The notes under the pieces: model-generated | Seen by the model: only the letters and a program-made list of their open reading frames with translations | What the model was told of the DNA's origin: nothing | Database searches by the model: none | Source: Opitutia bacterium | Lineage (GTDB): Bacteria; Verrucomicrobiota; Verrucomicrobiia; Opitutales; UBA953 | Assembly: GCA_003569245.1 (NCBI GenBank) | Contig: BGOM01000010.1 | Span: forward strand, 62,001-126,000 | DNA length: 64,000 bases | Reading direction: 5' to 3' | Shown here: positions 1-64,000 of the stretch, in pieces | How the letters are laid out: the number at the start of each line of letters is the position of its first letter | Position numbering within the stretch: position 1 is the first letter of the stretch | Position numbers and translations under genes: made by a program

Positions 1-183
1 CGGACCCGCTCCGGCATCGAGGGCGTGCCCGCCAAGGAAGTCATCTACGACTTCCGGACCAAGGGTTGGCGCATGGACTCGGCGTCGGACCAGGCGGCGC
101 CCGACCAGGTGGTGCGCCCGAAGATCTTCCTGGGCGAGGACTTCACGCTGCCGGCGGTCAAAAGCCTCGACAACGGCCGTTGA
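1..183 (+). CDS. 3' end of a probable LPS-transport periplasmic protein (LptA/LptC type), partial
   Basis: The reading frame is open from the window edge to a TGA at 181-183 and encodes the last 60 residues of a protein. The fragment is too short to show a family motif. It ends 19 nt before lptB, where LptA/OstA or LptC genes usually sit, so an LPS-transport role is inferred from position only. Confidence 0.5.
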   Translation, partial: RTRSGIEGVPAKEVIYDFRTKGWRMDSASDQAAPDQVVRPKIFLGEDFTLPAVKSLDNGR

Positions 184-202
184 GGCGGCCCTCCTTGATG
201 TC

Positions 203-943
203 ATGGCTTTAACCGGCGAACAGGGTCTGGTCCGCGTCGAATCGCTCGCCAAGCACTACGGCCCGAAGGTCGCGGTGATGGATGTCAGCCTGCGGCTGCA
301 GGCCGGCGAGATCGTCGGCCTGCTGGGGCCCAACGGCGCCGGCAAGACCACCACTTTCTACATGGTCGTCGGCCTCGTGCCCTCCACCTCCGGCCGGGTC
401 TTCCTCGATGGCCGCGACATCACCGCCATGCCCATGTGGCAGCGCGCCCGCGCCGGCCTCGGTTACCTGCCGCAGGAGGCGTCCATCTTCCGTAAGCTGA
501 CGGTCTGGGAGAACGTGATGGCCGTCGTCGAGACGTTGGACCTCGCCGCGCCCGCGCGCCGCGAGCGCACCCAGCAGCAGCTCCACGACCTCGGTCTCGA
601 GAAACTGGCGAAGCAGCCGGCCTTCACCCTGTCCGGCGGCGAGCGTCGTCGGCTGGAGATCGCCCGCGCCTTGGCGACGAACCCGCGTTTCCTGCTGATG
701 GACGAACCCTTCAGCGGCGTCGACCCCATCTCGGTCGCCGAGGTCCAGGCCATCGTACGTCGGCTCAAGGATCGCGGCATCGGCGTGCTGATCACCGACC
801 ACAACGTGCGCGAGACCCTCTCCATCGTCGACCGCGCCTACCTCATCCACCAGGGGAGGGTGCTCGTCTCGGGCACCCCGGCCGACATCGTGAACAACCC
901 CGAGAGCCGCCGCTACTATCTCGGCGAAGGCTTCAAGCTCTGA
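203..943 (+). CDS. lptB: LPS export ABC transporter ATP-binding protein LptB
   Basis: 246 aa cytoplasmic ATPase of the LptBFGC complex, which pulls LPS out of the inner membrane. Walker [10 protein letters not shown] lies at residues 42-50, followed by a Q-loop (LPQEAS), the signature [15 protein letters not shown], Walker B LLMDEPF and the switch His in LITDHN. The C-terminal [13 protein letters not shown] is typical of LptB and separates it from LivF-like ATPases. The length is standard. It lies 4 nt before hprK, as in many Gram-negatives, so co-transcription is likely. Confidence 0.95.
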
Positions 944-947
944 CCTT

Positions 948-1922
948 ATGTCCGACCAAGCCCCCGACACCCGCCCGGAATCGGTCTCCGTCCGCGAGTT
1001 CTTCGACTCCTTCCGCGACATGCTCCAGATGGAGCTCCTGGCCGGGGAGGCCGGGCTCGACAACGTGATCGCGGAGAAGTCCCTGAACCGCCCGGCCCTC
1101 GCCGTGACCGGCTACTTCAAGGAATTCGCCCATAAGCGCCTGCAGCTCTTCGGCGCGGGCGAGATGGCCTACCTCGGCGACCAGACGGCCGCGGTGCGCG
1201 AGAAGCTGCTCGACGATGTCTTCGCCAAGCGCATCCCCGCCGTGGTCGTCTCGCGCGGCCTGCCGGCCGATGACATCCTCGTGAAGCTCGCGGACCGCCA
1301 CAAGGTCCCGCTCATCCGCACCCAGCTCAAGTCCAAGGACTTCTCGGCCGAGGCGACGGTGCTCCTGGAGGAGAAGTTCGCCCCGCGGACGAACCTGCAT
1401 GCCACGCTCGTCGACATCAAGGGCGTCGGCGTGCTGCTGCGCGGCGCCTCCGGCGTCGGCAAGAGCGAATGCGCCCTCGCCCTGATCGAGCGCGGCCATT
1501 CCTTGGTCGCGGACGACTACGTGATCGTCACGCTCATCGGCGACCGCGAGCTCCAAGGGAAGTCCAAGGAGCTCAACCGCGGTTACATGGAGTGCCGCGG
1601 CATCGGCATCATCAACGTCGCCTCGATCTTCGGGATCCGTTCCGTCCGCCTCGAGAAGCGCGTCGACCTCGTCGTCACCTTCGTCCTGTGGCAGCCCGGC
1701 ATGGATGAGGAACGCTCCGGCCTGGAGGTCGAGACCTATGAGATCCTCGGTCGCAAGGTGCCGCACATGACCATCCCGGTCCGCCCGGGCCGCGACATGG
1801 CCCGGCTCGTGGAGGTCGCCGCGATGGTGCAGGCGTTGCGCGGTATGGGGCATGACTCCGCCAAGGAATTCAGCGACCGGCTGATCCAGCACATGGCCCG
1901 CGGGGACCAGGCGAAGGCCTGA
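948..1922 (+). CDS. hprK: HPr kinase/phosphorylase
   Basis: 324 aa, the usual length. HprK phosphorylates or dephosphorylates HPr on a serine. Outside Firmicutes it often regulates an incomplete PTS rather than sugar transport. The N-terminal domain (about residues 1-130) is followed by the C-terminal kinase with P-loop GASGVGKS (about 166-173), the LVADDYV segment and the family stretch around [10 protein letters not shown]. It starts 4 nt after lptB. No PTS gene is present in this window, so its substrate must be encoded elsewhere. Confidence 0.93.
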
Positions 1923-1925
1923 CCT

Positions 1926-2566
1926 TCAGCCCTTCGTCCCGTCCCAGCGGCAGTCGGCCATCACGCGCAGGCAGATCTCGCGCAGGTCGAACAAGGTGGC
2001 CTCGAGATCCTGCGTCGCCTCGGCGGAGTTGAGCCGGGCCGCGGCGGGGAGGCCGGCCTGCAATCCGATGGCGTGGTTGATGGAGTCAGGGCGCGCTTCA
2101 TGTGGACGAGCGCGAGCGGCAGGTCGCCGGTGTCGGTGGCGTTGATGGCCATGACCACCTGGTGCTGGGCGTCCCAGAAAGCGAGCATGAGGTCGGCCCC
2201 GAGCTCGCCGCCGATCTCGGCCGGGTTCGCCCGGCAGATCGTGCGCCAGGCGCCGATGAGCTGGATGCCCAGCGCCCGGGCCACGACGTAGACGGGATGC
2301 TGGTGGATGCAGTAGGGCAGGTCGGCATCGTCCTCGTCCTCCGCGGTGTCGTCGCCTTCGCCCGGGGCCCAGTCGGCGCTTTCCCAGCCCATGCGACGGG
2401 CGCTGGCGTCGAGCCGGTCGGGGAAGGGCTTGACCTCGTTGTAGTAGGAAAGGAAGCGGCCGACCTCGAGGTCGTTGCGGTGCAGGTAGCCGGCCCAGTC
2501 CGCTTCGCCCCAGGAGGCGTTGCCGGAGCCGTCGAATTCACCTTGGGGATGGTCGCCGTCCTGCAT
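1926..2566 (-). CDS. conserved hypothetical protein, frameshifted near 2086-2089
   Basis: Function not recognised. The frame from ATG 2566 reads a plausible soluble protein up to HMKRAL (about residue 160), then turns into Ser/Pro/Arg-rich sequence typical of a wrong frame. Adding one base in the G run at 2086-2089 (coding strand CTGAC to CTGGAC) restores a helical C-terminus (DSINHAIGLQAGLPAAARLN...) ending at TGA 1926-1928, about 213 aa in total. A single deletion, probably technical, is the simplest explanation. The N-terminal half contains an acidic Asp/Glu-rich stretch (about residues 68-82). Divergent from trpD. Confidence 0.6.
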
Positions 2567-2572
2567 CCCACC

Positions 2573-2600
2573 AGTATTGGCCGAAAACGACGGCTGGCAA
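2573..2600 (-). promoter_or_regulatory. sigma70-like promoter, leaderless geometry, for the 2566 gene
   Basis: On the minus strand: -35 TTGCCA (2595-2600), 16 bp spacer, -10 AATACT (2573-2578), then only 6 nt to the ATG at 2566. A transcript starting 6-7 nt after the -10 would begin at the start codon. Confidence 0.55.
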
Positions 2601-2620
2601 CCCCTTGTGCGAAAATCCCC

Positions 2621-2649
2621 TTGTCCCGGGGGCGGGGAAAGTGGCTAAT
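2621..2649 (+). promoter_or_regulatory. sigma70-like promoter, leaderless geometry, for trpD
   Basis: -35 TTGTCC (2621-2626), 17 bp spacer, -10 GCTAAT (2644-2649), 6 nt to ATG 2656. This supports ATG 2656 over the upstream in-frame codon at 2605, which lies before the promoter. Confidence 0.55.
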
Positions 2650-2655
2650 CGGGGT

Positions 2656-3702
2656 ATGGCCACGGATTTACCCACCTTGACGGGCGCTTTGGAGGCGGGC
2701 CGCGACCTTTCGGCCGTGGAGGCGGGGGCCGCGGCCCATGCGATGATCGACGCCGGGGTGACGGATGATGCCAAGGCGGCTTTCCTTCTGGCGCTCGCCC
2801 GTCGCGGCGAGACCGCCGTGGAGGTCACGGCCTTCGCCCAGGCCTACCGCGAACGGGCGCGGAGGGTCGACTTCGGCGACATCCCTGCCCGGGCCATCGA
2901 CATCGTCGGCACCGGTGGCGACCGCTCCGGCAGCTTCAACATCTCCTCCGCCAGCTCGCTGATCGTCGCCGCCGCCGGCGTGCCGGTGCTCAAGCACGGC
3001 AACCGTTCCATCACGTCCAAGTCCGGCAGCGCCGATTTCCTCGCCGGTCTCGGCGTCGCCTTGGAGGCGACCGACGACCAGCTGCGCCGCGCCTTGCGCG
3101 AGGCCGGCTTCTGCTACCTCTACGCGCCCGCTTTCCACCCGGCCTTCAAGGCGGTGCTGGGTGTCCGCAAGCGCCTCGCGGAGCAGGGCCACAAGACGCT
3201 CTTCAACGTGCTCGGGCCGCTCATCAACCCGGCGCGGCCCGCGGCGATGATGGTCGGCGTGTACGATGAGCGCTGGGTGGCGCCGATGGCCGCCGCGCTC
3301 GGCGAGCTCGGCGTGCGCCGCGGCCTGGTGGTGCATGGTCGCGCGGGCGGCGGGATGGACGAGCTCACGACGGCCGGCGAGACGCGGGTCCGCGGGTGCG
3401 GCGAACTCGCCGCCGTCGACGGCGTCTGGTTGCCCGGCGACTTCGGTTTCCAGACCTGCCCGGTCGCCGACCTGCGCGGCGGCTCCCCGGAGGAGAACCT
3501 CGCGCTTTTCTCCGACCTCCTGGTCGGCGCGGTGCCCGCTGGTCTGCTCGACACGCTATGCCTCAGCGCCGGCGCGGCCCTTTGGGTGGCGGGCCGGGCG
3601 CCGGATCCGGGCGCGGGCGCCGTCCGGGCGCGGCAGATCGTCCTCGGCGGCGAATTGCGCGAGCAGGCCCGGCGCTTGCGCGAGGCTTATCGCGAGGGCT
3701 GA
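2656..3702 (+). CDS. trpD: anthranilate phosphoribosyltransferase
   Basis: 348 aa. Transfers phosphoribose from PRPP to anthranilate, the second step of tryptophan synthesis. The N-terminal helical domain is followed by the PRPP-binding motif GTGGDRSGSFNISS (about residues 85-98), KHGNRS (about 114-119), the FNVLGPLINP segment and GGMDEL (about residue 232), all TrpD hallmarks. The frame is open further upstream, but the promoter position favours ATG 2656. No other trp gene is adjacent; the glutamine amidotransferase partner may be the TrpG-like protein at 44469. Its end overlaps waaA by 16 bp, tail to tail. Confidence 0.93.
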   Translation: MATDLPTLTGALEAGRDLSAVEAGAAAHAMIDAGVTDDAKAAFLLALARRGETAVEVTAFAQAYRERARRVDFGDIPARAIDIVGTGGDRSGSFNISSASSLIVAAAGVPVLKHGNRSITSKSGSADFLAGLGVALEATDDQLRRALREAGFCYLYAPAFHPAFKAVLGVRKRLAEQGHKTLFNVLGPLINPARPAAMMVGVYDERWVAPMAAALGELGVRRGLVVHGRAGGGMDELTTAGETRVRGCGELAAVDGVWLPGDFGFQTCPVADLRGGSPEENLALFSDLLVGAVPAGLLDTLCLSAGAALWVAGRAPDPGAGAVRARQIVLGGELREQARRLREAYREG

Positions 3703-4982
3703 AGCGCCGTGAGGATCAGCGCGACGGTCCGCTCGGTCGCGCCGCGGTTGGCATGATGCCAGTCGGCCCCGTGGCGACCGGTCGCGAGCCGACGACCTTC
3801 GTCGGCGCAGAGCTCGGCGATCCGCGCTTCGAGCATCGCCGCATCCTCGACACGGAAGGCGGCCTGCGCCTTTTCAAGGCCCCGGCAGATATCGCGGAAG
3901 TTCGTCATGCGCGGACCATACACGATGGGCACGCCCGCGGCCGCGCATTCGACAGGGGTCTGGCCGCCTTCGTGCGGCGGGAGGCTCTTGCCGCAGAACG
4001 CGAGGTCGGCCGCGCGGGTGAGCCGGCGCAGCTCGCCGGTGGTGTCGGCGAGGTGGATGATCGTCCCGGCGGGAGCCACCGCGCCGCCGGAGGAACGCTG
4101 ATGCCAGGCCAGGCCGCTGGCGCTGGCCTCGGCCGCGACTTCCGCGCGTCGCTCGGAGTGGCGGGGGACGAGCAGCAGGCGGACGTCGGCGCCGGCGGCG
4201 CGGAGCTGGCGGACGCTGCGGATCAGCCGGGTCTCCTCGCCGGGCCAGGTGGAGGAGCCGAGCAGGACCAAGGTCCGCGGGTCGGCGCCGAAGCCGAGGT
4301 CGGCCCGGAGTTGCGCGCGCTCCGCGGCGGGCATGGGCGCGTCGGCGGCGACGTCGAACTTCAGGTTGCCCGTCGTCTCGGCGGCGAAACCGAGCTCGCG
4401 GAAGCGGCGGGCGTCCTCCTCGCTGCCGGCGGCGATCCACCGGAAGTGCGCGAGCACGTAGGCGGAGAGTCGGCGGAACTTCGCATGTCGGCGGAAGGAA
4501 CGGTCGGAGAGGCGGGCGTTGATGAGGAAGGCCGGCACCCCGCGGGATCGGGCTTGCGCGAGGTGCTCGGGCCAGAGCTCGCCTTCGACGAGGATCACGG
4601 CATCCGGTCGAATCCGCCGCCAGGCGAGCGCACTGCAGGGCCAGAGGTCGGCGGGGAAGAGGCCGATGCGGGCGGCGACGTCGGCGTAGCGTTCGCGGGC
4701 CAGGCGGTAGCCGGTGCTCGTGGTCGTGGTCAGCACGAGTTCGATCTTGCCGCTGGCCTGCAGCTGGCGGAGCAGGGGGCCGATGGCCTCGATTTCCCCG
4801 ACCGAGACGGCTTGAATCCAGACCCGGCTGCGGCCCGGGGTCTTGGGGGGCATTTCCGGGAAAAAGCCCAGCCTTTGTGCGAAGCCGGCGCCATACCCGC
4901 CCCGTCGTAGCATCCGCCACACATAGTAAGGCAGGGCCAGCAGGAGCAGGGGAGGGAAGAGAATCCGGTAGGCCCAGGACAT
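3687..4982 (-). CDS. waaA: 3-deoxy-D-manno-octulosonic acid (Kdo) transferase
   Basis: 431 aa GT30 inner-membrane glycosyltransferase that adds Kdo to lipid A precursor. ATG 4982 gives an N-terminal anchor (WAYRILFPPLLLLALPYYVW) directly after the start. The domain order is GT30: VWIQAVSVGEIEA, TTTTSTGYRLA, ILVEGELWPEHL, then a C-terminal GT-B half with LLGSSTWPGEE and PHEGGQTPVECAAAGVPI. The frame is open upstream of 4982, but those residues do not resemble the family. With lpxA and lpxC/fabZ in the same window it supports a Kdo-lipid A outer membrane. Confidence 0.92.
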   Translation of the reverse strand: MSWAYRILFPPLLLLALPYYVWRMLRRGGYGAGFAQRLGFFPEMPPKTPGRSRVWIQAVSVGEIEAIGPLLRQLQASGKIELVLTTTTSTGYRLARERYADVAARIGLFPADLWPCSALAWRRIRPDAVILVEGELWPEHLAQARSRGVPAFLINARLSDRSFRRHAKFRRLSAYVLAHFRWIAAGSEEDARRFRELGFAAETTGNLKFDVAADAPMPAAERAQLRADLGFGADPRTLVLLGSSTWPGEETRLIRSVRQLRAAGADVRLLLVPRHSERRAEVAAEASASGLAWHQRSSGGAVAPAGTIIHLADTTGELRRLTRAADLAFCGKSLPPHEGGQTPVECAAAGVPIVYGPRMTNFRDICRGLEKAQAAFRVEDAAMLEARIAELCADEGRRLATGRHGADWHHANRGATERTVALILTALQPSR

Positions 4983-5205
4983 CGTCAGCCCGACCCTGCC
5001 GAGGGCATGCGAGGCTGTCAGTTCCAAAGGAGCCTCTTTTTGCCGATTTTCCCGCTTGCACGGGAGCCCCGGGGGTGTTTGAACCAACTTTCCACCGTTT
5101 GGAGCGACCGCCGATCGCTTCGGACATCCCAACCAAAACCCAGTCAGCTACCTAAGATCCAAAGTCCCCTCCTTCGGCAGGAATCGGGATACGGAGCCAA
5201 AAAAC

Positions 5206-6060
5206 ATGAACATCACCGTTAAAGACCTCCTCGACGCCGGCGTCCACTTCGGCCACCAGACGCGTCGCTGGAATCCCCGCAGCCGTCCGTACATCTTCGA
5301 CCACCGCAACGGCGTGTCGATCATCGACCTCGAGAAGACGCACGCGTGCCTCGCCGCCGCGGCCGCCTACGTCGAGGAAGCCGCCGCGAAGGGCAAGGAA
5401 GTGCTCTTCGTCGCCACCAAGCCCCAGGCCCAGGAAGTCGTGCGCCAGGCCGCCAAGTCGACCGGCATGCCCTTCGCCGTGAACCGCTGGCTCGGCGGTA
5501 CGCTCACCAACTTCGCCACCATCAAGCGCTCGCTCGACAAGTACCGCAACTACCTCCGCATGGAGCAGGACGGCTCGCTCCTGAAGATGCACAAGAAGGA
5601 AGGCGCCGCCGTCCGTCGCGAGATGTCCCGCATGCAGCGCAACTTCGAGGGTCTCCTCGAGTACCGCGAGCTGCCCGCCGCGATGATCGTCGTCGACACC
5701 AAGCTCGAGGAGATCGCCGTCAACGAGGCCAACCGCCTCAAGATCCCGGTGATCGGCCTCTGCGACTCCAACTCCGACCCGACCCTCCTGCAGTTCCCGA
5801 TCCCGGGCAACGACGACGCCGCCAAGTCCATCCGCCTCGTGGTGGAGGTGCTGACCCAGGCCGTCCAGGCCGGTCTCGCCCGCCGCAAGGTCGAGCGCGA
5901 CCCGCGCAAGACCGTCACCCCGGTCGCCCGCCAGGACGCCGGCGACTCCGCCCAGCCGGAGGTCAACATCTCCAAGGAACTGCTCGACGCGAGCAGCGAA
6001 CCGGCCGCCGAGGAAGGCGCCGCCGGCAAGCCCGTCCGCGCCCGCAAGACCACCAAGTAA
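5206..6060 (+). CDS. rpsB: 30S ribosomal protein S2
   Basis: 284 aa. Small-subunit protein needed for S1 binding. The N-terminus shows the family stretches LLDAGVHFGHQTRRWNPR, IIDLEKTHACL and, later, NRWLGGTLTNFATI. The protein is about 40 residues longer than typical because of a C-terminal tail of low-complexity acidic then basic residues (about 240-284). A GGAG motif about 10 nt upstream serves as ribosome-binding site. Followed 5 nt later by tsf in the near-universal rpsB-tsf operon. Confidence 0.97.
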   Translation: MNITVKDLLDAGVHFGHQTRRWNPRSRPYIFDHRNGVSIIDLEKTHACLAAAAAYVEEAAAKGKEVLFVATKPQAQEVVRQAAKSTGMPFAVNRWLGGTLTNFATIKRSLDKYRNYLRMEQDGSLLKMHKKEGAAVRREMSRMQRNFEGLLEYRELPAAMIVVDTKLEEIAVNEANRLKIPVIGLCDSNSDPTLLQFPIPGNDDAAKSIRLVVEVLTQAVQAGLARRKVERDPRKTVTPVARQDAGDSAQPEVNISKELLDASSEPAAEEGAAGKPVRARKTTK

Positions 6061-6065
6061 GCGCC

Positions 6066-7106
6066 ATGTCCGCCATCACCGCCCAGACGGTCAACGACCT
6101 GCGCCAGCGCACCGGCGCGGGCCTCATGGACTGCAAGAAGGCCCTCACCGAAGCCAACGGCGACATGGAGAAGGCCGTCGAGATTCTCCGCATCAAGGGC
6201 GTCGCGACCCGCAACAAGAAGGCCGACCGCAAGGCTTCCGAAGGCATCCTGGCCGTCCAGGTCGCCGCCGACGGCCGCTCCGCGACGCTGCTTGAGCTCA
6301 ACTGCGAGACCGACTTCGTCGCCAAGAACGAGGCCTTCGTGGCCCTCGCCAAGGACCTCGTCGGCCAGGCCGCCGCCAAGGGCGTCGAGAACCTTCTCGA
6401 CCAGCCCTACCACGCCGACGCCTCCCGCAAGGTGAACGACTACCTCAACGATCAGGTCACGAAGATCGGCGAGAACCTCAAGGTCTCCCGCGCCCTCAAG
6501 TTCGAGGCCAACGGCGTCGGCCGCGTCTCGGCTTACGTCCATACCGGCGCCAAGATCGCCGTCCTCCTCGAACTGGGCCTCAAGTCCCAGGCCGCCGCCG
6601 CCCACGCCGACGTCGCCGACCTCGCCCGCCAGCTGGCGATGCAGGTCGTCGCGAACAACGCGCGCTTCGTCCGTCGCGACGACGTGTCGGCCGACGTCGT
6701 CGCCAAGGAGAAGGAGATCGCCCTCGAGTTCACGAAGTCCGAGGCCGACAAGGCCATCGACGAGGCCAAGCGCGTCGTCGAGGACTACCGCGGTCAGCTC
6801 ATCGAGCAGAAGGCCGCCAACAACGCCGAGGCCATCGCCGAGCTCGAGAAGCGCATCGTCGTCTCCGAGAAGCAGGTGATCGCCGCGGAGTCCCGCAAGA
6901 AGGGCCAGCTCTCGAACATCGAGAAGATCGTCGCCGGCCGCGTCGACAAGTTCTTCGCCGAGGCCTGCCTGCTCGAGCAGTCGTTCTTCCGCGATCCCGA
7001 CAAGAAGGTCTCCGATCTCCTGACCGAGGCCAAGGCCAAGGTCGGCGAGGAAGTCTCGATCGTCCGCTTCGTCCGCTTCCAGGTGGGCGAGACGGCCGCC
7101 GAGTAA
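6066..7106 (+). CDS. tsf: translation elongation factor Ts
   Basis: 346 aa nucleotide-exchange factor for EF-Tu. The N-terminal UBA-like domain carries TGAGLMDCKKAL (about residues 17-28), followed by the core LNCETDFVAKNEAF and the C-terminal CLLEQSFF. Between VVAKEKEIALEF and the conserved IEKIVAGR lies about 70 residues rich in Glu/Lys/Ala, where this stretch is much shorter in a standard EF-Ts. This predicts a lengthened coiled coil and explains the size above the usual 280-310 aa. ATG 6066 lies 5 nt after rpsB. Confidence 0.96.
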   Translation: MSAITAQTVNDLRQRTGAGLMDCKKALTEANGDMEKAVEILRIKGVATRNKKADRKASEGILAVQVAADGRSATLLELNCETDFVAKNEAFVALAKDLVGQAAAKGVENLLDQPYHADASRKVNDYLNDQVTKIGENLKVSRALKFEANGVGRVSAYVHTGAKIAVLLELGLKSQAAAAHADVADLARQLAMQVVANNARFVRRDDVSADVVAKEKEIALEFTKSEADKAIDEAKRVVEDYRGQLIEQKAANNAEAIAELEKRIVVSEKQVIAAESRKKGQLSNIEKIVAGRVDKFFAEACLLEQSFFRDPDKKVSDLLTEAKAKVGEEVSIVRFVRFQVGETAAE

Positions 7107-7126
7107 GCCTCCGCAAGCCCGTTCCC

Positions 7127-7162
7127 GGGCCGGCTTCCGCGAGGAGGCCGGCCCTTTGCTTT
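7127..7162 (+). terminator. rho-independent terminator after rpsB-tsf
   Basis: Perfect 8 bp stem GGGCCGGC (7127-7134) / GCCGGCCC (7147-7154) with a 12 nt loop, followed by a T-rich tract (TTTGCTTT). Confidence 0.8.
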
Positions 7163-7188
7163 ACAGGGGCCGCGGACGGGGCTAGTCT
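7160..7188 (+). promoter_or_regulatory. promoter, leaderless geometry, for the DUF983 gene
   Basis: -35 TTTACA (7160-7165), exactly 17 bp spacer, -10 TAGTCT (7183-7188), 5 nt to ATG 7194. The -35 lies in the T-tract of the tsf terminator, so the two units abut with almost no spare DNA. Confidence 0.6.
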
Positions 7189-7193
7189 GCGGC

Positions 7194-7574
7194 ATGCGCT
7201 TCCGTCACGACCTCTTCCTGCGCTGCGCGCGGGGCCGTTGTCCCGACTGCGGCGCCCCGGAGCAACTGACGGGGCTGGCGACGATCCGCGACCGCTGCGC
7301 CGCCTGCGGGATGGTGCTGCGCCGCCGGGAAGGTTTCTTCCTCGGGGCGATGGTCTGGAACTACGGGCTTACGGCCTTCGGTCTCCTGCCGGTCCTGCTC
7401 GTCCTGCGCGCCTATGACTGGATCGGCTTCGCCGCGGCGGTCTGGTTCGCGGTCGCCGTCATCCTGCTGGTGCCTTGGCTGATCCATGGGCTCGCCTGGC
7501 GGCTCTGGCTGGGCACCTACTACGGTTTCCTGCCCGACCAGCTACCGTCGTCGGGACGTCGCCTCGACGACTGA
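7194..7574 (+). CDS. DUF983 family membrane protein
   Basis: 126 aa. Two CxxC zinc-ribbon knuckles (CPDCG at 17-21 and CAACG at 35-39) are followed by GFFLGAMVWNYG and two hydrophobic segments (about residues 55-72 and 79-96). This is the DUF983 layout: a short cytoplasmic zinc ribbon fused to two membrane helices. The biochemical role of the family is unknown. It is a single gene convergent with ispA. Confidence 0.8.
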   Translation: MRFRHDLFLRCARGRCPDCGAPEQLTGLATIRDRCAACGMVLRRREGFFLGAMVWNYGLTAFGLLPVLLVLRAYDWIGFAAAVWFAVAVILLVPWLIHGLAWRLWLGTYYGFLPDQLPSSGRRLDD

Positions 7575-7578
7575 ACGG

Positions 7579-8466
7579 TCAGTTCCGGCGCGCCGCCATG
7601 CGGCGGACCAGCTCGACGAGGAAGGCGGTGTCGCCGCGCGTGCCTTGCAGCAGGCCGATGGCTTCCGTGGTCAGCGCCGCCACGCGCGCCTGCGCCGCCG
7701 GCACGCCGAAGAGCCCCGCGTACGTCAGCTTGTTGTTCTGGGCGTCGGCCCCGACGGGCTTGCCCATCTGGACGGAGTCGGAGGTCAGGTCGAGCAGGTC
7801 ATCGACCAGCTGGAAGGCGATGCCGGCGGAACGTCCGGCGCGGCGGAACGCCTCGACCTCGGCGCTCGCGGCGCCGCCGACGAGCGCGCCCATCGCGAAC
7901 GAGGCGCTCAGCATCGCGGCGGTCTTGCCGCGCAGGATGAACTCGAGACGATCGGGGTCGGCCCCGGCGGCGAGCCCGCCCATGTCCTCGGTCTGGCCGC
8001 CGACGAGCAGGCTCGGGCCGGCCGTCACGGCGAGCTCGAGCGTCAGTTCGCGGAGTAGGGCGGGTCGGTCGCCGTAGCCGCGGGCGAGGAGCTCGAACGC
8101 CAACGGGATGAGCGCGTCACCCGCGAGCAAGGCGGTCGCCTCGTCGAACGCCTTGTGGCAGGAAGGTCGGCCGCGACGTAGGTCGGCGTCGTCCATGCAC
8201 GGCAGGTCGTCATGGATCAGGGAGTACGTGTGGATGCACTCGAGCGCGACGGCGGCGGCGCGGGCGTCGCCGGCCGGGTCGAAGGCGCGCGCCGCCGCCA
8301 GGGCGATCACGGGCCGGAGGCGTTTGCCGCCGGCCTCCAGCGAGTGGCGCATCGCGGCGTGGAGCCGGGCGGGGCGCGCGTCCGCGGGCGGGGTCAGGGC
8401 ACGGAGGGCCGTCTCCACCTCGCCGATCAGGCCTGCGTGGAGGGACTCGAACCGGGCGCCATCCAT
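7579..8466 (-). CDS. ispA: short-chain polyprenyl (farnesyl) diphosphate synthase
   Basis: 295 aa prenyl elongase that condenses DMAPP/GPP with IPP. GGKRLRP binds IPP. The first aspartate-rich motif DDLPCMDD has the DDxxxxD spacing typical of bacterial FPP synthases, and the second is DDLLD (about residue 224). Length and motifs fit the IspA group rather than longer octaprenyl synthases, though geranylgeranyl product cannot be excluded. It starts 4 nt after yhbY and is probably co-transcribed with it. Confidence 0.88.
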   Translation of the reverse strand: MDGARFESLHAGLIGEVETALRALTPPADARPARLHAAMRHSLEAGGKRLRPVIALAAARAFDPAGDARAAAVALECIHTYSLIHDDLPCMDDADLRRGRPSCHKAFDEATALLAGDALIPLAFELLARGYGDRPALLRELTLELAVTAGPSLLVGGQTEDMGGLAAGADPDRLEFILRGKTAAMLSASFAMGALVGGAASAEVEAFRRAGRSAGIAFQLVDDLLDLTSDSVQMGKPVGADAQNNKLTYAGLFGVPAAQARVAALTTEAIGLLQGTRGDTAFLVELVRRMAARRN

Positions 8467-8470
8467 GGGC

Positions 8471-8770
8471 TTACTCCTCGGTTGCGCCGAGGCGGAAGAA
8501 CGTCGCCGTGCGGCCGACGCTGCCGATGACCTCGCTGTCCGTGAGTTTCGCCAGTTCCTGCGCCTGGGCGTCCATGGCCTCGCGGTCGGCGGTGAAGCGG
8601 ACCTTCACGAGGTCCGCGTTGCGGAAGGCGTCGTTGAGCAGCTTGGCGATCCCCGCGTTCACGCCGGCCTTGCCGACGAAGACCTTCGGGTCGAGGGTCT
8701 GGGCCAGGCTGCGGAGCTTGCCGCGTTCCGCGCCGGTCAGGCTGGGTTTGTCCTCGGGACCATGTTCCAT
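8471..8770 (-). CDS. yhbY: YhbY-type CRM-domain RNA-binding protein
   Basis: 99 aa, matching the compact YhbY family that binds ribosome precursors. The single CRM domain shows LRSLAQTLDPKVFVGKAGV with the GxxG-like loop, then LVKVRF and IGSVGRTATFFR at the end. First gene of a two-gene unit with ispA. Confidence 0.85.
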   Translation of the reverse strand: MEHGPEDKPSLTGAERGKLRSLAQTLDPKVFVGKAGVNAGIAKLLNDAFRNADLVKVRFTADREAMDAQAQELAKLTDSEVIGSVGRTATFFRLGATEE

Positions 8771-8776
8771 GGGCCT

Positions 8777-8805
8777 ATTTCCGTTTTGCGGGGCAGGGGA
8801 GTCAA
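8777..8805 (-). promoter_or_regulatory. promoter, leaderless geometry, for yhbY-ispA
   Basis: Minus strand: -35 TTGACT (8800-8805), 17 bp spacer, -10 GGAAAT (8777-8782), 6 nt to ATG 8770. The -35 is strong and the -10 matches only at its last three positions. Confidence 0.5.
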
Positions 8806-8862
8806 TGGACTAATGGTCCCGCTTGCCGCTTGCCCCGCCTTCCGCGGGGACTTGAATACGGC

Positions 8863-9444
8863 ATGCTCCTGCAGAACCACGCCTTTTTCGTCCGCGAGCA
8901 AGTGGCGGTCCTCCGCTTCGCCGATGCCTACGACCTCCTTCATCCGGTCTCGGGTCAGCGCATCGGCCTCGCCGCGGAAAAGCCCCGGCTGAAGTGGCTG
9001 CGCCTGATCGTGAAGAAGCAGGCCTTGCCCACCGAAATCGTCGTGCTGGAGGACGATCAGCAGACCGTCGCCCTCCGTCTCGAGAAGGGCTGGTCCTTCT
9101 TCACGTCCCGGCTCGCGGTGTTCGACGCCCAGGGACGGAAACTGGGTTGCCTGCGCAACAAGCTTTTCTCCCTGTCCGGCAAACTCCTGGTCGAGGACCC
9201 GGAGGGGCGGTCGATCGGCGAGTTCAGCGGCGGTGTCTTCAGCTGGACCCGCCAGCTCAAGGACCCGGCTGGGATCGTCATCGGCACGATGGACAAAAAG
9301 TGGGCCGGGCTGGGCAAGGAGCTCTTCACCTCGGCCGATAATTACCACCTGGAGGTCGCCCCGGCGTTCGCCGGGCAGCCGGACAAGGTCGCCCTGCTAC
9401 TGGCGGCCTGCCTGGCTTACGACGTCATTTTTGCCGAAAACTAG
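8863..9444 (+). CDS. LURP-one/phospholipid-scramblase-like protein
   Basis: 193 aa. Alternating short beta strands (FVREQVAVLRFADAYDLL, LRLEKGWSFFTSRLAVFDAQG, GKLLVEDPEG, FSWTRQLKDPAG, VIGTMDKKWAG) resemble the LURP-one/scramblase fold, where repeated 'G..i..fs.k.....' units build a 12-stranded barrel round a C-terminal helix. That helix appears as KVALLLAACLAYDVIF. Function in bacteria is not established. ATG 8863 was chosen over 8830 because a TTGCCC/TTGAAT promoter-like pair lies just upstream. Fold assignment is from pattern only. Confidence 0.6.
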   Translation: MLLQNHAFFVREQVAVLRFADAYDLLHPVSGQRIGLAAEKPRLKWLRLIVKKQALPTEIVVLEDDQQTVALRLEKGWSFFTSRLAVFDAQGRKLGCLRNKLFSLSGKLLVEDPEGRSIGEFSGGVFSWTRQLKDPAGIVIGTMDKKWAGLGKELFTSADNYHLEVAPAFAGQPDKVALLLAACLAYDVIFAEN

Positions 9445-9672
9445 ACGTTTCGGGCCTGTGAATAACTTGGCCGGACAGGGCTTTCCGGCTTGCCTGCCCC
9501 CGGGCCGCCTGTCATTTCCAAGGTTCACTTCGTTAGGGAGAGGGGTGGAGCCCTTCTCACGCTGGTCGGTAGGCGAAAGCCTATTCCAGACGGAGCGCCC
9601 GGCCTTTCGGCGGGGCCTCGGGGATTTCCCCCAAGTCGGCCAAACCAAACCCAAACTAACCCAATAACAGCC
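9445..9672 (+). promoter_or_regulatory. rpsO 5' leader and promoter region
   Basis: 228 bp without a gene. It contains a small hairpin with a GAAA tetraloop (TAGGC 9570-9574 / GCCTA 9579-9583) and several GC-rich complementary stretches downstream, up to a purine/C-rich unstructured segment before rpsO. A long structured leader is consistent with S15 autoregulation seen in several phyla, but no known class can be assigned by eye. Confidence 0.35.
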
Positions 9673-9933
9673 ATGTCGATCGACAAGTCGGATATCATCA
9701 AGAAGCACCAGCAGGACGCCAAGGACACCGGCTCCCCGGAAGTCCAGGTCGCGCTCATCACCGCCCGCGTCAACCACCTCACCGACCACCTTCGCACGCA
9801 CCGCAAGGACTTCCACTCGCGTCGCGGTCTCATCATGCTGACGAACCGCCGCCGCAAGCTGCTGTCCTACCTCAAGTCGACCGACCTGGACCGCTACAAC
9901 GCGCTGATCGCGAAGCTCAACCTGCGCAAGTGA
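9673..9933 (+). CDS. rpsO: 30S ribosomal protein S15
   Basis: 86 aa, the standard length is 88-89. Primary binder of the 16S central domain. Family features are [34 protein letters not shown] and the basic RRRKLLSYL. Followed by pnp, the classic rpsO-pnp pairing, but with a strong terminator between them. Confidence 0.97.
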
Positions 9934-9962
9934 CCGCCGCCTCCGGGCGTCTCGGTTCCCCA

Positions 9963-9997
9963 GACGTCCCGGCCTAGCGCCGGGACGTCCGCTTTTC
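9963..9997 (+). terminator. terminator/hairpin between rpsO and pnp
   Basis: Perfect 11 bp stem GACGTCCCGGC (9963-9973) / GCCGGGACGTC (9979-9989), 5 nt loop, then CGCTTTTCC. In E. coli a similar rpsO-pnp hairpin lets part of the transcription through to pnp and is an RNase target. Confidence 0.8.
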
Positions 9998-10051
9998 CCA
10001 CCCAACCAAAAACCCGCCGGGCACACCGCCTGGCACAACACCCAACATACC

Positions 10052-12291
<2,240 letters not shown>

Positions 12292-12311
12292 CCCCGGCCC
12301 ATCTCCGCATC

Positions 12312-12340
12312 AAGCCCCGGCTCATCCCCGGGGCTTTTTT
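12312..12340 (+). terminator. rho-independent terminator after pnp
   Basis: 9 bp stem AAGCCCCGG (12312-12320) / CCGGGGCTT (12328-12336) with a 7 nt loop, running directly into a T tract. Confidence 0.85.
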
Positions 12341-12358
12341 GTGCCCGCCGGCGGGGGC

Positions 12359-13243
12359 TTACTTCGCGGGCTTGTCCGTCGCGGTGACGCGATCAAACCA
12401 AGCCCGGGCCGCCGCCGTCGCCGGCCCGTCGCGGAGCGGCCAGCGATCGTTGTGCGGGTGCTTGACGGCTTCGTTCGGAAACCTGCCGTAGAGCGCCGTC
12501 ATGTCGACCGTCAGGTAATCGACGTTTTGCGGGACGATGGGCGCGACGAAATCCCGGGTCTGCTCGCCGGGGTGGCCCTGGCTGATCAGGACGGGTCGGC
12601 CTTTCAGGCGACCCAGCCGGACGGCGGCTTCCCCGCGGTAGCGGGCCAGCGGGGCGCCCCAGGGTGCGCTCCAGGCCTGCACGCCGTCGAAATGGTCGTG
12701 GGCCCAGAGGCCGCACCAGAGCCCGGCGATCTCGTCGTCATGCAGGCCGAGGAAAGAGACGCCGATGGCGCCGCGCGAGAAGCCGCAGAGCACGACCCGC
12801 TTCGCGTCGCCGCCGAACTCGGCGCAGATCCGGGGGAGGTTGGTCTTGGCGTAGCCGACGGTCGCTTCGACGTCGCCCCACCAGGTCACCTCGTTCTTGC
12901 GCCGATCCTTGGCGACGTAGGGCAGGACGACCCAGAGGGCCCGGCCCCGCGCCACGCCGTAGCCGAGCGCGGCCCCTTCGACCTCGCCGGTCGAACCCGA
13001 GGTCGGGAAATAGTTGCCGGTGTACTCGGCGATGACCGGCCAGCTCTGGCCGCGGGCCTTCCAATCCGGGGTCCAGTCAGCGGGGAGGGTGAGAAGATGG
13101 CGCACTTGCGTGCCGGCGTATTCCGGCGCGGTGAGCGCGACGCGACGCCCGGCCGCGGGCGGACCCTCCGCCAGCGGAGGCAAGGGTAGGTCGGCGGCGA
13201 GGAGCGCCGGCAGGGTGCCGAGGATGAGACAGACGGCCTTCAT
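12359..13243 (-). CDS. secreted alpha/beta-hydrolase (esterase-like)
   Basis: 294 aa. ATG 13243 gives a signal peptide ([17 protein letters not shown]). The fold is alpha/beta hydrolase: the nucleophile elbow GFSRG supplies the Ser (about residue 153), the acid is probably in [12 protein letters not shown] or the segment before it, and the His is probably in KHPHNDRW. The [12 protein letters not shown] strand precedes an oxyanion region. The substrate is unknown. Last gene of the folD-RDD-hydrolase unit; its start is 9 nt beyond the RDD stop. Confidence 0.7.
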
Positions 13244-13251
13244 GCGCGGAG

Positions 13252-13845
13252 TCAGCGGCCGTCGTCCTCGACCACCTGGGTGCGGGTCCACAGGTCATGC
13301 CAGGCGCGCCGGTCCTTCCGGAAAAGCGGGACGTGCGCGTTGACGATCCCGAGCAGGGTGAAGAGCGGGTTCGGCAGGCAGAGGAAGGCCGTTTTCCAGG
13401 CCGAGCGCAGCAGGGCCGGCAAGAAGCCCGGGGCTTCGCCCGTCGTGATGTCGATGGAGCGGAGGTGGAAGATCCGCTTGCCGAGGGTGCGGCCCTGGCC
13501 GAGCCATTCCTGGGCGGTGAGCGCCCCGCCGACCACGCAGAACGAGACCGTGCCGAGGAAGCCGAGCCAGAGCGCGTACGCTTGGAGCGTCGCCTCGGGC
13601 GGGTGGAGGGCCAGGTCCCACAGCGCGGCCGTGGAGCCCGTTCGTTGGGACTGCAGCGAAAGGGTCTGCAGCTGGTCGTAGAACGTGCCGACCGTCGTGA
13701 GCGCGGTCTGTTCGTCCGGCCCCGCGAGCCGGACCGCCAACCACCAGCTCAGCACGAGCAGCGGGAGGACGTCGGCCAACGCCGCGAAGGTCCGCCACCA
13801 GAGACCGGCGGGGACGGGCGGGAGGGGCGGCGGGCGCTCAGCCAC
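13252..13845 (-). CDS. RDD family membrane protein
   Basis: 197 aa. RDD-like layout: [22 protein letters not shown] with a substituted first motif (R-A-D), a second membrane span ([18 protein letters not shown]), the conserved [13 protein letters not shown], and a third segment near [15 protein letters not shown] ending [17 protein letters not shown] proteins are poorly characterised; some act in transport or membrane stress. Overlaps folD by 8 bp, so they are translationally coupled. Confidence 0.8.
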
Positions 13846-14704
13846 GCTGGCGCGCGCAGGCGTCGAGCGTGTTCTTCATCAGCATGGCCACCGTCATCGG
13901 TCCGACGCCGCCGGGGACGGGCGTGATGGCCTCGCAGGCCGGCGCCACCGCGTCGAAGTCGACATCGCCCACGATGCGGTAGCCGGTCTTCTTGGTGGCG
14001 TCGGGGACGCGGTTGATGCCCACGTCGATGACCACGGCGCCGGGCTTGACCATGTCGGCCGTGATGAAGCGGGGTTTGCCGATCGCGGCGACCACGATGT
14101 CGGCCTGGCGAACGATCCCGGCCAGGTCCTTGGTGCGCGAATGGGCGATGGTCACCGTGCAGTCACAGCCTTTGGCGAGGAGCAGGGCGGCCGCCGGTTT
14201 GCCTACGATGAGGGAGCGGCCGACGACCACGGCGTGCTTGCCGGCGGTCTCGACGCCGGAGCGGCGCAGGAGCTCGATCACGCCGGCGGGGGTGCAGGCC
14301 GCGAAGGCGCCGGGCAGCTCCTGCACGAGGCGGCCGATGCTCTGGGTGCCGAAGCCGTCGACGTCCTTGTCAGGCGACACGCGGTTGAAGACCTCGGTCT
14401 CGGGCAGGTGCTTCGGCAGCGGGGCCTGGATCAGGATGCCATGGACCGAGGCGTCGGCGTTGAGGGCGTCGAGGTGGCGGAAGAGCTCCTCCTTGGTGAC
14501 CGTCGCGGGGAACAGCCGCAGGCTGGCCTTCATCCCGACCTCGGCGGCGGTCTTCTGCTTCTTGGTGACGTAGGAGACCGAGGCCGGGTCGTCGCCGACG
14601 CGGACGAAGGCGACGTGCGGGACGACCGGGGCGAGCTGGGCGACGCGGGCCTTGACTTCGGCAAGGACCTGCTGGGCGATGGCGTTTCCGTCGATAAGGC
14701 GCAT
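13838..14704 (-). CDS. folD: bifunctional methylenetetrahydrofolate dehydrogenase/methenyltetrahydrofolate cyclohydrolase
   Basis: 288 aa, standard length. Interconverts 5,10-methylene- and 10-formyl-THF with NADP. Catalytic Lys lies in the [14 protein letters not shown] region (about residues 49-62). The family signatures [13 protein letters not shown] and the dinucleotide-binding [18 protein letters not shown] are present, and the C-terminus carries [20 protein letters not shown]. First gene of a three-gene minus-strand unit. Confidence 0.95.
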
Positions 14705-14826
14705 GGGCCTAGTAGGACGAACCCGGGCCCGAGGGCGAGAAAAAGTCCGTCCGCCGGTCGCCGCGTGATTGTCTCGCCCTGCGGGCGGAAAGGCCCCAAG
14801 GGTAGGGCGTGCCCGACGAAGGACCC

Positions 14827-15531
14827 ATGCGCATCCACAAGTTCCTCGCCCAGGCGGGGGTCTGCTCCCGCCGGGAGGCGGAGCGTCTGGTCGCGGGGGG
14901 TGAGGTCTTCATCAACGGCAAGGTCGCGGTCACCGGCCAGCCCGTCGATCCCGCCGTCGACGTGGTCAAGTGCCGGGGGCAGCACATCAAGCCGCTCGCC
15001 CGGACCGTCGTGCTGATGATGAACAAGCCGCGCGGCTTCCTCTGCACCAATGACGATTCCCATGGCGGCCAGACGGTTTTCGACATGGTGCCCCCGGAGT
15101 ATCGCCCGCTGCGTCTCTTCTGCGTCGGTCGCCTCGACAAAGATTCCGAAGGGCTGCTGCTCCTGACGAACGACGGCGCGCTTGCGAACAAGGTCATGCA
15201 CCCCTCCGGCGGCATCATCAAGCGCTACGAGATCACCTTGAACCGTGACTACGACCCGACCCTGACGCCCCGTCTCCTGAAGGGCGCCGTCGAGGAAGGG
15301 GAGATGCTGCGCTTCAAGAAAGTCATCCGCCATCCGGATGACCCGACCCGTCTGGAGATCCACCTCGACCAGGGACGCAAGCGCGAGATCCGCCGTCTGC
15401 TCGAGATCTTCGGCTTCCATGTGAAGGTCCTGCGCCGGTTCCAGATCGGCGGCTTGGTGCTCCGGAAGATGCCCCTCGGGGATTGCCGACCGCTGAGCCG
15501 CAAGGAAATCGACGAGATTTTCGGGGCTTGA
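14827..15531 (+). CDS. rluB: 23S/16S rRNA pseudouridine synthase, RsuA/RluB family
   Basis: 234 aa. An N-terminal S4 RNA-binding domain ([19 protein letters not shown]) is followed by the catalytic domain with [17 protein letters not shown], where the Asp of GRLD is the nucleophile, and [10 protein letters not shown]. RluB, RluE, RluF and RsuA share these motifs; RluB is most likely from length but is not proven. ATG 14827 fits the family N-terminus better than 14809. Confidence 0.83.
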
Positions 15532-15596
15532 AGCCCGGCAGGCGGGTTCATCCCGCTTGCCAGCCGTCGGTTTTGGGTTCGAATGGTAGCACCCCC

Positions 15597-16289
15597 ATGA
15601 GCCGCCTCCGTCTCCTCGCCCTCCTGAGCCTGCTGCCGCTGGCCACCTCGGCCGCGCCCAACTCCCAGATGAAGCTGACCTGGTCGGAGGAGTTCAACGG
15701 ACCCGAGATCGATGCGACCAAATGGAACGCCCACAACTCCGTGACGATCAAGGACGGGAAGGCCAACCTGAATCTCCTGCCCGGCAAGGAACCCGGCCTC
15801 TGGACCAGCAGCACCCTGAACTCGGCCCGCAAGTTCAGCCAGGTCAACGGGTATTTCGAGGCCTCCGTCCGCATGTTGCAGACGAACGGCCGTTCGGGTC
15901 GTTTCGAGGTGCGTAACACCAGCCTCGACGAACCGCCGTCGGCCCGGCTCTTCTTCGACGGCTGGGGCGACGACCGCATCGTCCCCGGCGCGCAGGTGGC
16001 CGACAGCACCGGGCTCCGCATGCTTAAACCGGTGAAGCACGGGATCGATTTCGACGGCGGTGCCTCCTACAAGAAGTTCCATACCTACGGCGTCCACTGG
16101 ACCCCGAAGTACTTCGAGTGGTATGTCGACGGGAAGAAGGTCCATCGCCTCGAGCGCCCGACCCCGACCACCCCGATGTACGTCGAGTTCTGCCACCACA
16201 CGGCCGAGGGCGGCAAGGTGAAGGACTTCATGGACCCGACGAATAGCCCCGAGCCGCTGCAGATCGACTGGGTCAAGGTCTGGAAGTGA
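15597..16289 (+). CDS. secreted GH16-like protein lacking the catalytic nucleophile (paralogue A)
   Basis: 230 aa with signal peptide (MSRLRLLALLSLLPLATSAA). Jelly-roll landmarks of glycoside hydrolase family 16 are clear: LTWSEEFNGPEIDATKWN, GYFEASVRM, FHTYGVHWTPKYFEWYVDG and the terminal IDWVKVW. The active-site stretch that should read E-x-D-x-x-E reads ARLFFDGWGDD (about residues 119-129). The nucleophile and central Asp are gone and the acid/base is Asp at best. The WxAFW strand is also replaced. A non-catalytic glycan-binding role or a new chemistry is inferred. Overlapped by its paralogue if the latter uses GTG 16286. Confidence 0.75.
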   Translation: MSRLRLLALLSLLPLATSAAPNSQMKLTWSEEFNGPEIDATKWNAHNSVTIKDGKANLNLLPGKEPGLWTSSTLNSARKFSQVNGYFEASVRMLQTNGRSGRFEVRNTSLDEPPSARLFFDGWGDDRIVPGAQVADSTGLRMLKPVKHGIDFDGGASYKKFHTYGVHWTPKYFEWYVDGKKVHRLERPTPTTPMYVEFCHHTAEGGKVKDFMDPTNSPEPLQIDWVKVWK

Positions 16290-16303
16290 GCCTTTCTCCC
16301 GCC

Positions 16304-16984
16304 ATGCGTCGTCTCCTCTGCTGTCTCCTCCCGCTCGCGGTCGTCGCGGCCGATCCCACGGCCAAGCTCAAGCTCGCCTTCTCGGAAGAGTTCGACGGCG
16401 CCGCGCTGGATACCTCCAAATGGACCATGGAGGGCAACGCCCAGGCGGCCGCTCTGAAGGGGGGTAAGCTCGTGTTGTCCCTGATCGACCGGCCCGACGG
16501 CTGGCAGGGCACCGCGATCAGCACACGCGACAAGTTCACCCAGGCTTTCGGTTACTTCGAGGCCTCGATCCGCTTCAACGCCATTCGCGGGCACCATGGC
16601 GCGTTCCTGGTGCGCAACAAGATGACCACCGAGCCGCCGGCTGCCTCGCTGCTTTTCGAGTGCTTCGGCGAGGACCGGTTGGTACCCTGGGCCCGGATCG
16701 CCGATAACAAGGGGCTGCGCGAACTCAAGCCCGTCAAGACGGACCTGACGCTCCGGGCCAACCAGACCTTCAAGAGTTTCAACACCTACGGCTTCGCCTG
16801 GACCGAGAAGGCCTACGGGTGGTACTTCAATGGCAAACTAGTCCATAAGTTGGACAAGCCCGAGGTCCAGGAGCCCATGCACGTCTACCTGGGCAACTGG
16901 GTCGGCGATTCCGAGCGCAAGAACCTCGTGCCCGGCAAGCTGCCCGACGACGTCGAGGTCGACTGGGTCAAGGTCTGGAAGTAG
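16304..16984 (+). CDS. secreted GH16-like protein lacking the catalytic nucleophile (paralogue B)
   Basis: 226 aa from ATG 16304, which begins a clean signal peptide (MRRLLCCLLPLAVVAA). GTG 16286 in a GTGA overlap is an alternative start. Same GH16-type fold as the preceding gene (LAFSEEFDGAALDTSKW, GYFEASIRF, FNTYGFAWTEKAYGWYFNG, VDWVKVW). At the catalytic position it has ASLLFECFGED. The acid/base Glu is kept, but the nucleophile Glu and the middle Asp are replaced. It diverges clearly from paralogue A, so the duplication is old and maintained. Confidence 0.75.
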   Translation: MRRLLCCLLPLAVVAADPTAKLKLAFSEEFDGAALDTSKWTMEGNAQAAALKGGKLVLSLIDRPDGWQGTAISTRDKFTQAFGYFEASIRFNAIRGHHGAFLVRNKMTTEPPAASLLFECFGEDRLVPWARIADNKGLRELKPVKTDLTLRANQTFKSFNTYGFAWTEKAYGWYFNGKLVHKLDKPEVQEPMHVYLGNWVGDSERKNLVPGKLPDDVEVDWVKVWK

Positions 16985-17047
16985 CCCGCGGCCAAAAGAG
17001 GGTTGCCAACGCCGCAGGGTGCCCATCCTGCGGTCATTCCTCCCGCC

Positions 17048-18190
17048 GTGGCCTACGACAAGAACAACCCTTTCCCCGCCCGCCTGGTCGACCGTCGTCG
17101 CCTGAGCTCGCCCGCCAGCCAGAAAGACACCCGGCATTTCTCGGTGTCCCTCGCCGGTAGCGGTCTCACCTATAAGTGCGGTGATTCCCTGGGCGTCTTC
17201 CCGACGAACAACCCCGCGGCCGTCGCGGCCTTGCTGCGGGCCGCCGGCTTCACGGGCGACGAAGCCGTCACCATTCCCAAGGACCCCGCGCCGATCGCGC
17301 TCCGCGAGGCGTGGGCGAAGCGCGTGGCGCTGAACGGACCGACCTACAAGTTCGTGCAGCTCCTCCACGATCGCGCGACCGCGGCGGACCAGAAGGAAGC
17401 CTTGGCCGCCCGCCTTGCCGAGGCCGACCCGGAGAAGAAGAAGGCCTGGCTCGAGCAGCGCGAGTTCGTCGACCTCTTCGAGGAGTTCCCGTCCGCCCGT
17501 CCCTCCGCCCAGGAGGTCGTCGAGCTGCAGCGCAAGCTGATGCCGCGCCTTTACTCGATCTCCTCGGCTCCGTCGCGTTACCCCGACGAGATCCACCTGA
17601 CCGTCGCGGTCGTCCGCTACGAGACCAACGGACGTCCGCGCGAAGGCGTCTGCTCGACTTACCTCGCCGACCGCGCCCGGATGGAGCAGCCTGACCTGCC
17701 GATCTTCGTCGCCGAGTCGCATTTCGGCCTGCCGGCCGACGACAACGTCCCCGTCATCATGGTCGGCCCCGGCACCGGCGTCGCCCCGTTCCGCAGTTTC
17801 GTGATGGATCGCGCCACCCGTGGCGCCAAGGGGCCGAACTGGCTCTTCTTCGGCGACCAGCGCAAGGAGCACGACTTCCTCTACGCCGATGAGTGGGCCG
17901 CCTATCTCGCGTCGGGCGCGCTGACACGCCTCGACACCGCCTTCTCGCGCGACCAGGCCGCCAAGGTCTACGTGCAGGACCGCATGCGCGAGAACGCCGC
18001 CGAACTCTGGCAGTGGCTCCAACAAGGCGCCTATTTCTATGTCTGCGGCGACGCCAAGCGCATGGCCAAGGATGTCGACGCCGCGCTGCACGCCCTCGTG
18101 TCCGAGCAGGGCGGGATGACGCCCGAGGCCGCCGTCGAGTGGGTCAAGCAGTTCAAGAAGGACGGCCGCTACCAGCGCGACGTCTACTGA
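17048..18190 (+). CDS. sulfite reductase flavoprotein-like FAD/NADPH oxidoreductase without FMN domain
   Basis: 380 aa. Related to the FAD and NADPH-binding half of CysJ/cytochrome P450 reductase. An FAD-binding domain with helical insert (CGDSLGVFPTNNP) leads to the FAD motif RLYSISSAP (about residues 169-177) and EGVCSTYL. The NADPH domain has GPGTGVAPFRSF and CGDAKRMAKDVD. The N-terminal flavodoxin domain of full CysJ is absent, so an external FMN or ferredoxin partner is expected. No sulfite reductase hemoprotein is adjacent. Start is uncertain: GTG 17048 or TTG 17003. Confidence 0.75.
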   Translation: MAYDKNNPFPARLVDRRRLSSPASQKDTRHFSVSLAGSGLTYKCGDSLGVFPTNNPAAVAALLRAAGFTGDEAVTIPKDPAPIALREAWAKRVALNGPTYKFVQLLHDRATAADQKEALAARLAEADPEKKKAWLEQREFVDLFEEFPSARPSAQEVVELQRKLMPRLYSISSAPSRYPDEIHLTVAVVRYETNGRPREGVCSTYLADRARMEQPDLPIFVAESHFGLPADDNVPVIMVGPGTGVAPFRSFVMDRATRGAKGPNWLFFGDQRKEHDFLYADEWAAYLASGALTRLDTAFSRDQAAKVYVQDRMRENAAELWQWLQQGAYFYVCGDAKRMAKDVDAALHALVSEQGGMTPEAAVEWVKQFKKDGRYQRDVY

Positions 18191-18234
18191 GTTCCGGAGG
18201 GTGGGGCAGGGGGTCCCGGCGGGGTATTAGCCAC

Positions 18235-18265
18235 TTGCCAGCAGGCCGGTTTCCTTGCACATAAG
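18235..18265 (+). promoter_or_regulatory. possible promoter for fabG-acpP-fabF
   Basis: -35 TTGCCA (18235-18240), 19 bp spacer, -10 CATAAG (18260-18265), 6 nt to ATG 18272. The spacer is long, so this is a weaker case of the leaderless pattern. Confidence 0.35.
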
Positions 18266-18271
18266 CCCCCG

Positions 18272-19015
18272 ATGCATCTCACGCACACTCCTCGCGTCGC
18301 CCTTGTCACCGGTGCCGGTCGCGGCATCGGCAAGGCCATCGCGGAACGCCTCGCTTCCCACGGTCACACCGTGCTCTGCGTCTCCAAGTCGGACACCTGC
18401 GTCGCGGTCGCCAACGACATCGTCGCCAAGGGGCAGAAAGCCAAGGCCTACCAGGTCGACGTCTCCGACGCCGCCGCGGTCGCGAAGGCCTGCGAGCAGA
18501 TCGTCGCCGAGTTCGGCGCCGTCGAGATCCTCGTCAACAACGCCGGCATCACCCGCGACAAGCTGGTCATGGCCATGTCCGAGCAGGACTGGAACGACGT
18601 CCTCTCCACCAATCTCTCGTCCGCCTTCTACTGGACCAAGGGTCTCGTGCGCCCGATGACCAAGAAGCGCTGGGGCCGCATCATCAGCATCTCCTCGGTC
18701 ACCGGGGTCCAGGGTAACGCCGGCCAGGCCAACTACGCCGCCGCCAAGGCCGGTCTCCATGGCCTCACCATGACCCTCGCCCGCGAGCTGGCCGGTCGGA
18801 GCATCACCGCCAACGCGGTGGCCCCTGGCTTCATCACGACCGACATGACCGGGGAGCTTTCCGAGGACATCAAACAGAAGATCCTCGGGGTCATCCCCCT
18901 CGGCCGTTTTGGCTCGGTCAATGATATCGCGGCCATGGTGGATTTCCTCGCTTCCGAGGAGGGTGGCTACATCACCGGGCAGGTCTTTTCGGTTGACGGT
19001 GGCATGGCTATCTGA
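18272..19015 (+). CDS. fabG: 3-oxoacyl-[ACP] reductase
   Basis: 247 aa classical SDR that reduces 3-oxoacyl-ACP with NADPH in type II fatty acid synthesis. TGAGRGIG nucleotide motif (residues 11-18), NNAGIT, catalytic Ser in SISSVTG, YAAAK with Tyr and Lys, and the C-terminal ITGQVFSVDGGMAI. The clustering with acpP and fabF separates it from other SDRs. 29 nt before acpP. Confidence 0.95.
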   Translation: MHLTHTPRVALVTGAGRGIGKAIAERLASHGHTVLCVSKSDTCVAVANDIVAKGQKAKAYQVDVSDAAAVAKACEQIVAEFGAVEILVNNAGITRDKLVMAMSEQDWNDVLSTNLSSAFYWTKGLVRPMTKKRWGRIISISSVTGVQGNAGQANYAAAKAGLHGLTMTLARELAGRSITANAVAPGFITTDMTGELSEDIKQKILGVIPLGRFGSVNDIAAMVDFLASEEGGYITGQVFSVDGGMAI

Positions 19016-19044
19016 CACCCAGAAACCAACAAAAACCCTTTCTT

Positions 19045-19290
19045 ATGCCCGAAAACATCGAACAGCGCGTCAAGGACATCATCGTCAAGCAGCTTGGGGT
19101 CAACCTCGAGCAGCTCACCCCCACGGCCGGCTTCCAGACCGACCTCAAGGCCGACTCCCTTGACCTGGTGGAAATGATCATGGCTTTCGAGGACGAGTTC
19201 GGCATCGCCTCCATCCCGGAAGACAAGGCCGCCTCGATGAAGACCGTCGGCGACGCCGTCGAGTACATCAAGGCCAACGCCACCAAGTAA
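19045..19290 (+). CDS. acpP: acyl carrier protein
   Basis: 81 aa. Carries acyl chains on a phosphopantetheine attached to the Ser in the DSL motif (KADSLDLVEMIMAFEDEF, about residue 39). Acidic, four-helix length. Between fabG and fabF in the standard fab order. Confidence 0.96.
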   Translation: MPENIEQRVKDIIVKQLGVNLEQLTPTAGFQTDLKADSLDLVEMIMAFEDEFGIASIPEDKAASMKTVGDAVEYIKANATK

Positions 19291-19318
19291 CCTTCCCGGG
19301 TCCCCCGGGGCCCGACCC

Positions 19319-20572
19319 GTGAGCTCCGCCCATCCGACCCGTCGCGTCGTCGTCACCGGCATCGGTTGCCTGTCGGCGCTTGGCCACGATACCGAGGCCT
19401 TCTGGGACGCCCTGACCAAGGGCCGTTCCGGTATCGCCCGTATCACGCGTTTCGACCCGACGGATTTCCCGTCCAAGGTCGGGGCCGAGGTGCGCGATTT
19501 CGATCCGGGCAAGTTCATGGACCCGAAGGAGGCCAAGCGCAACGACCGCTACACGCAGTACGCCGTCGCCGCCTCCCGGATGGCCGTCAACGACGCCAAG
19601 CTGGACGTCACCAAGGTCGATTCGGAGCGCTTCGGCGTGATCATCGGCTCCGGCATCGGCGGCATGGAGACCATCGAGAACCAGGCCCGCATCCTCATCG
19701 AGCGTGGTCCGTCCCGCGTCTCTCCCTTCACGATCCCGTCGCTCATCGCCAACATCGCCTCCGGCGTCGTGGCCATCGAGTTCCAGGCCAAGTCCGTCAA
19801 CTTCGGCGTCGTCTCCGCCTGCGCTTCCGGCTCCCATGCCCTCGGCGAGGCGCTGCGTCACATCCGCGACGGTCACGCCGACATCATGCTCTCCGGCGGT
19901 TCCGAAGCCGCGATCACGCGTCTCGGCTACGCCGGCTTCTGCAACATGAAGGCGATGTCCACCGACTTCAACGACACGCCCGAGAAGGCCTCGCGTCCGT
20001 TCGATAAGCTGCGCGATGGTTTCGTCATGGGCGAAGGCGCCGGCGTCCTCGTCATCGAGACCCTCGAGCATGCCCAGGCCCGCGGCGCCCGCATCTATTG
20101 CGAGCTCGTCGGCTATGGCGCCACCTGCGACGCCTACCACATCACCGGCCAGGACCAGGAAGGGAAGGGCCTCGCGCTCTGCCTGAACCGAGCCCTCGCC
20201 GAAGCCGGCGTGGAGAAGTCCGAGGTCGGCTACATCAACGCCCACGGTACCTCGACCCCGATCAACGACCGTTGCGAGACCCTCGCGATCAAGCGCACCT
20301 TCGGTGAGGCCGCCCGCCAGATCTCCATTTCCTCGACCAAGTCGATGACCGGTCACCTCCTCGGCGCCGCCGGCGGCGTGGAGGCGGCCGTCTGCTGTCT
20401 CGCGATCCACCACGGCGTCATCCCGCCGACGATCAATTACGAGAACCCGGATCCCGATTGCGACCTGGACTATACCCCGAACGTGGCCCGGAAGCGCCCG
20501 GTCAACGTGGCGATCTCGAACAACCTCGGTTTCGGCGGTCACAACGCCTCCTTGGTCTTCAAGCGCCTCTGA
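19319..20572 (+). CDS. fabF: 3-oxoacyl-[ACP] synthase II
   Basis: 417 aa condensing enzyme for chain elongation. The catalytic triad is visible: Cys in SACASGSHA (about residue 168), His in NAHGTSTP (about 308) and His in TGHLLGAAGG (about 345). GTG start at 19319 begins the family N-terminus RRVVVTGIGCLSALG. The C-terminus has SNNLGFGGHNASLVF. Lies 28 nt after acpP. Confidence 0.95.
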   Translation: MSSAHPTRRVVVTGIGCLSALGHDTEAFWDALTKGRSGIARITRFDPTDFPSKVGAEVRDFDPGKFMDPKEAKRNDRYTQYAVAASRMAVNDAKLDVTKVDSERFGVIIGSGIGGMETIENQARILIERGPSRVSPFTIPSLIANIASGVVAIEFQAKSVNFGVVSACASGSHALGEALRHIRDGHADIMLSGGSEAAITRLGYAGFCNMKAMSTDFNDTPEKASRPFDKLRDGFVMGEGAGVLVIETLEHAQARGARIYCELVGYGATCDAYHITGQDQEGKGLALCLNRALAEAGVEKSEVGYINAHGTSTPINDRCETLAIKRTFGEAARQISISSTKSMTGHLLGAAGGVEAAVCCLAIHHGVIPPTINYENPDPDCDLDYTPNVARKRPVNVAISNNLGFGGHNASLVFKRL

Positions 20573-20636
20573 GGTCGCCCCCGCGGCGGCTTGGAACTCG
20601 GGCGGGTTTCAGGGGTTAATTAGGAATCCCCGCCCC

Positions 20637-21419
20637 ATGCGTCAGCTCACCCTTGCCTGCCTTGTCCTTGTGTCCGTCGGGACCTGGGCCCAGGACGCCG
20701 CCCCGGCGCCCGCACCGGCGGCACCGCCCGCGCAGATCAAACTCAAGGCGACGGTCGCGGCTCCGCCCGGACCGGACGGCAAGCCCGGCGATGTCCTTGC
20801 CGTGCCCTCGCTGGTCGTCGTGTCGGGTGCGGAGGGCAAGGTCTCCGTCACCGGCCCGTCCAAGCCTCCTGTCCCCGGTCAGCCGCCGGTCCCGCCGACT
20901 CAGCTGGAGTTTTCCTTTACCCCCACCTTGCTGCCTACCGGTGAGGTCAGCATCAATCTGCACGCCTCCTTGCCGACCTCCGCCCAGGACAAGGCCGCGT
21001 TCGCCCAGGCCCAGCTGCAGGCCATGTCCGAGAAGGAACGCGAGCGTCGCTCCCGTTCCGGACGGGAGCGCAGCGCCGGCGGCAACGGCGTGCCCGTGTT
21101 CCACTCCGTGCTGCCCTCCGAGGGATTGTTCTCCCTCGCGGACGACGCCGGTCATCGCCGGTGGATGAAGGTCGGCCAGACCTTCGCCGGCTGGACCCTC
21201 GAGGCTTACGATGCCAAGCACCAGGTGCTGACCATCGCGAAGGAGAAATCCCTGCGTGAGCTGACGCTCTACAAGTCCGTCGTGGAGGCCGGGGCCAACG
21301 ACATCGTCAGCGCCGTCACCGTCCAACCCGGCCAGAACTTCGTCATCGGCAGCGCCAACGGCACCACCATCACGCTGTCCGTGGAGGTCACCAAGCTGCC
21401 GGCGGTGACGACCAAGTAA
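20637..21419 (+). CDS. secreted protein with secretin-like and GspC/PilP-like segments (paralogue A)
   Basis: 260 aa, no characterised family recognised. A signal peptide (MRQLTLACLVLVSVGTWA) and a Pro/Ala linker are followed by a beta-rich part (PSLVVVSGAEGKVSVTG then FTPTLLPTGEVSINL). Its order recalls the secretin core: 'P-x-v-x-dG-x-a-x-v-G', then 'P-x-v-x-x-dG-x-v-x-L'. After a charged Arg/Ser/Glu spacer (about residues 130-147) comes a 65-residue block, VFHSVLPSEGLFSL ... RRWMKVGQTFAGWTLEAYD, similar to GspC-HR/PilP modules. Almost the same architecture recurs in the next gene. Role unknown; a periplasmic assembly factor is only inferred. Confidence 0.6.
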   Translation: MRQLTLACLVLVSVGTWAQDAAPAPAPAAPPAQIKLKATVAAPPGPDGKPGDVLAVPSLVVVSGAEGKVSVTGPSKPPVPGQPPVPPTQLEFSFTPTLLPTGEVSINLHASLPTSAQDKAAFAQAQLQAMSEKERERRSRSGRERSAGGNGVPVFHSVLPSEGLFSLADDAGHRRWMKVGQTFAGWTLEAYDAKHQVLTIAKEKSLRELTLYKSVVEAGANDIVSAVTVQPGQNFVIGSANGTTITLSVEVTKLPAVTTK

Positions 21420-21434
21420 ACCTCGGCCCGCGGC

Positions 21435-21462
21435 TTGCCCCCGGTCGGGCCGCCCTTATCCT
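21435..21462 (+). promoter_or_regulatory. promoter, leaderless geometry, for the 21470 gene
   Basis: -35 TTGCCC (21435-21440), 16 bp spacer, -10 TATCCT (21457-21462), 7 nt to ATG 21470. Confidence 0.6.
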
Positions 21463-21469
21463 ACCTGAC

Positions 21470-22159
21470 ATGTGGCTACGTCTTTCCGGCAGACTCCTCT
21501 CCCTCGCGTGTGTCACCTGGGTTTGCGCGCAGGAAGCCCCGGTGCCGACCCATCTCAAGGTCAAGGCCACCTTCACGCGGGCCGACAAGGACGGGAAGCC
21601 GGAGGTGGTCGCCCAGCCCTCCGTCATCACGGTCGACGGCAAGCGGGCCACCATCACCGTCGGCAATGCCGAGGAGGGGGTGCTCCTGTCGGTCATGCCT
21701 AAAGTGAACGCCGATGGCACCCTGACCTTGGATGTCGTCACCGAGACGCGCGAGCCGCCCGCGACGCCGCCCCCGACGCCGCCGGCCACGGCTCGTCCTG
21801 CCGCCCCCGCCAAGGCCAAGGGCGGCATCCCGCTCTTCCATGGCGTCCTGCCGGCCGACAAACTTTTCTCGATCGAGGATGCCACCGGGGCCCGCAAGTG
21901 GCTGCCGCTGGGTCGGAAGGTCGACGGTTGGACGCTCCGGGCTTACGACGAGAAACGTCAGGCGCTCACCCTCACTCGTCTGGGGGAGTCGCGTGAGCTC
22001 GTCCTGCATCAGGCGGTGATCGAGGATGCGCCCGTCGCCGGGCCCTCCGTCCGGCGTAGCGAGACGCGCCTGACGTTGCCCAAGGGGCAGAGCGCCAAAT
22101 TGGGCGCGGGAGGTCAGGAGGTCACGCTCGAGGCGGAGATCCTCGATTTCTCAAAGTGA
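21470..22159 (+). CDS. secreted protein with secretin-like and GspC/PilP-like segments (paralogue B)
   Basis: 229 aa. Signal peptide ending near VCAQ. The N-terminal half reads VVAQPSVITVDGKRATITVG, then GVLLSVMPKVNADGTLTLDVV, which follows the secretin-domain order closely but is far too short to form a secretin barrel. A Pro/Thr/Ala linker (about residues 95-118) leads to IPLFHGVLPADKLFSIEDATG, RKWLPLGRKVDGWTLRAYD and RELVLHQAVI, matching the C-terminal module of the preceding gene. It has its own promoter 7 nt upstream. Function unknown. Confidence 0.6.
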   Translation: MWLRLSGRLLSLACVTWVCAQEAPVPTHLKVKATFTRADKDGKPEVVAQPSVITVDGKRATITVGNAEEGVLLSVMPKVNADGTLTLDVVTETREPPATPPPTPPATARPAAPAKAKGGIPLFHGVLPADKLFSIEDATGARKWLPLGRKVDGWTLRAYDEKRQALTLTRLGESRELVLHQAVIEDAPVAGPSVRRSETRLTLPKGQSAKLGAGGQEVTLEAEILDFSK

Positions 22160-22675
22160 TCAGGCGTCGTACGCTTGTCGCCAGGTCGCGGCCTCGTCCC
22201 TGATGCCGTGGCGTGTGAGGGCGGCGGCGATCTCCTCGTGCGTAGGTTCGGTGACGACGTGTCTCGGGTCGCCCGGGAGGTCGGGTCGGACTTGCCGGAC
22301 GATCGCCCAAGCGGCCCAGGCGCGCCAGCGTTTCTGTTCGGCCCGTTCGCCGCGCACGCGATCGGCGAGGTGCTGGTAATGCACGCGGGCGTTGCCGGTG
22401 AAGCCTTCCGCGGGTTGGGCGACCAGCCAGCCGATGGCGCGGTAGGGCAGCGGGTAGGCGAGGACGGCTTCGTCCGCCGGGGAGACGTCGCAATAAAGGG
22501 CCCGGTCGACGGCTAAGAGGGCGCGGGCCGGCAGCCCGTCGAGCCAGAGTTGCTGGCCGTACTCCAGGCAGGTCAGGTAGAGCTCCGGCCCCTGGTCATC
22601 CCGCCACGCCGCCAGGTCGCGCCAGGACAGCGTCCGGCCGCAGGAAGGCAGGTATGGGCAGGGAACCGGGGCCAA
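22160..22675 (-). CDS. conserved hypothetical protein
   Basis: About 171 aa if translation starts at TTG 22675, 8 nt after the MBL stop; no ATG or GTG is available after that stop. The N-terminus has two Cys (CPYLPSCGR). The rest is helical (RALLAVDRALYCDVSP, RAIGWLVAQP, QKRWRAWAAWAIVRQV) and ends EEIAAALTRHGIRDEAATWRQAYDA. Not recognised. Third gene of the thioesterase-MBL-hypothetical unit. Confidence 0.6.
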   Translation of the reverse strand: MAPVPCPYLPSCGRTLSWRDLAAWRDDQGPELYLTCLEYGQQLWLDGLPARALLAVDRALYCDVSPADEAVLAYPLPYRAIGWLVAQPAEGFTGNARVHYQHLADRVRGERAEQKRWRAWAAWAIVRQVRPDLPGDPRHVVTEPTHEEIAAALTRHGIRDEAATWRQAYDA

Positions 22676-22682
22676 GGGGCGC

Positions 22683-23333
22683 TCAGGGCTTGGCGTACGG
22701 GTTGGTCTGCTTCTCGACGCCCACGCTCGTCTGGCCGCCGTGCCCGGGTAGCAGGACGACGTCGTCCGGCAACGTGTAGATGCGCGTGCGGATGGACCGG
22801 AGCAGTTGGTTCCAGTCGCCGTTCGGTAGGTCGGTCCGGCCGACCGAGCCCTTGAAGATCGCATCCCCCGTGAAGGCGATCTTCTGGTCGGCCGCATAGA
22901 AGAGGATACTGCCGGGGCAGTGGCCCGGGACATGTCGGATCTCGAACTTATAACCGCAGGCCTCCACGACATCACCGTCGTCCACCCAGCGGTCGACCTT
23001 CACCGAGCGGAAGTCGTCGTCGGAGAGCGAGGGGATCATCGATTGGTAGCGGTTGCGGTAGGCTTCGATGTTCTCGATCAGCTGCTGGTCGTCTTTGTGC
23101 GCGACGACCTGGGCGCCGGCGGCCGCGAAGTGATGGCCATCGCACATGTGGTCCCAGTGACCGTGGGTGATCAGCAGGTGAGTCAGGTTGAGGCCTTGCT
23201 GCTTGATTTCCGCGAGCAGCAGCGGGCCAGCGTCCTTGGGGGCGTCGATGACGCAGCAATCTTTACCGTTCGCGGCGACGACGAGGTAGGCGTTGGTTTC
23301 GAAAGGCCCCAGCGGGGCGGCGGCGATCTTCAT
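22683..23333 (-). CDS. metallo-beta-lactamase-fold hydrolase (glyoxalase II-like)
   Basis: 216 aa. The metal-binding motif THGHWDHMCDG (HxHxDH) is at about residues 59-69. A further ligand His is in VPGHCPGSI and the bridging Asp in AFTGDAIF. The layout matches small GloB-like hydrolases that cleave thioesters such as S-lactoylglutathione. The full glyoxalase II C-terminal substrate domain is missing, so another thioester or persulfide substrate is possible. Located between a thioesterase and a hypothetical protein in one unit. Confidence 0.8.
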   Translation of the reverse strand: MKIAAAPLGPFETNAYLVVAANGKDCCVIDAPKDAGPLLLAEIKQQGLNLTHLLITHGHWDHMCDGHHFAAAGAQVVAHKDDQQLIENIEAYRNRYQSMIPSLSDDDFRSVKVDRWVDDGDVVEACGYKFEIRHVPGHCPGSILFYAADQKIAFTGDAIFKGSVGRTDLPNGDWNQLLRSIRTRIYTLPDDVVLLPGHGGQTSVGVEKQTNPYAKP

Positions 23334-23337
23334 GAAA

Positions 23338-23742
23338 TCAGGCTCCGAAGGCTTGGCGGAAGGCGGCCTCGACGGCGTCCGGCGGGCGGATGGCCTTGAA
23401 CTCGCGGGAGACGAAGGCGTGGACGGTGAAGCCTTCGACGAGCAGTTCGCCGTCGCGCTCGACCCGGTAGGTCAGGCGGAGCCGCGCCTTGGGCTTCTCG
23501 GCCAGCGTCACGGTGATGCGGACGCGATCGTCGAAGCGGGAAGGGCGGTGGTAGGTCAGGCCGGTCTCGAGCACCGGGAGCAGGTAGCCTTCCTGCTCGA
23601 GTTTCCGGTAGGGCGTCCCGAGCTGGTCGAGCAGGGCGACGCGCGCCATCTCAAACCAAGGGAGGTAGTTGCCGTGGTAAGTCACGCCCATGGCATCGGT
23701 TTCGGCGAAGCGGACGCGGGTCTCGACGGTGGCCTGCAGCAT
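23338..23742 (-). CDS. YbgC/4HBT-family acyl-CoA thioesterase
   Basis: 134 aa hotdog protein. FAETDAMGVTYHGNYLPWFEMAR carries the catalytic Asp (about residue 16) and the YHGNY motif typical of YbgC-type thioesterases. The end has the strands VEGFTVHAFVS. ATG 23742 is supported by the family start. It begins a minus-strand unit and is divergent from the 23842 gene. YbgC proteins are often tied to the Tol-Pal system, but no tol genes are present here. Confidence 0.85.
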   Translation of the reverse strand: MLQATVETRVRFAETDAMGVTYHGNYLPWFEMARVALLDQLGTPYRKLEQEGYLLPVLETGLTYHRPSRFDDRVRITVTLAEKPKARLRLTYRVERDGELLVEGFTVHAFVSREFKAIRPPDAVEAAFRQAFGA

Positions 23743-23806
23743 GGGGATGTTCTGGCGGCAAGGACCTCTTTTTCCAATGTCAATCGGCGGCTGCGGAGGC
23801 TTGTCC

Positions 23807-23835
23807 TTGCCCCCCGCCGTTTCCTCCGCTGGACT
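23807..23835 (+). promoter_or_regulatory. promoter, leaderless geometry, for the 23842 gene and CDF transporter
   Basis: -35 TTGCCC, 17 bp spacer, -10 TGGACT, 6 nt to ATG 23842. The -10 is weak (3 of 6). Confidence 0.4.
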
Positions 23836-23841
23836 GACCGC

Positions 23842-24480
23842 ATGGGACAGCGCGAGCGGTTCATCCTTTTCCTGGTCGGGGCCGCCCTCGGGGTGGCCCT
23901 CCTCATGGCTTTCAATTCCCGCGGCAACCCGCAGCGCGACGAGCGGAAGCGCGTGGCTGACGCGCTGAGCCTGCCGGGCATGTATTACGACTACGCGGTC
24001 CAGGGGAAGTCCTTCTTCGGGCATTACGTCCTCGGGGAGCGCCGCACCAAGCTCCCGAACGGCGGCGTGCGGCGCGAGCTGGTCACCGGCGGCCGTAATC
24101 GCTTCGACGCCGAAGGTCGGGTGATGCCGCAGTATGCCATCCTGATCGTCGAGGAGTATGCTCCCGGGGTGGAGCCGGCCGAGACCGCCGCGGTCGCCGC
24201 CGTCGACTTCTTCTACGCCGACCGCGGCGAGGTCCGGCTCAAGCCCGGTCGGGCCCTCCCGCCCGGCGCCCTGCCGGCCTCCGTGCAGCCGCAGGCGGAG
24301 CCCGCCGGTGGCCTGAGCGTCTCCGTCGACCCGCGCAGCCTCAAGGGTGAGACCGCGTTCGCGTTGGCCGATCTCCTCGCCGGACTGCCCAAGACCGCGG
24401 ACGCCGTGGAATCGGCGGCGCTGCGGCACATCGACTGGCGGCGCGAGGTCGAGCAGATCAAGGCCAACTCCACGCGATGA
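23842..24480 (+). CDS. membrane-anchored hypothetical protein
   Basis: 212 aa. One N-terminal membrane helix (FILFLVGAALGVALLMAF, residues 7-24) anchors a periplasmic domain of unknown family, with a strand-rich centre (GHYVLGERRTKLPNGGVRRELV) and a C-terminal helix after a Pro-rich loop. ATG 23842 is favoured by the promoter position. It overlaps the next gene by 4 bp (ATGA), so the two are translationally coupled, which hints at a shared role with the metal transporter. Confidence 0.65.
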   Translation: MGQRERFILFLVGAALGVALLMAFNSRGNPQRDERKRVADALSLPGMYYDYAVQGKSFFGHYVLGERRTKLPNGGVRRELVTGGRNRFDAEGRVMPQYAILIVEEYAPGVEPAETAAVAAVDFFYADRGEVRLKPGRALPPGALPASVQPQAEPAGGLSVSVDPRSLKGETAFALADLLAGLPKTADAVESAALRHIDWRREVEQIKANSTR

Positions 24481-25406
24481 CCACCCGGCTCCAGCGCGAA
24501 GGCGGACTCACCGTGGCCTGGAGCCTCGGGGTCAACGTCGTGCTGGCGGTGGCCAAACTGTCCGTTGGCTTCCTCGCTTCCTCGCAAGCCCTGCTGGCGG
24601 ATGGCATCCACTCGCTGGTCGATATCGCGAGCGACATCGCCGCGATCATCGGACTGCGTTTCGCGCACCTGCCCAAGGACGCCGATCACCCTTACGGTCA
24701 TCACCGCGTCTCCACCCTCGCGACGATGTTCATCTCGGCCCTGGTCATCGCGTTCTGCGTCGGCCTCGCCTGGACCTCGGTGCGTTCCCTGATGGAGGGC
24801 GGCGAACTCGCCCAGCCCGGCATCGCGGCCGCCTGGGTCGCGGGCTTCGCGCTGATCCTCAAGGAGGGTTTCTACCAGTACGCCCGTCGTCAGGCCGAGC
24901 GCCTCGGGTCGCGCCTGCTGCTGGCCAACGCCGCCGACCACCGGGCCGACGCCATCGCCTCCTTGCTCGCCTTGATCGCGGTGGTGGTCGCCCACCTCCA
25001 TCCGGAGTGGCGCGCCCTCGACAAGGTCGTCGGCCTGGTCCTCGCCGGCTGGCTCGGGGCCGAGGGCTTGAAGCTCTTCAAGGTCTCGTGCGAGGACCTC
25101 ATCGATACCGCCCCGGCCGAGCACGTGCTGCACGACCTTAGCGAGCACATCCTGGCCGTGCCCGGCGCCAAGGGTTTCCATGCCTTCCGCGCGCGTCGCC
25201 TGGGCGACCGCTTCGAGGTCGATTTCCACCTGCAGGTCCCCGAGACCGCCACCGTGGCCGAAGGGCATGCCATCGCGGGGCAGGTGAAGGCCGACATCCT
25301 CCGCCTCCACCCCGAGGTGATCTCGGTGCTGGTGCATGTGGAGCCGGATGAGCCCCAGCATCGCAAGCAGGACGGCCACCATGGCCGTTCCGGCGAAGAG
25401 GCTTGA
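24477..25406 (+). CDS. cation diffusion facilitator (CDF) transporter
   Basis: 309 aa inner-membrane divalent-metal/H+ antiporter. The metal site in TM2 is GIHSLVDIASD, with the HxxxD signature; a second site NAADHRADA lies in TM5. DHPYGHHR is the conserved cytoplasmic-side motif. Six helices fill residues 13-195, and a C-terminal cytoplasmic domain with FHAFRARRLGDRFEVDFHLQV follows. HxxxD in TM2 and HxxxD in TM5 suggest Zn/Fe-type selectivity, which cannot be fixed further. The tail is His-rich. Confidence 0.9.
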   Translation: MTTRLQREGGLTVAWSLGVNVVLAVAKLSVGFLASSQALLADGIHSLVDIASDIAAIIGLRFAHLPKDADHPYGHHRVSTLATMFISALVIAFCVGLAWTSVRSLMEGGELAQPGIAAAWVAGFALILKEGFYQYARRQAERLGSRLLLANAADHRADAIASLLALIAVVVAHLHPEWRALDKVVGLVLAGWLGAEGLKLFKVSCEDLIDTAPAEHVLHDLSEHILAVPGAKGFHAFRARRLGDRFEVDFHLQVPETATVAEGHAIAGQVKADILRLHPEVISVLVHVEPDEPQHRKQDGHHGRSGEEA

Positions 25407-25413
25407 ACGAGGC

Positions 25414-25442
25414 TTGGATTAGGCCGGCTGCCCCTTTATCAA
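25414..25442 (+). promoter_or_regulatory. promoter, leaderless geometry, for the sulfatase
   Basis: -35 TTGGAT (25414-25419), exactly 17 bp spacer, -10 TATCAA (25437-25442), 5 nt to ATG 25448. This decides the start against the upstream frame at 25403. Confidence 0.6.
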
Positions 25443-25447
25443 GGGGC

Positions 25448-26875
25448 ATGGACCTCTTCCGCGCCCCTCGGAGTCTCGCCTTCGCTTTGCTCGCCATAGG
25501 CGCGTCCGCGCTCGCCGCGGCGGAGCGCCCCAACGTCGTCTTCATCTTCGCCGACGACCAACGCGCGGATACCATCGCGGCGCTCGGCAATCCGGCGATC
25601 AAGACCCCGAACCTGGATCGGCTGGTGGCGCGCGGGGTCGCCTTCGAGCGTGCCTACATGATGGGCGGCAACAACGGCGCGACCTGCGTGCCGTCGCGGG
25701 CGATGCTGCTGTCCGCGCGCCCGTTGCCGCGGATCGATGAGAAGCTCTCCCGCGACGAGACCTGGCCGCACGCTTTCGGCACGGCCGGTTACGCGACCTT
25801 CATGGCGGGCAAGTGGCACAACGGCCCGGGCTCCGTCGGGAAGTCCTTCCAGCAGGCCCGCTCGCTTTTCGTCGGCGGCATGACCAATCCCCTCAAGGCG
25901 AAGATCAACGACCTGCTGCCCACCGGTAAACTCAGCCCGGACCGCCCCTGCCCGAAGCATCTGTGCGAAGAGGCGACGGATGAGGTGCTGAACTTCCTGC
26001 GCGAGCGCGACCCCGCCCAACCGTTCTTCGCGTACCTCGCCTTCGACGGCCCCCACGACCCGCACATCGTCCCCGAGGCCTTCCCGGTGAAGTATGACCC
26101 GGCCGCGATCCCGCTGCCGCCGAACTTCCTCGGTCAGCACCCGTTCAACAACGGCGAGATGGTCATCCGCGACGAGCAGTTGCTGCCCTGGCCGCGGCGC
26201 CCCGAGGCCATCCAGGCGATGCTGGCCGATTATTATCGTTATATCAGCTACCTCGACGCGCAGGTGGGCCGGGTCCTGGATGCCTTGGACGCCTCGCCGG
26301 CGGGCCGGAACACCTACGTGGTCTTCGCGGCGGACTCCGGCGTGGCCCGCGGCTCCCACGGCCTGATCGGGAAGCAGAACCTCTACGAGCACAGCCTCCG
26401 CGTGCCGCTCATCATCGCGGGCCCGGGCGTGCCCGCGGGCCGGCGCACGCCGGCGTTGTGCTACACGTTCGATGTGCTGCCGACCTTGGGCAAGCTGTGC
26501 GGGGTGACGGCGCCGCCGACCAGCGAGGGCCGGGAGTTCACCGCGGTGCTGGCGGATCCGGCCCGGCCGGCGCGGACGGAACTGGTCTTCGGTTACAAGC
26601 GGATCCAGAAGGCGTTCTCCGACGGTCGTTGGAAACTGATCCGCTACCCGCAGGTGGACCGTACGCAGCTCTTCGACCTCCAGGCCGACCCCTTCGAGAC
26701 CAAGGATCTGTCCGCCGAGCCCGATCAGGCCGCCCGGGTGAAGGAACTGCGCGCGCGGCTGGAGGCCGGCCTGCGCGCCAGCGGGGATCAGGATCCCTTG
26801 ACGGCCGCGACGCCCCAGCCGGCCGCGTGGAGCCCGCCGAAGAAGCTCCCGCAGCCGGGCGAGAAAGGCTTCTGA
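25448..26875 (+). CDS. secreted type I sulfatase
   Basis: 475 aa. Signal peptide MDLFRAPRSLAFALLAIGAS. The N-terminal metal-binding RPNVVFIFADDQRADT is followed by the modification motif CVPSR (about residue 78), whose Cys is converted to formylglycine by an anaerobic or aerobic maturase. The metal/sulfate residues GKWHNGP and the KQNLYEHSLRVPLII segment place it near the iduronate-2-sulfatase/choline-sulfatase-like group. Members commonly desulfate algal polysaccharides in Verrucomicrobiota. The substrate is not readable from sequence, and no adjacent glycan-depolymerase gene was found. Confidence 0.88.
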   Translation: MDLFRAPRSLAFALLAIGASALAAAERPNVVFIFADDQRADTIAALGNPAIKTPNLDRLVARGVAFERAYMMGGNNGATCVPSRAMLLSARPLPRIDEKLSRDETWPHAFGTAGYATFMAGKWHNGPGSVGKSFQQARSLFVGGMTNPLKAKINDLLPTGKLSPDRPCPKHLCEEATDEVLNFLRERDPAQPFFAYLAFDGPHDPHIVPEAFPVKYDPAAIPLPPNFLGQHPFNNGEMVIRDEQLLPWPRRPEAIQAMLADYYRYISYLDAQVGRVLDALDASPAGRNTYVVFAADSGVARGSHGLIGKQNLYEHSLRVPLIIAGPGVPAGRRTPALCYTFDVLPTLGKLCGVTAPPTSEGREFTAVLADPARPARTELVFGYKRIQKAFSDGRWKLIRYPQVDRTQLFDLQADPFETKDLSAEPDQAARVKELRARLEAGLRASGDQDPLTAATPQPAAWSPPKKLPQPGEKGF

Positions 26876-26881
26876 GCCGGC

Positions 26882-27991
26882 TTAGCCCGGCAACAGGTAG
26901 GTCTTGCGGCCGTACTTGGCCGTCAGCCACTGCTTGAGCTCCCGGAAGTCCGCGGGCGGCTCGACCGTGATCGTCAGCGGCTTGCCGGTCTGCGGGTGCG
27001 TCAGCGTCAGGCGATGCGCGTGCAGCATCACGCGCGGCATCGGCCAGCCCGTGAAGGCCGGGATGTCGAACTTGCCGTAGGTGCGGTCGCCCAGGATCGG
27101 GTGGCCGAGGTGGGCGAGGTGGACGCGGATCTGGTGCGTGCGACCGGTGTGCGGGAAGGCGCGGACCAGCGCGGCCTGCGGGCCGTACTTCTCCTCGACG
27201 CGCCATTCGGTGACGGCGTCGCGGCCATCGTCGCGGACGGCCATGCGGACGCGGACGGTGCGGTGGCGGTCGATCTTGGCGTCGACCAGCCCGGAGAGCA
27301 GGCGCGGGGCCTTGTCGACCAGCGCGAGGTATTCCTTCTGCGCGGTCCGCTCGGCGAACTGGGCGACGAGCGCGTGGTAGGCCTTGTCGGTCTTCGCGAG
27401 CACGATGACCCCGGAGGTCTCCCGGTCGAGGCGGTGGACGACGCCGGGGCGCGGGGCGCCGCCCGCGGGCGCGAGCTTGCCCTTGGTGTGATGCAGCAGG
27501 CCGTGCACGACGGAGACTTCGTCCGAGCCCTGCACCGGGTGCGTGAGCAGGCCGGCGGGCTTGTTGATGGCGATGAGGTGCGCGTCCTCGAAGAGGACCT
27601 CGAGCGGCATCTTGACCGGACGGGCGGTCGGCTCCTCGGGTGAGGGCAGGGCGACCTTCACGTGGTCACCGGGGTTGAGCACCGTGCGGCGGTCGGCGAC
27701 GCCGCCGTTCACCTGCACGAGGCCGAGGTCGAGGGCGCGCTGGACGCGGGAGCGGCTGACACCTTCGAGCAAGGCCGAGACGACCTTGTCGGCGCGGCCC
27801 GGTGCGAACTCGGAGGGGATGCGCGTCGAGAGGACCTCGTCGGGCTTCTGCGACTCGACGGGCGCCTTCGCGGGGCGCGCGGCGTAGGGGACGTGCGGGG
27901 CCGGCTTGGCCTTGCGCTGCGTCGCCTTGGCGGTGCGCGCCTGGGGGCGGGAACCGAGACGGGTGGGCTTCACCTTCTTCGGGGCGGCCAT
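26882..27991 (-). CDS. rluD: RluD-type 23S rRNA pseudouridine synthase
   Basis: 369 aa. A basic Lys/Arg/Pro-rich N-terminal extension (about 55 residues) precedes an S4 domain (RADKVVSALLEGVSRSRVQRAL) and the catalytic domain with HRLDRETSGVIVLAK, where the Asp is the nucleophile (about residue 190), then GRTHQIRVHLAHLGHPILGD. RluD versus RluC cannot be separated with certainty. The extension is longer than usual. Starts 1 nt after the M29 aminopeptidase stop, so the two are one unit. Confidence 0.88.
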   Translation of the reverse strand: MAAPKKVKPTRLGSRPQARTAKATQRKAKPAPHVPYAARPAKAPVESQKPDEVLSTRIPSEFAPGRADKVVSALLEGVSRSRVQRALDLGLVQVNGGVADRRTVLNPGDHVKVALPSPEEPTARPVKMPLEVLFEDAHLIAINKPAGLLTHPVQGSDEVSVVHGLLHHTKGKLAPAGGAPRPGVVHRLDRETSGVIVLAKTDKAYHALVAQFAERTAQKEYLALVDKAPRLLSGLVDAKIDRHRTVRVRMAVRDDGRDAVTEWRVEEKYGPQAALVRAFPHTGRTHQIRVHLAHLGHPILGDRTYGKFDIPAFTGWPMPRVMLHAHRLTLTHPQTGKPLTITVEPPADFRELKQWLTAKYGRKTYLLPG

Positions 27992-27992
27992 C

Positions 27993-29111
27993 TTAGCGGG
28001 CCTTGCCGAGCAGGTAGTCGGGATTCAGTTTCTGGAGGGCCTTGGGGACGAAGAGGCCGTCCTTGCGGATGACCTTGCCGTCGAAGCGGATCTCGCCGCC
28101 GCCGTACTCGGGGCGCTGGATGCAGACCATGTCCCAGTGGATTGACGACGTATTGCCGTTGTCGGTCGTCTCGTAGCACTTGCCCGGCGTGAAGTGGAAG
28201 GAGCCCGCGATCTTCTCGTCGAAGAGGATGTCCTGCATCGGGTTCAGGATGTGCGGGTTGAAGCCGATGGCGAACTCGCCGATGAACCGGGCGCCGCCGT
28301 CGGTATCGAGGATCTCGTTGAGCCGCTTCGTGTTGTTCGCGGTGGCTTCGACGATCTTGCCCTTGCGGAAGACCAGGCGGATGTTCTCGAAGGACACGCC
28401 CTGGTAGATGGTGGGGCAGTTGTACTGCAGGATGCCGTTGACGGAATCCTTGATCGGCGCGGTGAAGACCTCGCCGTCGGGGATGTTGTATTCGCCGCCG
28501 CAGGGGATGGCGTTCATGCCCTTGATGTTGAACTTCAGGTCGGTGCCGGGGCCGGTGATGTGGACCTCGTCGGTCTTCATCATGGCCTGCTTGAGCGCCT
28601 CCATGCCGGGGATCATGCGGGAGTAGTCGAGGGTGCAGACGCGGAAGTAGAAGTCGGCGAAACCTTCGGTGCTCATCTTGGCCTGCTGGGCCATCGACGG
28701 GGTGGGCCAGCGGAGGACGACCCACTTGGTCTTGTTCACGCGGTGGTCGAGGACCGGCCGCATCAGCTCGCCGTTGAGCTTGGCCTGGGCCGCGGGGATG
28801 TCGCTGCCCTCGAAGATGTTCTCCGAGCCGCGGACCGCGATGTAGGCCTGCATCTTCTTCATGCGGGCCAGCTCATGGTCGGCGGCCAGCTTGAACTGTT
28901 CCTTCGTGCCGCCCTTGGTCATCTCGCGGGAGATGCGGGCGCGTTGCACGTTGACCATCGGGGTGGCGCCGCGTGCGCGGGCCGCCCGGATGAGCGCGAT
29001 GACGAACTCCTCGGGGATATCGTAGGCGTCGATGAGGACGTTCTCGCCCTTCTTCAGGCGGGTGGAGAAGCCGCAGAGGACTTCGGCGAGCTGGCCGTAG
29101 CGTGGATCCAT
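27993..29111 (-). CDS. M29-family aminopeptidase (aminopeptidase T/II type)
   Basis: 372 aa. Thermophilic-type metalloaminopeptidase fold: N-terminal [27 protein letters not shown]; the metal-site segments [42 protein letters not shown], and [22 protein letters not shown]. These supply the Glu/His/Asp ligands typical of M29. ATG 29111 gives the family N-terminus. Followed immediately by rluD. Confidence 0.85.
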
Positions 29112-29160
29112 CACCCCAACGTGCGGAGCCCGCCCCGCTTTCCAAGCGTGAAAGGAGCGC

Positions 29161-29574
29161 TTGCGCCCCGTCCGCCGCGCCCCAGCGTGTCGGCATGGAA
29201 CCCGTCGAGCCCGTCCCGTCGCCCGCGCCCAGGCCTTGGCCGAGGCGGCCGCGTTCGACTTCGCGGTCGGCGACGAAGCCGCGGCCCTGACCAAGCTCGC
29301 CGAAGCGGTCATGGTCGACCCGGCCTGCTTCGAGGCATGGTTGGCCAAGGCTGAGGTGCACTTCGCGCTGCGCCAGTTCGACGAAGCGCTCGCCGCGGGT
29401 GAACGTGCCGCGGCGCTCCGCCCCAAGGACATCCATGCGCACACCTCGCTTTCCCGGATCTGGATGGAGCGCGGGGACAAGACCAAGGCCGAGCACCACG
29501 GCGCGCAGGCCAGGATTTTGGGGTGGGGCGACCAACTGAAGCAGCCGGAGGGGAAGCAACCGGGCGAGCTCTGA
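29161..29574 (+). CDS. small TPR-repeat protein, probably with a one-base deletion near its start
   Basis: The frame from TTG 29161 encodes 137 aa. From [23 protein letters not shown] onwards it forms two to three tetratricopeptide-like helix pairs ([55 protein letters not shown]). The first 20 residues are Arg/Pro-rich and implausible. ATG 29195 in another frame reads MEPVEP, and one added C in the C run at 29204-29206 would join it to the TPR frame. TPR proteins mediate protein contacts; the partner is unknown. Confidence 0.6.
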
Positions 29575-29745
29575 GCGCGAGGGCAGGTCGGCCCTCCAGC
29601 CCTCGCTCAAGAAGGCACCCTTGTCTCACCCTGTGACAGCGTGTCCCGTCTAAAAGGGGGATAAAAAGGCTCCCAATCGCGTCCCTTCGGCCCGCTACCC
29701 TCGAAAAACCCCTAAATCATTTGCTTATTCCCGCTGAAAGCCTTT

Positions 29746-29762
29746 TGGCATCTGTTCTGCAT
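29746..29762 (+). promoter_or_regulatory. sigma54-like (-24/-12) element upstream of groESL
   Basis: TGGCA at 29746-29750 and TGCA at 29758-29761 place GG and GC exactly 10 nt apart, as the -24/-12 elements of RpoN promoters require. Predicted start about 29772, giving a leader of about 37 nt. No CIRCE inverted repeat is seen between 29575 and 29808, and no clean sigma70 pair with a 16-18 bp spacer was found. Confidence 0.35.
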
Positions 29763-29808
29763 TAACCCCTACGTCCTCCCGGACATCTCTCTACCAACCC
29801 ACATCACC

Positions 29809-30114
29809 ATGGCTAAACACACCAAACCCTCCGTCAAGCCCCTCGCCGACCGCGTGCTCCTGCAGCGCATCGAGGAGGCCGAAGAAATCAAGGGCGGCAT
29901 CATCATTCCCGACTCCGCCAAGGAAAAGCCGCAAGAGGCCAAGGTCATCGCCCTCGGCACCGGCGCCCTGGACAAGGACGGCAAGAAGATCGCCTTCAAC
30001 GTCAAGGTCGGCGACAAGGTCCTCATCGGCAAGTACGCCGGCACCGAGGTCAAGCTGAACGACGAGCTCTACCTGCTCCTGCGCGAGGAGGAGATCCTCG
30101 CCGTCATCGAATAA
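29809..30114 (+). CDS. groES: co-chaperonin GroES
   Basis: 101 aa. The heptameric lid of GroEL. Family stretches [32 protein letters not shown] (split here by the mobile loop [10 protein letters not shown], about residues 25-34), [15 protein letters not shown] and the C-terminal EEEILAVIE. 31 nt before groEL. Confidence 0.97.
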
Positions 30115-30145
30115 CCCTTCCTTCCCACTCTAATCCCCCACCCAC

Positions 30146-31771
<1,626 letters not shown>

Positions 31772-31800
31772 GCCCCGGGACGCGAGTCCCGCCCGCACGA

Positions 31801-31827
31801 CGGCGCCCCTCCGGGCGCCGTTTTTTT
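31801..31827 (+). terminator. rho-independent terminator after groESL
   Basis: Perfect 8 bp stem CGGCGCCC (31801-31808) / GGGCGCCG (31813-31820), 4 nt loop, followed by seven T. Confidence 0.9.
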
Positions 31828-31958
31828 GTGCCCGGTGGCCGGCGTTCTTCGGTATTTTTACGACAAAGAGGGCCTCGTTAGGTGCAAACGCCCCGAGGCG
31901 AGCGGCTCCGGGTTGCCCTCGGCGGAACAAACGGTTGTTTCCCCGTATCACCCCGCTC

Positions 31959-34874
31959 ATGCGCACCCTGTTCGCTTCCGTCTGCCTCGCGTTCCTCGCC
32001 GCGGCCGCTTCCGCCGTCACCGGTCCCGTCCGCGTCCTCTACCTCGACGCCGCCGGCGCCGAGCAGACGGCCAAGGGCCACCTGCACCCGCTCATGGCCG
32101 CGCTGGGTCGCGACGCGATCTGGTTCGACTACGCCAGCGGCGAGACGCCGTCCGCCGCCACGCTCGAACGCTACGACGCCTTGCTCGTCCGCCCCCGGGC
32201 CGATGGTTCGCCGGCGCTGAACACCTCGGTGAAGCTGCCCTCCGGCGCCACCGTCGAGGTCTTCGTCGCCAAGGAGGCGGTGGACCCCGCCGCCTTCGCC
32301 AAGGAGCTGTCCGCCCGCCTCAATCCCGCCCGCGTCGCCGACTGGCGCAAGTACGCCGAGCAGCGCGAGCCCGAGGTGCGCGAGGAGAGCCCTTGGGTCG
32401 CCAACTACGAGAAACGCGCGAAGCCCCTGACCTTGCAGAAACCCTATTCCGTCAAGGGCAGCATGGAGCGCACCCAGGTGCCGGCCGACCTCAAGCTCGT
32501 GCTCTTCGCCGCCGAGCCCGACATCATGAAGCCGATCTCGTTCGCCTGGGATGCGCGCGGCCGCCTCTGGGTCCTCGAGACCGCGGACTACCCGCACGGC
32601 GTGGTCAACGACCAGCAGGGCCAGGACCGCATCAAGATCTGCGAGGACACCGACGGCGATGGCAAGGCCGACAAGTTCACCGTCTTCGCCGATAAACTGA
32701 ATATCCCCACCGGCATCGTCTTCGCCAACGGCGGCGTCATCGTCTGCCAGGCGCCGACGTTCGTCTTCCTCAAGGATACCGACGGCGATGACAAGGCCGA
32801 CGTCCGCGAGGTCATCATGACGGGCTGGGGCATCCGTGATACCCATGCCCAGACCAGCAACCTTTCCTACGGCTACGACAACTGGCTCCGCGGGGCCGTC
32901 GGCTACAGCGGCTTCGCCGGCGAGGTCGGCGGGCAGAAGCTGAACTTCGCGATGGGTTCCTACCGTTTCACGGCCGACGGCAAGGCCCTGCAGTTCCTGC
33001 ACCAGTTCAGCAACAACACCTGGGCCCAGTCCGACAACGACGTGGGCGACGAGTTCGGCGGCACCGCCAACGGCGCCCCGATCTTCTTCGGCGGTATCCC
33101 CCACCACCTCGTGCCGAAGGGTCCCCGCGCGATGACGGCCAAGAAGATCAACGCGGTCGAGCAGGCGCACACCATCACCCCCAATTTCCGGCAGGTCGAC
33201 GTGATGGGCGGCTACACCGCCGCCGCGGGTTCCAACTTCATCTACTCGGCCGCGCTCCCGGCCCGCTACCAGGGTAAGGCCATGGTCTGCGAGCCGACCA
33301 TGAAGCTGATCGCGCTCATGGACGTCCAGGCGCAGGGCGCGGGCTACGTCGCCAAGGACGCTTTCAACCTGGTGGCCTCCTCCGACGAGTGGATGTCGCC
33401 GGTCTACTCGGCGGTCGGCCCCGACGGCGCGATCTGGTTCGCCGATTTCCAGAATTTCATCATCCAGCACAACCCGACCCCGAGCGTCGACCGCGGCGGC
33501 TTCAAGGGCACGACCGGAGTCGGCGGCGCGCACGAGAACCCGCTGCGCGACCACGCCCGGGGCCGTATCTACCGCCTCGTCGCCGCCGAGGCCCCGGTCG
33601 GCGCCAAGGCCGTCGCGCAGGGTGCCGCCCCCGCCGACCTGGTCGCCGGCCTGTCCGGCCCGACCCAGTACGGTCGCCTGCAGGCGCAGCGTCTGCTGGT
33701 CGAGGGTAAGGTGAAGGCCGCCGTGCCCGCCTTGATCCAGCTCCTCACGCAGAAGTCCGACGGCGTGGGCGCGATCCATGCGCTCTGGGCGCTCCAGGGC
33801 CTCGGCGCCCTCGACGAGGAGACGCATCAGAAAGCCCTGCTCGCCGCCTCCGCCCCGCTCCGCCGCAACGCCATCCGCGCCCTCGGCGTCGACGCCGCCG
33901 CGCAGAAGCGCTTCTTCGGCTCCGGCGTCGTCGCCGACAAGGATCCCGCCACCCGCCTCGCCGCGCTGGTGAAACTGCTCGAGTTCCCGACCAGCCCGGA
34001 GATCAAGACCCTGGTCCGCGGTCTCGCCGCCGATCCCTCCGTCCAGGCCGACGAATGGCTGAAGGAGGCCGCCAAGCTGCTCGCCAAGAAGCACCAGACC
34101 CAGGTCTACGTCGAGGGCCCGAACCTCCTGCCCAACCCCGGTTTCGAGGAGGTCGCGGCCAAGCTGCCGGTCGGCTGGAAGCGCCGCGATTACGGCAACC
34201 CGCCCGGTAACAAGGACGCCCGTTGGGAGGTCGTGACCGACCCGAAGTTCGTCCGCTCCGGGAAGACCGCCATGCGCGGCATCACCCGCGACAACGGCGA
34301 CACGAGCTTCTTCGCGGATGTCGCCCTCAAGCCGGACACGGAGTACCGCCTGAGCGCCTGGATCAAGACCCACGCGTTCCGCGGCAAGGCCAGCCTCAAC
34401 GATCACATCGGCCGCGCCGAGACCAGCACGCTGACCCGCGACGCCGACTGGACCGAGGTCGAGGTGGTGTTCAACTCCGGCAAGCGTCCGAAGGCCTCCG
34501 TCAACCTCCTCCACGTCGGCAAGGGCGATATCATCTTCGACGACGTGAAGCTCTGCGAACTGACCGTGGCGGGTGAGGCGGCCCTCGTGGCCGGCGACGC
34601 CGCGCGCGGCGAGGAGATCTTCTGGAAGCACCCGGTCGCCGGTTGCGTGAACTGCCACATGGTGAAGGGGAAGGGGAGCGCCATCGGCCCGGCCTTGGAC
34701 GGCCTCGCCACGCGCGCCACGTCCGCCTATATCAGCGAGTCCCTGCTCGAGCCGAACAAGGTGCTCGCGAAGGGTTTTGAGAAGCTGGGCGTCTCGCCCA
34801 TGCCCCCGATGGGCCTGATCCTCAAGCCGCAGGAACTCGAGGACGTGAAGGCGTTCCTCCAGACTCTTAAATAA
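31959..34874 (+). CDS. PVC-type secreted dehydrogenase-domain protein with HEAT-like, carbohydrate-binding-like and cytochrome c parts
   Basis: 971 aa. ATG 31959 begins a signal peptide (MRTLFASVCLAFLAAAASA). Order of parts: a short ThuA-like domain (VRVLYLDAAG ... LRVRP-type strands, about 20-125); a beta-propeller 'membrane-bound dehydrogenase' domain (about 155-545) with Ca-binding-like DTDGDGKADKF and DTDGDDKADVR; helical HEAT-like repeats (about 560-710); a jelly-roll CBM-like domain beginning NLLPNPGFEE (about 725-870); and cytochrome c with CVNCH heme motif (about 900) and a distal Met in SPMPPMG. Such fusions are typical of Planctomycetes and Verrucomicrobia and are thought to oxidise sugars or alcohols in the periplasm. 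No redox partner is adjacent. Confidence 0.85.
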   Translation: MRTLFASVCLAFLAAAASAVTGPVRVLYLDAAGAEQTAKGHLHPLMAALGRDAIWFDYASGETPSAATLERYDALLVRPRADGSPALNTSVKLPSGATVEVFVAKEAVDPAAFAKELSARLNPARVADWRKYAEQREPEVREESPWVANYEKRAKPLTLQKPYSVKGSMERTQVPADLKLVLFAAEPDIMKPISFAWDARGRLWVLETADYPHGVVNDQQGQDRIKICEDTDGDGKADKFTVFADKLNIPTGIVFANGGVIVCQAPTFVFLKDTDGDDKADVREVIMTGWGIRDTHAQTSNLSYGYDNWLRGAVGYSGFAGEVGGQKLNFAMGSYRFTADGKALQFLHQFSNNTWAQSDNDVGDEFGGTANGAPIFFGGIPHHLVPKGPRAMTAKKINAVEQAHTITPNFRQVDVMGGYTAAAGSNFIYSAALPARYQGKAMVCEPTMKLIALMDVQAQGAGYVAKDAFNLVASSDEWMSPVYSAVGPDGAIWFADFQNFIIQHNPTPSVDRGGFKGTTGVGGAHENPLRDHARGRIYRLVAAEAPVGAKAVAQGAAPADLVAGLSGPTQYGRLQAQRLLVEGKVKAAVPALIQLLTQKSDGVGAIHALWALQGLGALDEETHQKALLAASAPLRRNAIRALGVDAAAQKRFFGSGVVADKDPATRLAALVKLLEFPTSPEIKTLVRGLAADPSVQADEWLKEAAKLLAKKHQTQVYVEGPNLLPNPGFEEVAAKLPVGWKRRDYGNPPGNKDARWEVVTDPKFVRSGKTAMRGITRDNGDTSFFADVALKPDTEYRLSAWIKTHAFRGKASLNDHIGRAETSTLTRDADWTEVEVVFNSGKRPKASVNLLHVGKGDIIFDDVKLCELTVAGEAALVAGDAARGEEIFWKHPVAGCVNCHMVKGKGSAIGPALDGLATRATSAYISESLLEPNKVLAKGFEKLGVSPMPPMGLILKPQELEDVKAFLQTLK

Positions 34875-34901
34875 GCGAACGCGGGCGGGCCGCCAATTGG
34901 G

Positions 34902-34929
34902 TTGCCTCCGGTCCTCCGGCGGCTATCCC
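34902..34929 (+). promoter_or_regulatory. promoter, leaderless geometry, for the 34936 gene
   Basis: -35 TTGCCT (34902-34907), 16 bp spacer, -10 TATCCC (34924-34929), 6 nt to ATG 34936. Confidence 0.55.
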
Positions 34930-34935
34930 TCGCGC

Positions 34936-35430
34936 ATGGCCGTCAAACTCCAGAAAGAGACCTCCCCGCTCGCCACCATCGCCCTGCTCGCCGCCGTCAC
35001 CACGGTGACGATCCTGGTGCTGTACCTCGGGATCCCCGGTACCGGTTTCCACGGCCTGCGTGCCGGCGTGCATTTCGACATGGAAGCCGGCTTCGAGGAC
35101 GCCCGCTTCATGGACAACCGCCTGAAGTGCGAGTCCAACGAGGCCCTCCGCGAGGTCCAGGCCGCCCTCCAGGCCGTCAAGCCGGACTACCCGGTCGAAC
35201 GCGTCACCGTTAAACTCGAGAACTACGCCTCGGGCTACAAGTTCGCGGTCCGTTACGTCACTTACTACGCCCAGCGCCTCAATCTCGGCGGCGAGGGCAA
35301 ATTGTTCCGCCGTGGCGCTCAGGTCGGCGACGCCGAGCTGGACCGCGAGGTCAAGGCGAAGGACGAGGAGCTCGAGAAGGCCATCCGCGGCGCCCTCGAG
35401 AAGTATTTCAAGTCGAAGGGCGCCCAGTAA
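34936..35430 (+). CDS. hypothetical protein with one membrane helix
   Basis: 164 aa. N-terminal membrane helix (TIALLAAVTTVTILVLYLGI, about residues 14-33) and a periplasmic domain with no recognised motif. The C-terminus is a charged helix (DAELDREVKAKDEELEKAIRGALEKYF) likely to form a coiled coil. ATG 34936 is set by the promoter 6 nt upstream. Confidence 0.65.
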   Translation: MAVKLQKETSPLATIALLAAVTTVTILVLYLGIPGTGFHGLRAGVHFDMEAGFEDARFMDNRLKCESNEALREVQAALQAVKPDYPVERVTVKLENYASGYKFAVRYVTYYAQRLNLGGEGKLFRRGAQVGDAELDREVKAKDEELEKAIRGALEKYFKSKGAQ

Positions 35431-35480
35431 GGGCGGCCGCCCTTTGGGGCGCCTCCTTGGGCCGGAACCACGCCAACGAC

Positions 35481-35504
35481 AAGGCCCGGATTGCTCCGGG
35501 CCTT
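35481..35504. terminator. bidirectional hairpin between the 34936 gene and tRNA-His
   Basis: Perfect 10 bp stem AAGGCCCGGA (35481-35490) / TCCGGGCCTT (35495-35504) with a TTGC loop. There is no clear T tract on either strand, so it may act as a 3' processing or stability hairpin for both convergent transcripts. Confidence 0.6.
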
Positions 35505-35511
35505 GGAAAGG

Positions 35512-35588
35512 TGGGGTGATTGAGGGGACTTGAACCCCCGACCCCTGGTACCACAAACCAGTGCTCTAACCAACTGAGCTACAACCAC
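35512..35588 (-). tRNA. tRNA-His (anticodon GTG)
   Basis: Full cloverleaf on the minus strand. Acceptor arm GTGGTTG/CAATCAC, D-arm with AGCTCAGTTGGTTAGAGC, anticodon arm CTGGTTTGTGGTACCAG with GTG, T-arm GGGGGTTCAAGTCCCC. C73 can pair with an extra 5' G (position 35589), the -1 G that marks tRNA-His. The 3' CCA is encoded (35512-35514). Confidence 0.97.
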
Positions 35589-35619
35589 CGTTCGCCCCTT
35601 CCTTACGGAAAGGGAGTGC

Positions 35620-35648
35620 AATGCAGGGCATCCCCGAAGGATTGTCAA
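35620..35648 (-). promoter_or_regulatory. promoter of tRNA-His
   Basis: Minus strand: consensus -35 TTGACA (35643-35648), 17 bp spacer, -10 TGCATT (35620-35625), about 30 nt before the tRNA. A small hairpin (35595-35614) lies in the leader. Confidence 0.65.
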
Positions 35649-35763
35649 ACCCAGACAAATCGCGGCCTTTCGCCGCCGGCCCTCCCGGAACTTGCCCTTT
35701 CCTCGGGATTTCTTCCTTTATCCTTTCCCTTTCCCCCCGCCTCCCGCTTTCTCCAAGCCTCAC

Positions 35764-36951
35764 ATGCCTACTTTTTCCGAACTGAACCTGCCCGAGTCGG
35801 TGCTCCGCGTCCTGGGCGAGTGCGGCTACGTCAACCCGACCCCGATCCAGGAGAAGGCCATCCCCGCCGTCCTCGCCGGCCGCGACATCATCGGCGCCGC
35901 GCAGACGGGCACCGGCAAGACCGCCGCCTTCGCGCTCCCGACCCTTTCCCGCCTCGGGCCCGCCGCCGGCAAGCCCCGCTGCCTCGTCCTCGTGCCGACC
36001 CGCGAGCTCGCCGTCCAGGTCGACGAGAATTTCCAGAAATACGGCAAGTACCTCGGCACCAAGACCGCGCTCCTCTACGGCGGCGTCGGCTACGGCGTCC
36101 AGGTCAAGGCGCTCGAGGAGGGCGTCGACGTCGTCATCGCGACCCCGGGTCGCCTGCTCGACCTGCATGAGCAGAAGATCCTCGACCTGAAGTCCATCCA
36201 GATGCTCATCATGGACGAGGTGGACCGCATGCTGGACATGGGTTTCATCGAGGACGTCACCCGCATCGTCAACTACTGCCCGAAGGACCGCCAGACGCTG
36301 CTTTTCTCCGCCACGATCTCCGACGCCATCGGCCGCATCGCCGGCTGGGCCCTGAAGGATCCGGTCACCGTCGACGTGCGTACCGGCCTCGGCGCCGCCG
36401 ACACCGTCGACCACGCGATCTACCCGGTCGACGTCTTCCAGAAGTACGACCTGCTCCTCGCGCTGCTGAACAAGAGCGGCTACAAGTCCGTCATCGTGTT
36501 CACGCGCACCAAGCGCGACGCCGACCGCATCGCCGAGTGGATCGAAGGTCACGGCACCCCCGTGGCCACGATGCACGCCGACCGCACCCAGTCGGAGCGC
36601 GCCGCCGCCCTCGCCGGTTTCAAGTCGGGTAAGTTCAGCATCATGGTGGCGACGGACATCGCCTCCCGCGGCCTCGACATCCGCGGCGTGACCCACGTCA
36701 TCAACTACAACGTGCCCGAGCATGCCGAGGACTACGTCCACCGCATCGGCCGCACCGGCCGCGCCTCCGCCGAGGGCGAGGCCTTCACGCTCTACTCGCC
36801 GGACGAGATGCACCACCTGCAGCAGATCGAGCAGCTCCTGGGCCGCCCGATCGAGCGCCGCAAGCTCGACGGGTTCCGTTACTACTCCGAGCCGCAGCTG
36901 ACCCCGGGTGGCCCCAAGGCCGCCGTCGGTCCGCGCAAGCGCAACCGCTGA
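35764..36951 (+). CDS. rhlE: DEAD-box RNA helicase, RhlE type
   Basis: 395 aa. Q motif (TPIQEKAIP), motif I AQTGTGKT (about residues 46-53), Ia PTRELA, Ib TPGRLLDL, motif II MDEVD where the family normally has DEAD, motif III SAT, IV VFTRTK, V ATDIASRGLD and VI HRIGRTGRA. The Ala-to-Val change in motif II does not remove a catalytic residue and is tolerated in some members. The leader is strongly pyrimidine-rich. The stop is 2 nt before ribD. Confidence 0.93.
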   Translation: MPTFSELNLPESVLRVLGECGYVNPTPIQEKAIPAVLAGRDIIGAAQTGTGKTAAFALPTLSRLGPAAGKPRCLVLVPTRELAVQVDENFQKYGKYLGTKTALLYGGVGYGVQVKALEEGVDVVIATPGRLLDLHEQKILDLKSIQMLIMDEVDRMLDMGFIEDVTRIVNYCPKDRQTLLFSATISDAIGRIAGWALKDPVTVDVRTGLGAADTVDHAIYPVDVFQKYDLLLALLNKSGYKSVIVFTRTKRDADRIAEWIEGHGTPVATMHADRTQSERAAALAGFKSGKFSIMVATDIASRGLDIRGVTHVINYNVPEHAEDYVHRIGRTGRASAEGEAFTLYSPDEMHHLQQIEQLLGRPIERRKLDGFRYYSEPQLTPGGPKAAVGPRKRNR

Positions 36952-36953
36952 CC

Positions 36954-38042
36954 GTGTCCCGGATGTCCGCCGAGCCCCCGATGCGCCGAGCCTTGGAGCT
37001 CGCGCGAGGGGCGTGGGGCCGGACGCACCCGAACCCGATGGTCGGGGCCGTCATCACGGAGGGCGGCGTGATCGTCGCCGAAGGCTTCCACGCCGCCGCC
37101 GGTCAGCCGCATGCCGAGGTCATGGCCCTCCGCGCCCTCGGCCGCCCGCCCAAGCCGGACGCCGTCCTGCACGTCACCCTGGAGCCGTGCTGCACGCATG
37201 GCCGCACGCCGCCGTGCGTCGACGCCATCCTGCGCGCGGGCCTGCGCACCGTGGTGATCGGCGCGACCGACCCGAATCCCGCGCACGCGGGGAAGGGCGT
37301 CCAACTGCTCCGCGCGGCCGGCGTCGCCGTCGTCGAGGGCGTCCTCGGCGAGGAATGCGCGGAACTCAACTTCCTCTTCAACCATTGGATCACGGTCGGT
37401 CGTCCCTTGCTCGCGTTGAAGGTCGCGGCGACCTTGGACGGCAAGCTCGTGCCCGCCCCGGGCGAGCCGCGCGACATCACCGGTCCGGAGGCCCGCGCCG
37501 ACGTGCATCGCTGGCGTCGGTTGTTCCCGGCGATCGCGGTGACCGCCGACACCTTGCTGGCCGACAACCCGCGGCTCACCGCCCGCGACGCCGAGGGGGA
37601 GCACGCGCCCGTCCGTTTCGTGCTCGACCGTCGCTTCCGTTCCGCCGGCCGGGCCGGCCTGCGCCTTTTCACGGACGCCTTCCGTGGTCGCACCATCGTC
37701 GTCGGTCTGGCCGGCGGCGCCCGCGCCGCGGACCTCGCTTGGTATGAGGCCGAGGGCGTCACGGTCTGGGCGTTGCCCGGCGAGGAGGCCGACTTCCTGG
37801 ATGCCTGGGCCGAGCGCTGCGCCACCGAGGGTCTGACCGGCGTGCTGATCGAGGCGGGCCCGCGGTTCGCGTCCGCCTTGCTTCGCGAAGGCTCGGCCGA
37901 CTACCTGTTCGCCTATGTCGCCCCGCGATTGGGCGGCGACCCCGAGAGCCCGACCTGGTTCGAGGGGGTGGACTGCCCTCTGAGGGCCGGTAAGACCACG
38001 CTTTTCGGTCAGGACGCCCTTTTCCGGGGGTATCTAGGGTAG
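36954..38042 (+). CDS. ribD: bifunctional diaminohydroxyphosphoribosylaminopyrimidine deaminase/reductase
   Basis: 362 aa from GTG 36954 (ATG 36963 is an alternative). Second and third steps of riboflavin synthesis. The N-terminal deaminase zinc site has PHAEV and LEPCCTHGRTPPC (about residues 77-89). The C-terminal DHFR-like reductase starts near RPLLALKVAATLDGK and has the DNPRLTAR motif and GVLIEAGP. Coupled to rhlE with a 2 nt gap; other rib genes are not adjacent. Confidence 0.93.
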   Translation: MSRMSAEPPMRRALELARGAWGRTHPNPMVGAVITEGGVIVAEGFHAAAGQPHAEVMALRALGRPPKPDAVLHVTLEPCCTHGRTPPCVDAILRAGLRTVVIGATDPNPAHAGKGVQLLRAAGVAVVEGVLGEECAELNFLFNHWITVGRPLLALKVAATLDGKLVPAPGEPRDITGPEARADVHRWRRLFPAIAVTADTLLADNPRLTARDAEGEHAPVRFVLDRRFRSAGRAGLRLFTDAFRGRTIVVGLAGGARAADLAWYEAEGVTVWALPGEEADFLDAWAERCATEGLTGVLIEAGPRFASALLREGSADYLFAYVAPRLGGDPESPTWFEGVDCPLRAGKTTLFGQDALFRGYLG

Positions 38043-38077
38043 GAGAGCCTCGGGGCGACGGAAGGCTCCTAGGGCCG

Positions 38078-38102
38078 AAAAAGGCGGCCAATCGGCCTTT
38101 CC
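38078..38102 (+). terminator. possible terminator after ribD
   Basis: A short AAAGGC/GCCTTT stem with a 9 nt loop, followed by a T/C-rich stretch. Weak but well placed in the 191 bp ribD-deoA gap. The rest of the gap is AT-richer before deoA and must hold its promoter, which could not be fixed. Confidence 0.4.
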
Positions 38103-38233
38103 TCTGTCCGCAGGTGGGGCGGGGTGGCCGCTTGTCGCTTTTGGCTCGACTTTTCAAGAAAATCTTACATATCAGCGAGTCCGCCTCCCCCTGCCCAGCA
38201 GGACGGCTCTAACCTTCTAAACTCGAACACCTT

Positions 38234-39568
38234 ATGACTGACAAAATCGTCGAACATCGGAGGAAGGAAAAGCCGTCCTTCACGTCTCTCATCGAGAAGA
38301 AGCGGGATGGCGGCGAGTTCTCCGCGGAGGAGATCCGTCAGATCGTGGATTCGATCATGGATGCCGAGATGCCGGAGGCCCAGCAGGCCGCCTTGGCGAT
38401 GGCGATCTTCTTCAAGCAGATGTCCGCCCAGGAGACCGCGCTGCTCGCTGAGGAGCTGCGTCTCTCCGGCGATGTCATCGACCTCGACCGCCTGACCCAG
38501 CCCAAGATCGCCAAGGTCTCGACCGGCGGGGTGGGTGACAAGACCTCGATGGTCCTCGGTCCGCTCGGCGCGGCCGCCGGCGTCATCATGCCGGGCATGA
38601 ACGGCAAGGACGAGGAGTTCTGCCTCTCGACCGTCGAGAAGCTCAGCTCGATCCCGGGCTTCAAGGGCAAGGCCACGATGGACCAGTTCCGCCAGCAGCT
38701 CGAGCGCGTCGGTTGCGCCGTGACCGAGCAGTGCAAGGAAATCGCCCCGGCCGACGACATCCTCTACGCCCTGCGCCAGAAGACGGGCACGATCCCGTCC
38801 CTGCCGCTCATCACCGGCAGCATCCTCTCCAAGAAGCTCGCCGAAGGCTGCGAAGGCCTCGTGATCGACGTCAAGTGGGGCAACGGCTCCTTCATCCGCG
38901 ACCTCGAGCAGGCCAAGCAGCTCGCCCGCATCGTCACCCGCGTCGCCCGCTCGCTGAACCGCAAGTGCGTGGCCCTCGTGACCGACATCAACCAGCCCCT
39001 CGGCGACTCCGTCGGCACCGGTCTGGAAGTCCTCGAAGCCGTCCGCCTCCTCAAGGGCGAAGGCCCGGAGGACCTGCAGGACCTCGTGCTCAAGCTGGGC
39101 ATGGAAGTCGTGCGCCTCGCCGGCGTCGCCGGTTCGACCCTTTCCGCCAAGCAGACCGTCGAGAAGCATCTCAAGGACGGCTCCGCGCTCGAGAAGTTCA
39201 AGGCGATGGTTCGCGCCCAAGGCGGCAAGACCGACTGGATCGACGACCCCTCGAAGTTCCCGAAGGCCAAGTTCATCCGCAAACTGCCCGCCCCCAAGCG
39301 CGGCTACGTGCACACCATCGACGCCGGCAAGATCGCCCAGGGCGTCCGCCTGCTCGCGACCCTCAAGGACGGCACGCTCGACCCCGCGGTCGGCGTCACC
39401 GAGATCCGCAAGGTCGGCACGCAGGTCAAGCAGGGCGAGCCGCTGATCATGATCCATTACAACGACGAGGCCAAGGTCGACGCCGCGTTGCCGTACTTCC
39501 GCGACGCCTACCGCCTCGCGCCCAAGCGCCCGAACATGCCCCCGCTCGTCGTCGAGCGCGTGGCCTGA
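38234..39568 (+). CDS. deoA: thymidine/pyrimidine-nucleoside phosphorylase
   Basis: 444 aa. Cleaves thymidine/uridine with phosphate in pyrimidine salvage. The N-terminal helical domain with EIRQIVDSIMDAEMPEAQQAALAMAIF (split) precedes the phosphate-binding KVSTGGVGDKTS (about residues 94-105), KLSSIPGF and the C-terminal domain with LLATLKDGTLDPAVG. Length and layout match DeoA/Pdp. A DeoA-like AMP phosphorylase is excluded by size. Confidence 0.93.
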   Translation: MTDKIVEHRRKEKPSFTSLIEKKRDGGEFSAEEIRQIVDSIMDAEMPEAQQAALAMAIFFKQMSAQETALLAEELRLSGDVIDLDRLTQPKIAKVSTGGVGDKTSMVLGPLGAAAGVIMPGMNGKDEEFCLSTVEKLSSIPGFKGKATMDQFRQQLERVGCAVTEQCKEIAPADDILYALRQKTGTIPSLPLITGSILSKKLAEGCEGLVIDVKWGNGSFIRDLEQAKQLARIVTRVARSLNRKCVALVTDINQPLGDSVGTGLEVLEAVRLLKGEGPEDLQDLVLKLGMEVVRLAGVAGSTLSAKQTVEKHLKDGSALEKFKAMVRAQGGKTDWIDDPSKFPKAKFIRKLPAPKRGYVHTIDAGKIAQGVRLLATLKDGTLDPAVGVTEIRKVGTQVKQGEPLIMIHYNDEAKVDAALPYFRDAYRLAPKRPNMPPLVVERVA

Positions 39569-39576
39569 GCGAATCG

Positions 39577-39601
39577 AGGGGCGCCGGTGGCGCCCCTTTT
39601 T
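39577..39601 (+). terminator. rho-independent terminator after deoA
   Basis: Perfect 9 bp stem AGGGGCGCC (39577-39585) / GGCGCCCCT (39589-39597), GGT loop, T tract. Confidence 0.9.
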
Positions 39602-39611
39602 AGTTCTCGCC

Positions 39612-40364
39612 ATGGCGACCGATCCCGAGACCAAGGCCTTCCTCTACCTGTTCCGCTGGATGATGCCGCGGACCCGGGAGGAGGTGCCGCCGGGCAAGAC
39701 CGATTGGGAATTGATCCGCGAAGGGTCGGCGGCGCGCGACAGGCAGACCCTCCTCCTGTTCCTGTTGATGGTGCCGCTGACCTTGCTCGGCTCGGCGGTG
39801 CTGGACCTGACGGGACTCACTCCCCGGCCGCTCCCCGGCGATGTCCGTCATGTGGCCTCCGGGTTGGCGCCATGGCTCGGCCCCTTGGTCGTCGGTTTCA
39901 CGCTGCTCGTCTTGCTGAGCGCGACTCCTTGGTCCCGCTTCGTCGGCGGCGAAAAGCTCGACCGGGCCGCCCGGCTCAGTTTCGAGGCCGAATACCAGGT
40001 CAGCCTGAGGCGGGCCGGTTTGCTGTTCGGGCTGCTTTCCGCCGCGCTGGCCGCCGCTTGTGTCGGCCAAGGCGCCAACTACCTTGCCTATGACCGCGAA
40101 CACCTTCGCTGGCGCGTCTGGCTGACCGACCACCGCCGTCCCTTGTCGGACCTCCGGATGGTCAATTGGTATCTCGCTTACGAGAACGGTGGCGGCAGGA
40201 TCATTTCCGTGCCGACGGGCTGCCTTTTCTTCAAGGATGGCACCAGGCTGGTGGTCAAGGAGAAGTTCGCGATCTTCGACCTGGACGAAGCCGGATGCGT
40301 GGAGCTGGCCCGGCTGGCCGGCTTGCCGGCCCCTTTGCGCTTCGAGCTCCTGCCGAACAAGTGA
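39612..40364 (+). CDS. hypothetical membrane protein
   Basis: 250 aa, not recognised. Three hydrophobic segments (LLLFLLMVPLTLLGSAVL, LGPLVVGFTLLVLLSA, GLLFGLLSAALAAACVG) are followed by a C-terminal strand-rich domain (NGGGRIISVPTGCLFFKDGTRLVV) that may resemble a PH-like fold. Single gene between the deoA terminator and a convergent lipoprotein gene. Confidence 0.6.
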   Translation: MATDPETKAFLYLFRWMMPRTREEVPPGKTDWELIREGSAARDRQTLLLFLLMVPLTLLGSAVLDLTGLTPRPLPGDVRHVASGLAPWLGPLVVGFTLLVLLSATPWSRFVGGEKLDRAARLSFEAEYQVSLRRAGLLFGLLSAALAAACVGQGANYLAYDREHLRWRVWLTDHRRPLSDLRMVNWYLAYENGGGRIISVPTGCLFFKDGTRLVVKEKFAIFDLDEAGCVELARLAGLPAPLRFELLPNK

Positions 40365-40417
40365 GCCCGGCCGGCCGACCTGCCGCCGTGGCCCGGCTGA
40401 CCGTCCCGCGGGCCTGA

Positions 40418-40837
40418 TCAGCCTTCGCCTTGCGGCGTGCCGTCGGAGAGCAGCACAAGGACGACGGACTGGCCGTCTGCCGAGACGGCTTCGACCTCGA
40501 CCACGAGGGCGCTCCGGAGCGGGCGCACCTTTGTCAGCCGGGTGACCCGGATTCCGCGGTGCTCCTTGACGAAGGCCGCCACTTCGCTCGCGTTCTGCAG
40601 CATGACCAGCCGTCCTAGCACCTCCTTGTCGTCGGCGAGGCCGGGCACGATGGGGATGGGATGTTCGCCGAGATAGTCCTGCAGCTGCGCCCAGGCCACG
40701 ACGTCGCCGGCGGTGAAGGAGCGCCCGCCGGGGCAGCGTATCTCCCTCAAGGCCGCGGGTTCCAGCCGTGCCGTCGGGGCCGGCGACGCGCAGCCGACGA
40801 GGGCGAGCAGCGGAACCAGGATCGTCGCGGGGCTCAT
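40418..40837 (-). CDS. putative lipoprotein
   Basis: 139 aa. Lipobox LALVGC, with Cys at residue 16. The mature part contains WAQLQDYLGEHPIPIVPGL and an AAFVKEHRGIRVTRL strand-helix. No family recognised. Its ATG lies 1 nt after the dienelactone hydrolase stop, so it is the second gene of that unit. Confidence 0.65.
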   Translation of the reverse strand: MSPATILVPLLALVGCASPAPTARLEPAALREIRCPGGRSFTAGDVVAWAQLQDYLGEHPIPIVPGLADDKEVLGRLVMLQNASEVAAFVKEHRGIRVTRLTKVRPLRSALVVEVEAVSADGQSVVLVLLSDGTPQGEG

Positions 40838-40838
40838 C

Positions 40839-41612
40839 TTAGAACACGCGCTTCAGGAACTGCTCCATCTGGAACCAGGAGTCGCGGTCGGCGTCGGCGT
40901 TATAGGCGGCGCCTTTGGCGTTGTCGGAGCCGGCTGCCTTGTGCGTGAAGCTGTGGACCGCGCCCGGATACTTCACGAGCCGGTAGTCCACGCCGGCGGA
41001 CTTCATCTCGGCCTCGAAGGCGGCGACATCCTTCGCCGGCACGAATGGGTCGTCGGCGCCGTGGAGCGCGAGGACCCGGGCCTTGATGTTCTTGCCATCC
41101 GCGGGGTTGGGCGAGTCGAGGCCGCCGTGGAAGCTGACGACGCCCCGGAGGGTGGCCCCGCTGCGGGCGAGTTCGAGGACGGTCGTGCCGCCGAAGCAGT
41201 AGCCGGTCGCGGCGAGCTTAGCGGCATCGGTGCGGGCATCGCGGGCGAGGACTTCGAGTCCTGCGTTGGCACGGGCGCGGAGCAGGGCGCGGTCGGCCTT
41301 GTATTTGCCGGCTTCCTTGCCGGCGGCCGGCGGCTGCGGGCGGACGCCCTTGCCGTAGATGTCGGCTACGAGGACGTTGTAGCCGAGGGCGGCGAGCTTA
41401 CGCGCGGCTTCCTTCTCGTGGTCGCTGATGCCGGTCCACTGGTGGACGATGAGCACGCCGGGGCGCGGGCCGGTCACGACGTCGTCATAGGCCTGCCAGC
41501 CCTCGCAGACGACGTCCCCGGACTTGTATTCCAGGGGCTGCTCGATGATCGCTGCGCCGAGCGGGGCGAAGGAGACGACGGAGCAGAGCAAGGTGGTGAG
41601 CAGGGCTTTCAT
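40839..41612 (-). CDS. secreted dienelactone hydrolase-family protein
   Basis: 257 aa. Signal peptide MKALLTTLLCSVVSFAPLGA. DLH-type triad: Cys in GYCFGG (about residue 141), Asp in HGADDP and His in AVHSFTH. Strands GVLIVHQWTGI and NVLVADIYGKG fit the family. DLH-like enzymes hydrolyse lactones or esters; the exported location suggests environmental substrates. ATG 41612 begins the signal peptide. Confidence 0.85.
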   Translation of the reverse strand: MKALLTTLLCSVVSFAPLGAAIIEQPLEYKSGDVVCEGWQAYDDVVTGPRPGVLIVHQWTGISDHEKEAARKLAALGYNVLVADIYGKGVRPQPPAAGKEAGKYKADRALLRARANAGLEVLARDARTDAAKLAATGYCFGGTTVLELARSGATLRGVVSFHGGLDSPNPADGKNIKARVLALHGADDPFVPAKDVAAFEAEMKSAGVDYRLVKYPGAVHSFTHKAAGSDNAKGAAYNADADRDSWFQMEQFLKRVF

Positions 41613-41711
41613 GCCCGCCACCCTAGGCGGACCGGCCGCGGGCGCAAGTGCCTTGCGGGTGCGGCGTTTGGCTTGGCAGGTGGTCTCCCTTGGGTAACTT
41701 TCGGATACATC

Positions 41712-41903
41712 ATGCGTCTGTCGTCGATGGGTCTGCTCGCCTTGCTGGCTGCGCTCGCCGCAGGTTTGTCCGGTTGCGTGCCGACGGAGGTCAGTTCCGT
41801 GAATCCGGAGTTCGCCGGCTCGATGAAGCTGACGCCCGGCCTTTTCACCACGCCGACCCCCTTGGGCGAGTTGCCCGGATCCCGCGTGCGGGAAGGGGAG
41901 TGA
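41712..41903 (+). CDS. small putative lipoprotein
   Basis: 63 aa. Hydrophobic signal with lipobox LSGC (Cys at residue 22), then a short tail rich in Pro/Thr. A TTGGCA (41673-41678), 16 bp, TAACTT (41695-41700) promoter lies 11 nt before the ATG. Too short for a family call. Confidence 0.5.
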   Translation: MRLSSMGLLALLAALAAGLSGCVPTEVSSVNPEFAGSMKLTPGLFTTPTPLGELPGSRVREGE

Positions 41904-41909
41904 TTCGGG

Positions 41910-42683
41910 TCAGGCCAGACCGCGCTTGGTCGCCGCGGCGAAACCGACGAAGGCTTGGACGACGCGACCGGCGGCCTCGGGGAGCGCCCGGGCTTTCTCC
42001 AGCGCCTGCGAGGCGTTGAGGCCTTCGCGGTAGAAGAGGCGATGCAGCGTCTTGGCGGTCGCGACCTCGTCGGGGGTGAAGCCCGCGCGAGTCAGGCCGA
42101 CGACGTTGATCATCTTGGTCTCGCACGGGTTGCCGTCGGCGATGACGAAGGGCGGGACGTCCTGGACGCACTTGGAGCAGGCGGCGACCATGGCGTGGTC
42201 GCCGATCCGGCAGAACTGGTGGATGCCGGCGTTCCAGCCGATGTTCACGTGGTCGCCGACGTGCACATGTCCGGCGACGGCGGAGTGGCTCGAGATGACC
42301 AGGTGGTTGCCGATGACGCAGTCGTGGGCGATGTGCGAGTAGGCGAGCAGGGTGTTGTCGTCGCCGAGGATGGTCCATTCGCCTTCCTGGGTGCCGAGGT
42401 GCACGCTGACGTACTCGCGGAAGACGTTACGGGCGCCGACCTTGAGGCCGGGTTTGCCGGGGCGGGCCTTGAGGTCCTGCGTGCGGCCGCCGATCACGGC
42501 GTAGGGGAAGACTTCGCAGTCCGGGCCGAGCTGGGTGAAGCCTTCCACGGTGGCGTGGTGATGCAGGACGCAGCCCGCGCCGAGGGTGACGTCGGCCCCG
42601 ACGTAGGCGTAGGCGCCGATGGTGACGTTGGCACCGAGCTGGGCGCCGGGTTCGACGATGGCGGTGGGGTGGACCGAGGCCAT
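41910..42683 (-). CDS. lpxA: acyl-ACP-UDP-N-acetylglucosamine O-acyltransferase
   Basis: 257 aa. First acyl transfer of lipid A synthesis. N-terminal left-handed beta-helix hexapeptide repeats (HPTAIVEPGAQLGANVTIGAY..., GDDNTLLAYSHIAHDCVIGNH) include the catalytic His of the SHIAHDC segment. The C-terminal helical domain has LTRAGFTPDEVATAKTLHRLFYR. ATG 42683 is 2 nt after lpxC/fabZ. Confidence 0.95.
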   Translation of the reverse strand: MASVHPTAIVEPGAQLGANVTIGAYAYVGADVTLGAGCVLHHHATVEGFTQLGPDCEVFPYAVIGGRTQDLKARPGKPGLKVGARNVFREYVSVHLGTQEGEWTILGDDNTLLAYSHIAHDCVIGNHLVISSHSAVAGHVHVGDHVNIGWNAGIHQFCRIGDHAMVAACSKCVQDVPPFVIADGNPCETKMINVVGLTRAGFTPDEVATAKTLHRLFYREGLNASQALEKARALPEAAGRVVQAFVGFAAATKRGLA

Positions 42684-42685
42684 GG

Positions 42686-44023
42686 TCAGCCCGCGGGGGA
42701 ATCGGCGATGGTGAACAGCAGCTCGGCCGAGGAGACGACCTCGCCGTTGACCAGGCACTCGCACTCCGCGGCGGCGATGCGACCGCGGACCTTGGTGAGC
42801 TTGGCGCGGATCTCGAGGGTGTCGCCCGGCGTGACCGCCTTGCGGAACTTCACCTTGTCGGCGCTCATGAAGAACACGACCTTCGGCGCCTCGTCGGCGG
42901 CGCCGCGGCGCAGCATGATCAGGCCGGCGGCCTGGGCCATGGCCTCGACCTGCAGGACGCCCGGCATGACCGGCTGGCCCGGGAAGTGGCCCTGGAAGAA
43001 GGGCTCGTTGATCGTGACGTTCTTGATCGCGACCAGGGAGTCATCGGTGAGTTCGACCACGCGGTCGACCATCACGAAGGGGTAGCGGTGGGGCAGGGCG
43101 TTGAGGATCTGGCGGATGTCCAGGGCGGAGCCGACCGGGGCGGTCGGGGCCTCGACCTTGCGGGCGGGTTCGGCCTTGGGCTTGGGCGCCTTGGATTCCT
43201 GCCACTGCTTGCGGATCGCGGCGGCCAGGCGGGCGTTGAGCGCGTGACCGGGGCGGACGGCGATGATGTGCGCCTTGACGCGGATGCCGGCCAGCACGAT
43301 GTCGCCGACGATATCGAGGATCTTGTGGCGGACGAGCTCGTCCTTGAACCGGAGGGGTTCCTTGCTGACGATCTTATCGCCCTTGAGGATGATGGCGGAG
43401 TCGAGCGAGCCGCCTTGGATGAGGCCCTTCTTCAGGAGCGCCTCGATGTCCTCGTAGATGGTGAAGGTGCGGGCCGGGGCGATCTGCGCGACGTACCCTT
43501 CCGGGTCGATGTCGGTCGTCAGGTGCTGCGTGTGGATGCCGCGGTCGTCCGCGGAGGTGCAGGTGATGCGGAGCCCGTCGAAGGGCAGGGCGATGATCGA
43601 GCGGCTGCCTTCGTTGATGGTGATCGGCTGCGTGAGCGCGAAGACTTCGCGGGCGGCGTCCTGTTCGACGATGCCGCATTGGTGGATCAGCGTGGTGAAC
43701 GGGCGCGCCGAACCGTCGACGATCGGCGGCTCGGAGGCGTCCATCTCGATCACCGCGTTGTCGACGCCCATGCCGCTGAGCGCGGAGAGCACGTGCTCGA
43801 TCGTGTGGAGCTTCACCGCGTCGGAAGAGACCGTCGTCTTACGTTCGAGGTCGGTGACCATTTCGGAGACGGGGCGGACCTCGGGCTTGCCGAAGAGGTC
43901 GATGCGTCGGAAGACCAGACCGGTGTCGGGGGCGCCGGGCTTCAGGGTCAAGGTGACCTCCTGGCCGGTGTGGAGGGCCTTGCCCTTGACCGAGGCTTCA
44001 CGTCCGAGGGTGCGCTGTTTCAT
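42686..44023 (-). CDS. lpxC/fabZ: bifunctional UDP-3-O-acyl-GlcNAc deacetylase / 3-hydroxyacyl-ACP dehydratase (LpxC-FabZ fusion)
   Basis: 445 aa. The LpxC domain (about residues 1-280) has zinc ligands in [10 protein letters not shown] and in [11 protein letters not shown], plus the terminal H of VRPGHALN. After a Lys/Ala/Pro linker (about 275-295), the FabZ hotdog domain follows with [11 protein letters not shown] and the active site [23 protein letters not shown]. The protein links the second, committed step of lipid A synthesis to fatty acid elongation. FabZ-LpxC fusions are known in Bacteroidetes and PVC bacteria. Start at ATG 44023 is favoured by the promoter; GTG 44032 is possible. Confidence 0.95.
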
Positions 44024-44034
44024 GCCGTTCACCT

Positions 44035-44063
44035 AGTTATTCACACCCCCTCCCCCCTGTAAA
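44035..44063 (-). promoter_or_regulatory. promoter of lpxC/fabZ-lpxA
   Basis: Minus strand: -35 TTTACA (44058-44063), 17 bp spacer made of the G/C tract, -10 ATAACT (44035-44040), 11 nt to ATG 44023, so the leader would be only about 5 nt. Confidence 0.45.
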
Positions 44064-44382
44064 GGCATACTTTTAAGCAGGTTGCGGCACTATTTGGCTT
44101 ATTCCCGAGGGGGAGGGATGGGGGTGGTGTGAATGGGTTTTGGCGGGTTGAGGGGAAGGCGGAGGGATGGGGTTAGCGGGATGGTCGGGAACAGGGCAAG
44201 GGAGAGGGCAGGAGGGCTCGGGACGGGGCTAGGGCTGGGGCTAGGAAAGACAGAGAGGCAGGTGCGATCCAGGTGAACGCGGTCGACGGTGCGCGGAGTT
44301 ATTCACGGGTGTGTTAAGCAAGCCCGCACGCGTTCGCAGTGAGTGCATCTTCCAGCTCTCTCCTGACCCTGTCCCTACCCCT

Positions 44383-44403
44383 GCGACGAACGCCGTTCGT
44401 CGC
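44383..44403. repeat. 21 bp palindrome upstream of trpG
   Basis: GCGACGAACG (44383-44392), one central base, then its exact complement (44394-44403). As RNA it would make a 9 bp stem with a 3 nt loop. It ends 30 bp before the trpG -35, a position suited to an operator. Confidence 0.6.
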
Positions 44404-44433
44404 CCTCACTTGTTCACACGAGTCCGCCGTTCC

Positions 44434-44462
44434 TTGACACTGCCGCGTCGCGGGTGAATCGT
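44434..44462 (+). promoter_or_regulatory. promoter, leaderless geometry, for the trpG-alr unit
   Basis: Consensus -35 TTGACA (44434-44439), 17 bp spacer, -10 AATCGT (44457-44462), 6 nt to GTG 44469. It rules against the earlier GTG at 44454, which would lie upstream of the transcript. Confidence 0.5.
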
Positions 44463-44468
44463 CCGCCC

Positions 44469-45032
44469 GTGCTGCTGGTCATCGATAACTACGACTCCTT
44501 CACCTATAACCTGGTCCAGTACTTCGGTCAACTGGGCGTGGAGCAGAAGGTCTTCCGCAACGATCAGATCACCGTGGAGGAGGCGCTCGCGCTGAACCCA
44601 GACCGCGTGATGATCTCGCCGGGTCCGTGCTCGCCGGTCGAGGCGGGCGTGTCGTGCGACATGATCAAGGCCTTCGCGGGCAAGAAGCCGCTGCTCGGCG
44701 TCTGCCTCGGCCACCAGGCCATCGGCCATGTCTTCGGCGGCAACGTCATCCGCGCCCCGCACCTGATGCACGGCAAGACCTCGCCGGTCTTTCATAACAA
44801 CACCGACGTCTTCCAGGGGCTGCCGAATCCTTTCCTCGCCACCCGCTACCATTCCTTGGTCGTGGAGCGTTCCACTTTCCCGTCCTGCCTCGAAGTCACC
44901 GCCTGGACCGAGGACGGACTCGTCATGGGCCTGCGCCATCGCGAGCTGCCGGTCTGGGGCGTCCAGTTCCATCCGGAGTCCTTCGCGACCCAGAACGGAC
45001 TGGACCTGCTGGGCAACTTCCTGCGCCTCTGA
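44469..45032 (+). CDS. trpG/pabA: anthranilate/aminodeoxychorismate synthase glutamine amidotransferase subunit
   Basis: 187 aa. Supplies ammonia from glutamine to the TrpE or PabB partner. From GTG 44469 it begins [16 protein letters not shown], the usual N-terminus. Class I triad: Cys in GVCLGHQ (about residue 79), His and Glu in QFHPES (about residues 167-172), with the oxyanion SPGPCSP. Only one such subunit is visible, and it may serve both the tryptophan and folate pathways. Followed 3 nt later by nrdR. Confidence 0.92.
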
Positions 45033-45035
45033 GCG

Positions 45036-45500
45036 ATGTATTGCCCCCGTTGCAACCACGAGGATACGAAGGTCCTGGAGACCCGCCTCGGCAAAGGTAA
45101 CCATTCCATCCGCCGTCGCCGCGAGTGCCTCGCCTGCGGCCACCGCTTCAGCACGATGGAGGAGATCGTCCGCGAAGGTCTCGTCGTCGTGAAGCGCAAC
45201 GGCGCCCGCGAGGAGTTCGACATCGGCAAGATCGCCTCCGGCGTCCGCAAGGCTACCGACAAGCGCCCCGTCGAGGTCGAGCGCATCAACCTCCTCATCT
45301 CCGAGGTCGTCGAAGGTCTGCAGGCCAAGTTCGAGGACGAAGTTCCTTCCAGCGCCATCGGCGAGGAGATCATGAACCGTCTCCAGACGGTCGACCAGAT
45401 CGCCTACGTGCGTTTCGCGAGCGTCTACCGCGAGTTCCGGGATATCGACGAGCTCGCCAAGGCCATCGACCAGCTGCGCAAGGGAGGGAAGGCCAAGTGA
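45036..45500 (+). CDS. nrdR: transcriptional repressor NrdR
   Basis: 154 aa. Represses ribonucleotide reductase genes in response to ATP/dATP. The N-terminal zinc ribbon (MYCPRCNHEDTKVLETR ... ECLACGHRFST) has four Cys. The ATP-cone follows (VVVKRNGAREEFDIGKIASGVRKA), then helices to the end. Length is standard. Its stop overlaps the next gene's GTG. Confidence 0.96.
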   Translation: MYCPRCNHEDTKVLETRLGKGNHSIRRRRECLACGHRFSTMEEIVREGLVVVKRNGAREEFDIGKIASGVRKATDKRPVEVERINLLISEVVEGLQAKFEDEVPSSAIGEEIMNRLQTVDQIAYVRFASVYREFRDIDELAKAIDQLRKGGKAK

Positions 45501-45970
45501 CCGCCGCCTTGCCCCGCTCCGTCCGGCTCCGGACCCTGAACGCGCTGATGGCGACCATGGTGGGTACGGCTCCGCAGCTGCGCCGCGATGTCGATGCGGT
45601 CTTGCGTGTCTTTGAGGCCGACGACGATACGGATCCCGGCCTGGGGCCCGAGGGTCTGGCCGCCGCCGCGACGCAGATGCTCAGACTGCTTGCCCCGCAG
45701 CAGCCGGTCCCGGCCATCGCGGTGCTGGACCATCGAGACCTGCCCTATGATGCCCTCTGGGCGCCCGAGCGCATCGCCAACGCCTTGGCGATGACCGGTG
45801 AATCCGCCGACGTGCTTTTCTGGGTGGTGGGGCTGCAGGACCAGTACCTCGCCGGTGCCCGCGCCCGTTCGGCCCGGTGGCGCCAGGCCTACGACGAGGC
45901 CGTCGAGGGGCTCCATGCGATGGCCGCCCGCCAGGCCGGTCGCCGTCGCCTGACGGTGGTCGTGTTATAA
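45497..45970 (+). CDS. hypothetical protein coupled to nrdR
   Basis: 157 aa from GTG 45497 in a GTGA overlap with nrdR, so translation is coupled. Mostly helical; the end is basic (RRRLTVVVL). The stretch LFWVVGLQDQYLAGARARSARWRQAYDEAVEG may bind RNA or protein, but nothing is recognised. Real coding is supported by the frame, the coupling and the 7 nt gap to the HIT gene. Confidence 0.65.
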   Translation: MTAALPRSVRLRTLNALMATMVGTAPQLRRDVDAVLRVFEADDDTDPGLGPEGLAAAATQMLRLLAPQQPVPAIAVLDHRDLPYDALWAPERIANALAMTGESADVLFWVVGLQDQYLAGARARSARWRQAYDEAVEGLHAMAARQAGRRRLTVVVL

Positions 45971-45977
45971 TCGACCC

Positions 45978-46325
45978 ATGAGCGCCCCGAAGACGATTTT
46001 CCAGAAGATCGCCGACCAGGAGATCCCGGCGAAACTGATCCACGCCGACGACCTCTGCGTGGCGTTCCATGATATCGCCCCGCAGGCGCCGACCCACGTC
46101 CTTGTGGTGCCGCGTAAGCCGTTGCCCCGCCTGGGCGAGGCCGGCGCCGAGGATCAGGCCTTGCTTGGGCATCTCCTGCTGACCGCCGCGAAGCTCGCGC
46201 GCGACCTCGGGCTCGCCCGCGGTTTCCGCATCGTCATCAATAACGGTCCGGACGGCGGCGAATCCGTCCCGCACCTGCACGTCCACCTGCTCGGGGGGCG
46301 CGCCCTCGGCTGGCCGCCCGGCTGA
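45978..46325 (+). CDS. HIT-family nucleotide hydrolase (HinT-like)
   Basis: 115 aa. HIT triad VPHLHVHLLGG (HxHxH) at about residues 97-107, with KLIHADDLCVAFHDIAPQAPTHVLVVPRKP in front. Matches the protein kinase C inhibitor-like HinT branch, which cleaves purine nucleoside phosphoramidates. Inside the trpG-alr unit, 5 nt before tsaB. Confidence 0.9.
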   Translation: MSAPKTIFQKIADQEIPAKLIHADDLCVAFHDIAPQAPTHVLVVPRKPLPRLGEAGAEDQALLGHLLLTAAKLARDLGLARGFRIVINNGPDGGESVPHLHVHLLGGRALGWPPG

Positions 46326-46330
46326 ACCCC

Positions 46331-46981
46331 ATGCGACCGCCCGAACCCTGCCTGGTCCTCGACGGCTCCGACCGCGTCGGCGTCCGGGTCGGCGTCCTGC
46401 GCGCGGGTCGCTGGAGCGGGGAAGGGGTCGCCGCGGAAGGTGCGCTCGAGGCGACCTTCGCCTGCGCGGAGACCGCGTTGCGTCACGCCGGTCTCACCTT
46501 GGCTGACATCCGTTCCTTTGTCGTGTGCGTCGGCCCGGGCTCCATCCTCGGTATCCGCGTCGCGGCCCTCGCGGCGCGCGCCTGGGCCACGCTCGAGCCC
46601 CGTCCGATCTTCGTCTGGGAGTCCCTCGCCGCCGTCGCGCACGCGGCCCTTCTCGCCGGTCAGCCCCGGCCTTTCGTGGTCGCGCTGGAGTCGCGCTTGA
46701 AGCGCTGGAACACCCTTGTCGTGCCCGCCGCCGGGGCCTTCGAACCACCTACCGAACTTGAACCCGAGCAGGTGCGCGCGCTGGGCCTGCCCGTCGTCAC
46801 GACCGCCGAGTCCGCGTCCGTGATCTTCCCTGGCGCGCAGGGGGTGACGACCCCTTGGGCGGCGCTGCCGACGTTGTTCGCGACGACGGACCTGCTGCGC
46901 GCCGAGGCCAAACCCGAAGCCCTGAACCCGGCCGCCACCTTCGCGACCTGGGATGGGGAACGTCACCGCGGACCCGCATGA
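46331..46981 (+). CDS. tsaB: TsaB-like tRNA threonylcarbamoyladenosine biosynthesis protein
   Basis: 216 aa. TsaB is an inactive TsaD paralogue that scaffolds the TsaBDE complex for t6A37. The N-terminal strand LVLDGSDRVGVRVGVL corresponds to the ASKHA phosphate-1 region, and VGPGSILGIRVAALAARAW to the conserved GPGSxTGLR helix. Sequence is divergent, so confidence is moderate. Its stop overlaps the alr ATG. Confidence 0.75.
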   Translation: MRPPEPCLVLDGSDRVGVRVGVLRAGRWSGEGVAAEGALEATFACAETALRHAGLTLADIRSFVVCVGPGSILGIRVAALAARAWATLEPRPIFVWESLAAVAHAALLAGQPRPFVVALESRLKRWNTLVVPAAGAFEPPTELEPEQVRALGLPVVTTAESASVIFPGAQGVTTPWAALPTLFATTDLLRAEAKPEALNPAATFATWDGERHRGPA

Positions 46982-48123
46982 GCCCGGCCAGCCCTCATGT
47001 CACGCGCGCCTGGGTCGAGATCGACCTCCCGGCGATCGACCGCAACGTCGGACGCATCAAGCAGGCCTTGCCCGCGCACGTCCGCTACGTCGCGGTCGTC
47101 AAGGCCAACGCCTACGGTCATGGCATGCCGGAGATCGCGACCCGCCTCCTGCAGGCCGGCGTCGATTGCTTCGCCGTCGCCAACGTCGGCGAGGCCGCCC
47201 GGCTCCGCGAGATCGGGCATGACGCCGACATCCTGCTGCTGAGTCCGACTTTGCCGTCGGAGATGCCGCGCGCGGTCGCGCTGGACCTCGAGGTGACCCT
47301 GAATTCCGTCGCCGAGGCCGAGGCGCTGGAACGTTGCGCGGCTTCGGCGGAGCGCAAGGTGCGCGTGCATATCAAGGTCGACACGGGCATGGGACGCGCC
47401 GGCGTCTGGCACACGGAGGCCCGGGGCTTGATCGGGTTCGTCCGCGCGGCCCGGCATCTCGACTGGCGCGGGCTCTACACGCATTTCTCGGAGGCCGACG
47501 CCGATACGGACTTCACGGCGGAGCAGCGGCGGATCTTCCTCGCGTTGCTGGCCGAGGTGCCGGTCGCCGAACGCGCGCGGCTGTTGATCCATGCCGACAA
47601 CAGCGCCGGCCTGGAGAGCTTCTCGGCGGCCTCACCGTTCAACGCGGTCCGCATCGGCCTGATGCAGTACGGCCTGCCGCCCTCGGCCGGTTCCTTCCTC
47701 GCCAGCCTGCGGCCTGAGCCGGCTTTGTCCTTCCACGCGCGCGTCGTCCTGGTGAAGGACCTGCCGGCAGGTACCGCGGTCAGTTATAACCGCACCAAGG
47801 TCCTGACCCGGGCCTCGCGCGTCGCCATCGTCGCGGTCGGGTATGGCGATGGCGTCCCGACCGCCGCGAGCAACCGGGGCCAGTTCCTGATCCGAGGACG
47901 GCGCTGCCCGATCCTGGGCCGCGTGACCATGGATCAGACCATCGTCGACGTCACCGACCTGCCGGAGGCCGCCGTGGGCGACATCGCGACCATCCTGGGC
48001 GCGCAAGGTGGGGAGCGCATCACCGTGGGCGAGTTTTGCGCCTGGTCGGATTGCATCCCCTGGGAAGCCCTGTGTACGCTCACCCAGCGGGTCCAGCGCG
48101 TCTATCGGACCGACCGGACTTAG
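46978..48123 (+). CDS. alr: alanine racemase
   Basis: 381 aa PLP enzyme making D-alanine for peptidoglycan. PLP Lys in AVVKANAYGHG (about residue 40). The second catalytic Tyr lies in the C-terminal domain (the MQYG and GYGDG segments). HIKVDTGMGRAG and RIGLMQYGLPP are typical. ATGA overlap with tsaB. Ends tail to tail with the 48120 gene, overlapping by 4 bp. Confidence 0.95.
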   Translation: MSPASPHVTRAWVEIDLPAIDRNVGRIKQALPAHVRYVAVVKANAYGHGMPEIATRLLQAGVDCFAVANVGEAARLREIGHDADILLLSPTLPSEMPRAVALDLEVTLNSVAEAEALERCAASAERKVRVHIKVDTGMGRAGVWHTEARGLIGFVRAARHLDWRGLYTHFSEADADTDFTAEQRRIFLALLAEVPVAERARLLIHADNSAGLESFSAASPFNAVRIGLMQYGLPPSAGSFLASLRPEPALSFHARVVLVKDLPAGTAVSYNRTKVLTRASRVAIVAVGYGDGVPTAASNRGQFLIRGRRCPILGRVTMDQTIVDVTDLPEAAVGDIATILGAQGGERITVGEFCAWSDCIPWEALCTLTQRVQRVYRTDRT

Positions 48124-48500
48124 CCGGCGGCCGCGTAGACCTGGCTGGTCGACAGGAGGCACTCGTAGGTCAGGAGGGCGCCAAAGACCGTGCCGAAGGC
48201 TAGCAGCGACCAACGCCAGCGACGCCAGCCATCGCGGTAGGGGGTCAGTTGGAAGGCTTGGTCGGGGACGTAGGCTGCGCAGTAAAGCACGTTGGCCGCG
48301 ATGACGAAGAAGAGGAAGCCGGTCAGGTTGCCGGTCCCGTCCCAGCGCAGGATAGTCGATAACCCGCGTCCCGGATGGTGCCATGCGTGGAAGGCGCAGA
48401 CCAAGCCGAGCACGCCGTTGTAGATCGGGCGCCCCTTGAGTTCCCAGAAACCGACCCCGTTGCCGAGGTTCTCGAGCAGACGGTCGGAGAGGGCGGACAT
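48120..48500 (-). CDS. hypothetical membrane protein
   Basis: 126 aa. Two or three hydrophobic segments (GVLGLVCAFHAWHHP, LTGFLFFVIAANVLYCAAY, WSLLAFGTVFGALLTYECLL). No family recognised. Starts 3 nt after the TlpA-like gene stop, so it belongs to that unit. Confidence 0.6.
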   Translation of the reverse strand: MSALSDRLLENLGNGVGFWELKGRPIYNGVLGLVCAFHAWHHPGRGLSTILRWDGTGNLTGFLFFVIAANVLYCAAYVPDQAFQLTPYRDGWRRWRWSLLAFGTVFGALLTYECLLSTSQVYAAAG

Positions 48501-48503
48501 CGC

Positions 48504-49043
48504 TTAGGCGGCCTTCGCGGCGGCGGGCTTGGCGCCCGGGGCCGGGGTGGTCGCCGGGGCGGCCTTGGCGTCAGCCTTCTCGGCGACCTTCTTCACGGCA
48601 TCCATGAAACCCGCGTCGGCGGGGTTGCCGTCGAAGACCAGCTTACCCTTGTTGTCGAAGACGAAGACCTTCGGGATGCCGGAGAACTGGATCGGGGTCT
48701 TGGTCAGACCGGAGACGATGGCGTACTCTACGCCGGCCTTCTTGGTGACGACGGCGATCTCCTTGGCGGTGTGGCCCTGGCATTCGGCGCCGACGACCAC
48801 GAGGGTGTCCTTGTACTTCTCGGAGAGTTCCTGCATGTGCGGGAGGCTCGCGATGCAGGGCGGGCACTGGACGCCCCAGCACTCGAGGACCACGGCCTTA
48901 CCGTTGAGCTTGCCCATGGTGGCGGAAGGACCGCTGACGGACTTGCCCCAGGCGAAGTCGCGCAGGTCGTAGGTCTTCTCCTTCTTGTCAGCGGCGAAGC
49001 CCGGGAGGGCGAGGAGGGTGGCGAGGAGGACGAGGGTGCGCAT
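48504..49043 (-). CDS. periplasmic TlpA-like thiol-disulfide protein
   Basis: 179 aa. Signal peptide MRTLVLLATLLALPGFAA. Thioredoxin fold with CPPC (about residues 60-63) in VVLECWGVQCPPCIASLPHMQEL and the cis-Pro strand FSGIPKVFVFD. The tail is Ala/Pro/Lys-rich. TlpA-like proteins reduce disulfides of exported partners or of cytochrome apoproteins; a target is not visible here. ATG 49043 begins the signal. Confidence 0.85.
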   Translation of the reverse strand: MRTLVLLATLLALPGFAADKKEKTYDLRDFAWGKSVSGPSATMGKLNGKAVVLECWGVQCPPCIASLPHMQELSEKYKDTLVVVGAECQGHTAKEIAVVTKKAGVEYAIVSGLTKTPIQFSGIPKVFVFDNKGKLVFDGNPADAGFMDAVKKVAEKADAKAAPATTPAPGAKPAAAKAA

Positions 49044-49081
49044 GGGACCGAGCATCTTCTGGATACCGCCGATGGCAAGCC

Positions 49082-49492
49082 TCAGCTCGCCCGGGGGCGC
49101 CGTTCCAGGAGGAAACCGAGGATGAAAGCCCCGCCAAACAGGGCCAAACCGAGCCACCAGCGGTCGGGCAAAGGAGGGCGCTGCGCGGACGAACGACCGC
49201 CGAAGGCCAGGTAGGGCAGGATCCCCCAGAGACCTGCCGCGATGGAGGTGCGGTCGAAAGGCTGTTGCCGCAAACCACGCCAGCCGGTCTGCGCCAGCCA
49301 GAGCGCCGGCACCACGCTCAGCCAATCGCTCCGCGGTCCGATCAGGCCGAGGTGGAGTTCGCCGAACCGGTCCGCCAGCAGACCGACGAACAAGGCCACC
49401 GAGGCGCCGATCAAAATCGTCTCCGTGGCGGTGCGCTCACGCTCGGGGGACCAGAGGGTGGGCGCGACCGGCTCCTGGAGGCGAGGCCCCAT
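49082..49492 (-). CDS. hypothetical membrane protein
   Basis: 136 aa. Hydrophobic spans ILIGASVALFVGLLA, SVVPALWLAQTG and LGLALFGGAFILGFLL. Not recognised. Its start is 6 nt after uxaC, so it may be read from the uronate operon. Confidence 0.55.
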   Translation of the reverse strand: MGPRLQEPVAPTLWSPERERTATETILIGASVALFVGLLADRFGELHLGLIGPRSDWLSVVPALWLAQTGWRGLRQQPFDRTSIAAGLWGILPYLAFGGRSSAQRPPLPDRWWLGLALFGGAFILGFLLERRPRAS

Positions 49493-49498
49493 GTCCCG

Positions 49499-50905
49499 TC
49501 AGGCCTTGAAGCCGAAGTACTGGCGGGCGTTGCCGTAGCAGACGTCGGCGATCAGGCGTTCGTTCCAGTCCGCGCGGTCCGGGATACGACCCGATTCGAC
49601 GTCCTGGCCCACGAGGTCGCACAGGATGCGTCGGAAGTATTCGTGGCGCGGGTAGGACAGGAAGGAACGGGAGTCGGTGATCATGCCGACGAAGCGGCTG
49701 AGCAGGCCAAGGTCGGACAGCATGTTCATCTGGTCGCGCATGCCGCGTTCCTGATCGAGGAACCACCAGCCCGAGCCGTACTGTATCTTGCCCGGCGTGA
49801 CGCCGTCCTGGAACGAACCTGGTAGGCAGGCGAAGAGGGCGGTGTCGGCGGGGTTGAGGTTGTAGAGGATGACCTTGCCGAGGGCGTTCTCGCCGGAGAG
49901 CGTGCCGAACCAGCGGATGAGGCCGGGCCCCTGGCGGAAGTCGCCGATGGTATCGCAGCCGGCGTCGGAGCCGAGCCGCTTGAGCAGGCCGAGGTTCGGG
50001 TCGCGGACGGCACCGAGGTGGAGCTGGGTGGCCCAGCCCTTGGCGTGGTTGAGGCGGCCGACGTACAGCATGATGAAGGCCGTGAACTTCTCGGCTTCCT
50101 CGGGCGTGGCGGCGTGGCCGGCGATGGCGCGTTCCCAGATCGTCCTGGCCTCGGCCTCGGTGCAGGTGGCGTCGGGCAGGTAGTCGAGGCCGTGGTCCGT
50201 CGCGCGGCAGCCCGCGGCGGCGAAGTCGTCGTGACGCTGGTTGAGGCCGGCGATCAGGCCGGCGAAGGTGTCGGCCCCCTGGCCGGTGACGTCCGCGAGT
50301 CGCCTGGCCCAGGCCTGCACGCGCTCGGGTTGGCGGACCTTGAGGCAGGCGTCGGGACGGTAGGTCGGGACAACGCGTGTGGCGCAGCCCGACTTCGCGA
50401 TCGCGAGGTGGGCGTCGAGGGAGTCGGCCGGGTCGTCGGTGGTCCCGACGACCTCGACCTTCATCTTCTTCAGGATACCGCGGGCGGTGAGGTCGCCATG
50501 CTTCAGCTGCCGGTTGGCCTCGTCCCAGATTTTCTGGGCCGTGGAACCATCCAGGACTTCCTGGATGCCGAAGTGGCGGCGCAGCTCGAGGTGCGTCCAG
50601 TGGAAGAGCGGGTTACGCAACGTTGCCGGGACCGTCTCGGCCCAGGCCTGGAACTTCTCGCGGGAGGTCGACTTCGACCCGGTGATCAGATCCTCGCTCA
50701 CGCCGTTGGCGCGCATCGCGCGCCACTTGTAGTGGTCGCCCGCGAGCCAGATGGCGGTGAGGTCCTCGAAGCGTCGGTCCTCGAGGATGTCCTTCTGGCT
50801 CAGGTGGCAGTGGTAGTCGACGATCGGCTGGTCCTTCGCCACGCCGTGGTACAGCTTCTGCGCCGTGCCGGTCGAGAGGATGAAGTGGTCGTCCATGAAG
50901 GCCAT
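49499..50905 (-). CDS. uxaC: glucuronate (uronate) isomerase
   Basis: 468 aa (ATG 50905; 50896 possible). Converts D-glucuronate to D-fructuronate and D-galacturonate to D-tagaturonate. The amidohydrolase-like metal site IVDYHCHLS (about residues 28-36) and the family blocks VVPTYRPDACLKV, QLHLGAVRD, SDAGCDTIGDF and ITDSRSFLSYPRHEYFRRILCDL are intact. Last clear sugar gene of the minus-strand operon, after an SDR. Confidence 0.94.
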   Translation of the reverse strand: MAFMDDHFILSTGTAQKLYHGVAKDQPIVDYHCHLSQKDILEDRRFEDLTAIWLAGDHYKWRAMRANGVSEDLITGSKSTSREKFQAWAETVPATLRNPLFHWTHLELRRHFGIQEVLDGSTAQKIWDEANRQLKHGDLTARGILKKMKVEVVGTTDDPADSLDAHLAIAKSGCATRVVPTYRPDACLKVRQPERVQAWARRLADVTGQGADTFAGLIAGLNQRHDDFAAAGCRATDHGLDYLPDATCTEAEARTIWERAIAGHAATPEEAEKFTAFIMLYVGRLNHAKGWATQLHLGAVRDPNLGLLKRLGSDAGCDTIGDFRQGPGLIRWFGTLSGENALGKVILYNLNPADTALFACLPGSFQDGVTPGKIQYGSGWWFLDQERGMRDQMNMLSDLGLLSRFVGMITDSRSFLSYPRHEYFRRILCDLVGQDVESGRIPDRADWNERLIADVCYGNARQYFGFKA

Positions 50906-50922
50906 CGTCGTCGCGCCCGCGT

Positions 50923-51687
50923 TCAGATGGACATCGCCGCGAAACCGCCGTCCACGACGATCTCGGAGCCGGTGATGAAACTGCCGGCGTCGGACGCGAG
51001 GAGCAGGGAGGCGCCGACGAGTTCCTTGGCTTCGCCGAAGCGGCCCATCGGGGTCTTGCCGAGGATCGAGGCCACGCGCTCGGGGGTCAGGACCTTGCGG
51101 TTCTGCTCCGCCGGGAAGAAGCCCGGGACGAGCGTGTTCACGCGGACGCCCTTGGGGGCCCATTCGCGGGCGAGGTTCTTGGAGAGGTTGTGCACCGCGG
51201 CCTTGGAGGCCGAGTAGGTGAAGACGCGCGAAAGCGGGAGGATGGCCGACTCCGAGCCGAGATTGATGATGGAGCCGGCGCCGGCCTTGACCATCGCCTC
51301 GCCGAAGACCTGGCAGCCGAAGACGACGCCCTTGACGTTGACGGTCAGGATGCGGTCGAGCTGGGCCTCGTCGATCTCGAGGAAGGGCGTCGGCGAGTTG
51401 ACCCCGGCGCCGTTGACGAGGATGTCGACCTTGCCGCGCTGGGCGAGGATCTCGTCGCGCAGGCGGACGAGGTCGGCCTTGTTGGTCGCTTCGCCGGCCT
51501 TGAATTCGCCGGAGCCGCCGGCGGCCTTGATCTTGGCGAGGCGGGCCTCGGCCTTCACGGGGTCGCGGCCGACGAGGATGACGTGCGCGCCGGCGCCGGC
51601 GAAGCCTTCGGCCATGGCGCCGCAGAGTTCACCGGTGCCGCCGATGACGACGGCGACGCGGCCTTGGAGGGAGAAGAGGGAGGACAT
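50923..51687 (-). CDS. SDR oxidoreductase, probable fructuronate reductase (YjmF/UxuB-like)
   Basis: 254 aa. TGELCGA replaces the usual TGxxxGIG nucleotide motif (residues 18-24). NGAGVN, catalytic Ser in NLGSESA, YSASK and [11 protein letters not shown] are present. The stretch [13 protein letters not shown] recalls SDR-type fructuronate reductases. With uxaC next to it, conversion of fructuronate to mannonate is the likely step. Other sugar-acid SDRs (KduD) remain possible. Confidence 0.75.
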
Positions 51688-51751
51688 GATCTTAGCGGAT
51701 AGGGTTGGCGGATAGCGGTTGGGGCGCGCTTGGCGGGTTGGGCGAAGGTGC

Positions 51752-52849
51752 TTAGCGGACGACGCGGGCGCCGCCGCCGGTGAGCTGCTTCTCGACTTCC
51801 TTGCGGGTGACCATCGAGGTGTCGCCGGGGGTCGTGGAGGCCAGGGCGCCGTGGGCGGCGCCGTAGTTCACGGCTTTCTGGGCGTCGTTGTGCTCGAGGA
51901 AACCGAAGACCAGGCCCGAGGCGAAGCTGTCGCCGCCGCCGACGCGGTCGAGGATCTCGAGCTCGGGGAACTGGATGCTGTCATGGAACTTGCCGTCGTG
52001 CCAGCAGATGGCGCTCCAGTCGTTCTTGGTGGCGGTGATCACGCGGCGCAGGGTGGTCGCGGCGACCTTGAAGTTCGGGAACTGCTTCACGGCCTCGCCG
52101 ATCATGTCCTTGAAGGCCTGGGTCTCGATGTTGGAGATGTTATGGTCGACGCCCTTGACCTCGAAGCCGAGGGAGGCGGTGAAGTCCTCCTCGTTGCCGA
52201 TCATCACGTCGACGTACTGGGCGATCTCGCGGTTCACTTCCTGGGCCTTCTTGAGACCGCCGATGGTCTTCCAGAGGGACGGGCGGTAGTTCAGGTCGTA
52301 GGAGACGATGGTGCCGTGCTTCTTGGCGGCCTTGACCGCCTCGATGGTGGCCTGCGCGGTCGTCTCCGAGAGCGCGGCGAAGATGCCGCCCGTGTGGAGC
52401 CAGCGGACGCCCTTCCTGCCGAAGAGGTCCTCCCAGTCGAAGTCGCCGGGCTTGATCTGCGAAGCCGCGGTGTTGCCGCGGTCGGGCACGCCGACGGCCC
52501 CGCGGATGCCGAAGCCGCGCTCGGTGAAGTTGAGGCCGTTGCGGACCGTGCGGCCGATGCCGTCGTCCTCGCGCCACTTGATGTAGTCGGTGTTCACGCC
52601 GCCCTGCATGACGAAGTCCTCGAGCAGGCGGCCGACCTCGTTGTCGACGAAGGCGGTGCAGACGGCGGTGCGCAGGCCGAAGCACTTGCGCAGGCCGCGG
52701 GCGACGTTGTATTCGCCGCCGCCTTCCCAGACCTGGAACTGGCGCGTGGTGCGCACGCGGCCTTCGCCCGGGTCGAGGCGGAGCATGATTTCACCGAGGG
52801 AGACCTGGTCGAAGGCGCAGGCGGAGGCGGGCTTGATCTGGAGGGACAT
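51752..52849 (-). CDS. kdgK: PfkB-family sugar kinase, probable 2-keto-3-deoxygluconate kinase
   Basis: 365 aa. N-terminal [13 protein letters not shown] with a [13 protein letters not shown] sugar-site motif and the catalytic [16 protein letters not shown] (Asp at about 309). The GEIMLRL start is typical of KDG kinases. It would feed KDPG into lower Entner-Doudoroff steps. ATG 52849 fits the family start. The family is broad, and fructokinase-like activity cannot be excluded. Confidence 0.8.
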
Positions 52850-52886
52850 GGCGGGAAGGGGCGAGGGTGGGTGCGTGGGGAGTGAC

Positions 52887-53981
52887 TCAGCCGGTGGGCA
52901 GGGAGGCGAGGTCGAACGGCGCATGGCCGATGTGGGCCGCGATCTCGTTGAAGGCTTCGACTTCGGCCTTGGAGAAGAGCAGGCCGCCGGCCTTCTGGCT
53001 GCGCGCGGCGAAGGTCGCCTCGAGCTGGCCGGGGAGCATGCACTTCTCGTTGCCGTGGCCGAGGACGTCGTCGAGGACGGCCTTGACGTTCTGGCCCTGG
53101 GTGCGGCCCTTGGCGAAGGCGCCGGAGCTGATGGCCTCGGGATGGATCACCTGGAAGAAGAAGGCGCAGGCCTGCTTCTCGCCGGGGACATGGGTGCGGC
53201 TGCGGATGGTCGGGAGCGAGCCGCCGATGTAGCCGGCGACGAGCTCGTTGATGAGCGAGAGACCGTAGCCCTTGTGGGCGCCGAAGGGGATGAGCGAGAC
53301 GGCCTCGTTCGGGTCGAGGGTGACCTTGCCGTCCTTGTCCACGGCGGCGTCGGGCGGGAGCATCTTGCCTTCGCGCTTGAGCACCTGGACGCGGCCCATG
53401 GCGATGACGGAGGTGGCCCAGTCGATCACGATCGGGAAGCCGAGTTCGTTGGTCGTCGGGAAGCCCCACGAGTGCGGGTTGGTGCCGAGCGTCGGGAACT
53501 TGCCCTGGAAGGGGACGACTTCCGCGAGGGTGGCGGTGCAGTTGGTGTAGGCGATGTAACCGCGCTTGGCGGCTTCCATCACGTAGCCGCCGCCCCAGAG
53601 GTAGTGGAAGGCGTTGTCCACGGAGACCGTGCCCACGCCGTATTTGTCGGCGAGCTCGATGCAGCGCTCGATGGCGTCGACGGCGACGGCCTGGCCGAGT
53701 TTCTGGTGGGCGTCCCAGACCTCGGCGGCCTCGAAGCGCGAGGCTTTCTTGGTGACGGTGGCGTTGGGCGTGCAGCCCGGGACCTTGGCGCCGGAGCCGA
53801 AGAGTTCGTCGAGGTGGAGGGCCTTGAGCGCGTTGTGCGTGCGGATGCCGTGGTGCGTGGCCATGCTGGCCATCTGGGCGGCCTGCGCGGATTCCTTGGC
53901 GCCGAAGCCGCGCTTGACGTAGGCGGCGGTGACGAGCGCCTCGTGGGCGGCGCGGGGGACGACGTGGAAGACTTCGCTCAT
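52887..53981 (-). CDS. Ldh_2-type (malate/L-lactate/sugar-acid) dehydrogenase
   Basis: 364 aa. Family hallmarks: SMATHHGIRTHNALKAL with the catalytic His, SVDNAFHYLWGGGY, FPTLGTNPHSWGFPT and FGAHKGYGLSLINELVAGY. This NAD(P)-dependent family includes 2,3-diketogulonate reductase, ureidoglycolate dehydrogenase and sulfolactate dehydrogenase. The uronate context suggests a sugar-acid substrate, but the exact one is open. 20 nt separate it from the upstream 2-hydroxyacid dehydrogenase gene. Confidence 0.8.
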   Translation of the reverse strand: MSEVFHVVPRAAHEALVTAAYVKRGFGAKESAQAAQMASMATHHGIRTHNALKALHLDELFGSGAKVPGCTPNATVTKKASRFEAAEVWDAHQKLGQAVAVDAIERCIELADKYGVGTVSVDNAFHYLWGGGYVMEAAKRGYIAYTNCTATLAEVVPFQGKFPTLGTNPHSWGFPTTNELGFPIVIDWATSVIAMGRVQVLKREGKMLPPDAAVDKDGKVTLDPNEAVSLIPFGAHKGYGLSLINELVAGYIGGSLPTIRSRTHVPGEKQACAFFFQVIHPEAISSGAFAKGRTQGQNVKAVLDDVLGHGNEKCMLPGQLEATFAARSQKAGGLLFSKAEVEAFNEIAAHIGHAPFDLASLPTG

Positions 53982-54001
53982 GGGAAAGGGCGGGGCGGGG
54001 T

Positions 54002-54988
54002 TCAGACGACCTTCCGGACGGGGACCTCGGGGTTGATCTGGGCGAGCGGCTTCTCGCCGTGCATCGCGCGGATGAGGTTGGTGACGGCGGCGACGGCCTG
54101 GCGCTGGACGCTCTCGGCGGTGCGGGAGCCGATGTGCGGGGTGACCACGCAGTTCGGGAGCTTGGTGAGCGGGTGGTCGGCGCGGGGCGGCTCCTCGTCG
54201 AGCACATCGGTGCCGTAGCCGCCGACCTGGCCGGATCTGAGGGCGGCCGCGATGTCGTCGGTGTGGACGATCTCGCCGCGGGCGCAGTTCAGGATGAGCA
54301 CGCCCTTCTTCATCTTGGCGATGTTCTCGGCGCGGATCAGGTCGCGCGTCTCGGGGGTGAGGTTGGTGTGCAGCGAGAGGTAGTCGGAGACCGCGAAGAC
54401 CTCGTCCATCGTGGCGGCCCGCTTCACGTCGTACTGGGCGGCGAACTTGTCATCCCAGTATAGGTCGAAGCCGACGACCTTCATGCCGAAGGCGCGGGCG
54501 CGGAGGGCGACCTCCTTGCCGATGCGGCCCATGCCGATGATGCCGATGGTCTTGTCGAGCAGCTCGTGGCCGGTCTTGCGCTTCCAGCCGCCCGAACGGG
54601 TCGAGTCGGTGTGGAAGTAGAAGTTTTTCTCGAGCGCCAGCAGCAGCAGGAAGGTGTGCTCGGCGACGGTGGTGTGGTTGACGCCGGGGGTGAAGAGCAG
54701 GGGGATGCCCTTGGCCGTGAGGGTCTTGACGTCGATCTTGTCGACGCCGATGCCATATTTGGAGACCACCTTGAGCCGGGGCAGGGCCTTCTCGATCACG
54801 GCGGCGCTGATCAGGTCGTCGCCGCAGATGTAGCCGTCGAAATCGCCGACCAGCGCGAGGGTGTCGGCCTCGCTCAGGGGCCCGCGGGCCGTCACGACCT
54901 CCCAGCCGGTGGCGGCCAGCATCGCGTGGTGTTCGCCGGGGGTGTCCTGGAAGGAGGTGGTCGTGAGAAGGATGCGCGGCTTGGACAT
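54002..54988 (-). CDS. D-isomer-specific 2-hydroxyacid dehydrogenase
   Basis: 328 aa. Rossmann motif GIIGMGRIG (about residues 147-155), then catalytic Arg in NCARGEIV, Glu in the DVLDEEPPR region and His in TPHIGSRT. The size and spacing resemble glyoxylate/hydroxypyruvate or phosphoglycerate dehydrogenase-like enzymes without the ACT domain. First gene of the five-gene minus-strand operon; a TTGACG -35 with an ACTAAT -10 lies upstream, giving a leader of about 10 nt. Confidence 0.85.
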   Translation of the reverse strand: MSKPRILLTTTSFQDTPGEHHAMLAATGWEVVTARGPLSEADTLALVGDFDGYICGDDLISAAVIEKALPRLKVVSKYGIGVDKIDVKTLTAKGIPLLFTPGVNHTTVAEHTFLLLLALEKNFYFHTDSTRSGGWKRKTGHELLDKTIGIIGMGRIGKEVALRARAFGMKVVGFDLYWDDKFAAQYDVKRAATMDEVFAVSDYLSLHTNLTPETRDLIRAENIAKMKKGVLILNCARGEIVHTDDIAAALRSGQVGGYGTDVLDEEPPRADHPLTKLPNCVVTPHIGSRTAESVQRQAVAAVTNLIRAMHGEKPLAQINPEVPVRKVV

Positions 54989-55098
54989 AGGTGTAATCCC
55001 CTCGATTAGTGACTTTATGGACGGGGGCCGTCAACAGGACTTCTGGGGTGGACTTGTCCGGGAAAGGCTCTTTGGTAGCCCTAACCCCCCGCTTTTAC

Positions 55099-56386
55099 AT
55101 GACGACTCCTTCCCGGACCGCCGGCGTCTCCTCGCACCGCTGGGTCATCCTGGCGCTCCTTTTCTTCGCCACGACGATCAACTACATCGATCGATCGATC
55201 CTCTCGCTGATCAAACCGGAGTACCTCGACAAGGAACTGGGCTGGACGAACACGGAGTATGGCTATGTGAACTCGGCCTTCCAGTTCGCCTACGCGCTCG
55301 GTCTGCTCGGCTTCGGCTGGTTCATCGACCGTTTCGGCACGAAGATCGGCTACACGGTCTCCATCGTCTTCTGGTCGGTCGCCGCCGCCGGCCATGCCGC
55401 GGTCCATTCCGTCTTCGGGTTCGGTGTGGCCCGGGTCTTCCTGGGGTTGGGCGAAGGCGGCAACTTCCCTGCCGCGATCAAGACCGTGGCGCAGTGGTTC
55501 CCGCGCGCCGAACGCGCCTTCGCGAACGCGCTCTTCAATTCCGGTTCCAACATCGGCTCGGTCATCGCGCCGCTCGTGGTCCTGCCGGTCGCGGCGGCCT
55601 GGGGCTGGCGCTCGACCTTTGTCATCGCCGGGGCCGTCGGCATCCTTTGGGTCTTCTTCTGGATACCGCTGTTCCGCAATCCCCGGCGCAGGACGACGAT
55701 TCCCCCGAGGACACGGAGAAAGTCTCCTGGGGCAGCTTGTTCGGGACTCGCCAGGCGGGGGCCTACATGGTGTGCAAGTTCCTGACCGACCCGGTCTGGT
55801 GGTTCTACCTGATCTGGTTGCCGGACTACTTCAAGAAGGAGCAGCACCTGGACCTCAAGGCCCTGGGCGCCGTCCCCAGCCTGCTCGATCCGGTGGCTTT
55901 CTTCGGCTGGATGTTCAGCCAGCCCCCTCGTCGTCCTCTACTCGATCGTGACGGTGCTGAGCATCTTCGCCGGCTGGCTGTCAAGCGCTTCGCCGAAAGC
56001 GGCTTCGACATCGGGAAGGTCCGCAAGACCTCGATGCTCATCTTCGCCCTCTGTTCCCTCCCGATCTTCTTCGTCCGGGGCTTGGCATGTGGCAGGCGGT
56101 CATGCTCATCGCCTTCGCGGCGTCCGCCCACCAGGCCTGGTCGGCCAGCATCTATGCCACCATCTCCGACACCTTCCCGAAGAAGGCCGTCGCTTCGGTC
56201 TCCGGGCTCGGCGGCTTCGCCGGCTCAATTGGCGGCATGATCTTCCCGATCGTCGCCGGCATGGTCCTGGACGCCAATCCCAGCGGCGGCTACGCGGTGC
56301 TCTTCAGCTTCTGCGCCTTCGCCTACGTGGTGGCCTTTGTGATCCATCACCTGCTGGTCCCGCGGCTCGAGATGGCCAAGGTCTGA
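55099..56386 (+). CDS. MFS transporter (hexuronate-type, ExuT-like) with four single-base indels
   Basis: About 430 aa when corrected. TTINYIDRSILSL and DRFGTKIGYTVSI are MFS anion/hexuronate transporter features, and RVFLGLGEGGNFPAAIK is typical of the ACS/ExuT family. The frame is broken at C4 55681-55684 (one C missing), C5 55923-55927 (one extra), near 55986 (one C missing) and at GG near 56084 (one G missing). Between breaks the protein reads cleanly (DPVWWFYLIWLPDYF, AFAASAHQAWSASIY). All four are C/G-run indels, so low-quality assembly is more likely than true decay. Divergent from the uronate operon, so uptake of uronates is inferred. Confidence 0.8.
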
Positions 56387-56407
56387 GGCGTCCGCCGCGA
56401 CCAAAAG

Positions 56408-56434
56408 AAGGGCCCCTCAAGGGGGCCCTTTTCG
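56408..56434. terminator. bidirectional terminator between MFS transporter and leuS
   Basis: 9 bp stem AAGGGCCCC (56408-56416) / GGGGCCCTT (56422-56430), with TTTT on the plus side and a matching A/T-flank on the minus side. Confidence 0.8.
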
Positions 56435-56452
56435 TTGGCACGGACCTGTCGC

Positions 56453-59062
56453 TCAGCCGGCGACGACGATGTTGACCAGCTTGCCGGGCACCACGATCTC
56501 CTTCACGACGGGCTTGCCGGCCGTGAACTTCTGCACGTCGGCGTCGGCCTTGGCCAGCGCGAGCAGGGCGTCCTTGGAGATGTCCTTGGCGACTTTGGCG
56601 GTGGACCGGACCTTGCCGTTGACCTGGAAGATGACCTCGACGGTGGATTCGATGAGCTTGGCGGCGTCGAATTCGGGCCAGCCGGCCGCGGTGATGCTGT
56701 CCGGATGACCGAGGCGGGCCCAGATTTCCTCGCACACGTGCGGGGCGAACGGGGCGGCGAGGCGCACGAAGTCCTCGACGGTGGCGCGGCGGAGGGCCGG
56801 AGACTTCTCGGCGACGTTCATCAGGATCATCATCTGGGAGATGGCGGTGTTGAACTGCAGCGTCTCGATGTCCTTCTCCACCTTCTGGATGGTACGGTGG
56901 AGTTCGCGGACGAGTTCCTCGGATTCCGCGCCGTCCGCGCTGATCTTGGCGGAGGCCGTCCCGGTGTGCTCGTCGATCGCCAGGCGCCAGAGGCGGCGGA
57001 GGAAGCGGGTGATGCCGATGATGCCGTCCGAGTTCCAGGGTTTGGAGGCCTCGAGCGGGCCGAGGAACATCAGGTACATGCGCAGCGCGTCGGCGCCGTG
57101 GTCCTTGACGATGGCGTCGGGGTTGACGACGTTGCCGCGGCTCTTGGACATCTTCTCGCCGTCCTCGCCCATGATGAGGCCTTGGTGGAAGAGTTTCCGG
57201 AAGGGCTCGGCGGTCGGCAGCACGCCGATCTCATGCAGGAAGCGGTGCCAGAAGCGCGCGTAGAGCAGGTGCAGCACGGCGTGCTCGGCGCCGCCGATGT
57301 AGAAGTCGGGGCAACCCCAGTAGTCGAGGTCGGCCTTGGAGGCCAGGGCTTCCGCGTTCTTCGGGTCGATGTAACGGAGGTAGTACCAGCAGGAGCCGGC
57401 CCACTGGGGCATCGTGTTGGTCTCGCGCGAGGCCTTGAGCCAGAGCGGCCCGGGCTGCGGCTGGGATTGCGGCACGGTGGCGCCGGAGGCGGCGTCGTAC
57501 CAGACCTCGGTCCACTCGGGCTCCTTCGACAGCGGGGAATCGCCGGTCGGGGAGGGCTGGTAGGACTTGACGGTGGGCAGGGTGAGCGGGAGCTGCTTGG
57601 AGGTCAGCGGGACGGCGCAGACCTCGACGCCGTTGAGCTGGCAGGTGACGGGTTCCTTGGGCAGGAACTCGCGGACCTCGGAGTCGGCCGGGATCTTGGC
57701 GTAGTCCTCGCGCGAGACCCAGAGGAGCGGGAAGGGCTCGCCCCAGTAGCGCTGACGCGAGAAGAGCCAGTCGCGCAGCTTGAAGTTCACGGCGAGCTTG
57801 CCCTGGCCCTTGGCGGCGAGGTCGGCGGTGATCCGCTTTTTCGTCTCGCTGGCGGAAAGGCCGTCGAACGGGCCGGAGTTCACCATCGGGCCATCCTCGG
57901 TCCAGGCCTGCTCGTTGACGTCGATCGCCTCCTTCGAGCCGACGACCTGGATGATGGGGAGCTTGAACTCCTTGGCGAATTCCCAGTCGCGCTCGTCGTG
58001 CGCCGGCACGGCCATGATCGCGCCGGTCCCGTAGGTGATGAGCACGTAGTCGGCCGTCCAGACGGGGATCTTGGCGCCGTTGACGGGATTGATCGCGTAG
58101 GCGCCGGTGAACACGCCGGTCTTCTTCTTGTCGGCGAGGTCGGTGCGCTCGAGGTCGCTCTTGTTGCGCACCGCGGCGACGTAGGCCTCGACGGCGGCCT
58201 GCTGGGCGGGGGTCGTGATCTTGCCGATGAGCGGGTGTTCGGGCGCGATGACCATGTAGGTCGCGCCGTAAAGGGTGTCGGGGCGGGTCGTGAAGACCGT
58301 CAACGTGTCGGCGTGCCCGTCGAGCTTGAACGTGACCTCGGCGCCTTCGGACTTGCCGATCCAGTTCTTCTGGAGGCGCTTGGTGGAATCCGGCCAGTCG
58401 ACATGGTCGAGGCCTTCGATGAGCTTGTCGGCGTAGGCGGTGATGCGCAGGACCCACTGGCGGATCGGCCGGCGCTCCACCGGATGGTTGCCGCGGTCGG
58501 AGCGGGGGCCTTCGGGCGTGTTGAGGACCTCCTCGTTGGCCAGCACCGTGCCCAGCGCGGGGCAGAACCAGACCGGCTTCTCGGAGACATAGGCCAGACC
58601 GTGGCGGAAGAGCTTGAGGAAGATCCACTGCGTCCAGCGGAAGTAGTTCTCGTCGGTCGTGGAGAGCTCGCGGTCCCAGTCGATCGCGAAGCCGAGCATC
58701 TGCAGCTGCCGGCGGAAATTGTCGATGTTGCGCTTGGTCTGGACGGCGGGATGCTCGCCGGTGGCGATGGCGTGCTGCTCGGCGGGCAGGCCGAAGGCGT
58801 CCCAGCCCATGGGGTGGAGGACGTTGAAGCCGTTGGCTTTCTTGTAGCGGGCGAGGATGTCGGATGCGGTGTAGCCCTCGGGGTGGCCGATGTGCAGGCC
58901 GGCGCCGGACGGGTAGGGGAACATGTCCAGGACGTAGTACTTCGGCTTGCCGCAGCCGATGGGCTCGGTGCGGAAGGTCGCCTGTTCTTTCCAGACGGCC
59001 TGCCACTTGCGTTCGAAGGCCGGGAAATCGTAGCTGCCGGGTTTGGTTTCCGAAGGTTCCAT
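56453..59062 (-). CDS. leuS: leucyl-tRNA synthetase
   Basis: 869 aa class I enzyme. HIGH motif as HIGHPEG in [19 protein letters not shown] (about residues 52-58), CP1 editing domain with [13 protein letters not shown] and the [22 protein letters not shown] region, and KMSKSRGN (about residue 635). ATG 59062 was chosen from the family N-terminus. A TTGCCA, 18 bp, TATCTG promoter lies 9 nt upstream on the minus strand, giving a leader of 2-3 nt at most. Confidence 0.97.
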
Positions 59063-59133
59063 GAAGCCCTGCAGATAGGAGGCTCGGGACGGCGCTGGCA
59101 AGGATTTGGAGAGGGTCTCCCGGCCTATCCCGC

Positions 59134-59163
59134 TTGCCTAGCCCCCGCGGCGGGGGTTATCTC
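59134..59163 (+). promoter_or_regulatory. promoter, leaderless geometry, for galE, with a palindromic spacer
   Basis: -35 TTGCCT, 18 bp spacer, -10 TATCTC, 5 nt to ATG 59169. The spacer holds a 15 bp palindrome, CCCCCGC, G, GCGGGGG (59142-59156), which could bind a dimeric regulator. Confidence 0.5.
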
Positions 59164-59168
59164 CCGTC

Positions 59169-60158
59169 ATGAACGTGCTCGTGGTGGGTGGTGCCGGCTA
59201 CATCGGCAGCCATTGCGTCCGGCAGGCCTTGGCCGCCGGCCATGCGGTCGCCGTGCTCGACGACCTTTCCTACGGCCATGCCGAGTCCGTCCCGCCGGGG
59301 GTGGAGCTTTTCCGGGCGGACATGGGCGATGAGCCGTCCGTCCGGGCGGCCTTGCGCACCGGTCGGACCGACGTGGTGATCGACTTCGCCGCCTTCACGA
59401 ATGTCGGTGAGTCCGTCCGGCAGCCCGAGCGCTACCATGAGAACAACGTCGTCCGGACCGAGGGCTTGCTGCGCGCGATGCTCGCCGAGGACGTGCGCAA
59501 ACTGGTCTTCTCGAGCACCTGCGCGACCTATGGTATCCCGGACCGGATGCCGATGACGGAGGATCTGCCGCAGCGGCCGATCAATCCCTATGGCGCCACG
59601 AAGCTCGCGGTCGAACACCGCCTGCGCGCGCTCGCCGCCACCGAGGGGCTGAGTTTCGCCGCCTTTCGTTATTTCAACGCCGCGGGGGCGTCCGCCGATG
59701 CCGCGATCGGGGAGGACCATGCGCCGGAGACGCACCTGATCCCGCTGGCCATCGCCGCCGCCCTCGGTCGTCGGCCACCGCTCCAGGTCTTCGGTGCGGA
59801 CTACCCGACGCCGGACGGCACCTGCCTCCGCGACTATGTGCACGTCGACGACCTGTCCCGCGCGCATCTGGACGTCCTGCCGAAACTCGAGGCTCCCGGC
59901 CAAGCCCTTTTCTATAACCTCGGCACCGGGACGCCGTATTCGGTGAAGGACGTCATCGCCAGCGTCGGGCGCATCCTCGGCCGGCCCGTGCCGCACGAGT
60001 TCGCCCCGCGCCGGGAAGGCGACCCGCCCGCGCTCTACGCCGACGCCTCCAAGGCCCGCCGCGAGCTCGGCTGGTCACCGCGTTACGCCACGCTCGATGA
60101 CATCGTGCGCACGGCCTGCGCCTGGCACCTCGCCCGTCCCGCGGGCTTCGCTTCCTGA
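59169..60158 (+). CDS. galE: UDP-glucose 4-epimerase
   Basis: 329 aa extended SDR. GGAGYIGSHCVRQALAAGH (Rossmann GxxGxxG at residues 7-13), catalytic Ser/Thr in FSSTCATYG and YGATKLAVE (Tyr and Lys), then RYFNAAGA and DGTCLRDYVHVDDL. Interconverts UDP-glucose and UDP-galactose for LPS or exopolysaccharide. Confidence 0.94.
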   Translation: MNVLVVGGAGYIGSHCVRQALAAGHAVAVLDDLSYGHAESVPPGVELFRADMGDEPSVRAALRTGRTDVVIDFAAFTNVGESVRQPERYHENNVVRTEGLLRAMLAEDVRKLVFSSTCATYGIPDRMPMTEDLPQRPINPYGATKLAVEHRLRALAATEGLSFAAFRYFNAAGASADAAIGEDHAPETHLIPLAIAAALGRRPPLQVFGADYPTPDGTCLRDYVHVDDLSRAHLDVLPKLEAPGQALFYNLGTGTPYSVKDVIASVGRILGRPVPHEFAPRREGDPPALYADASKARRELGWSPRYATLDDIVRTACAWHLARPAGFAS

Positions 60159-60162
60159 ACCG

Positions 60163-60654
60163 ATGTCCGAACAACTGCACCCCCACTGGCGGATCCAGTA
60201 CATCCGCACGCGCAAGGAGCCGGGCGCGGGTAGTCCCTTCGCGGCCTTGCTCGCCGCAAACGACGACGAGACGAACCTGATCCTGCATCGCGGCGCCCAC
60301 TGCTTCGTGATCCTCAACAACTCGCCCTATAACCCCGGGCACCTGATGGTCCTCCCGAACCGCGAGGTCGGCGAACTTGCTGACCTCACCGCGGCCGAGC
60401 GCGCCGAACTGATGGACCTGCTCGTGCGCTGCCAGGCCGTGCTGACGAAGGTGATGCAGCCCGCCGGCTTCAACATCGGTCTCAACCTGGGGAAGGCGGC
60501 CGGCGCGGGCATCCCGACCCACCTGCATTTCCACATCGTGCCCCGTTGGGACGGCGACCATAACTTCATGCCGGTCCTCGCCGATACGCGCGTCCTGCCG
60601 CAGGCCCTCGCCGAGCTCTGGACCCGCCTCAAGCCGGCCTTCGTCGCCGCATGA
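60163..60654 (+). CDS. HIT-family protein (Ap4A phosphorylase-like)
   Basis: 163 aa. HIT motif PTHLHFHIVPRW (HxHxH) at about residues 126-137, preceded by LILHRGAHCFVILNNSPYNPGHLMVLPNR. Size and the long N-terminal part place it in the galT/Ap4A-phosphorylase-like branch, distinct from the HinT-like protein at 45978. Overlaps ybeY by 4 bp (ATGA). Confidence 0.88.
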   Translation: MSEQLHPHWRIQYIRTRKEPGAGSPFAALLAANDDETNLILHRGAHCFVILNNSPYNPGHLMVLPNREVGELADLTAAERAELMDLLVRCQAVLTKVMQPAGFNIGLNLGKAAGAGIPTHLHFHIVPRWDGDHNFMPVLADTRVLPQALAELWTRLKPAFVAA

Positions 60655-61112
60655 GCCGCGTCGTCGACGTCGCCGTCCGCCACCCGCGCGTCCGCGTCGC
60701 GGCCGCCCCGGTCGTCGCCGTGGTCCACGCGCTCGATCGGATGCGTTCCTACCGCTGCCCCCGCGGCGCGCTTTCGATCGCCTTCCTAGGCGACCGCGAG
60801 ACCTCTCAAGTCCACGCGGATTACCTGGACGACCCCTCGGTGACCGACGTGATCACTTTCCCGGGGGAAGACCATCCGGGCGAACCGTTCGCCGGCGAGA
60901 TCTGCGTGAACATCGACCAGGCCCGACGGGCCGCCAAGGAGCACGGCACCACCTTGGCCGCGGAACTCCGGCTCTATGTCGTCCACGGCTGGCTGCACCT
61001 CGCGGGCCTGCTGGACGGCACCAAGGCCGAGTGCGTCGCGATGCGTGCCGGCGAGGCCGCGGCGCTCGCCCACCTCGACCGCGCCAAGCGCCGGCTCCGG
61101 GTCGTCGGCTGA
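60651..61112 (+). CDS. ybeY: rRNA maturation endoribonuclease YbeY, substituted third ligand
   Basis: 153 aa. Zinc-dependent 16S rRNA 3' end processing factor. [11 protein letters not shown] and the core [12 protein letters not shown] (about residues 114-125) are present. The family pattern is H-G-x-L-H-x3-Y/F-D-H, but here the third His position is Asp (HGWLH then LAGLLD). Asp can bind zinc, so activity may remain. Part of the galE-HIT-ybeY-queC run. Confidence 0.8.
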
Positions 61113-61155
61113 GTTTGCTCGCCCTCGGCTCCCTCCGCGTCCAACTTTCCGCCCG

Positions 61156-61815
61156 ATGAAGCGTACCGTCCTCATCCACTCCGGCGGGATGGACTCCACC
61201 GTGCTCCTGGCCCACCTCGTGGCCGAGGGCAGGGAAGTGCACGCGCTCTCCGTCGACTACGGTCAGCGGCATCGTCGCGAACTCGCCGCCGCCGCCGAGC
61301 TGTGCGCCTATTACAAAGTGCCGCATCGCATCGCCGACCTCCGGGGCGTGACGTCGCTGTTCGGCGCCAATGCGCTCACCGACGCCCAGGTCGCGGTACC
61401 GGAAGGGCATTACGAGGAGGCCAGCATGAAGGCCACCGTCGTCCCGAACCGGAACATGCTGCTCATCGCGACCGCCGCCGCGTGGGCGATGTCGCTCAAG
61501 GCGTCCTCCGTCGCCTATGGCGCGCACGGCGGCGACCATGCCATCTACCCGGACTGTCGCCCGGCCTTCGCCGACGCGTTGGACCAGGCCATCCGCCTCG
61601 CCGATTGGCACGAAGTCTCGCTGGAGCGCCCGTTCGTCGGCTGGGATAAGACCGCGATCGTGCGCCGCGGCGTCGAGCTCGGCGTCCCGTTCGCGCTCAC
61701 CTGGTCGTGCTACGTCGGGGGCGACCGGCACTGCGGTCGTTGCGGGACCTGCGTCGAGCGTAAGGAAGCGTTCGCCCGGGCGGGCGTCCCGGATCCCACG
61801 GACTACGTCGCCTGA
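61156..61815 (+). CDS. queC: 7-cyano-7-deazaguanine synthase
   Basis: 219 aa. Converts 7-carboxy-7-deazaguanine to preQ0 with ATP and ammonia. PP-loop [11 protein letters not shown] (residues 8-18), [26 protein letters not shown] and a C-terminal zinc site with [18 protein letters not shown] 61156 gives the family N-terminus. queD and queE follow 1.7 kb later, interrupted by two unrelated genes. Confidence 0.94.
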
Positions 61816-61871
61816 GCGCTTATCCCGACGATTAGCCGGAGTAAGAATCGCCCCCGTCCCGTCGAGCGCGC

Positions 61872-61900
61872 TTGCCTCGCAAGACGCGCAAAACTTACAT
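61872..61900 (+). promoter_or_regulatory. promoter, leaderless geometry, for the 61907 gene
   Basis: -35 TTGCCT (61872-61877), exactly 17 bp spacer, -10 TTACAT (61895-61900), 6 nt to GTG 61907. Confidence 0.6.
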
Positions 61901-61906
61901 CGCGAC

Positions 61907-62305
61907 GTGTCCCGGAAGTTCCATCGCCCGCTCGCCTGGCTGACGCTGTTCGCCTGGCTGTCGGCGTCGGGTCTTTCCTGGGATGCGCTGCAGGTCTTCG
62001 CCTGGGCGAAGATGTCCGTGGATAATGCCCGCGAGGCTTCGCTCGGCGCGGCCGTCGGTAAGGCCATGACCGATGCCCCTTGTCCGCTTTGCGTCGCGGC
62101 GCAGGAAGGTCGTAAGCAGTCCGAGCAGTCGCCGCCCGCCGGTCAGGAACTTGCCAAGGCCAAGGTCAAGGCGCCGACCACCCTCTGGGAACTCGGCACG
62201 CGCTCGCCGGCGGTCGTCCGCTCCGGTCATGGGCGACCCGACGATGTTTACGCGGAGGTGCGCCCGTCCGAGGTGCCGGTGCCGCCCCCGCGCGTGCTGG
62301 GCTGA
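61907..62305 (+). CDS. small membrane or secreted protein with CPLC motif (DUF2946-like)
   Basis: 132 aa from GTG 61907. A hydrophobic N-terminus (FHRPLAWLTLFAWLSASGLSW) is followed by a short mature part with CPLC (about residue 60) and a Pro/Lys-rich tail. A CxxC after one hydrophobic segment is shared with DUF2946-type proteins found beside metal transporters, but the match is only by layout. The GTG is set by its promoter. Confidence 0.6.
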   Translation: MSRKFHRPLAWLTLFAWLSASGLSWDALQVFAWAKMSVDNAREASLGAAVGKAMTDAPCPLCVAAQEGRKQSEQSPPAGQELAKAKVKAPTTLWELGTRSPAVVRSGHGRPDDVYAEVRPSEVPVPPPRVLG

Positions 62306-62436
62306 TCACCGTCGCGGGCTGCGGTTCGTTCGGCTCGCACGTGGCATCCCTTCACCCTCCTCGCGTCCATCGACGCGACCCGTCGCTGGCGCAGGCCGCC
62401 ACCCCTGCGTCGGCGGCACCATCAAGCACCTCCCTC

Positions 62437-63366
62437 ATGAAATTCTCCTCCCTCGCGGAGCGCACCCCGCGGGTCGCTCTGCTCTCCCTCCTCGCCCTCG
62501 GCGCCTACACCGGTGCCCGGGCCTGCCCGTGCGGCTGCGTCCGGGTGCCGGTCGATAACCTGGCCGACCGCCCGGCGGCCTTGGCCGGCGCCTACACCTT
62601 GGACGTCCGTTATGACGCCATCAACCAGGACGAGCGCGACAACGGCGCCCATCCCCATTTCACCGCCCGGCATCACAACGTCACGGCCACGGTCGAAACC
62701 AGTCTGCTCGGCGTGGACTGGTACCTCGTCGTCCCGCGCATCGACCGGACGATCGCCACCGCCTCCGCCAGCGGCAAGGCCGTGGGCCTCGGCGACGTTG
62801 CCGTCGGCTCACGTTTCCAGGTCGGTGATTACCGCCTGATCGCGGGCGTCAAGCTGCCGACCGGCGCCGATGACCTCGCCTTGGTCGCACCGCGCCGCTA
62901 CCTGCAGCCCGGCTCGGGCTCCACCGATGTCTTGCTCGGCGTCCGGCGCGACTATGCCGCGCCCGCCGGTGCGCCGTCGTTCTTCTGGCAGCTGTCCGCG
63001 CAGGCTCCGGTGACGTACGACGAGAACTTCCGCCCCGGCTCGTCCTTCACGGGTACGGCCGGATTGAAGGTGCCGCTCTCCGGCCCGCTGGCGTTATCGA
63101 TCCAGGGCACGGCGATCCGGCAGTTCCGGGACCATAACTCCATGGCGACCGTCGATGCCTCCTACGGGGCGGATAACGAGAGCGCGGTATTCTCCACCCA
63201 CCTGGCCGCCGGTCTCATCTACCAGGTGGGCGCGACGAGCAGCCTTTACGTCTATTACAGCACCGTGCTCAATGTGGTGAACAAGGTGCAGCAGGGCAAC
63301 GGCACGGTGGTGAACCCGGTGCACGCCGCGGACGTGCTGTCGGTCGGTTTCAACCACCGCTTCTGA
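62437..63366 (+). CDS. outer-membrane beta-barrel protein with N-terminal CPCGC
   Basis: 309 aa. Signal peptide ending at RACPCGC. The mature N-terminus starts at a Cys-rich CPCGC, followed by alternating amphipathic strands (TLDVRYDAINQDERDNG, TVETSLLGVDWYLVVPRID, SSLYVYYSTVLNVV) and a C-terminal aromatic VGFNHRF, typical of a 12-14 stranded barrel. GDVAVGSRFQVGDYRLIAGVKLPTG resembles the MetA/phenol-degradation porin class. The Cys cluster may bind copper or another metal. 131 bp after the CPLC gene. Confidence 0.7.
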   Translation: MKFSSLAERTPRVALLSLLALGAYTGARACPCGCVRVPVDNLADRPAALAGAYTLDVRYDAINQDERDNGAHPHFTARHHNVTATVETSLLGVDWYLVVPRIDRTIATASASGKAVGLGDVAVGSRFQVGDYRLIAGVKLPTGADDLALVAPRRYLQPGSGSTDVLLGVRRDYAAPAGAPSFFWQLSAQAPVTYDENFRPGSSFTGTAGLKVPLSGPLALSIQGTAIRQFRDHNSMATVDASYGADNESAVFSTHLAAGLIYQVGATSSLYVYYSTVLNVVNKVQQGNGTVVNPVHAADVLSVGFNHRF

Positions 63367-63391
63367 TCTTCCGCCAGCCTGCCCGCCATCG

Positions 63392-63429
63392 GAGGCCGCC
63401 CGCACCTGGATGCGGACGGCCTCTTTTTT
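63392..63429 (+). terminator. rho-independent terminator after the barrel gene
   Basis: Outer stem GAGGCCG (63392-63398) / CGGCCTC (63417-63423) with an inner CCGCA/TGCGG stem, then six T. Confidence 0.85.
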
Positions 63430-63502
63430 GGCCTTTTCCAAAGGGCCGGGGCCGCATCTTCCTTGCGACCCGGGCCGGCCTCGGTCTATCTCGGCCTGTC
63501 CC

Positions 63503-63937
63503 ATGTTCACCTGCAGCAAGACCTACCGCGACATCCCGTTCGCCCATCGGCAGCATCGCCATGAGGGTCACTGCTCGTTCCTGCACGGGCACAATTGGGC
63601 GATCGAGATCGAGTTCGGTTGCCGGGAGCTCGACGAGCGTGGGTTCGTCGTCGACTTCGGCGGGCTCGGTTTCCTCAAGACCTGGATTGCCGATCACCTC
63701 GACCACGCGTGCCTGTTCGCCAAGTCGGATCCGGTCCGCGAGCAGCTGCTCAAGGACTACCCGAAGCTCTTCCGTCCGCTGGTCATCGACTCCGTTTCCA
63801 CCGAAGGCATCGCGAAGTTCCTGTTCGAGACTTTCGATCCGATGGTGCGCCGCGAGACCGGTGGTCGCGCCTGGGTCCGCCAGATCATCCTCCACGAGGA
63901 CACCAAGAACGTCGCCCGGTACCTGCCGGACGCCTGA
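63503..63937 (+). CDS. queD: 6-carboxy-5,6,7,8-tetrahydropterin synthase
   Basis: 144 aa. Zinc-dependent first committed step after GTP cyclohydrolase in preQ0 synthesis. The metal/catalytic cluster AHRQHRHEGHCSFLHGHNW has Cys and HxH (about residues 14-32). DFGGLGFLKTWI and LDHACLF follow. ATG 63503 matches the family start. A TTGCGA, 18 bp, TATCTC promoter is 10 nt upstream. 4 nt before queE. Confidence 0.93.
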   Translation: MFTCSKTYRDIPFAHRQHRHEGHCSFLHGHNWAIEIEFGCRELDERGFVVDFGGLGFLKTWIADHLDHACLFAKSDPVREQLLKDYPKLFRPLVIDSVSTEGIAKFLFETFDPMVRRETGGRAWVRQIILHEDTKNVARYLPDA

Positions 63938-63941
63938 GCGG

Positions 63942-64000
63942 ATGGCCGATCTCTACCCGGTCAACGAGACGTTCCTCAGCTGGCAAGGGGAGGGCGTCCA
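63942..64000 (+). CDS. queE: 7-carboxy-7-deazaguanine synthase, N-terminus only
   Basis: The first 19 residues, MADLYPVNETFLSWQGEGV, match the QueE start (xPVxExFxSxQGEG). It is a radical SAM enzyme; the Cys cluster would lie beyond the window. With queC and queD it completes a preQ0 pathway segment. Confidence 0.88.
   Translation, partial: MADLYPVNETFLSWQGEGV

Follow-up and report, generated by a model that had tools for sequence, protein, structure and literature searches.

Promoters whose -10 box lies only a few nucleotides before a start codon recur along this 64-kb window (the whole stretch of DNA analyzed), and the question they raise is whether many genes of the genome are transcribed without a 5' leader and, if so, how their start codons are recognized. 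We scored the listed sites, followed the same geometry through a larger sample of the genome, and compared the result with relatives and with known leaderless systems.

Promoter sites in the window

The original prediction had listed 15 sites, 11 strict and 4 near-leaderless. All 15 were present in the sequence as described, with sigma70-type -35 and -10 boxes at the stated distances (Table 1), and the spacers, said to be often exactly 17 bp, measured 17 bp in 11 sites and 16 bp in 4. With a two-box promoter model trained on 408 upstream regions, all outside the window, the strict sites scored 4.8-10.6 bits with 5-7 nt from the -10 box to the start (distance d), and the near-leaderless sites scored 7.3-9.6 bits with d of 8-11 nt. 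The list was incomplete, with 8863(+), 14704(-), and 23742(-) sharing the geometry. The genes rpsB and groES, described as having leaders, indeed had no promoter above 1.4 bits within 25 nt of their starts, called at 5206 and 29809.

Table 1. Promoter boxes and start codons in the window. Start codons in the analysis come from our own codon-usage caller; names for 18272, 41712, 59062, 61907, and 63503 were taken from translations alone.
Positions	Strand	-35	Spacer (bp)	-10	d (nt)	Start	Remarks
2564..2600	-	TTGCCA	16	AATACT	6	ATG 2566	
2621..2658	+	TTGTCC	17	GCTAAT (weak)	6	ATG 2656	Glycosyl transferase family 3, TrpD-like; Pfam N-domain supports start
7160..7196	+	TTTACA	17	TAGTCT	5	ATG 7194	DUF983-like, below Pfam cut-off
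8768..8805	-	TTGACT	17	GGAAAT (weak)	6	ATG 8770	YhbY family
8830..8865	+	TTGCCC	16	TTGAAT	5	8863	New; back-to-back with 8770(-)
14702..14738	-	TCGCCC	16	CCTACT	6	14704	New; weak, 4.0 bits
18235..18274	+	TTGCCA	17	CACATA	8	ATG 18272	Near-leaderless; presumably FabG-like (translation read by eye)
21435..21472	+	TTGCCC	16	TATCCT	7	ATG 21470	With this start the N-terminus gains a signal-peptide-like segment (translation by eye)
23740..23777	-	TTGGAA	17	CAGAAC	6	23742	New; back-to-back with 23842(+)
23807..23844	+	TTGCCC	17	TGGACT (weak)	6	ATG 23842	
25414..25450	+	TTGGAT	17	TATCAA (weak)	5	ATG 25448	Sulfatase; N-terminus signal-peptide-like by eye
34902..34938	+	TTGCCT	16	TATCCC	6	ATG 34936	
41673..41714	+	TTGGCA	16	TAACTT	11	ATG 41712	Near-leaderless; 63 aa, lipoprotein-like N-terminus by eye
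44434..44471	+	TTGACA	17	AATCGT	6	GTG 44469	Glutamine amidotransferase, TrpG-like
59060..59101	-	TTGCCA	17	CTATCT	10	ATG 59062	Near-leaderless; presumably LeuS-like (translation read by eye)
59134..59171	+	TTGCCT	17	TTATCT	6	ATG 59169	NAD-dependent epimerase, GalE-like
61872..61909	+	TTGCCT	17	TTACAT	6	GTG 61907	Open frame to 62305, with no gene called by the codon-usage caller
63463..63505	+	TTGCGA	17	CTATCT	11	ATG 63503	Near-leaderless; presumably QueD-like (translation read by eye)

A lone site is little proof, because 57 of the 3,057 ATG or GTG triplets in the window also reach 4.8 bits. Scores equal to those of the weak strict sites at 2656, 8770, 23842, and 25448 were reached by 1.4-3.4% of 208 operon-internal genes, and any one of these four may be due to chance. 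As a set, the listed promoters are well above chance. With a model trained on all 454 genes that stand first in their transcription units (unit-first genes), at least 4 bits combined with d of 4-8 was found in 116 of the 454, against 35 of 454 for a pseudo-start set 18 nt upstream. At operon-internal genes, the control named beforehand as refuting the prediction if it gave an equal rate, the rate was far lower (7 of 208).

Promoter geometry across the sample

The sample covered 815 kb, one third of the genome, with 454 unit-first and 208 operon-internal genes. TTG at -35/-34 of the start codon occurred in 70 unit-first genes (8.3 expected), comprising 39 of 188 divergent genes (3.6 expected), 17 of 80 genes with a 26-59 nt gap (0.8 expected), and 14 of 186 genes with a larger same-strand gap (3.9 expected), versus 2 operon-internal genes (1.8 expected); by this test, the leaderless geometry is confined to the first genes of transcription units. 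A -10 box was centered approximately 10 bp upstream of start codons beyond chance, and the -10-to-start distance had a sharp mode at d=6 (74 of 287 assigned promoters; in the fitted model, 24% of promoters), followed by d=12 with 25; at this modal distance the canonical +1 falls on the start codon. Sample-wide spacers were 16 bp in 52% and 17 bp in 43%. A pyrimidine at -1 with a purine at +1 was found in 63 of 74 genes versus 234 of 314 (p=0.066), with C frequent at -1 in every class.

The fitted model assigned a promoter to 63% of unit-first genes, a share that alone means little because a model refitted freely on shuffled upstream regions claimed 41%; that refit lacked the d=6 mode, with 1.4% at d=6, and the same motif in a fixed model turned up in 1% of internal genes and, among dinucleotide shuffles, in 4%. 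A gene-blind count over the whole sequence (TTG, gap, A...T, gap, ATG) was rejected as a test, being dominated by codon periodicity: TTG-to-ATG counts had a strong 3-nt periodicity and were slightly raised at the leaderless distance, where stricter gene-blind patterns had no excess.

That periodicity, the 41% claimed on shuffles, and the number of high-scoring triplets in the window speak for an artefact of chance or of codon usage in a GC-rich genome. We consider such an artefact scarcely credible, as the TTG signal sits at two adjacent positions rather than in a period-3 series, and for the set of sites as a whole it is refuted by the contrast between unit-first and internal genes (70 of 454 vs 2 of 208), the 4% on shuffles under the fixed model, and the conservation of the trpG geometry across the genus. 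All 16 readable genus loci, the locus in this genome included, retain that geometry, with the -35 box TTGACA in 16 of 16, the -10 box AATCGT in 14 of 16, and the start 6 nt after the -10 box in 15 loci; in the remaining locus the distance is 5 nt.

The promoters could also be real with the true starts farther downstream, leaving ordinary leaders. The start calls are computational, and homologues were available for comparison in 22 of the 98 genes with d of 5-7: 10 homologue sets begin near the called start, 1 runs upstream, and 11 align only past residue 8, these last being uninformative on the start because the homologues begin more than 8 residues inside. Downstream starts are nevertheless improbable, since a called start codon exactly 6 nt past the -10 box would then be a coincidence, the Pfam matches of trpG and of the epimerase at 59169 run from residue 3, and no Shine-Dalgarno (SD) excess was found upstream of the called starts in the gene classes tested.

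Share of leaderless and short-leader genes

Leaderless transcription had been put forward as the main mode in this group, and this stands in part. Judged from the sequence, leaderless or near-leaderless promoter geometry is real and sample-wide, but strictly leaderless geometry (d of 5-7) accounts for approximately 22% of the 454 unit-first genes (bootstrap 18-25%) and not for a majority, and a predicted leader of 0-9 nt, leaderless genes included, for approximately 45% (40-49%). No promoter within range was assigned in 167 of the 454.

Most of these mRNAs might instead carry short leaders of approximately 1-12 nt, with start codons recognized in a C-rich context. The class with d of 8-15 is as large as that with d of 5-7 (medians 22.6% vs 22.1%) and exceeds it in relatives of the same order (for example, 0.27 vs 0.07 in genome G045), and CACC and ACCC are enriched ahead of the start codon in genes whose promoter is distant or was not recognized. 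A loose short leader would, however, not yield the single modal distance of this genome, and we regard this account as rather unlikely.

Shine-Dalgarno and anti-Shine-Dalgarno sequences

The listed genes were said to lack SD sequences, and in none of the 15 does GGAG, GAGG, or AGGA start between -16 and -7. SD words were at background across 636 genes of this genome (55 vs 58 in the control), in the 208 operon-internal genes alone (9.6% vs 11.1% background), and in genes for which the promoter is far away or none is recognized. The background level in these last two classes is the stronger point, and the original prediction had missed it. The same method applied to 52 loci titled as Proteobacteria gave SD in 38% vs 6% of 669 genes and d of 5-7 in 0.7% of 490 unit-first genes. 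Pooled SD counts were at background in ten genomes of the order, and six genomes from beyond the class gave a clear SD signal.

The anti-SD (CCTCC at the 16S 3' end) was intact in all 5 order genomes with a readable end, of 87 screened by pattern search, and also in 3 class genomes and 1 phylum genome; a DNA search gave 16S matches in 7 of 20, some of them fragments. In this genome itself the pattern, DNA, and covariance searches all came up without a 16S. The covariance search also found none in 14 of 18 relatives, which we do not read as loss because the same search detects 16S in just 9 of 14 control genomes. Loss of ribosomal protein S1 or S21 as the cause of SD absence was rejected, with both families found in 9 of 9 genomes searched, this one included. 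Stop-start junctions of 1-5 nt were found at 59 of 175 internal genes here, compared with 17 of 113 in six SD-using Verrucomicrobiota and 18 of 169 in Proteobacteria.

Across 21 genomes, SD excess and leaderlessness were negatively correlated (Spearman -0.45, p=0.04; G023, with just 8 unit-first genes, was left out), so that SD loss and leaderlessness going together is weakly supported. Order members without SD excess may have few short leaders (0.06 in G019); G026 combined short leaders at 0.06 with a small SD excess (3 vs 0 of 39), and G105 had neither signal. The class relative G048 had 4% of genes at d of 5-7 vs 22% in this genome by the same method.

Comparison with known systems

Actinobacteria and Deinococcus-Thermus generally keep SD sequences for leadered and internal genes, unlike this genome, whose tested gene classes have SD at background. 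The likeness is that many genes have a -10-like box approximately 10 bp ahead of the start codon, with shares averaging 19% in Actinobacteria and 39% in Deinococcus-Thermus (Zheng 2011; PMC3160421). The word "Verrucomicrobia" is absent from the main text of that study, whose "Other Bacteria" row (8 of 20 genomes) may include members of the phylum. Papers on Mycobacterium reportedly describe leaderless genes in Actinobacteria as well (PMC3898074, PMC4633059). Bacteroidetes have AT-rich upstream signals (PMC3160421), unlike the C found before starts here, where predicted leaders are mostly 0-9 nt if a promoter is seen. Among archaea with mainly leaderless mRNAs, Haloferax volcanii likewise has many leaderless transcripts, which are predicted here, and little SD use (PMC3986360, PMC5397173), but archaea have their own promoters and ribosomes, whereas the boxes here are bacterial and sigma70-type.

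The suggestion that this mode had not been described in the group has to be corrected for the phylum. In Akkermansia muciniphila, Cappable-seq placed 10% of confident transcription start sites (886 positions) at annotated starts (Ettwiller 2016; PMC4782308); that evidence is experimental and counted per start site, whereas our figure of approximately 22% is predicted and counted per unit-first gene. Akkermansia and isolate IMCC26134, which NCBI places as unclassified within Verrucomicrobiota, are listed as SD-scarce (PMC10783764). The likeness to SD-scarce genomes with a conserved CCUCC lies in few or no mRNA pairings and probably also in a kept anti-SD, which here was read in relatives. For Opitutales, no report of leaderless initiation was found in the literature searched. 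The mechanism would thus be a known one that takes an unusually strong form, free of SD, within an order for which we found no report.

Proposed mechanism and implications

The leaderless or short-leader explanation is, on the promoter and gene-start patterns above, very probably correct. The housekeeping RNA polymerase holoenzyme would recognize TTG(C/A)C(A/C) followed, after a spacer of 16-17 bp, by a loose (T/C)AnnnT, and transcription would begin approximately 7 nt downstream of the -10 box, at the predicted +1. Many unit-first start codons would lie at +1 or within approximately 10 nt of it, and the mRNA would therefore begin with AUG or GUG or with a leader of 1-9 nt. Start codons at the 5' terminus would be bound directly by ribosomes loaded with initiator tRNA, entry being SD independent, and ribosomes would come to operon-internal genes through termination-reinitiation at very short junctions rather than by SD pairing. 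A broader reading, which we put forward as an appreciable but tentative possibility, is that the lineage has abandoned SD pairing between mRNA and rRNA altogether with the anti-SD intact, relying on 5'-terminal or near-terminal entry and on reinitiation over 1-5 nt junctions, a switch that would be visible inside one phylum.

Annotation is affected too, since starts in such genomes could be misplaced by gene finders built to look for SD sequences, and promoter geometry can help to place them, as at 2656 and 21470 in the window. If confirmed, the order would offer a bacterial SD-independent, leaderless-heavy system with SD-using relatives elsewhere in its phylum for comparison, and the order and manner in which SD sequences were lost and start sites moved to the promoter would become testable.

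Promoter geometry in the source genome

The window (G000:C10:62001-126000) was analyzed with 39 further stretches of the source genome G000 (2.45 Mb, 24 contigs, 91% complete), totaling 815,341 bp. Calling by codon usage only, with no motif involved, gave 694 genes. Start and upstream sequence were both usable in 674, which comprised 188 divergent genes, 186 same-strand genes behind a gap of at least 60 nt, 80 behind 26-59 nt, and 208 behind 25 nt or less, the last treated as operon-internal, with 12 edge genes excluded. The first 3 classes form the 454 unit-first genes (first in a presumed transcription unit), whose same-strand members may hide operon-internal genes that would dilute the unit-first fractions.

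TTG at -35/-34 from the start codon was found in 39 of 188 divergent genes (3.6 expected), 14 of 186 genes with gaps of at least 60 nt (3.9 expected), and 17 of 80 with gaps of 26-59 nt (0.8 expected), together 70/454, vs 2/208 operon-internal genes (1.8 expected). A two-box mixture model of unit-first upstream regions returned a -35 box TTG(C/A)C(A/C) and a -10 box (T/C)AnnnT, with spacers of 16 bp (52%) or 17 bp (43%), and placed promoters within 60 nt in 63% of unit-first genes. Held fixed, the same motif occurred in 1% of internal genes and 4% of dinucleotide shuffles; a free refit on shuffles claimed 41% but lacked a mode at 6 nt, so the evidence lies in position and not in the 63% figure. 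The most frequent distance from the -10 box to the start codon (d) was exactly 6 nt, so that the start codon begins on the canonical +1. The leaderless-type geometry is confirmed, and its leaderless interpretation is very probably correct. Distances of 5-7 nt accounted for 22% of unit-first genes (bootstrap 18-25%) and of 8-15 nt for 23% (19-28%), together 45% (40-49%), so that the original prediction of leaderless mRNA as the main mode is partly right; among divergent genes only, the fractions were 28% and 26%. Both unit-first and internal genes showed a strong preference for C at -1, frequently extending to -2, and CACC/ACCC was enriched before starts with a distant promoter or none recognized.

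Promoters and start codons in the window

With 408 upstream regions from beyond the window as its training set, a model recovered all 15 predicted sites at their predicted distances, with a Shine-Dalgarno (SD) word in place at none. Among the strict sites, 4 are individually weak, and the list was incomplete, lacking 8863(+), 14704(-), and 23742(-). Several starts are supported independently of the promoter: Pfam matches begin at residue 3 in trpG and the GalE-like epimerase; counted from the 2656 start, the TrpD-like N-domain begins at residue 12, and the start at 2716 preferred by codon usage would truncate it; judged by eye, the N-termini resulting from starts at 21470, 25448, and 41712 resemble those of signal peptides or lipoproteins. 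Four divergent intergenic regions of 89-106 nt (using the 2656 start) each carry 2 back-to-back promoters 20-32 nt apart with predicted leaders of 0-4 nt, leaving little space for regulators.

Coordinates of promoter regions and the conserved trpG element in the window
Feature	Position	Arrangement
Back-to-back promoters	2564-2658	divergent
Back-to-back promoters	8768-8865	divergent
Back-to-back promoters	23740-23844	divergent
Back-to-back promoters	59060-59171	divergent
TTGTTCACACG	44409-44420	upstream of trpG -35

The trpG promoter in relatives

Searching 19 genomes of the genus gave the trpG locus from 17 (L041-L057, L041 being G000's own) and distant matches only in G010 and G013; the upstream region was readable in 16, L042 being cut off. 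The -35 box TTGACA was present in 16/16 and the -10 box AATCGT in 14/16, and the start lay 6 nt past the -10 box in 15 loci; the remaining locus had 5 nt, and spacer length was variable. By eye, TTGTTCACACG was also seen in 16/16 and may be an operator. Among 8 other loci of the order, 4 were readable: L063 had TTGACC and TAGAAG with d of 11, and no such promoter was found in L058, L060, or L061 (the last read one codon off). In L058, AGGAGG stands immediately before the start (by eye), so isolated SD-like sites exist in the order.

Shine-Dalgarno signal and operon-internal genes

Counting GGAG, GAGG, or AGGA in the SD position vs a control position, we found no excess in G000 (55/636 vs 58/636 genes), its internal genes (9.6% vs 11.1%), or genes without an assigned promoter (7.8% vs 7.2%); the same procedure gave 38% vs 6% in Proteobacteria-titled loci (669 genes, 52 loci). 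Ten genomes of the order, pooled, showed 48 vs 40 of 453 genes, the largest single excess being 10 vs 5 of 54 in G025. Four genomes of the class gave 50 vs 44 of 244, among which G069 does show SD (14 vs 5 of 43), and 6 phylum genomes outside the class gave 156 vs 31 of 399, with an excess in each. G105, of the same class (67% GC), had by this method no SD excess (20 vs 20 of 71) and 1% short-leader promoters, possibly reflecting a third mode or model misfit.

CCTCC was present at the 16S 3' end in all 5 readable genomes of the order (of 87, G000 not among the readable), 3 of the class, and 1 of the phylum; covariance, pattern, and DNA searches gave no 16S match in the single-contig order genomes G022 and G045, which may be incomplete or masked. 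Since the anti-SD is intact where readable in relatives and S1 and S21 are present, the change behind the loss of SD appears to be in the mRNAs.

Internal genes without SD need another entry route. Between-genome comparisons used a second version of the gene caller (461 unit-first and 175 internal genes in G000). Junctions with 1-5 nt between stop and start codon, for example TGACCATG and TGACATG, were over-represented in G000, at 59/175 internal junctions vs 17/113 in 6 SD-using Verrucomicrobiota (p=0.0006) and 18/169 in Proteobacteria (p=3e-7); 10 other order genomes had no such excess (11/77). Internal genes of G000 would thus be translated through termination-reinitiation.

Spread and novelty of predicted short leaders

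With this caller, d of 5-15 nt was assigned to 43% of unit-first genes in G000. Within the order, the fraction was 44% in G024 (from only 25 genes), 34% in G045, 32% in G020, 26% in G028, 16% in G021, 14% in G025, 12% in G022 and G027, and 6% in G019 and G026; in the class, it was 16% in G048, 15% in G069, and 7% in G063, and in the 6 SD-using phylum genomes 0-4%, differences among relatives being rough given 25-77 unit-first genes per genome and a model trained on G000. Loci L071-L075, titled Opitutaceae (2), Opitutales, Opitutia, and Verrucomicrobia (1 each), had d of 5-7 in 16% and 8-15 in 26% of 45 genes. Eight further loci titled Verrucomicrobia or its subgroups, with class not established for all, had 12% and 19% (n=70) and SD words in 6% vs 4% of unit-first genes, so short leaders may extend outside the order.

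Leaderless genes are described as common across bacteria (Zheng 2011, PMC3160421), and a figure cited in PMC9581028 puts leaderless transcription in 21.6% of bacterial species, at up to 40% of transcripts. In the same phylum, Cappable-seq of Akkermansia muciniphila gave 10% leaderless transcription start sites (PMC4782308), and Akkermansia and IMCC26134 are reported as SD-scarce (PMC10783764). Our searches of open-access papers gave no report of leaderless genes or SD scarcity in Opitutales. What is new here is a matter of degree and combination: predicted leaderless mRNAs or leaders of 0-9 nt, with SD words at background level across the classes of gene covered.
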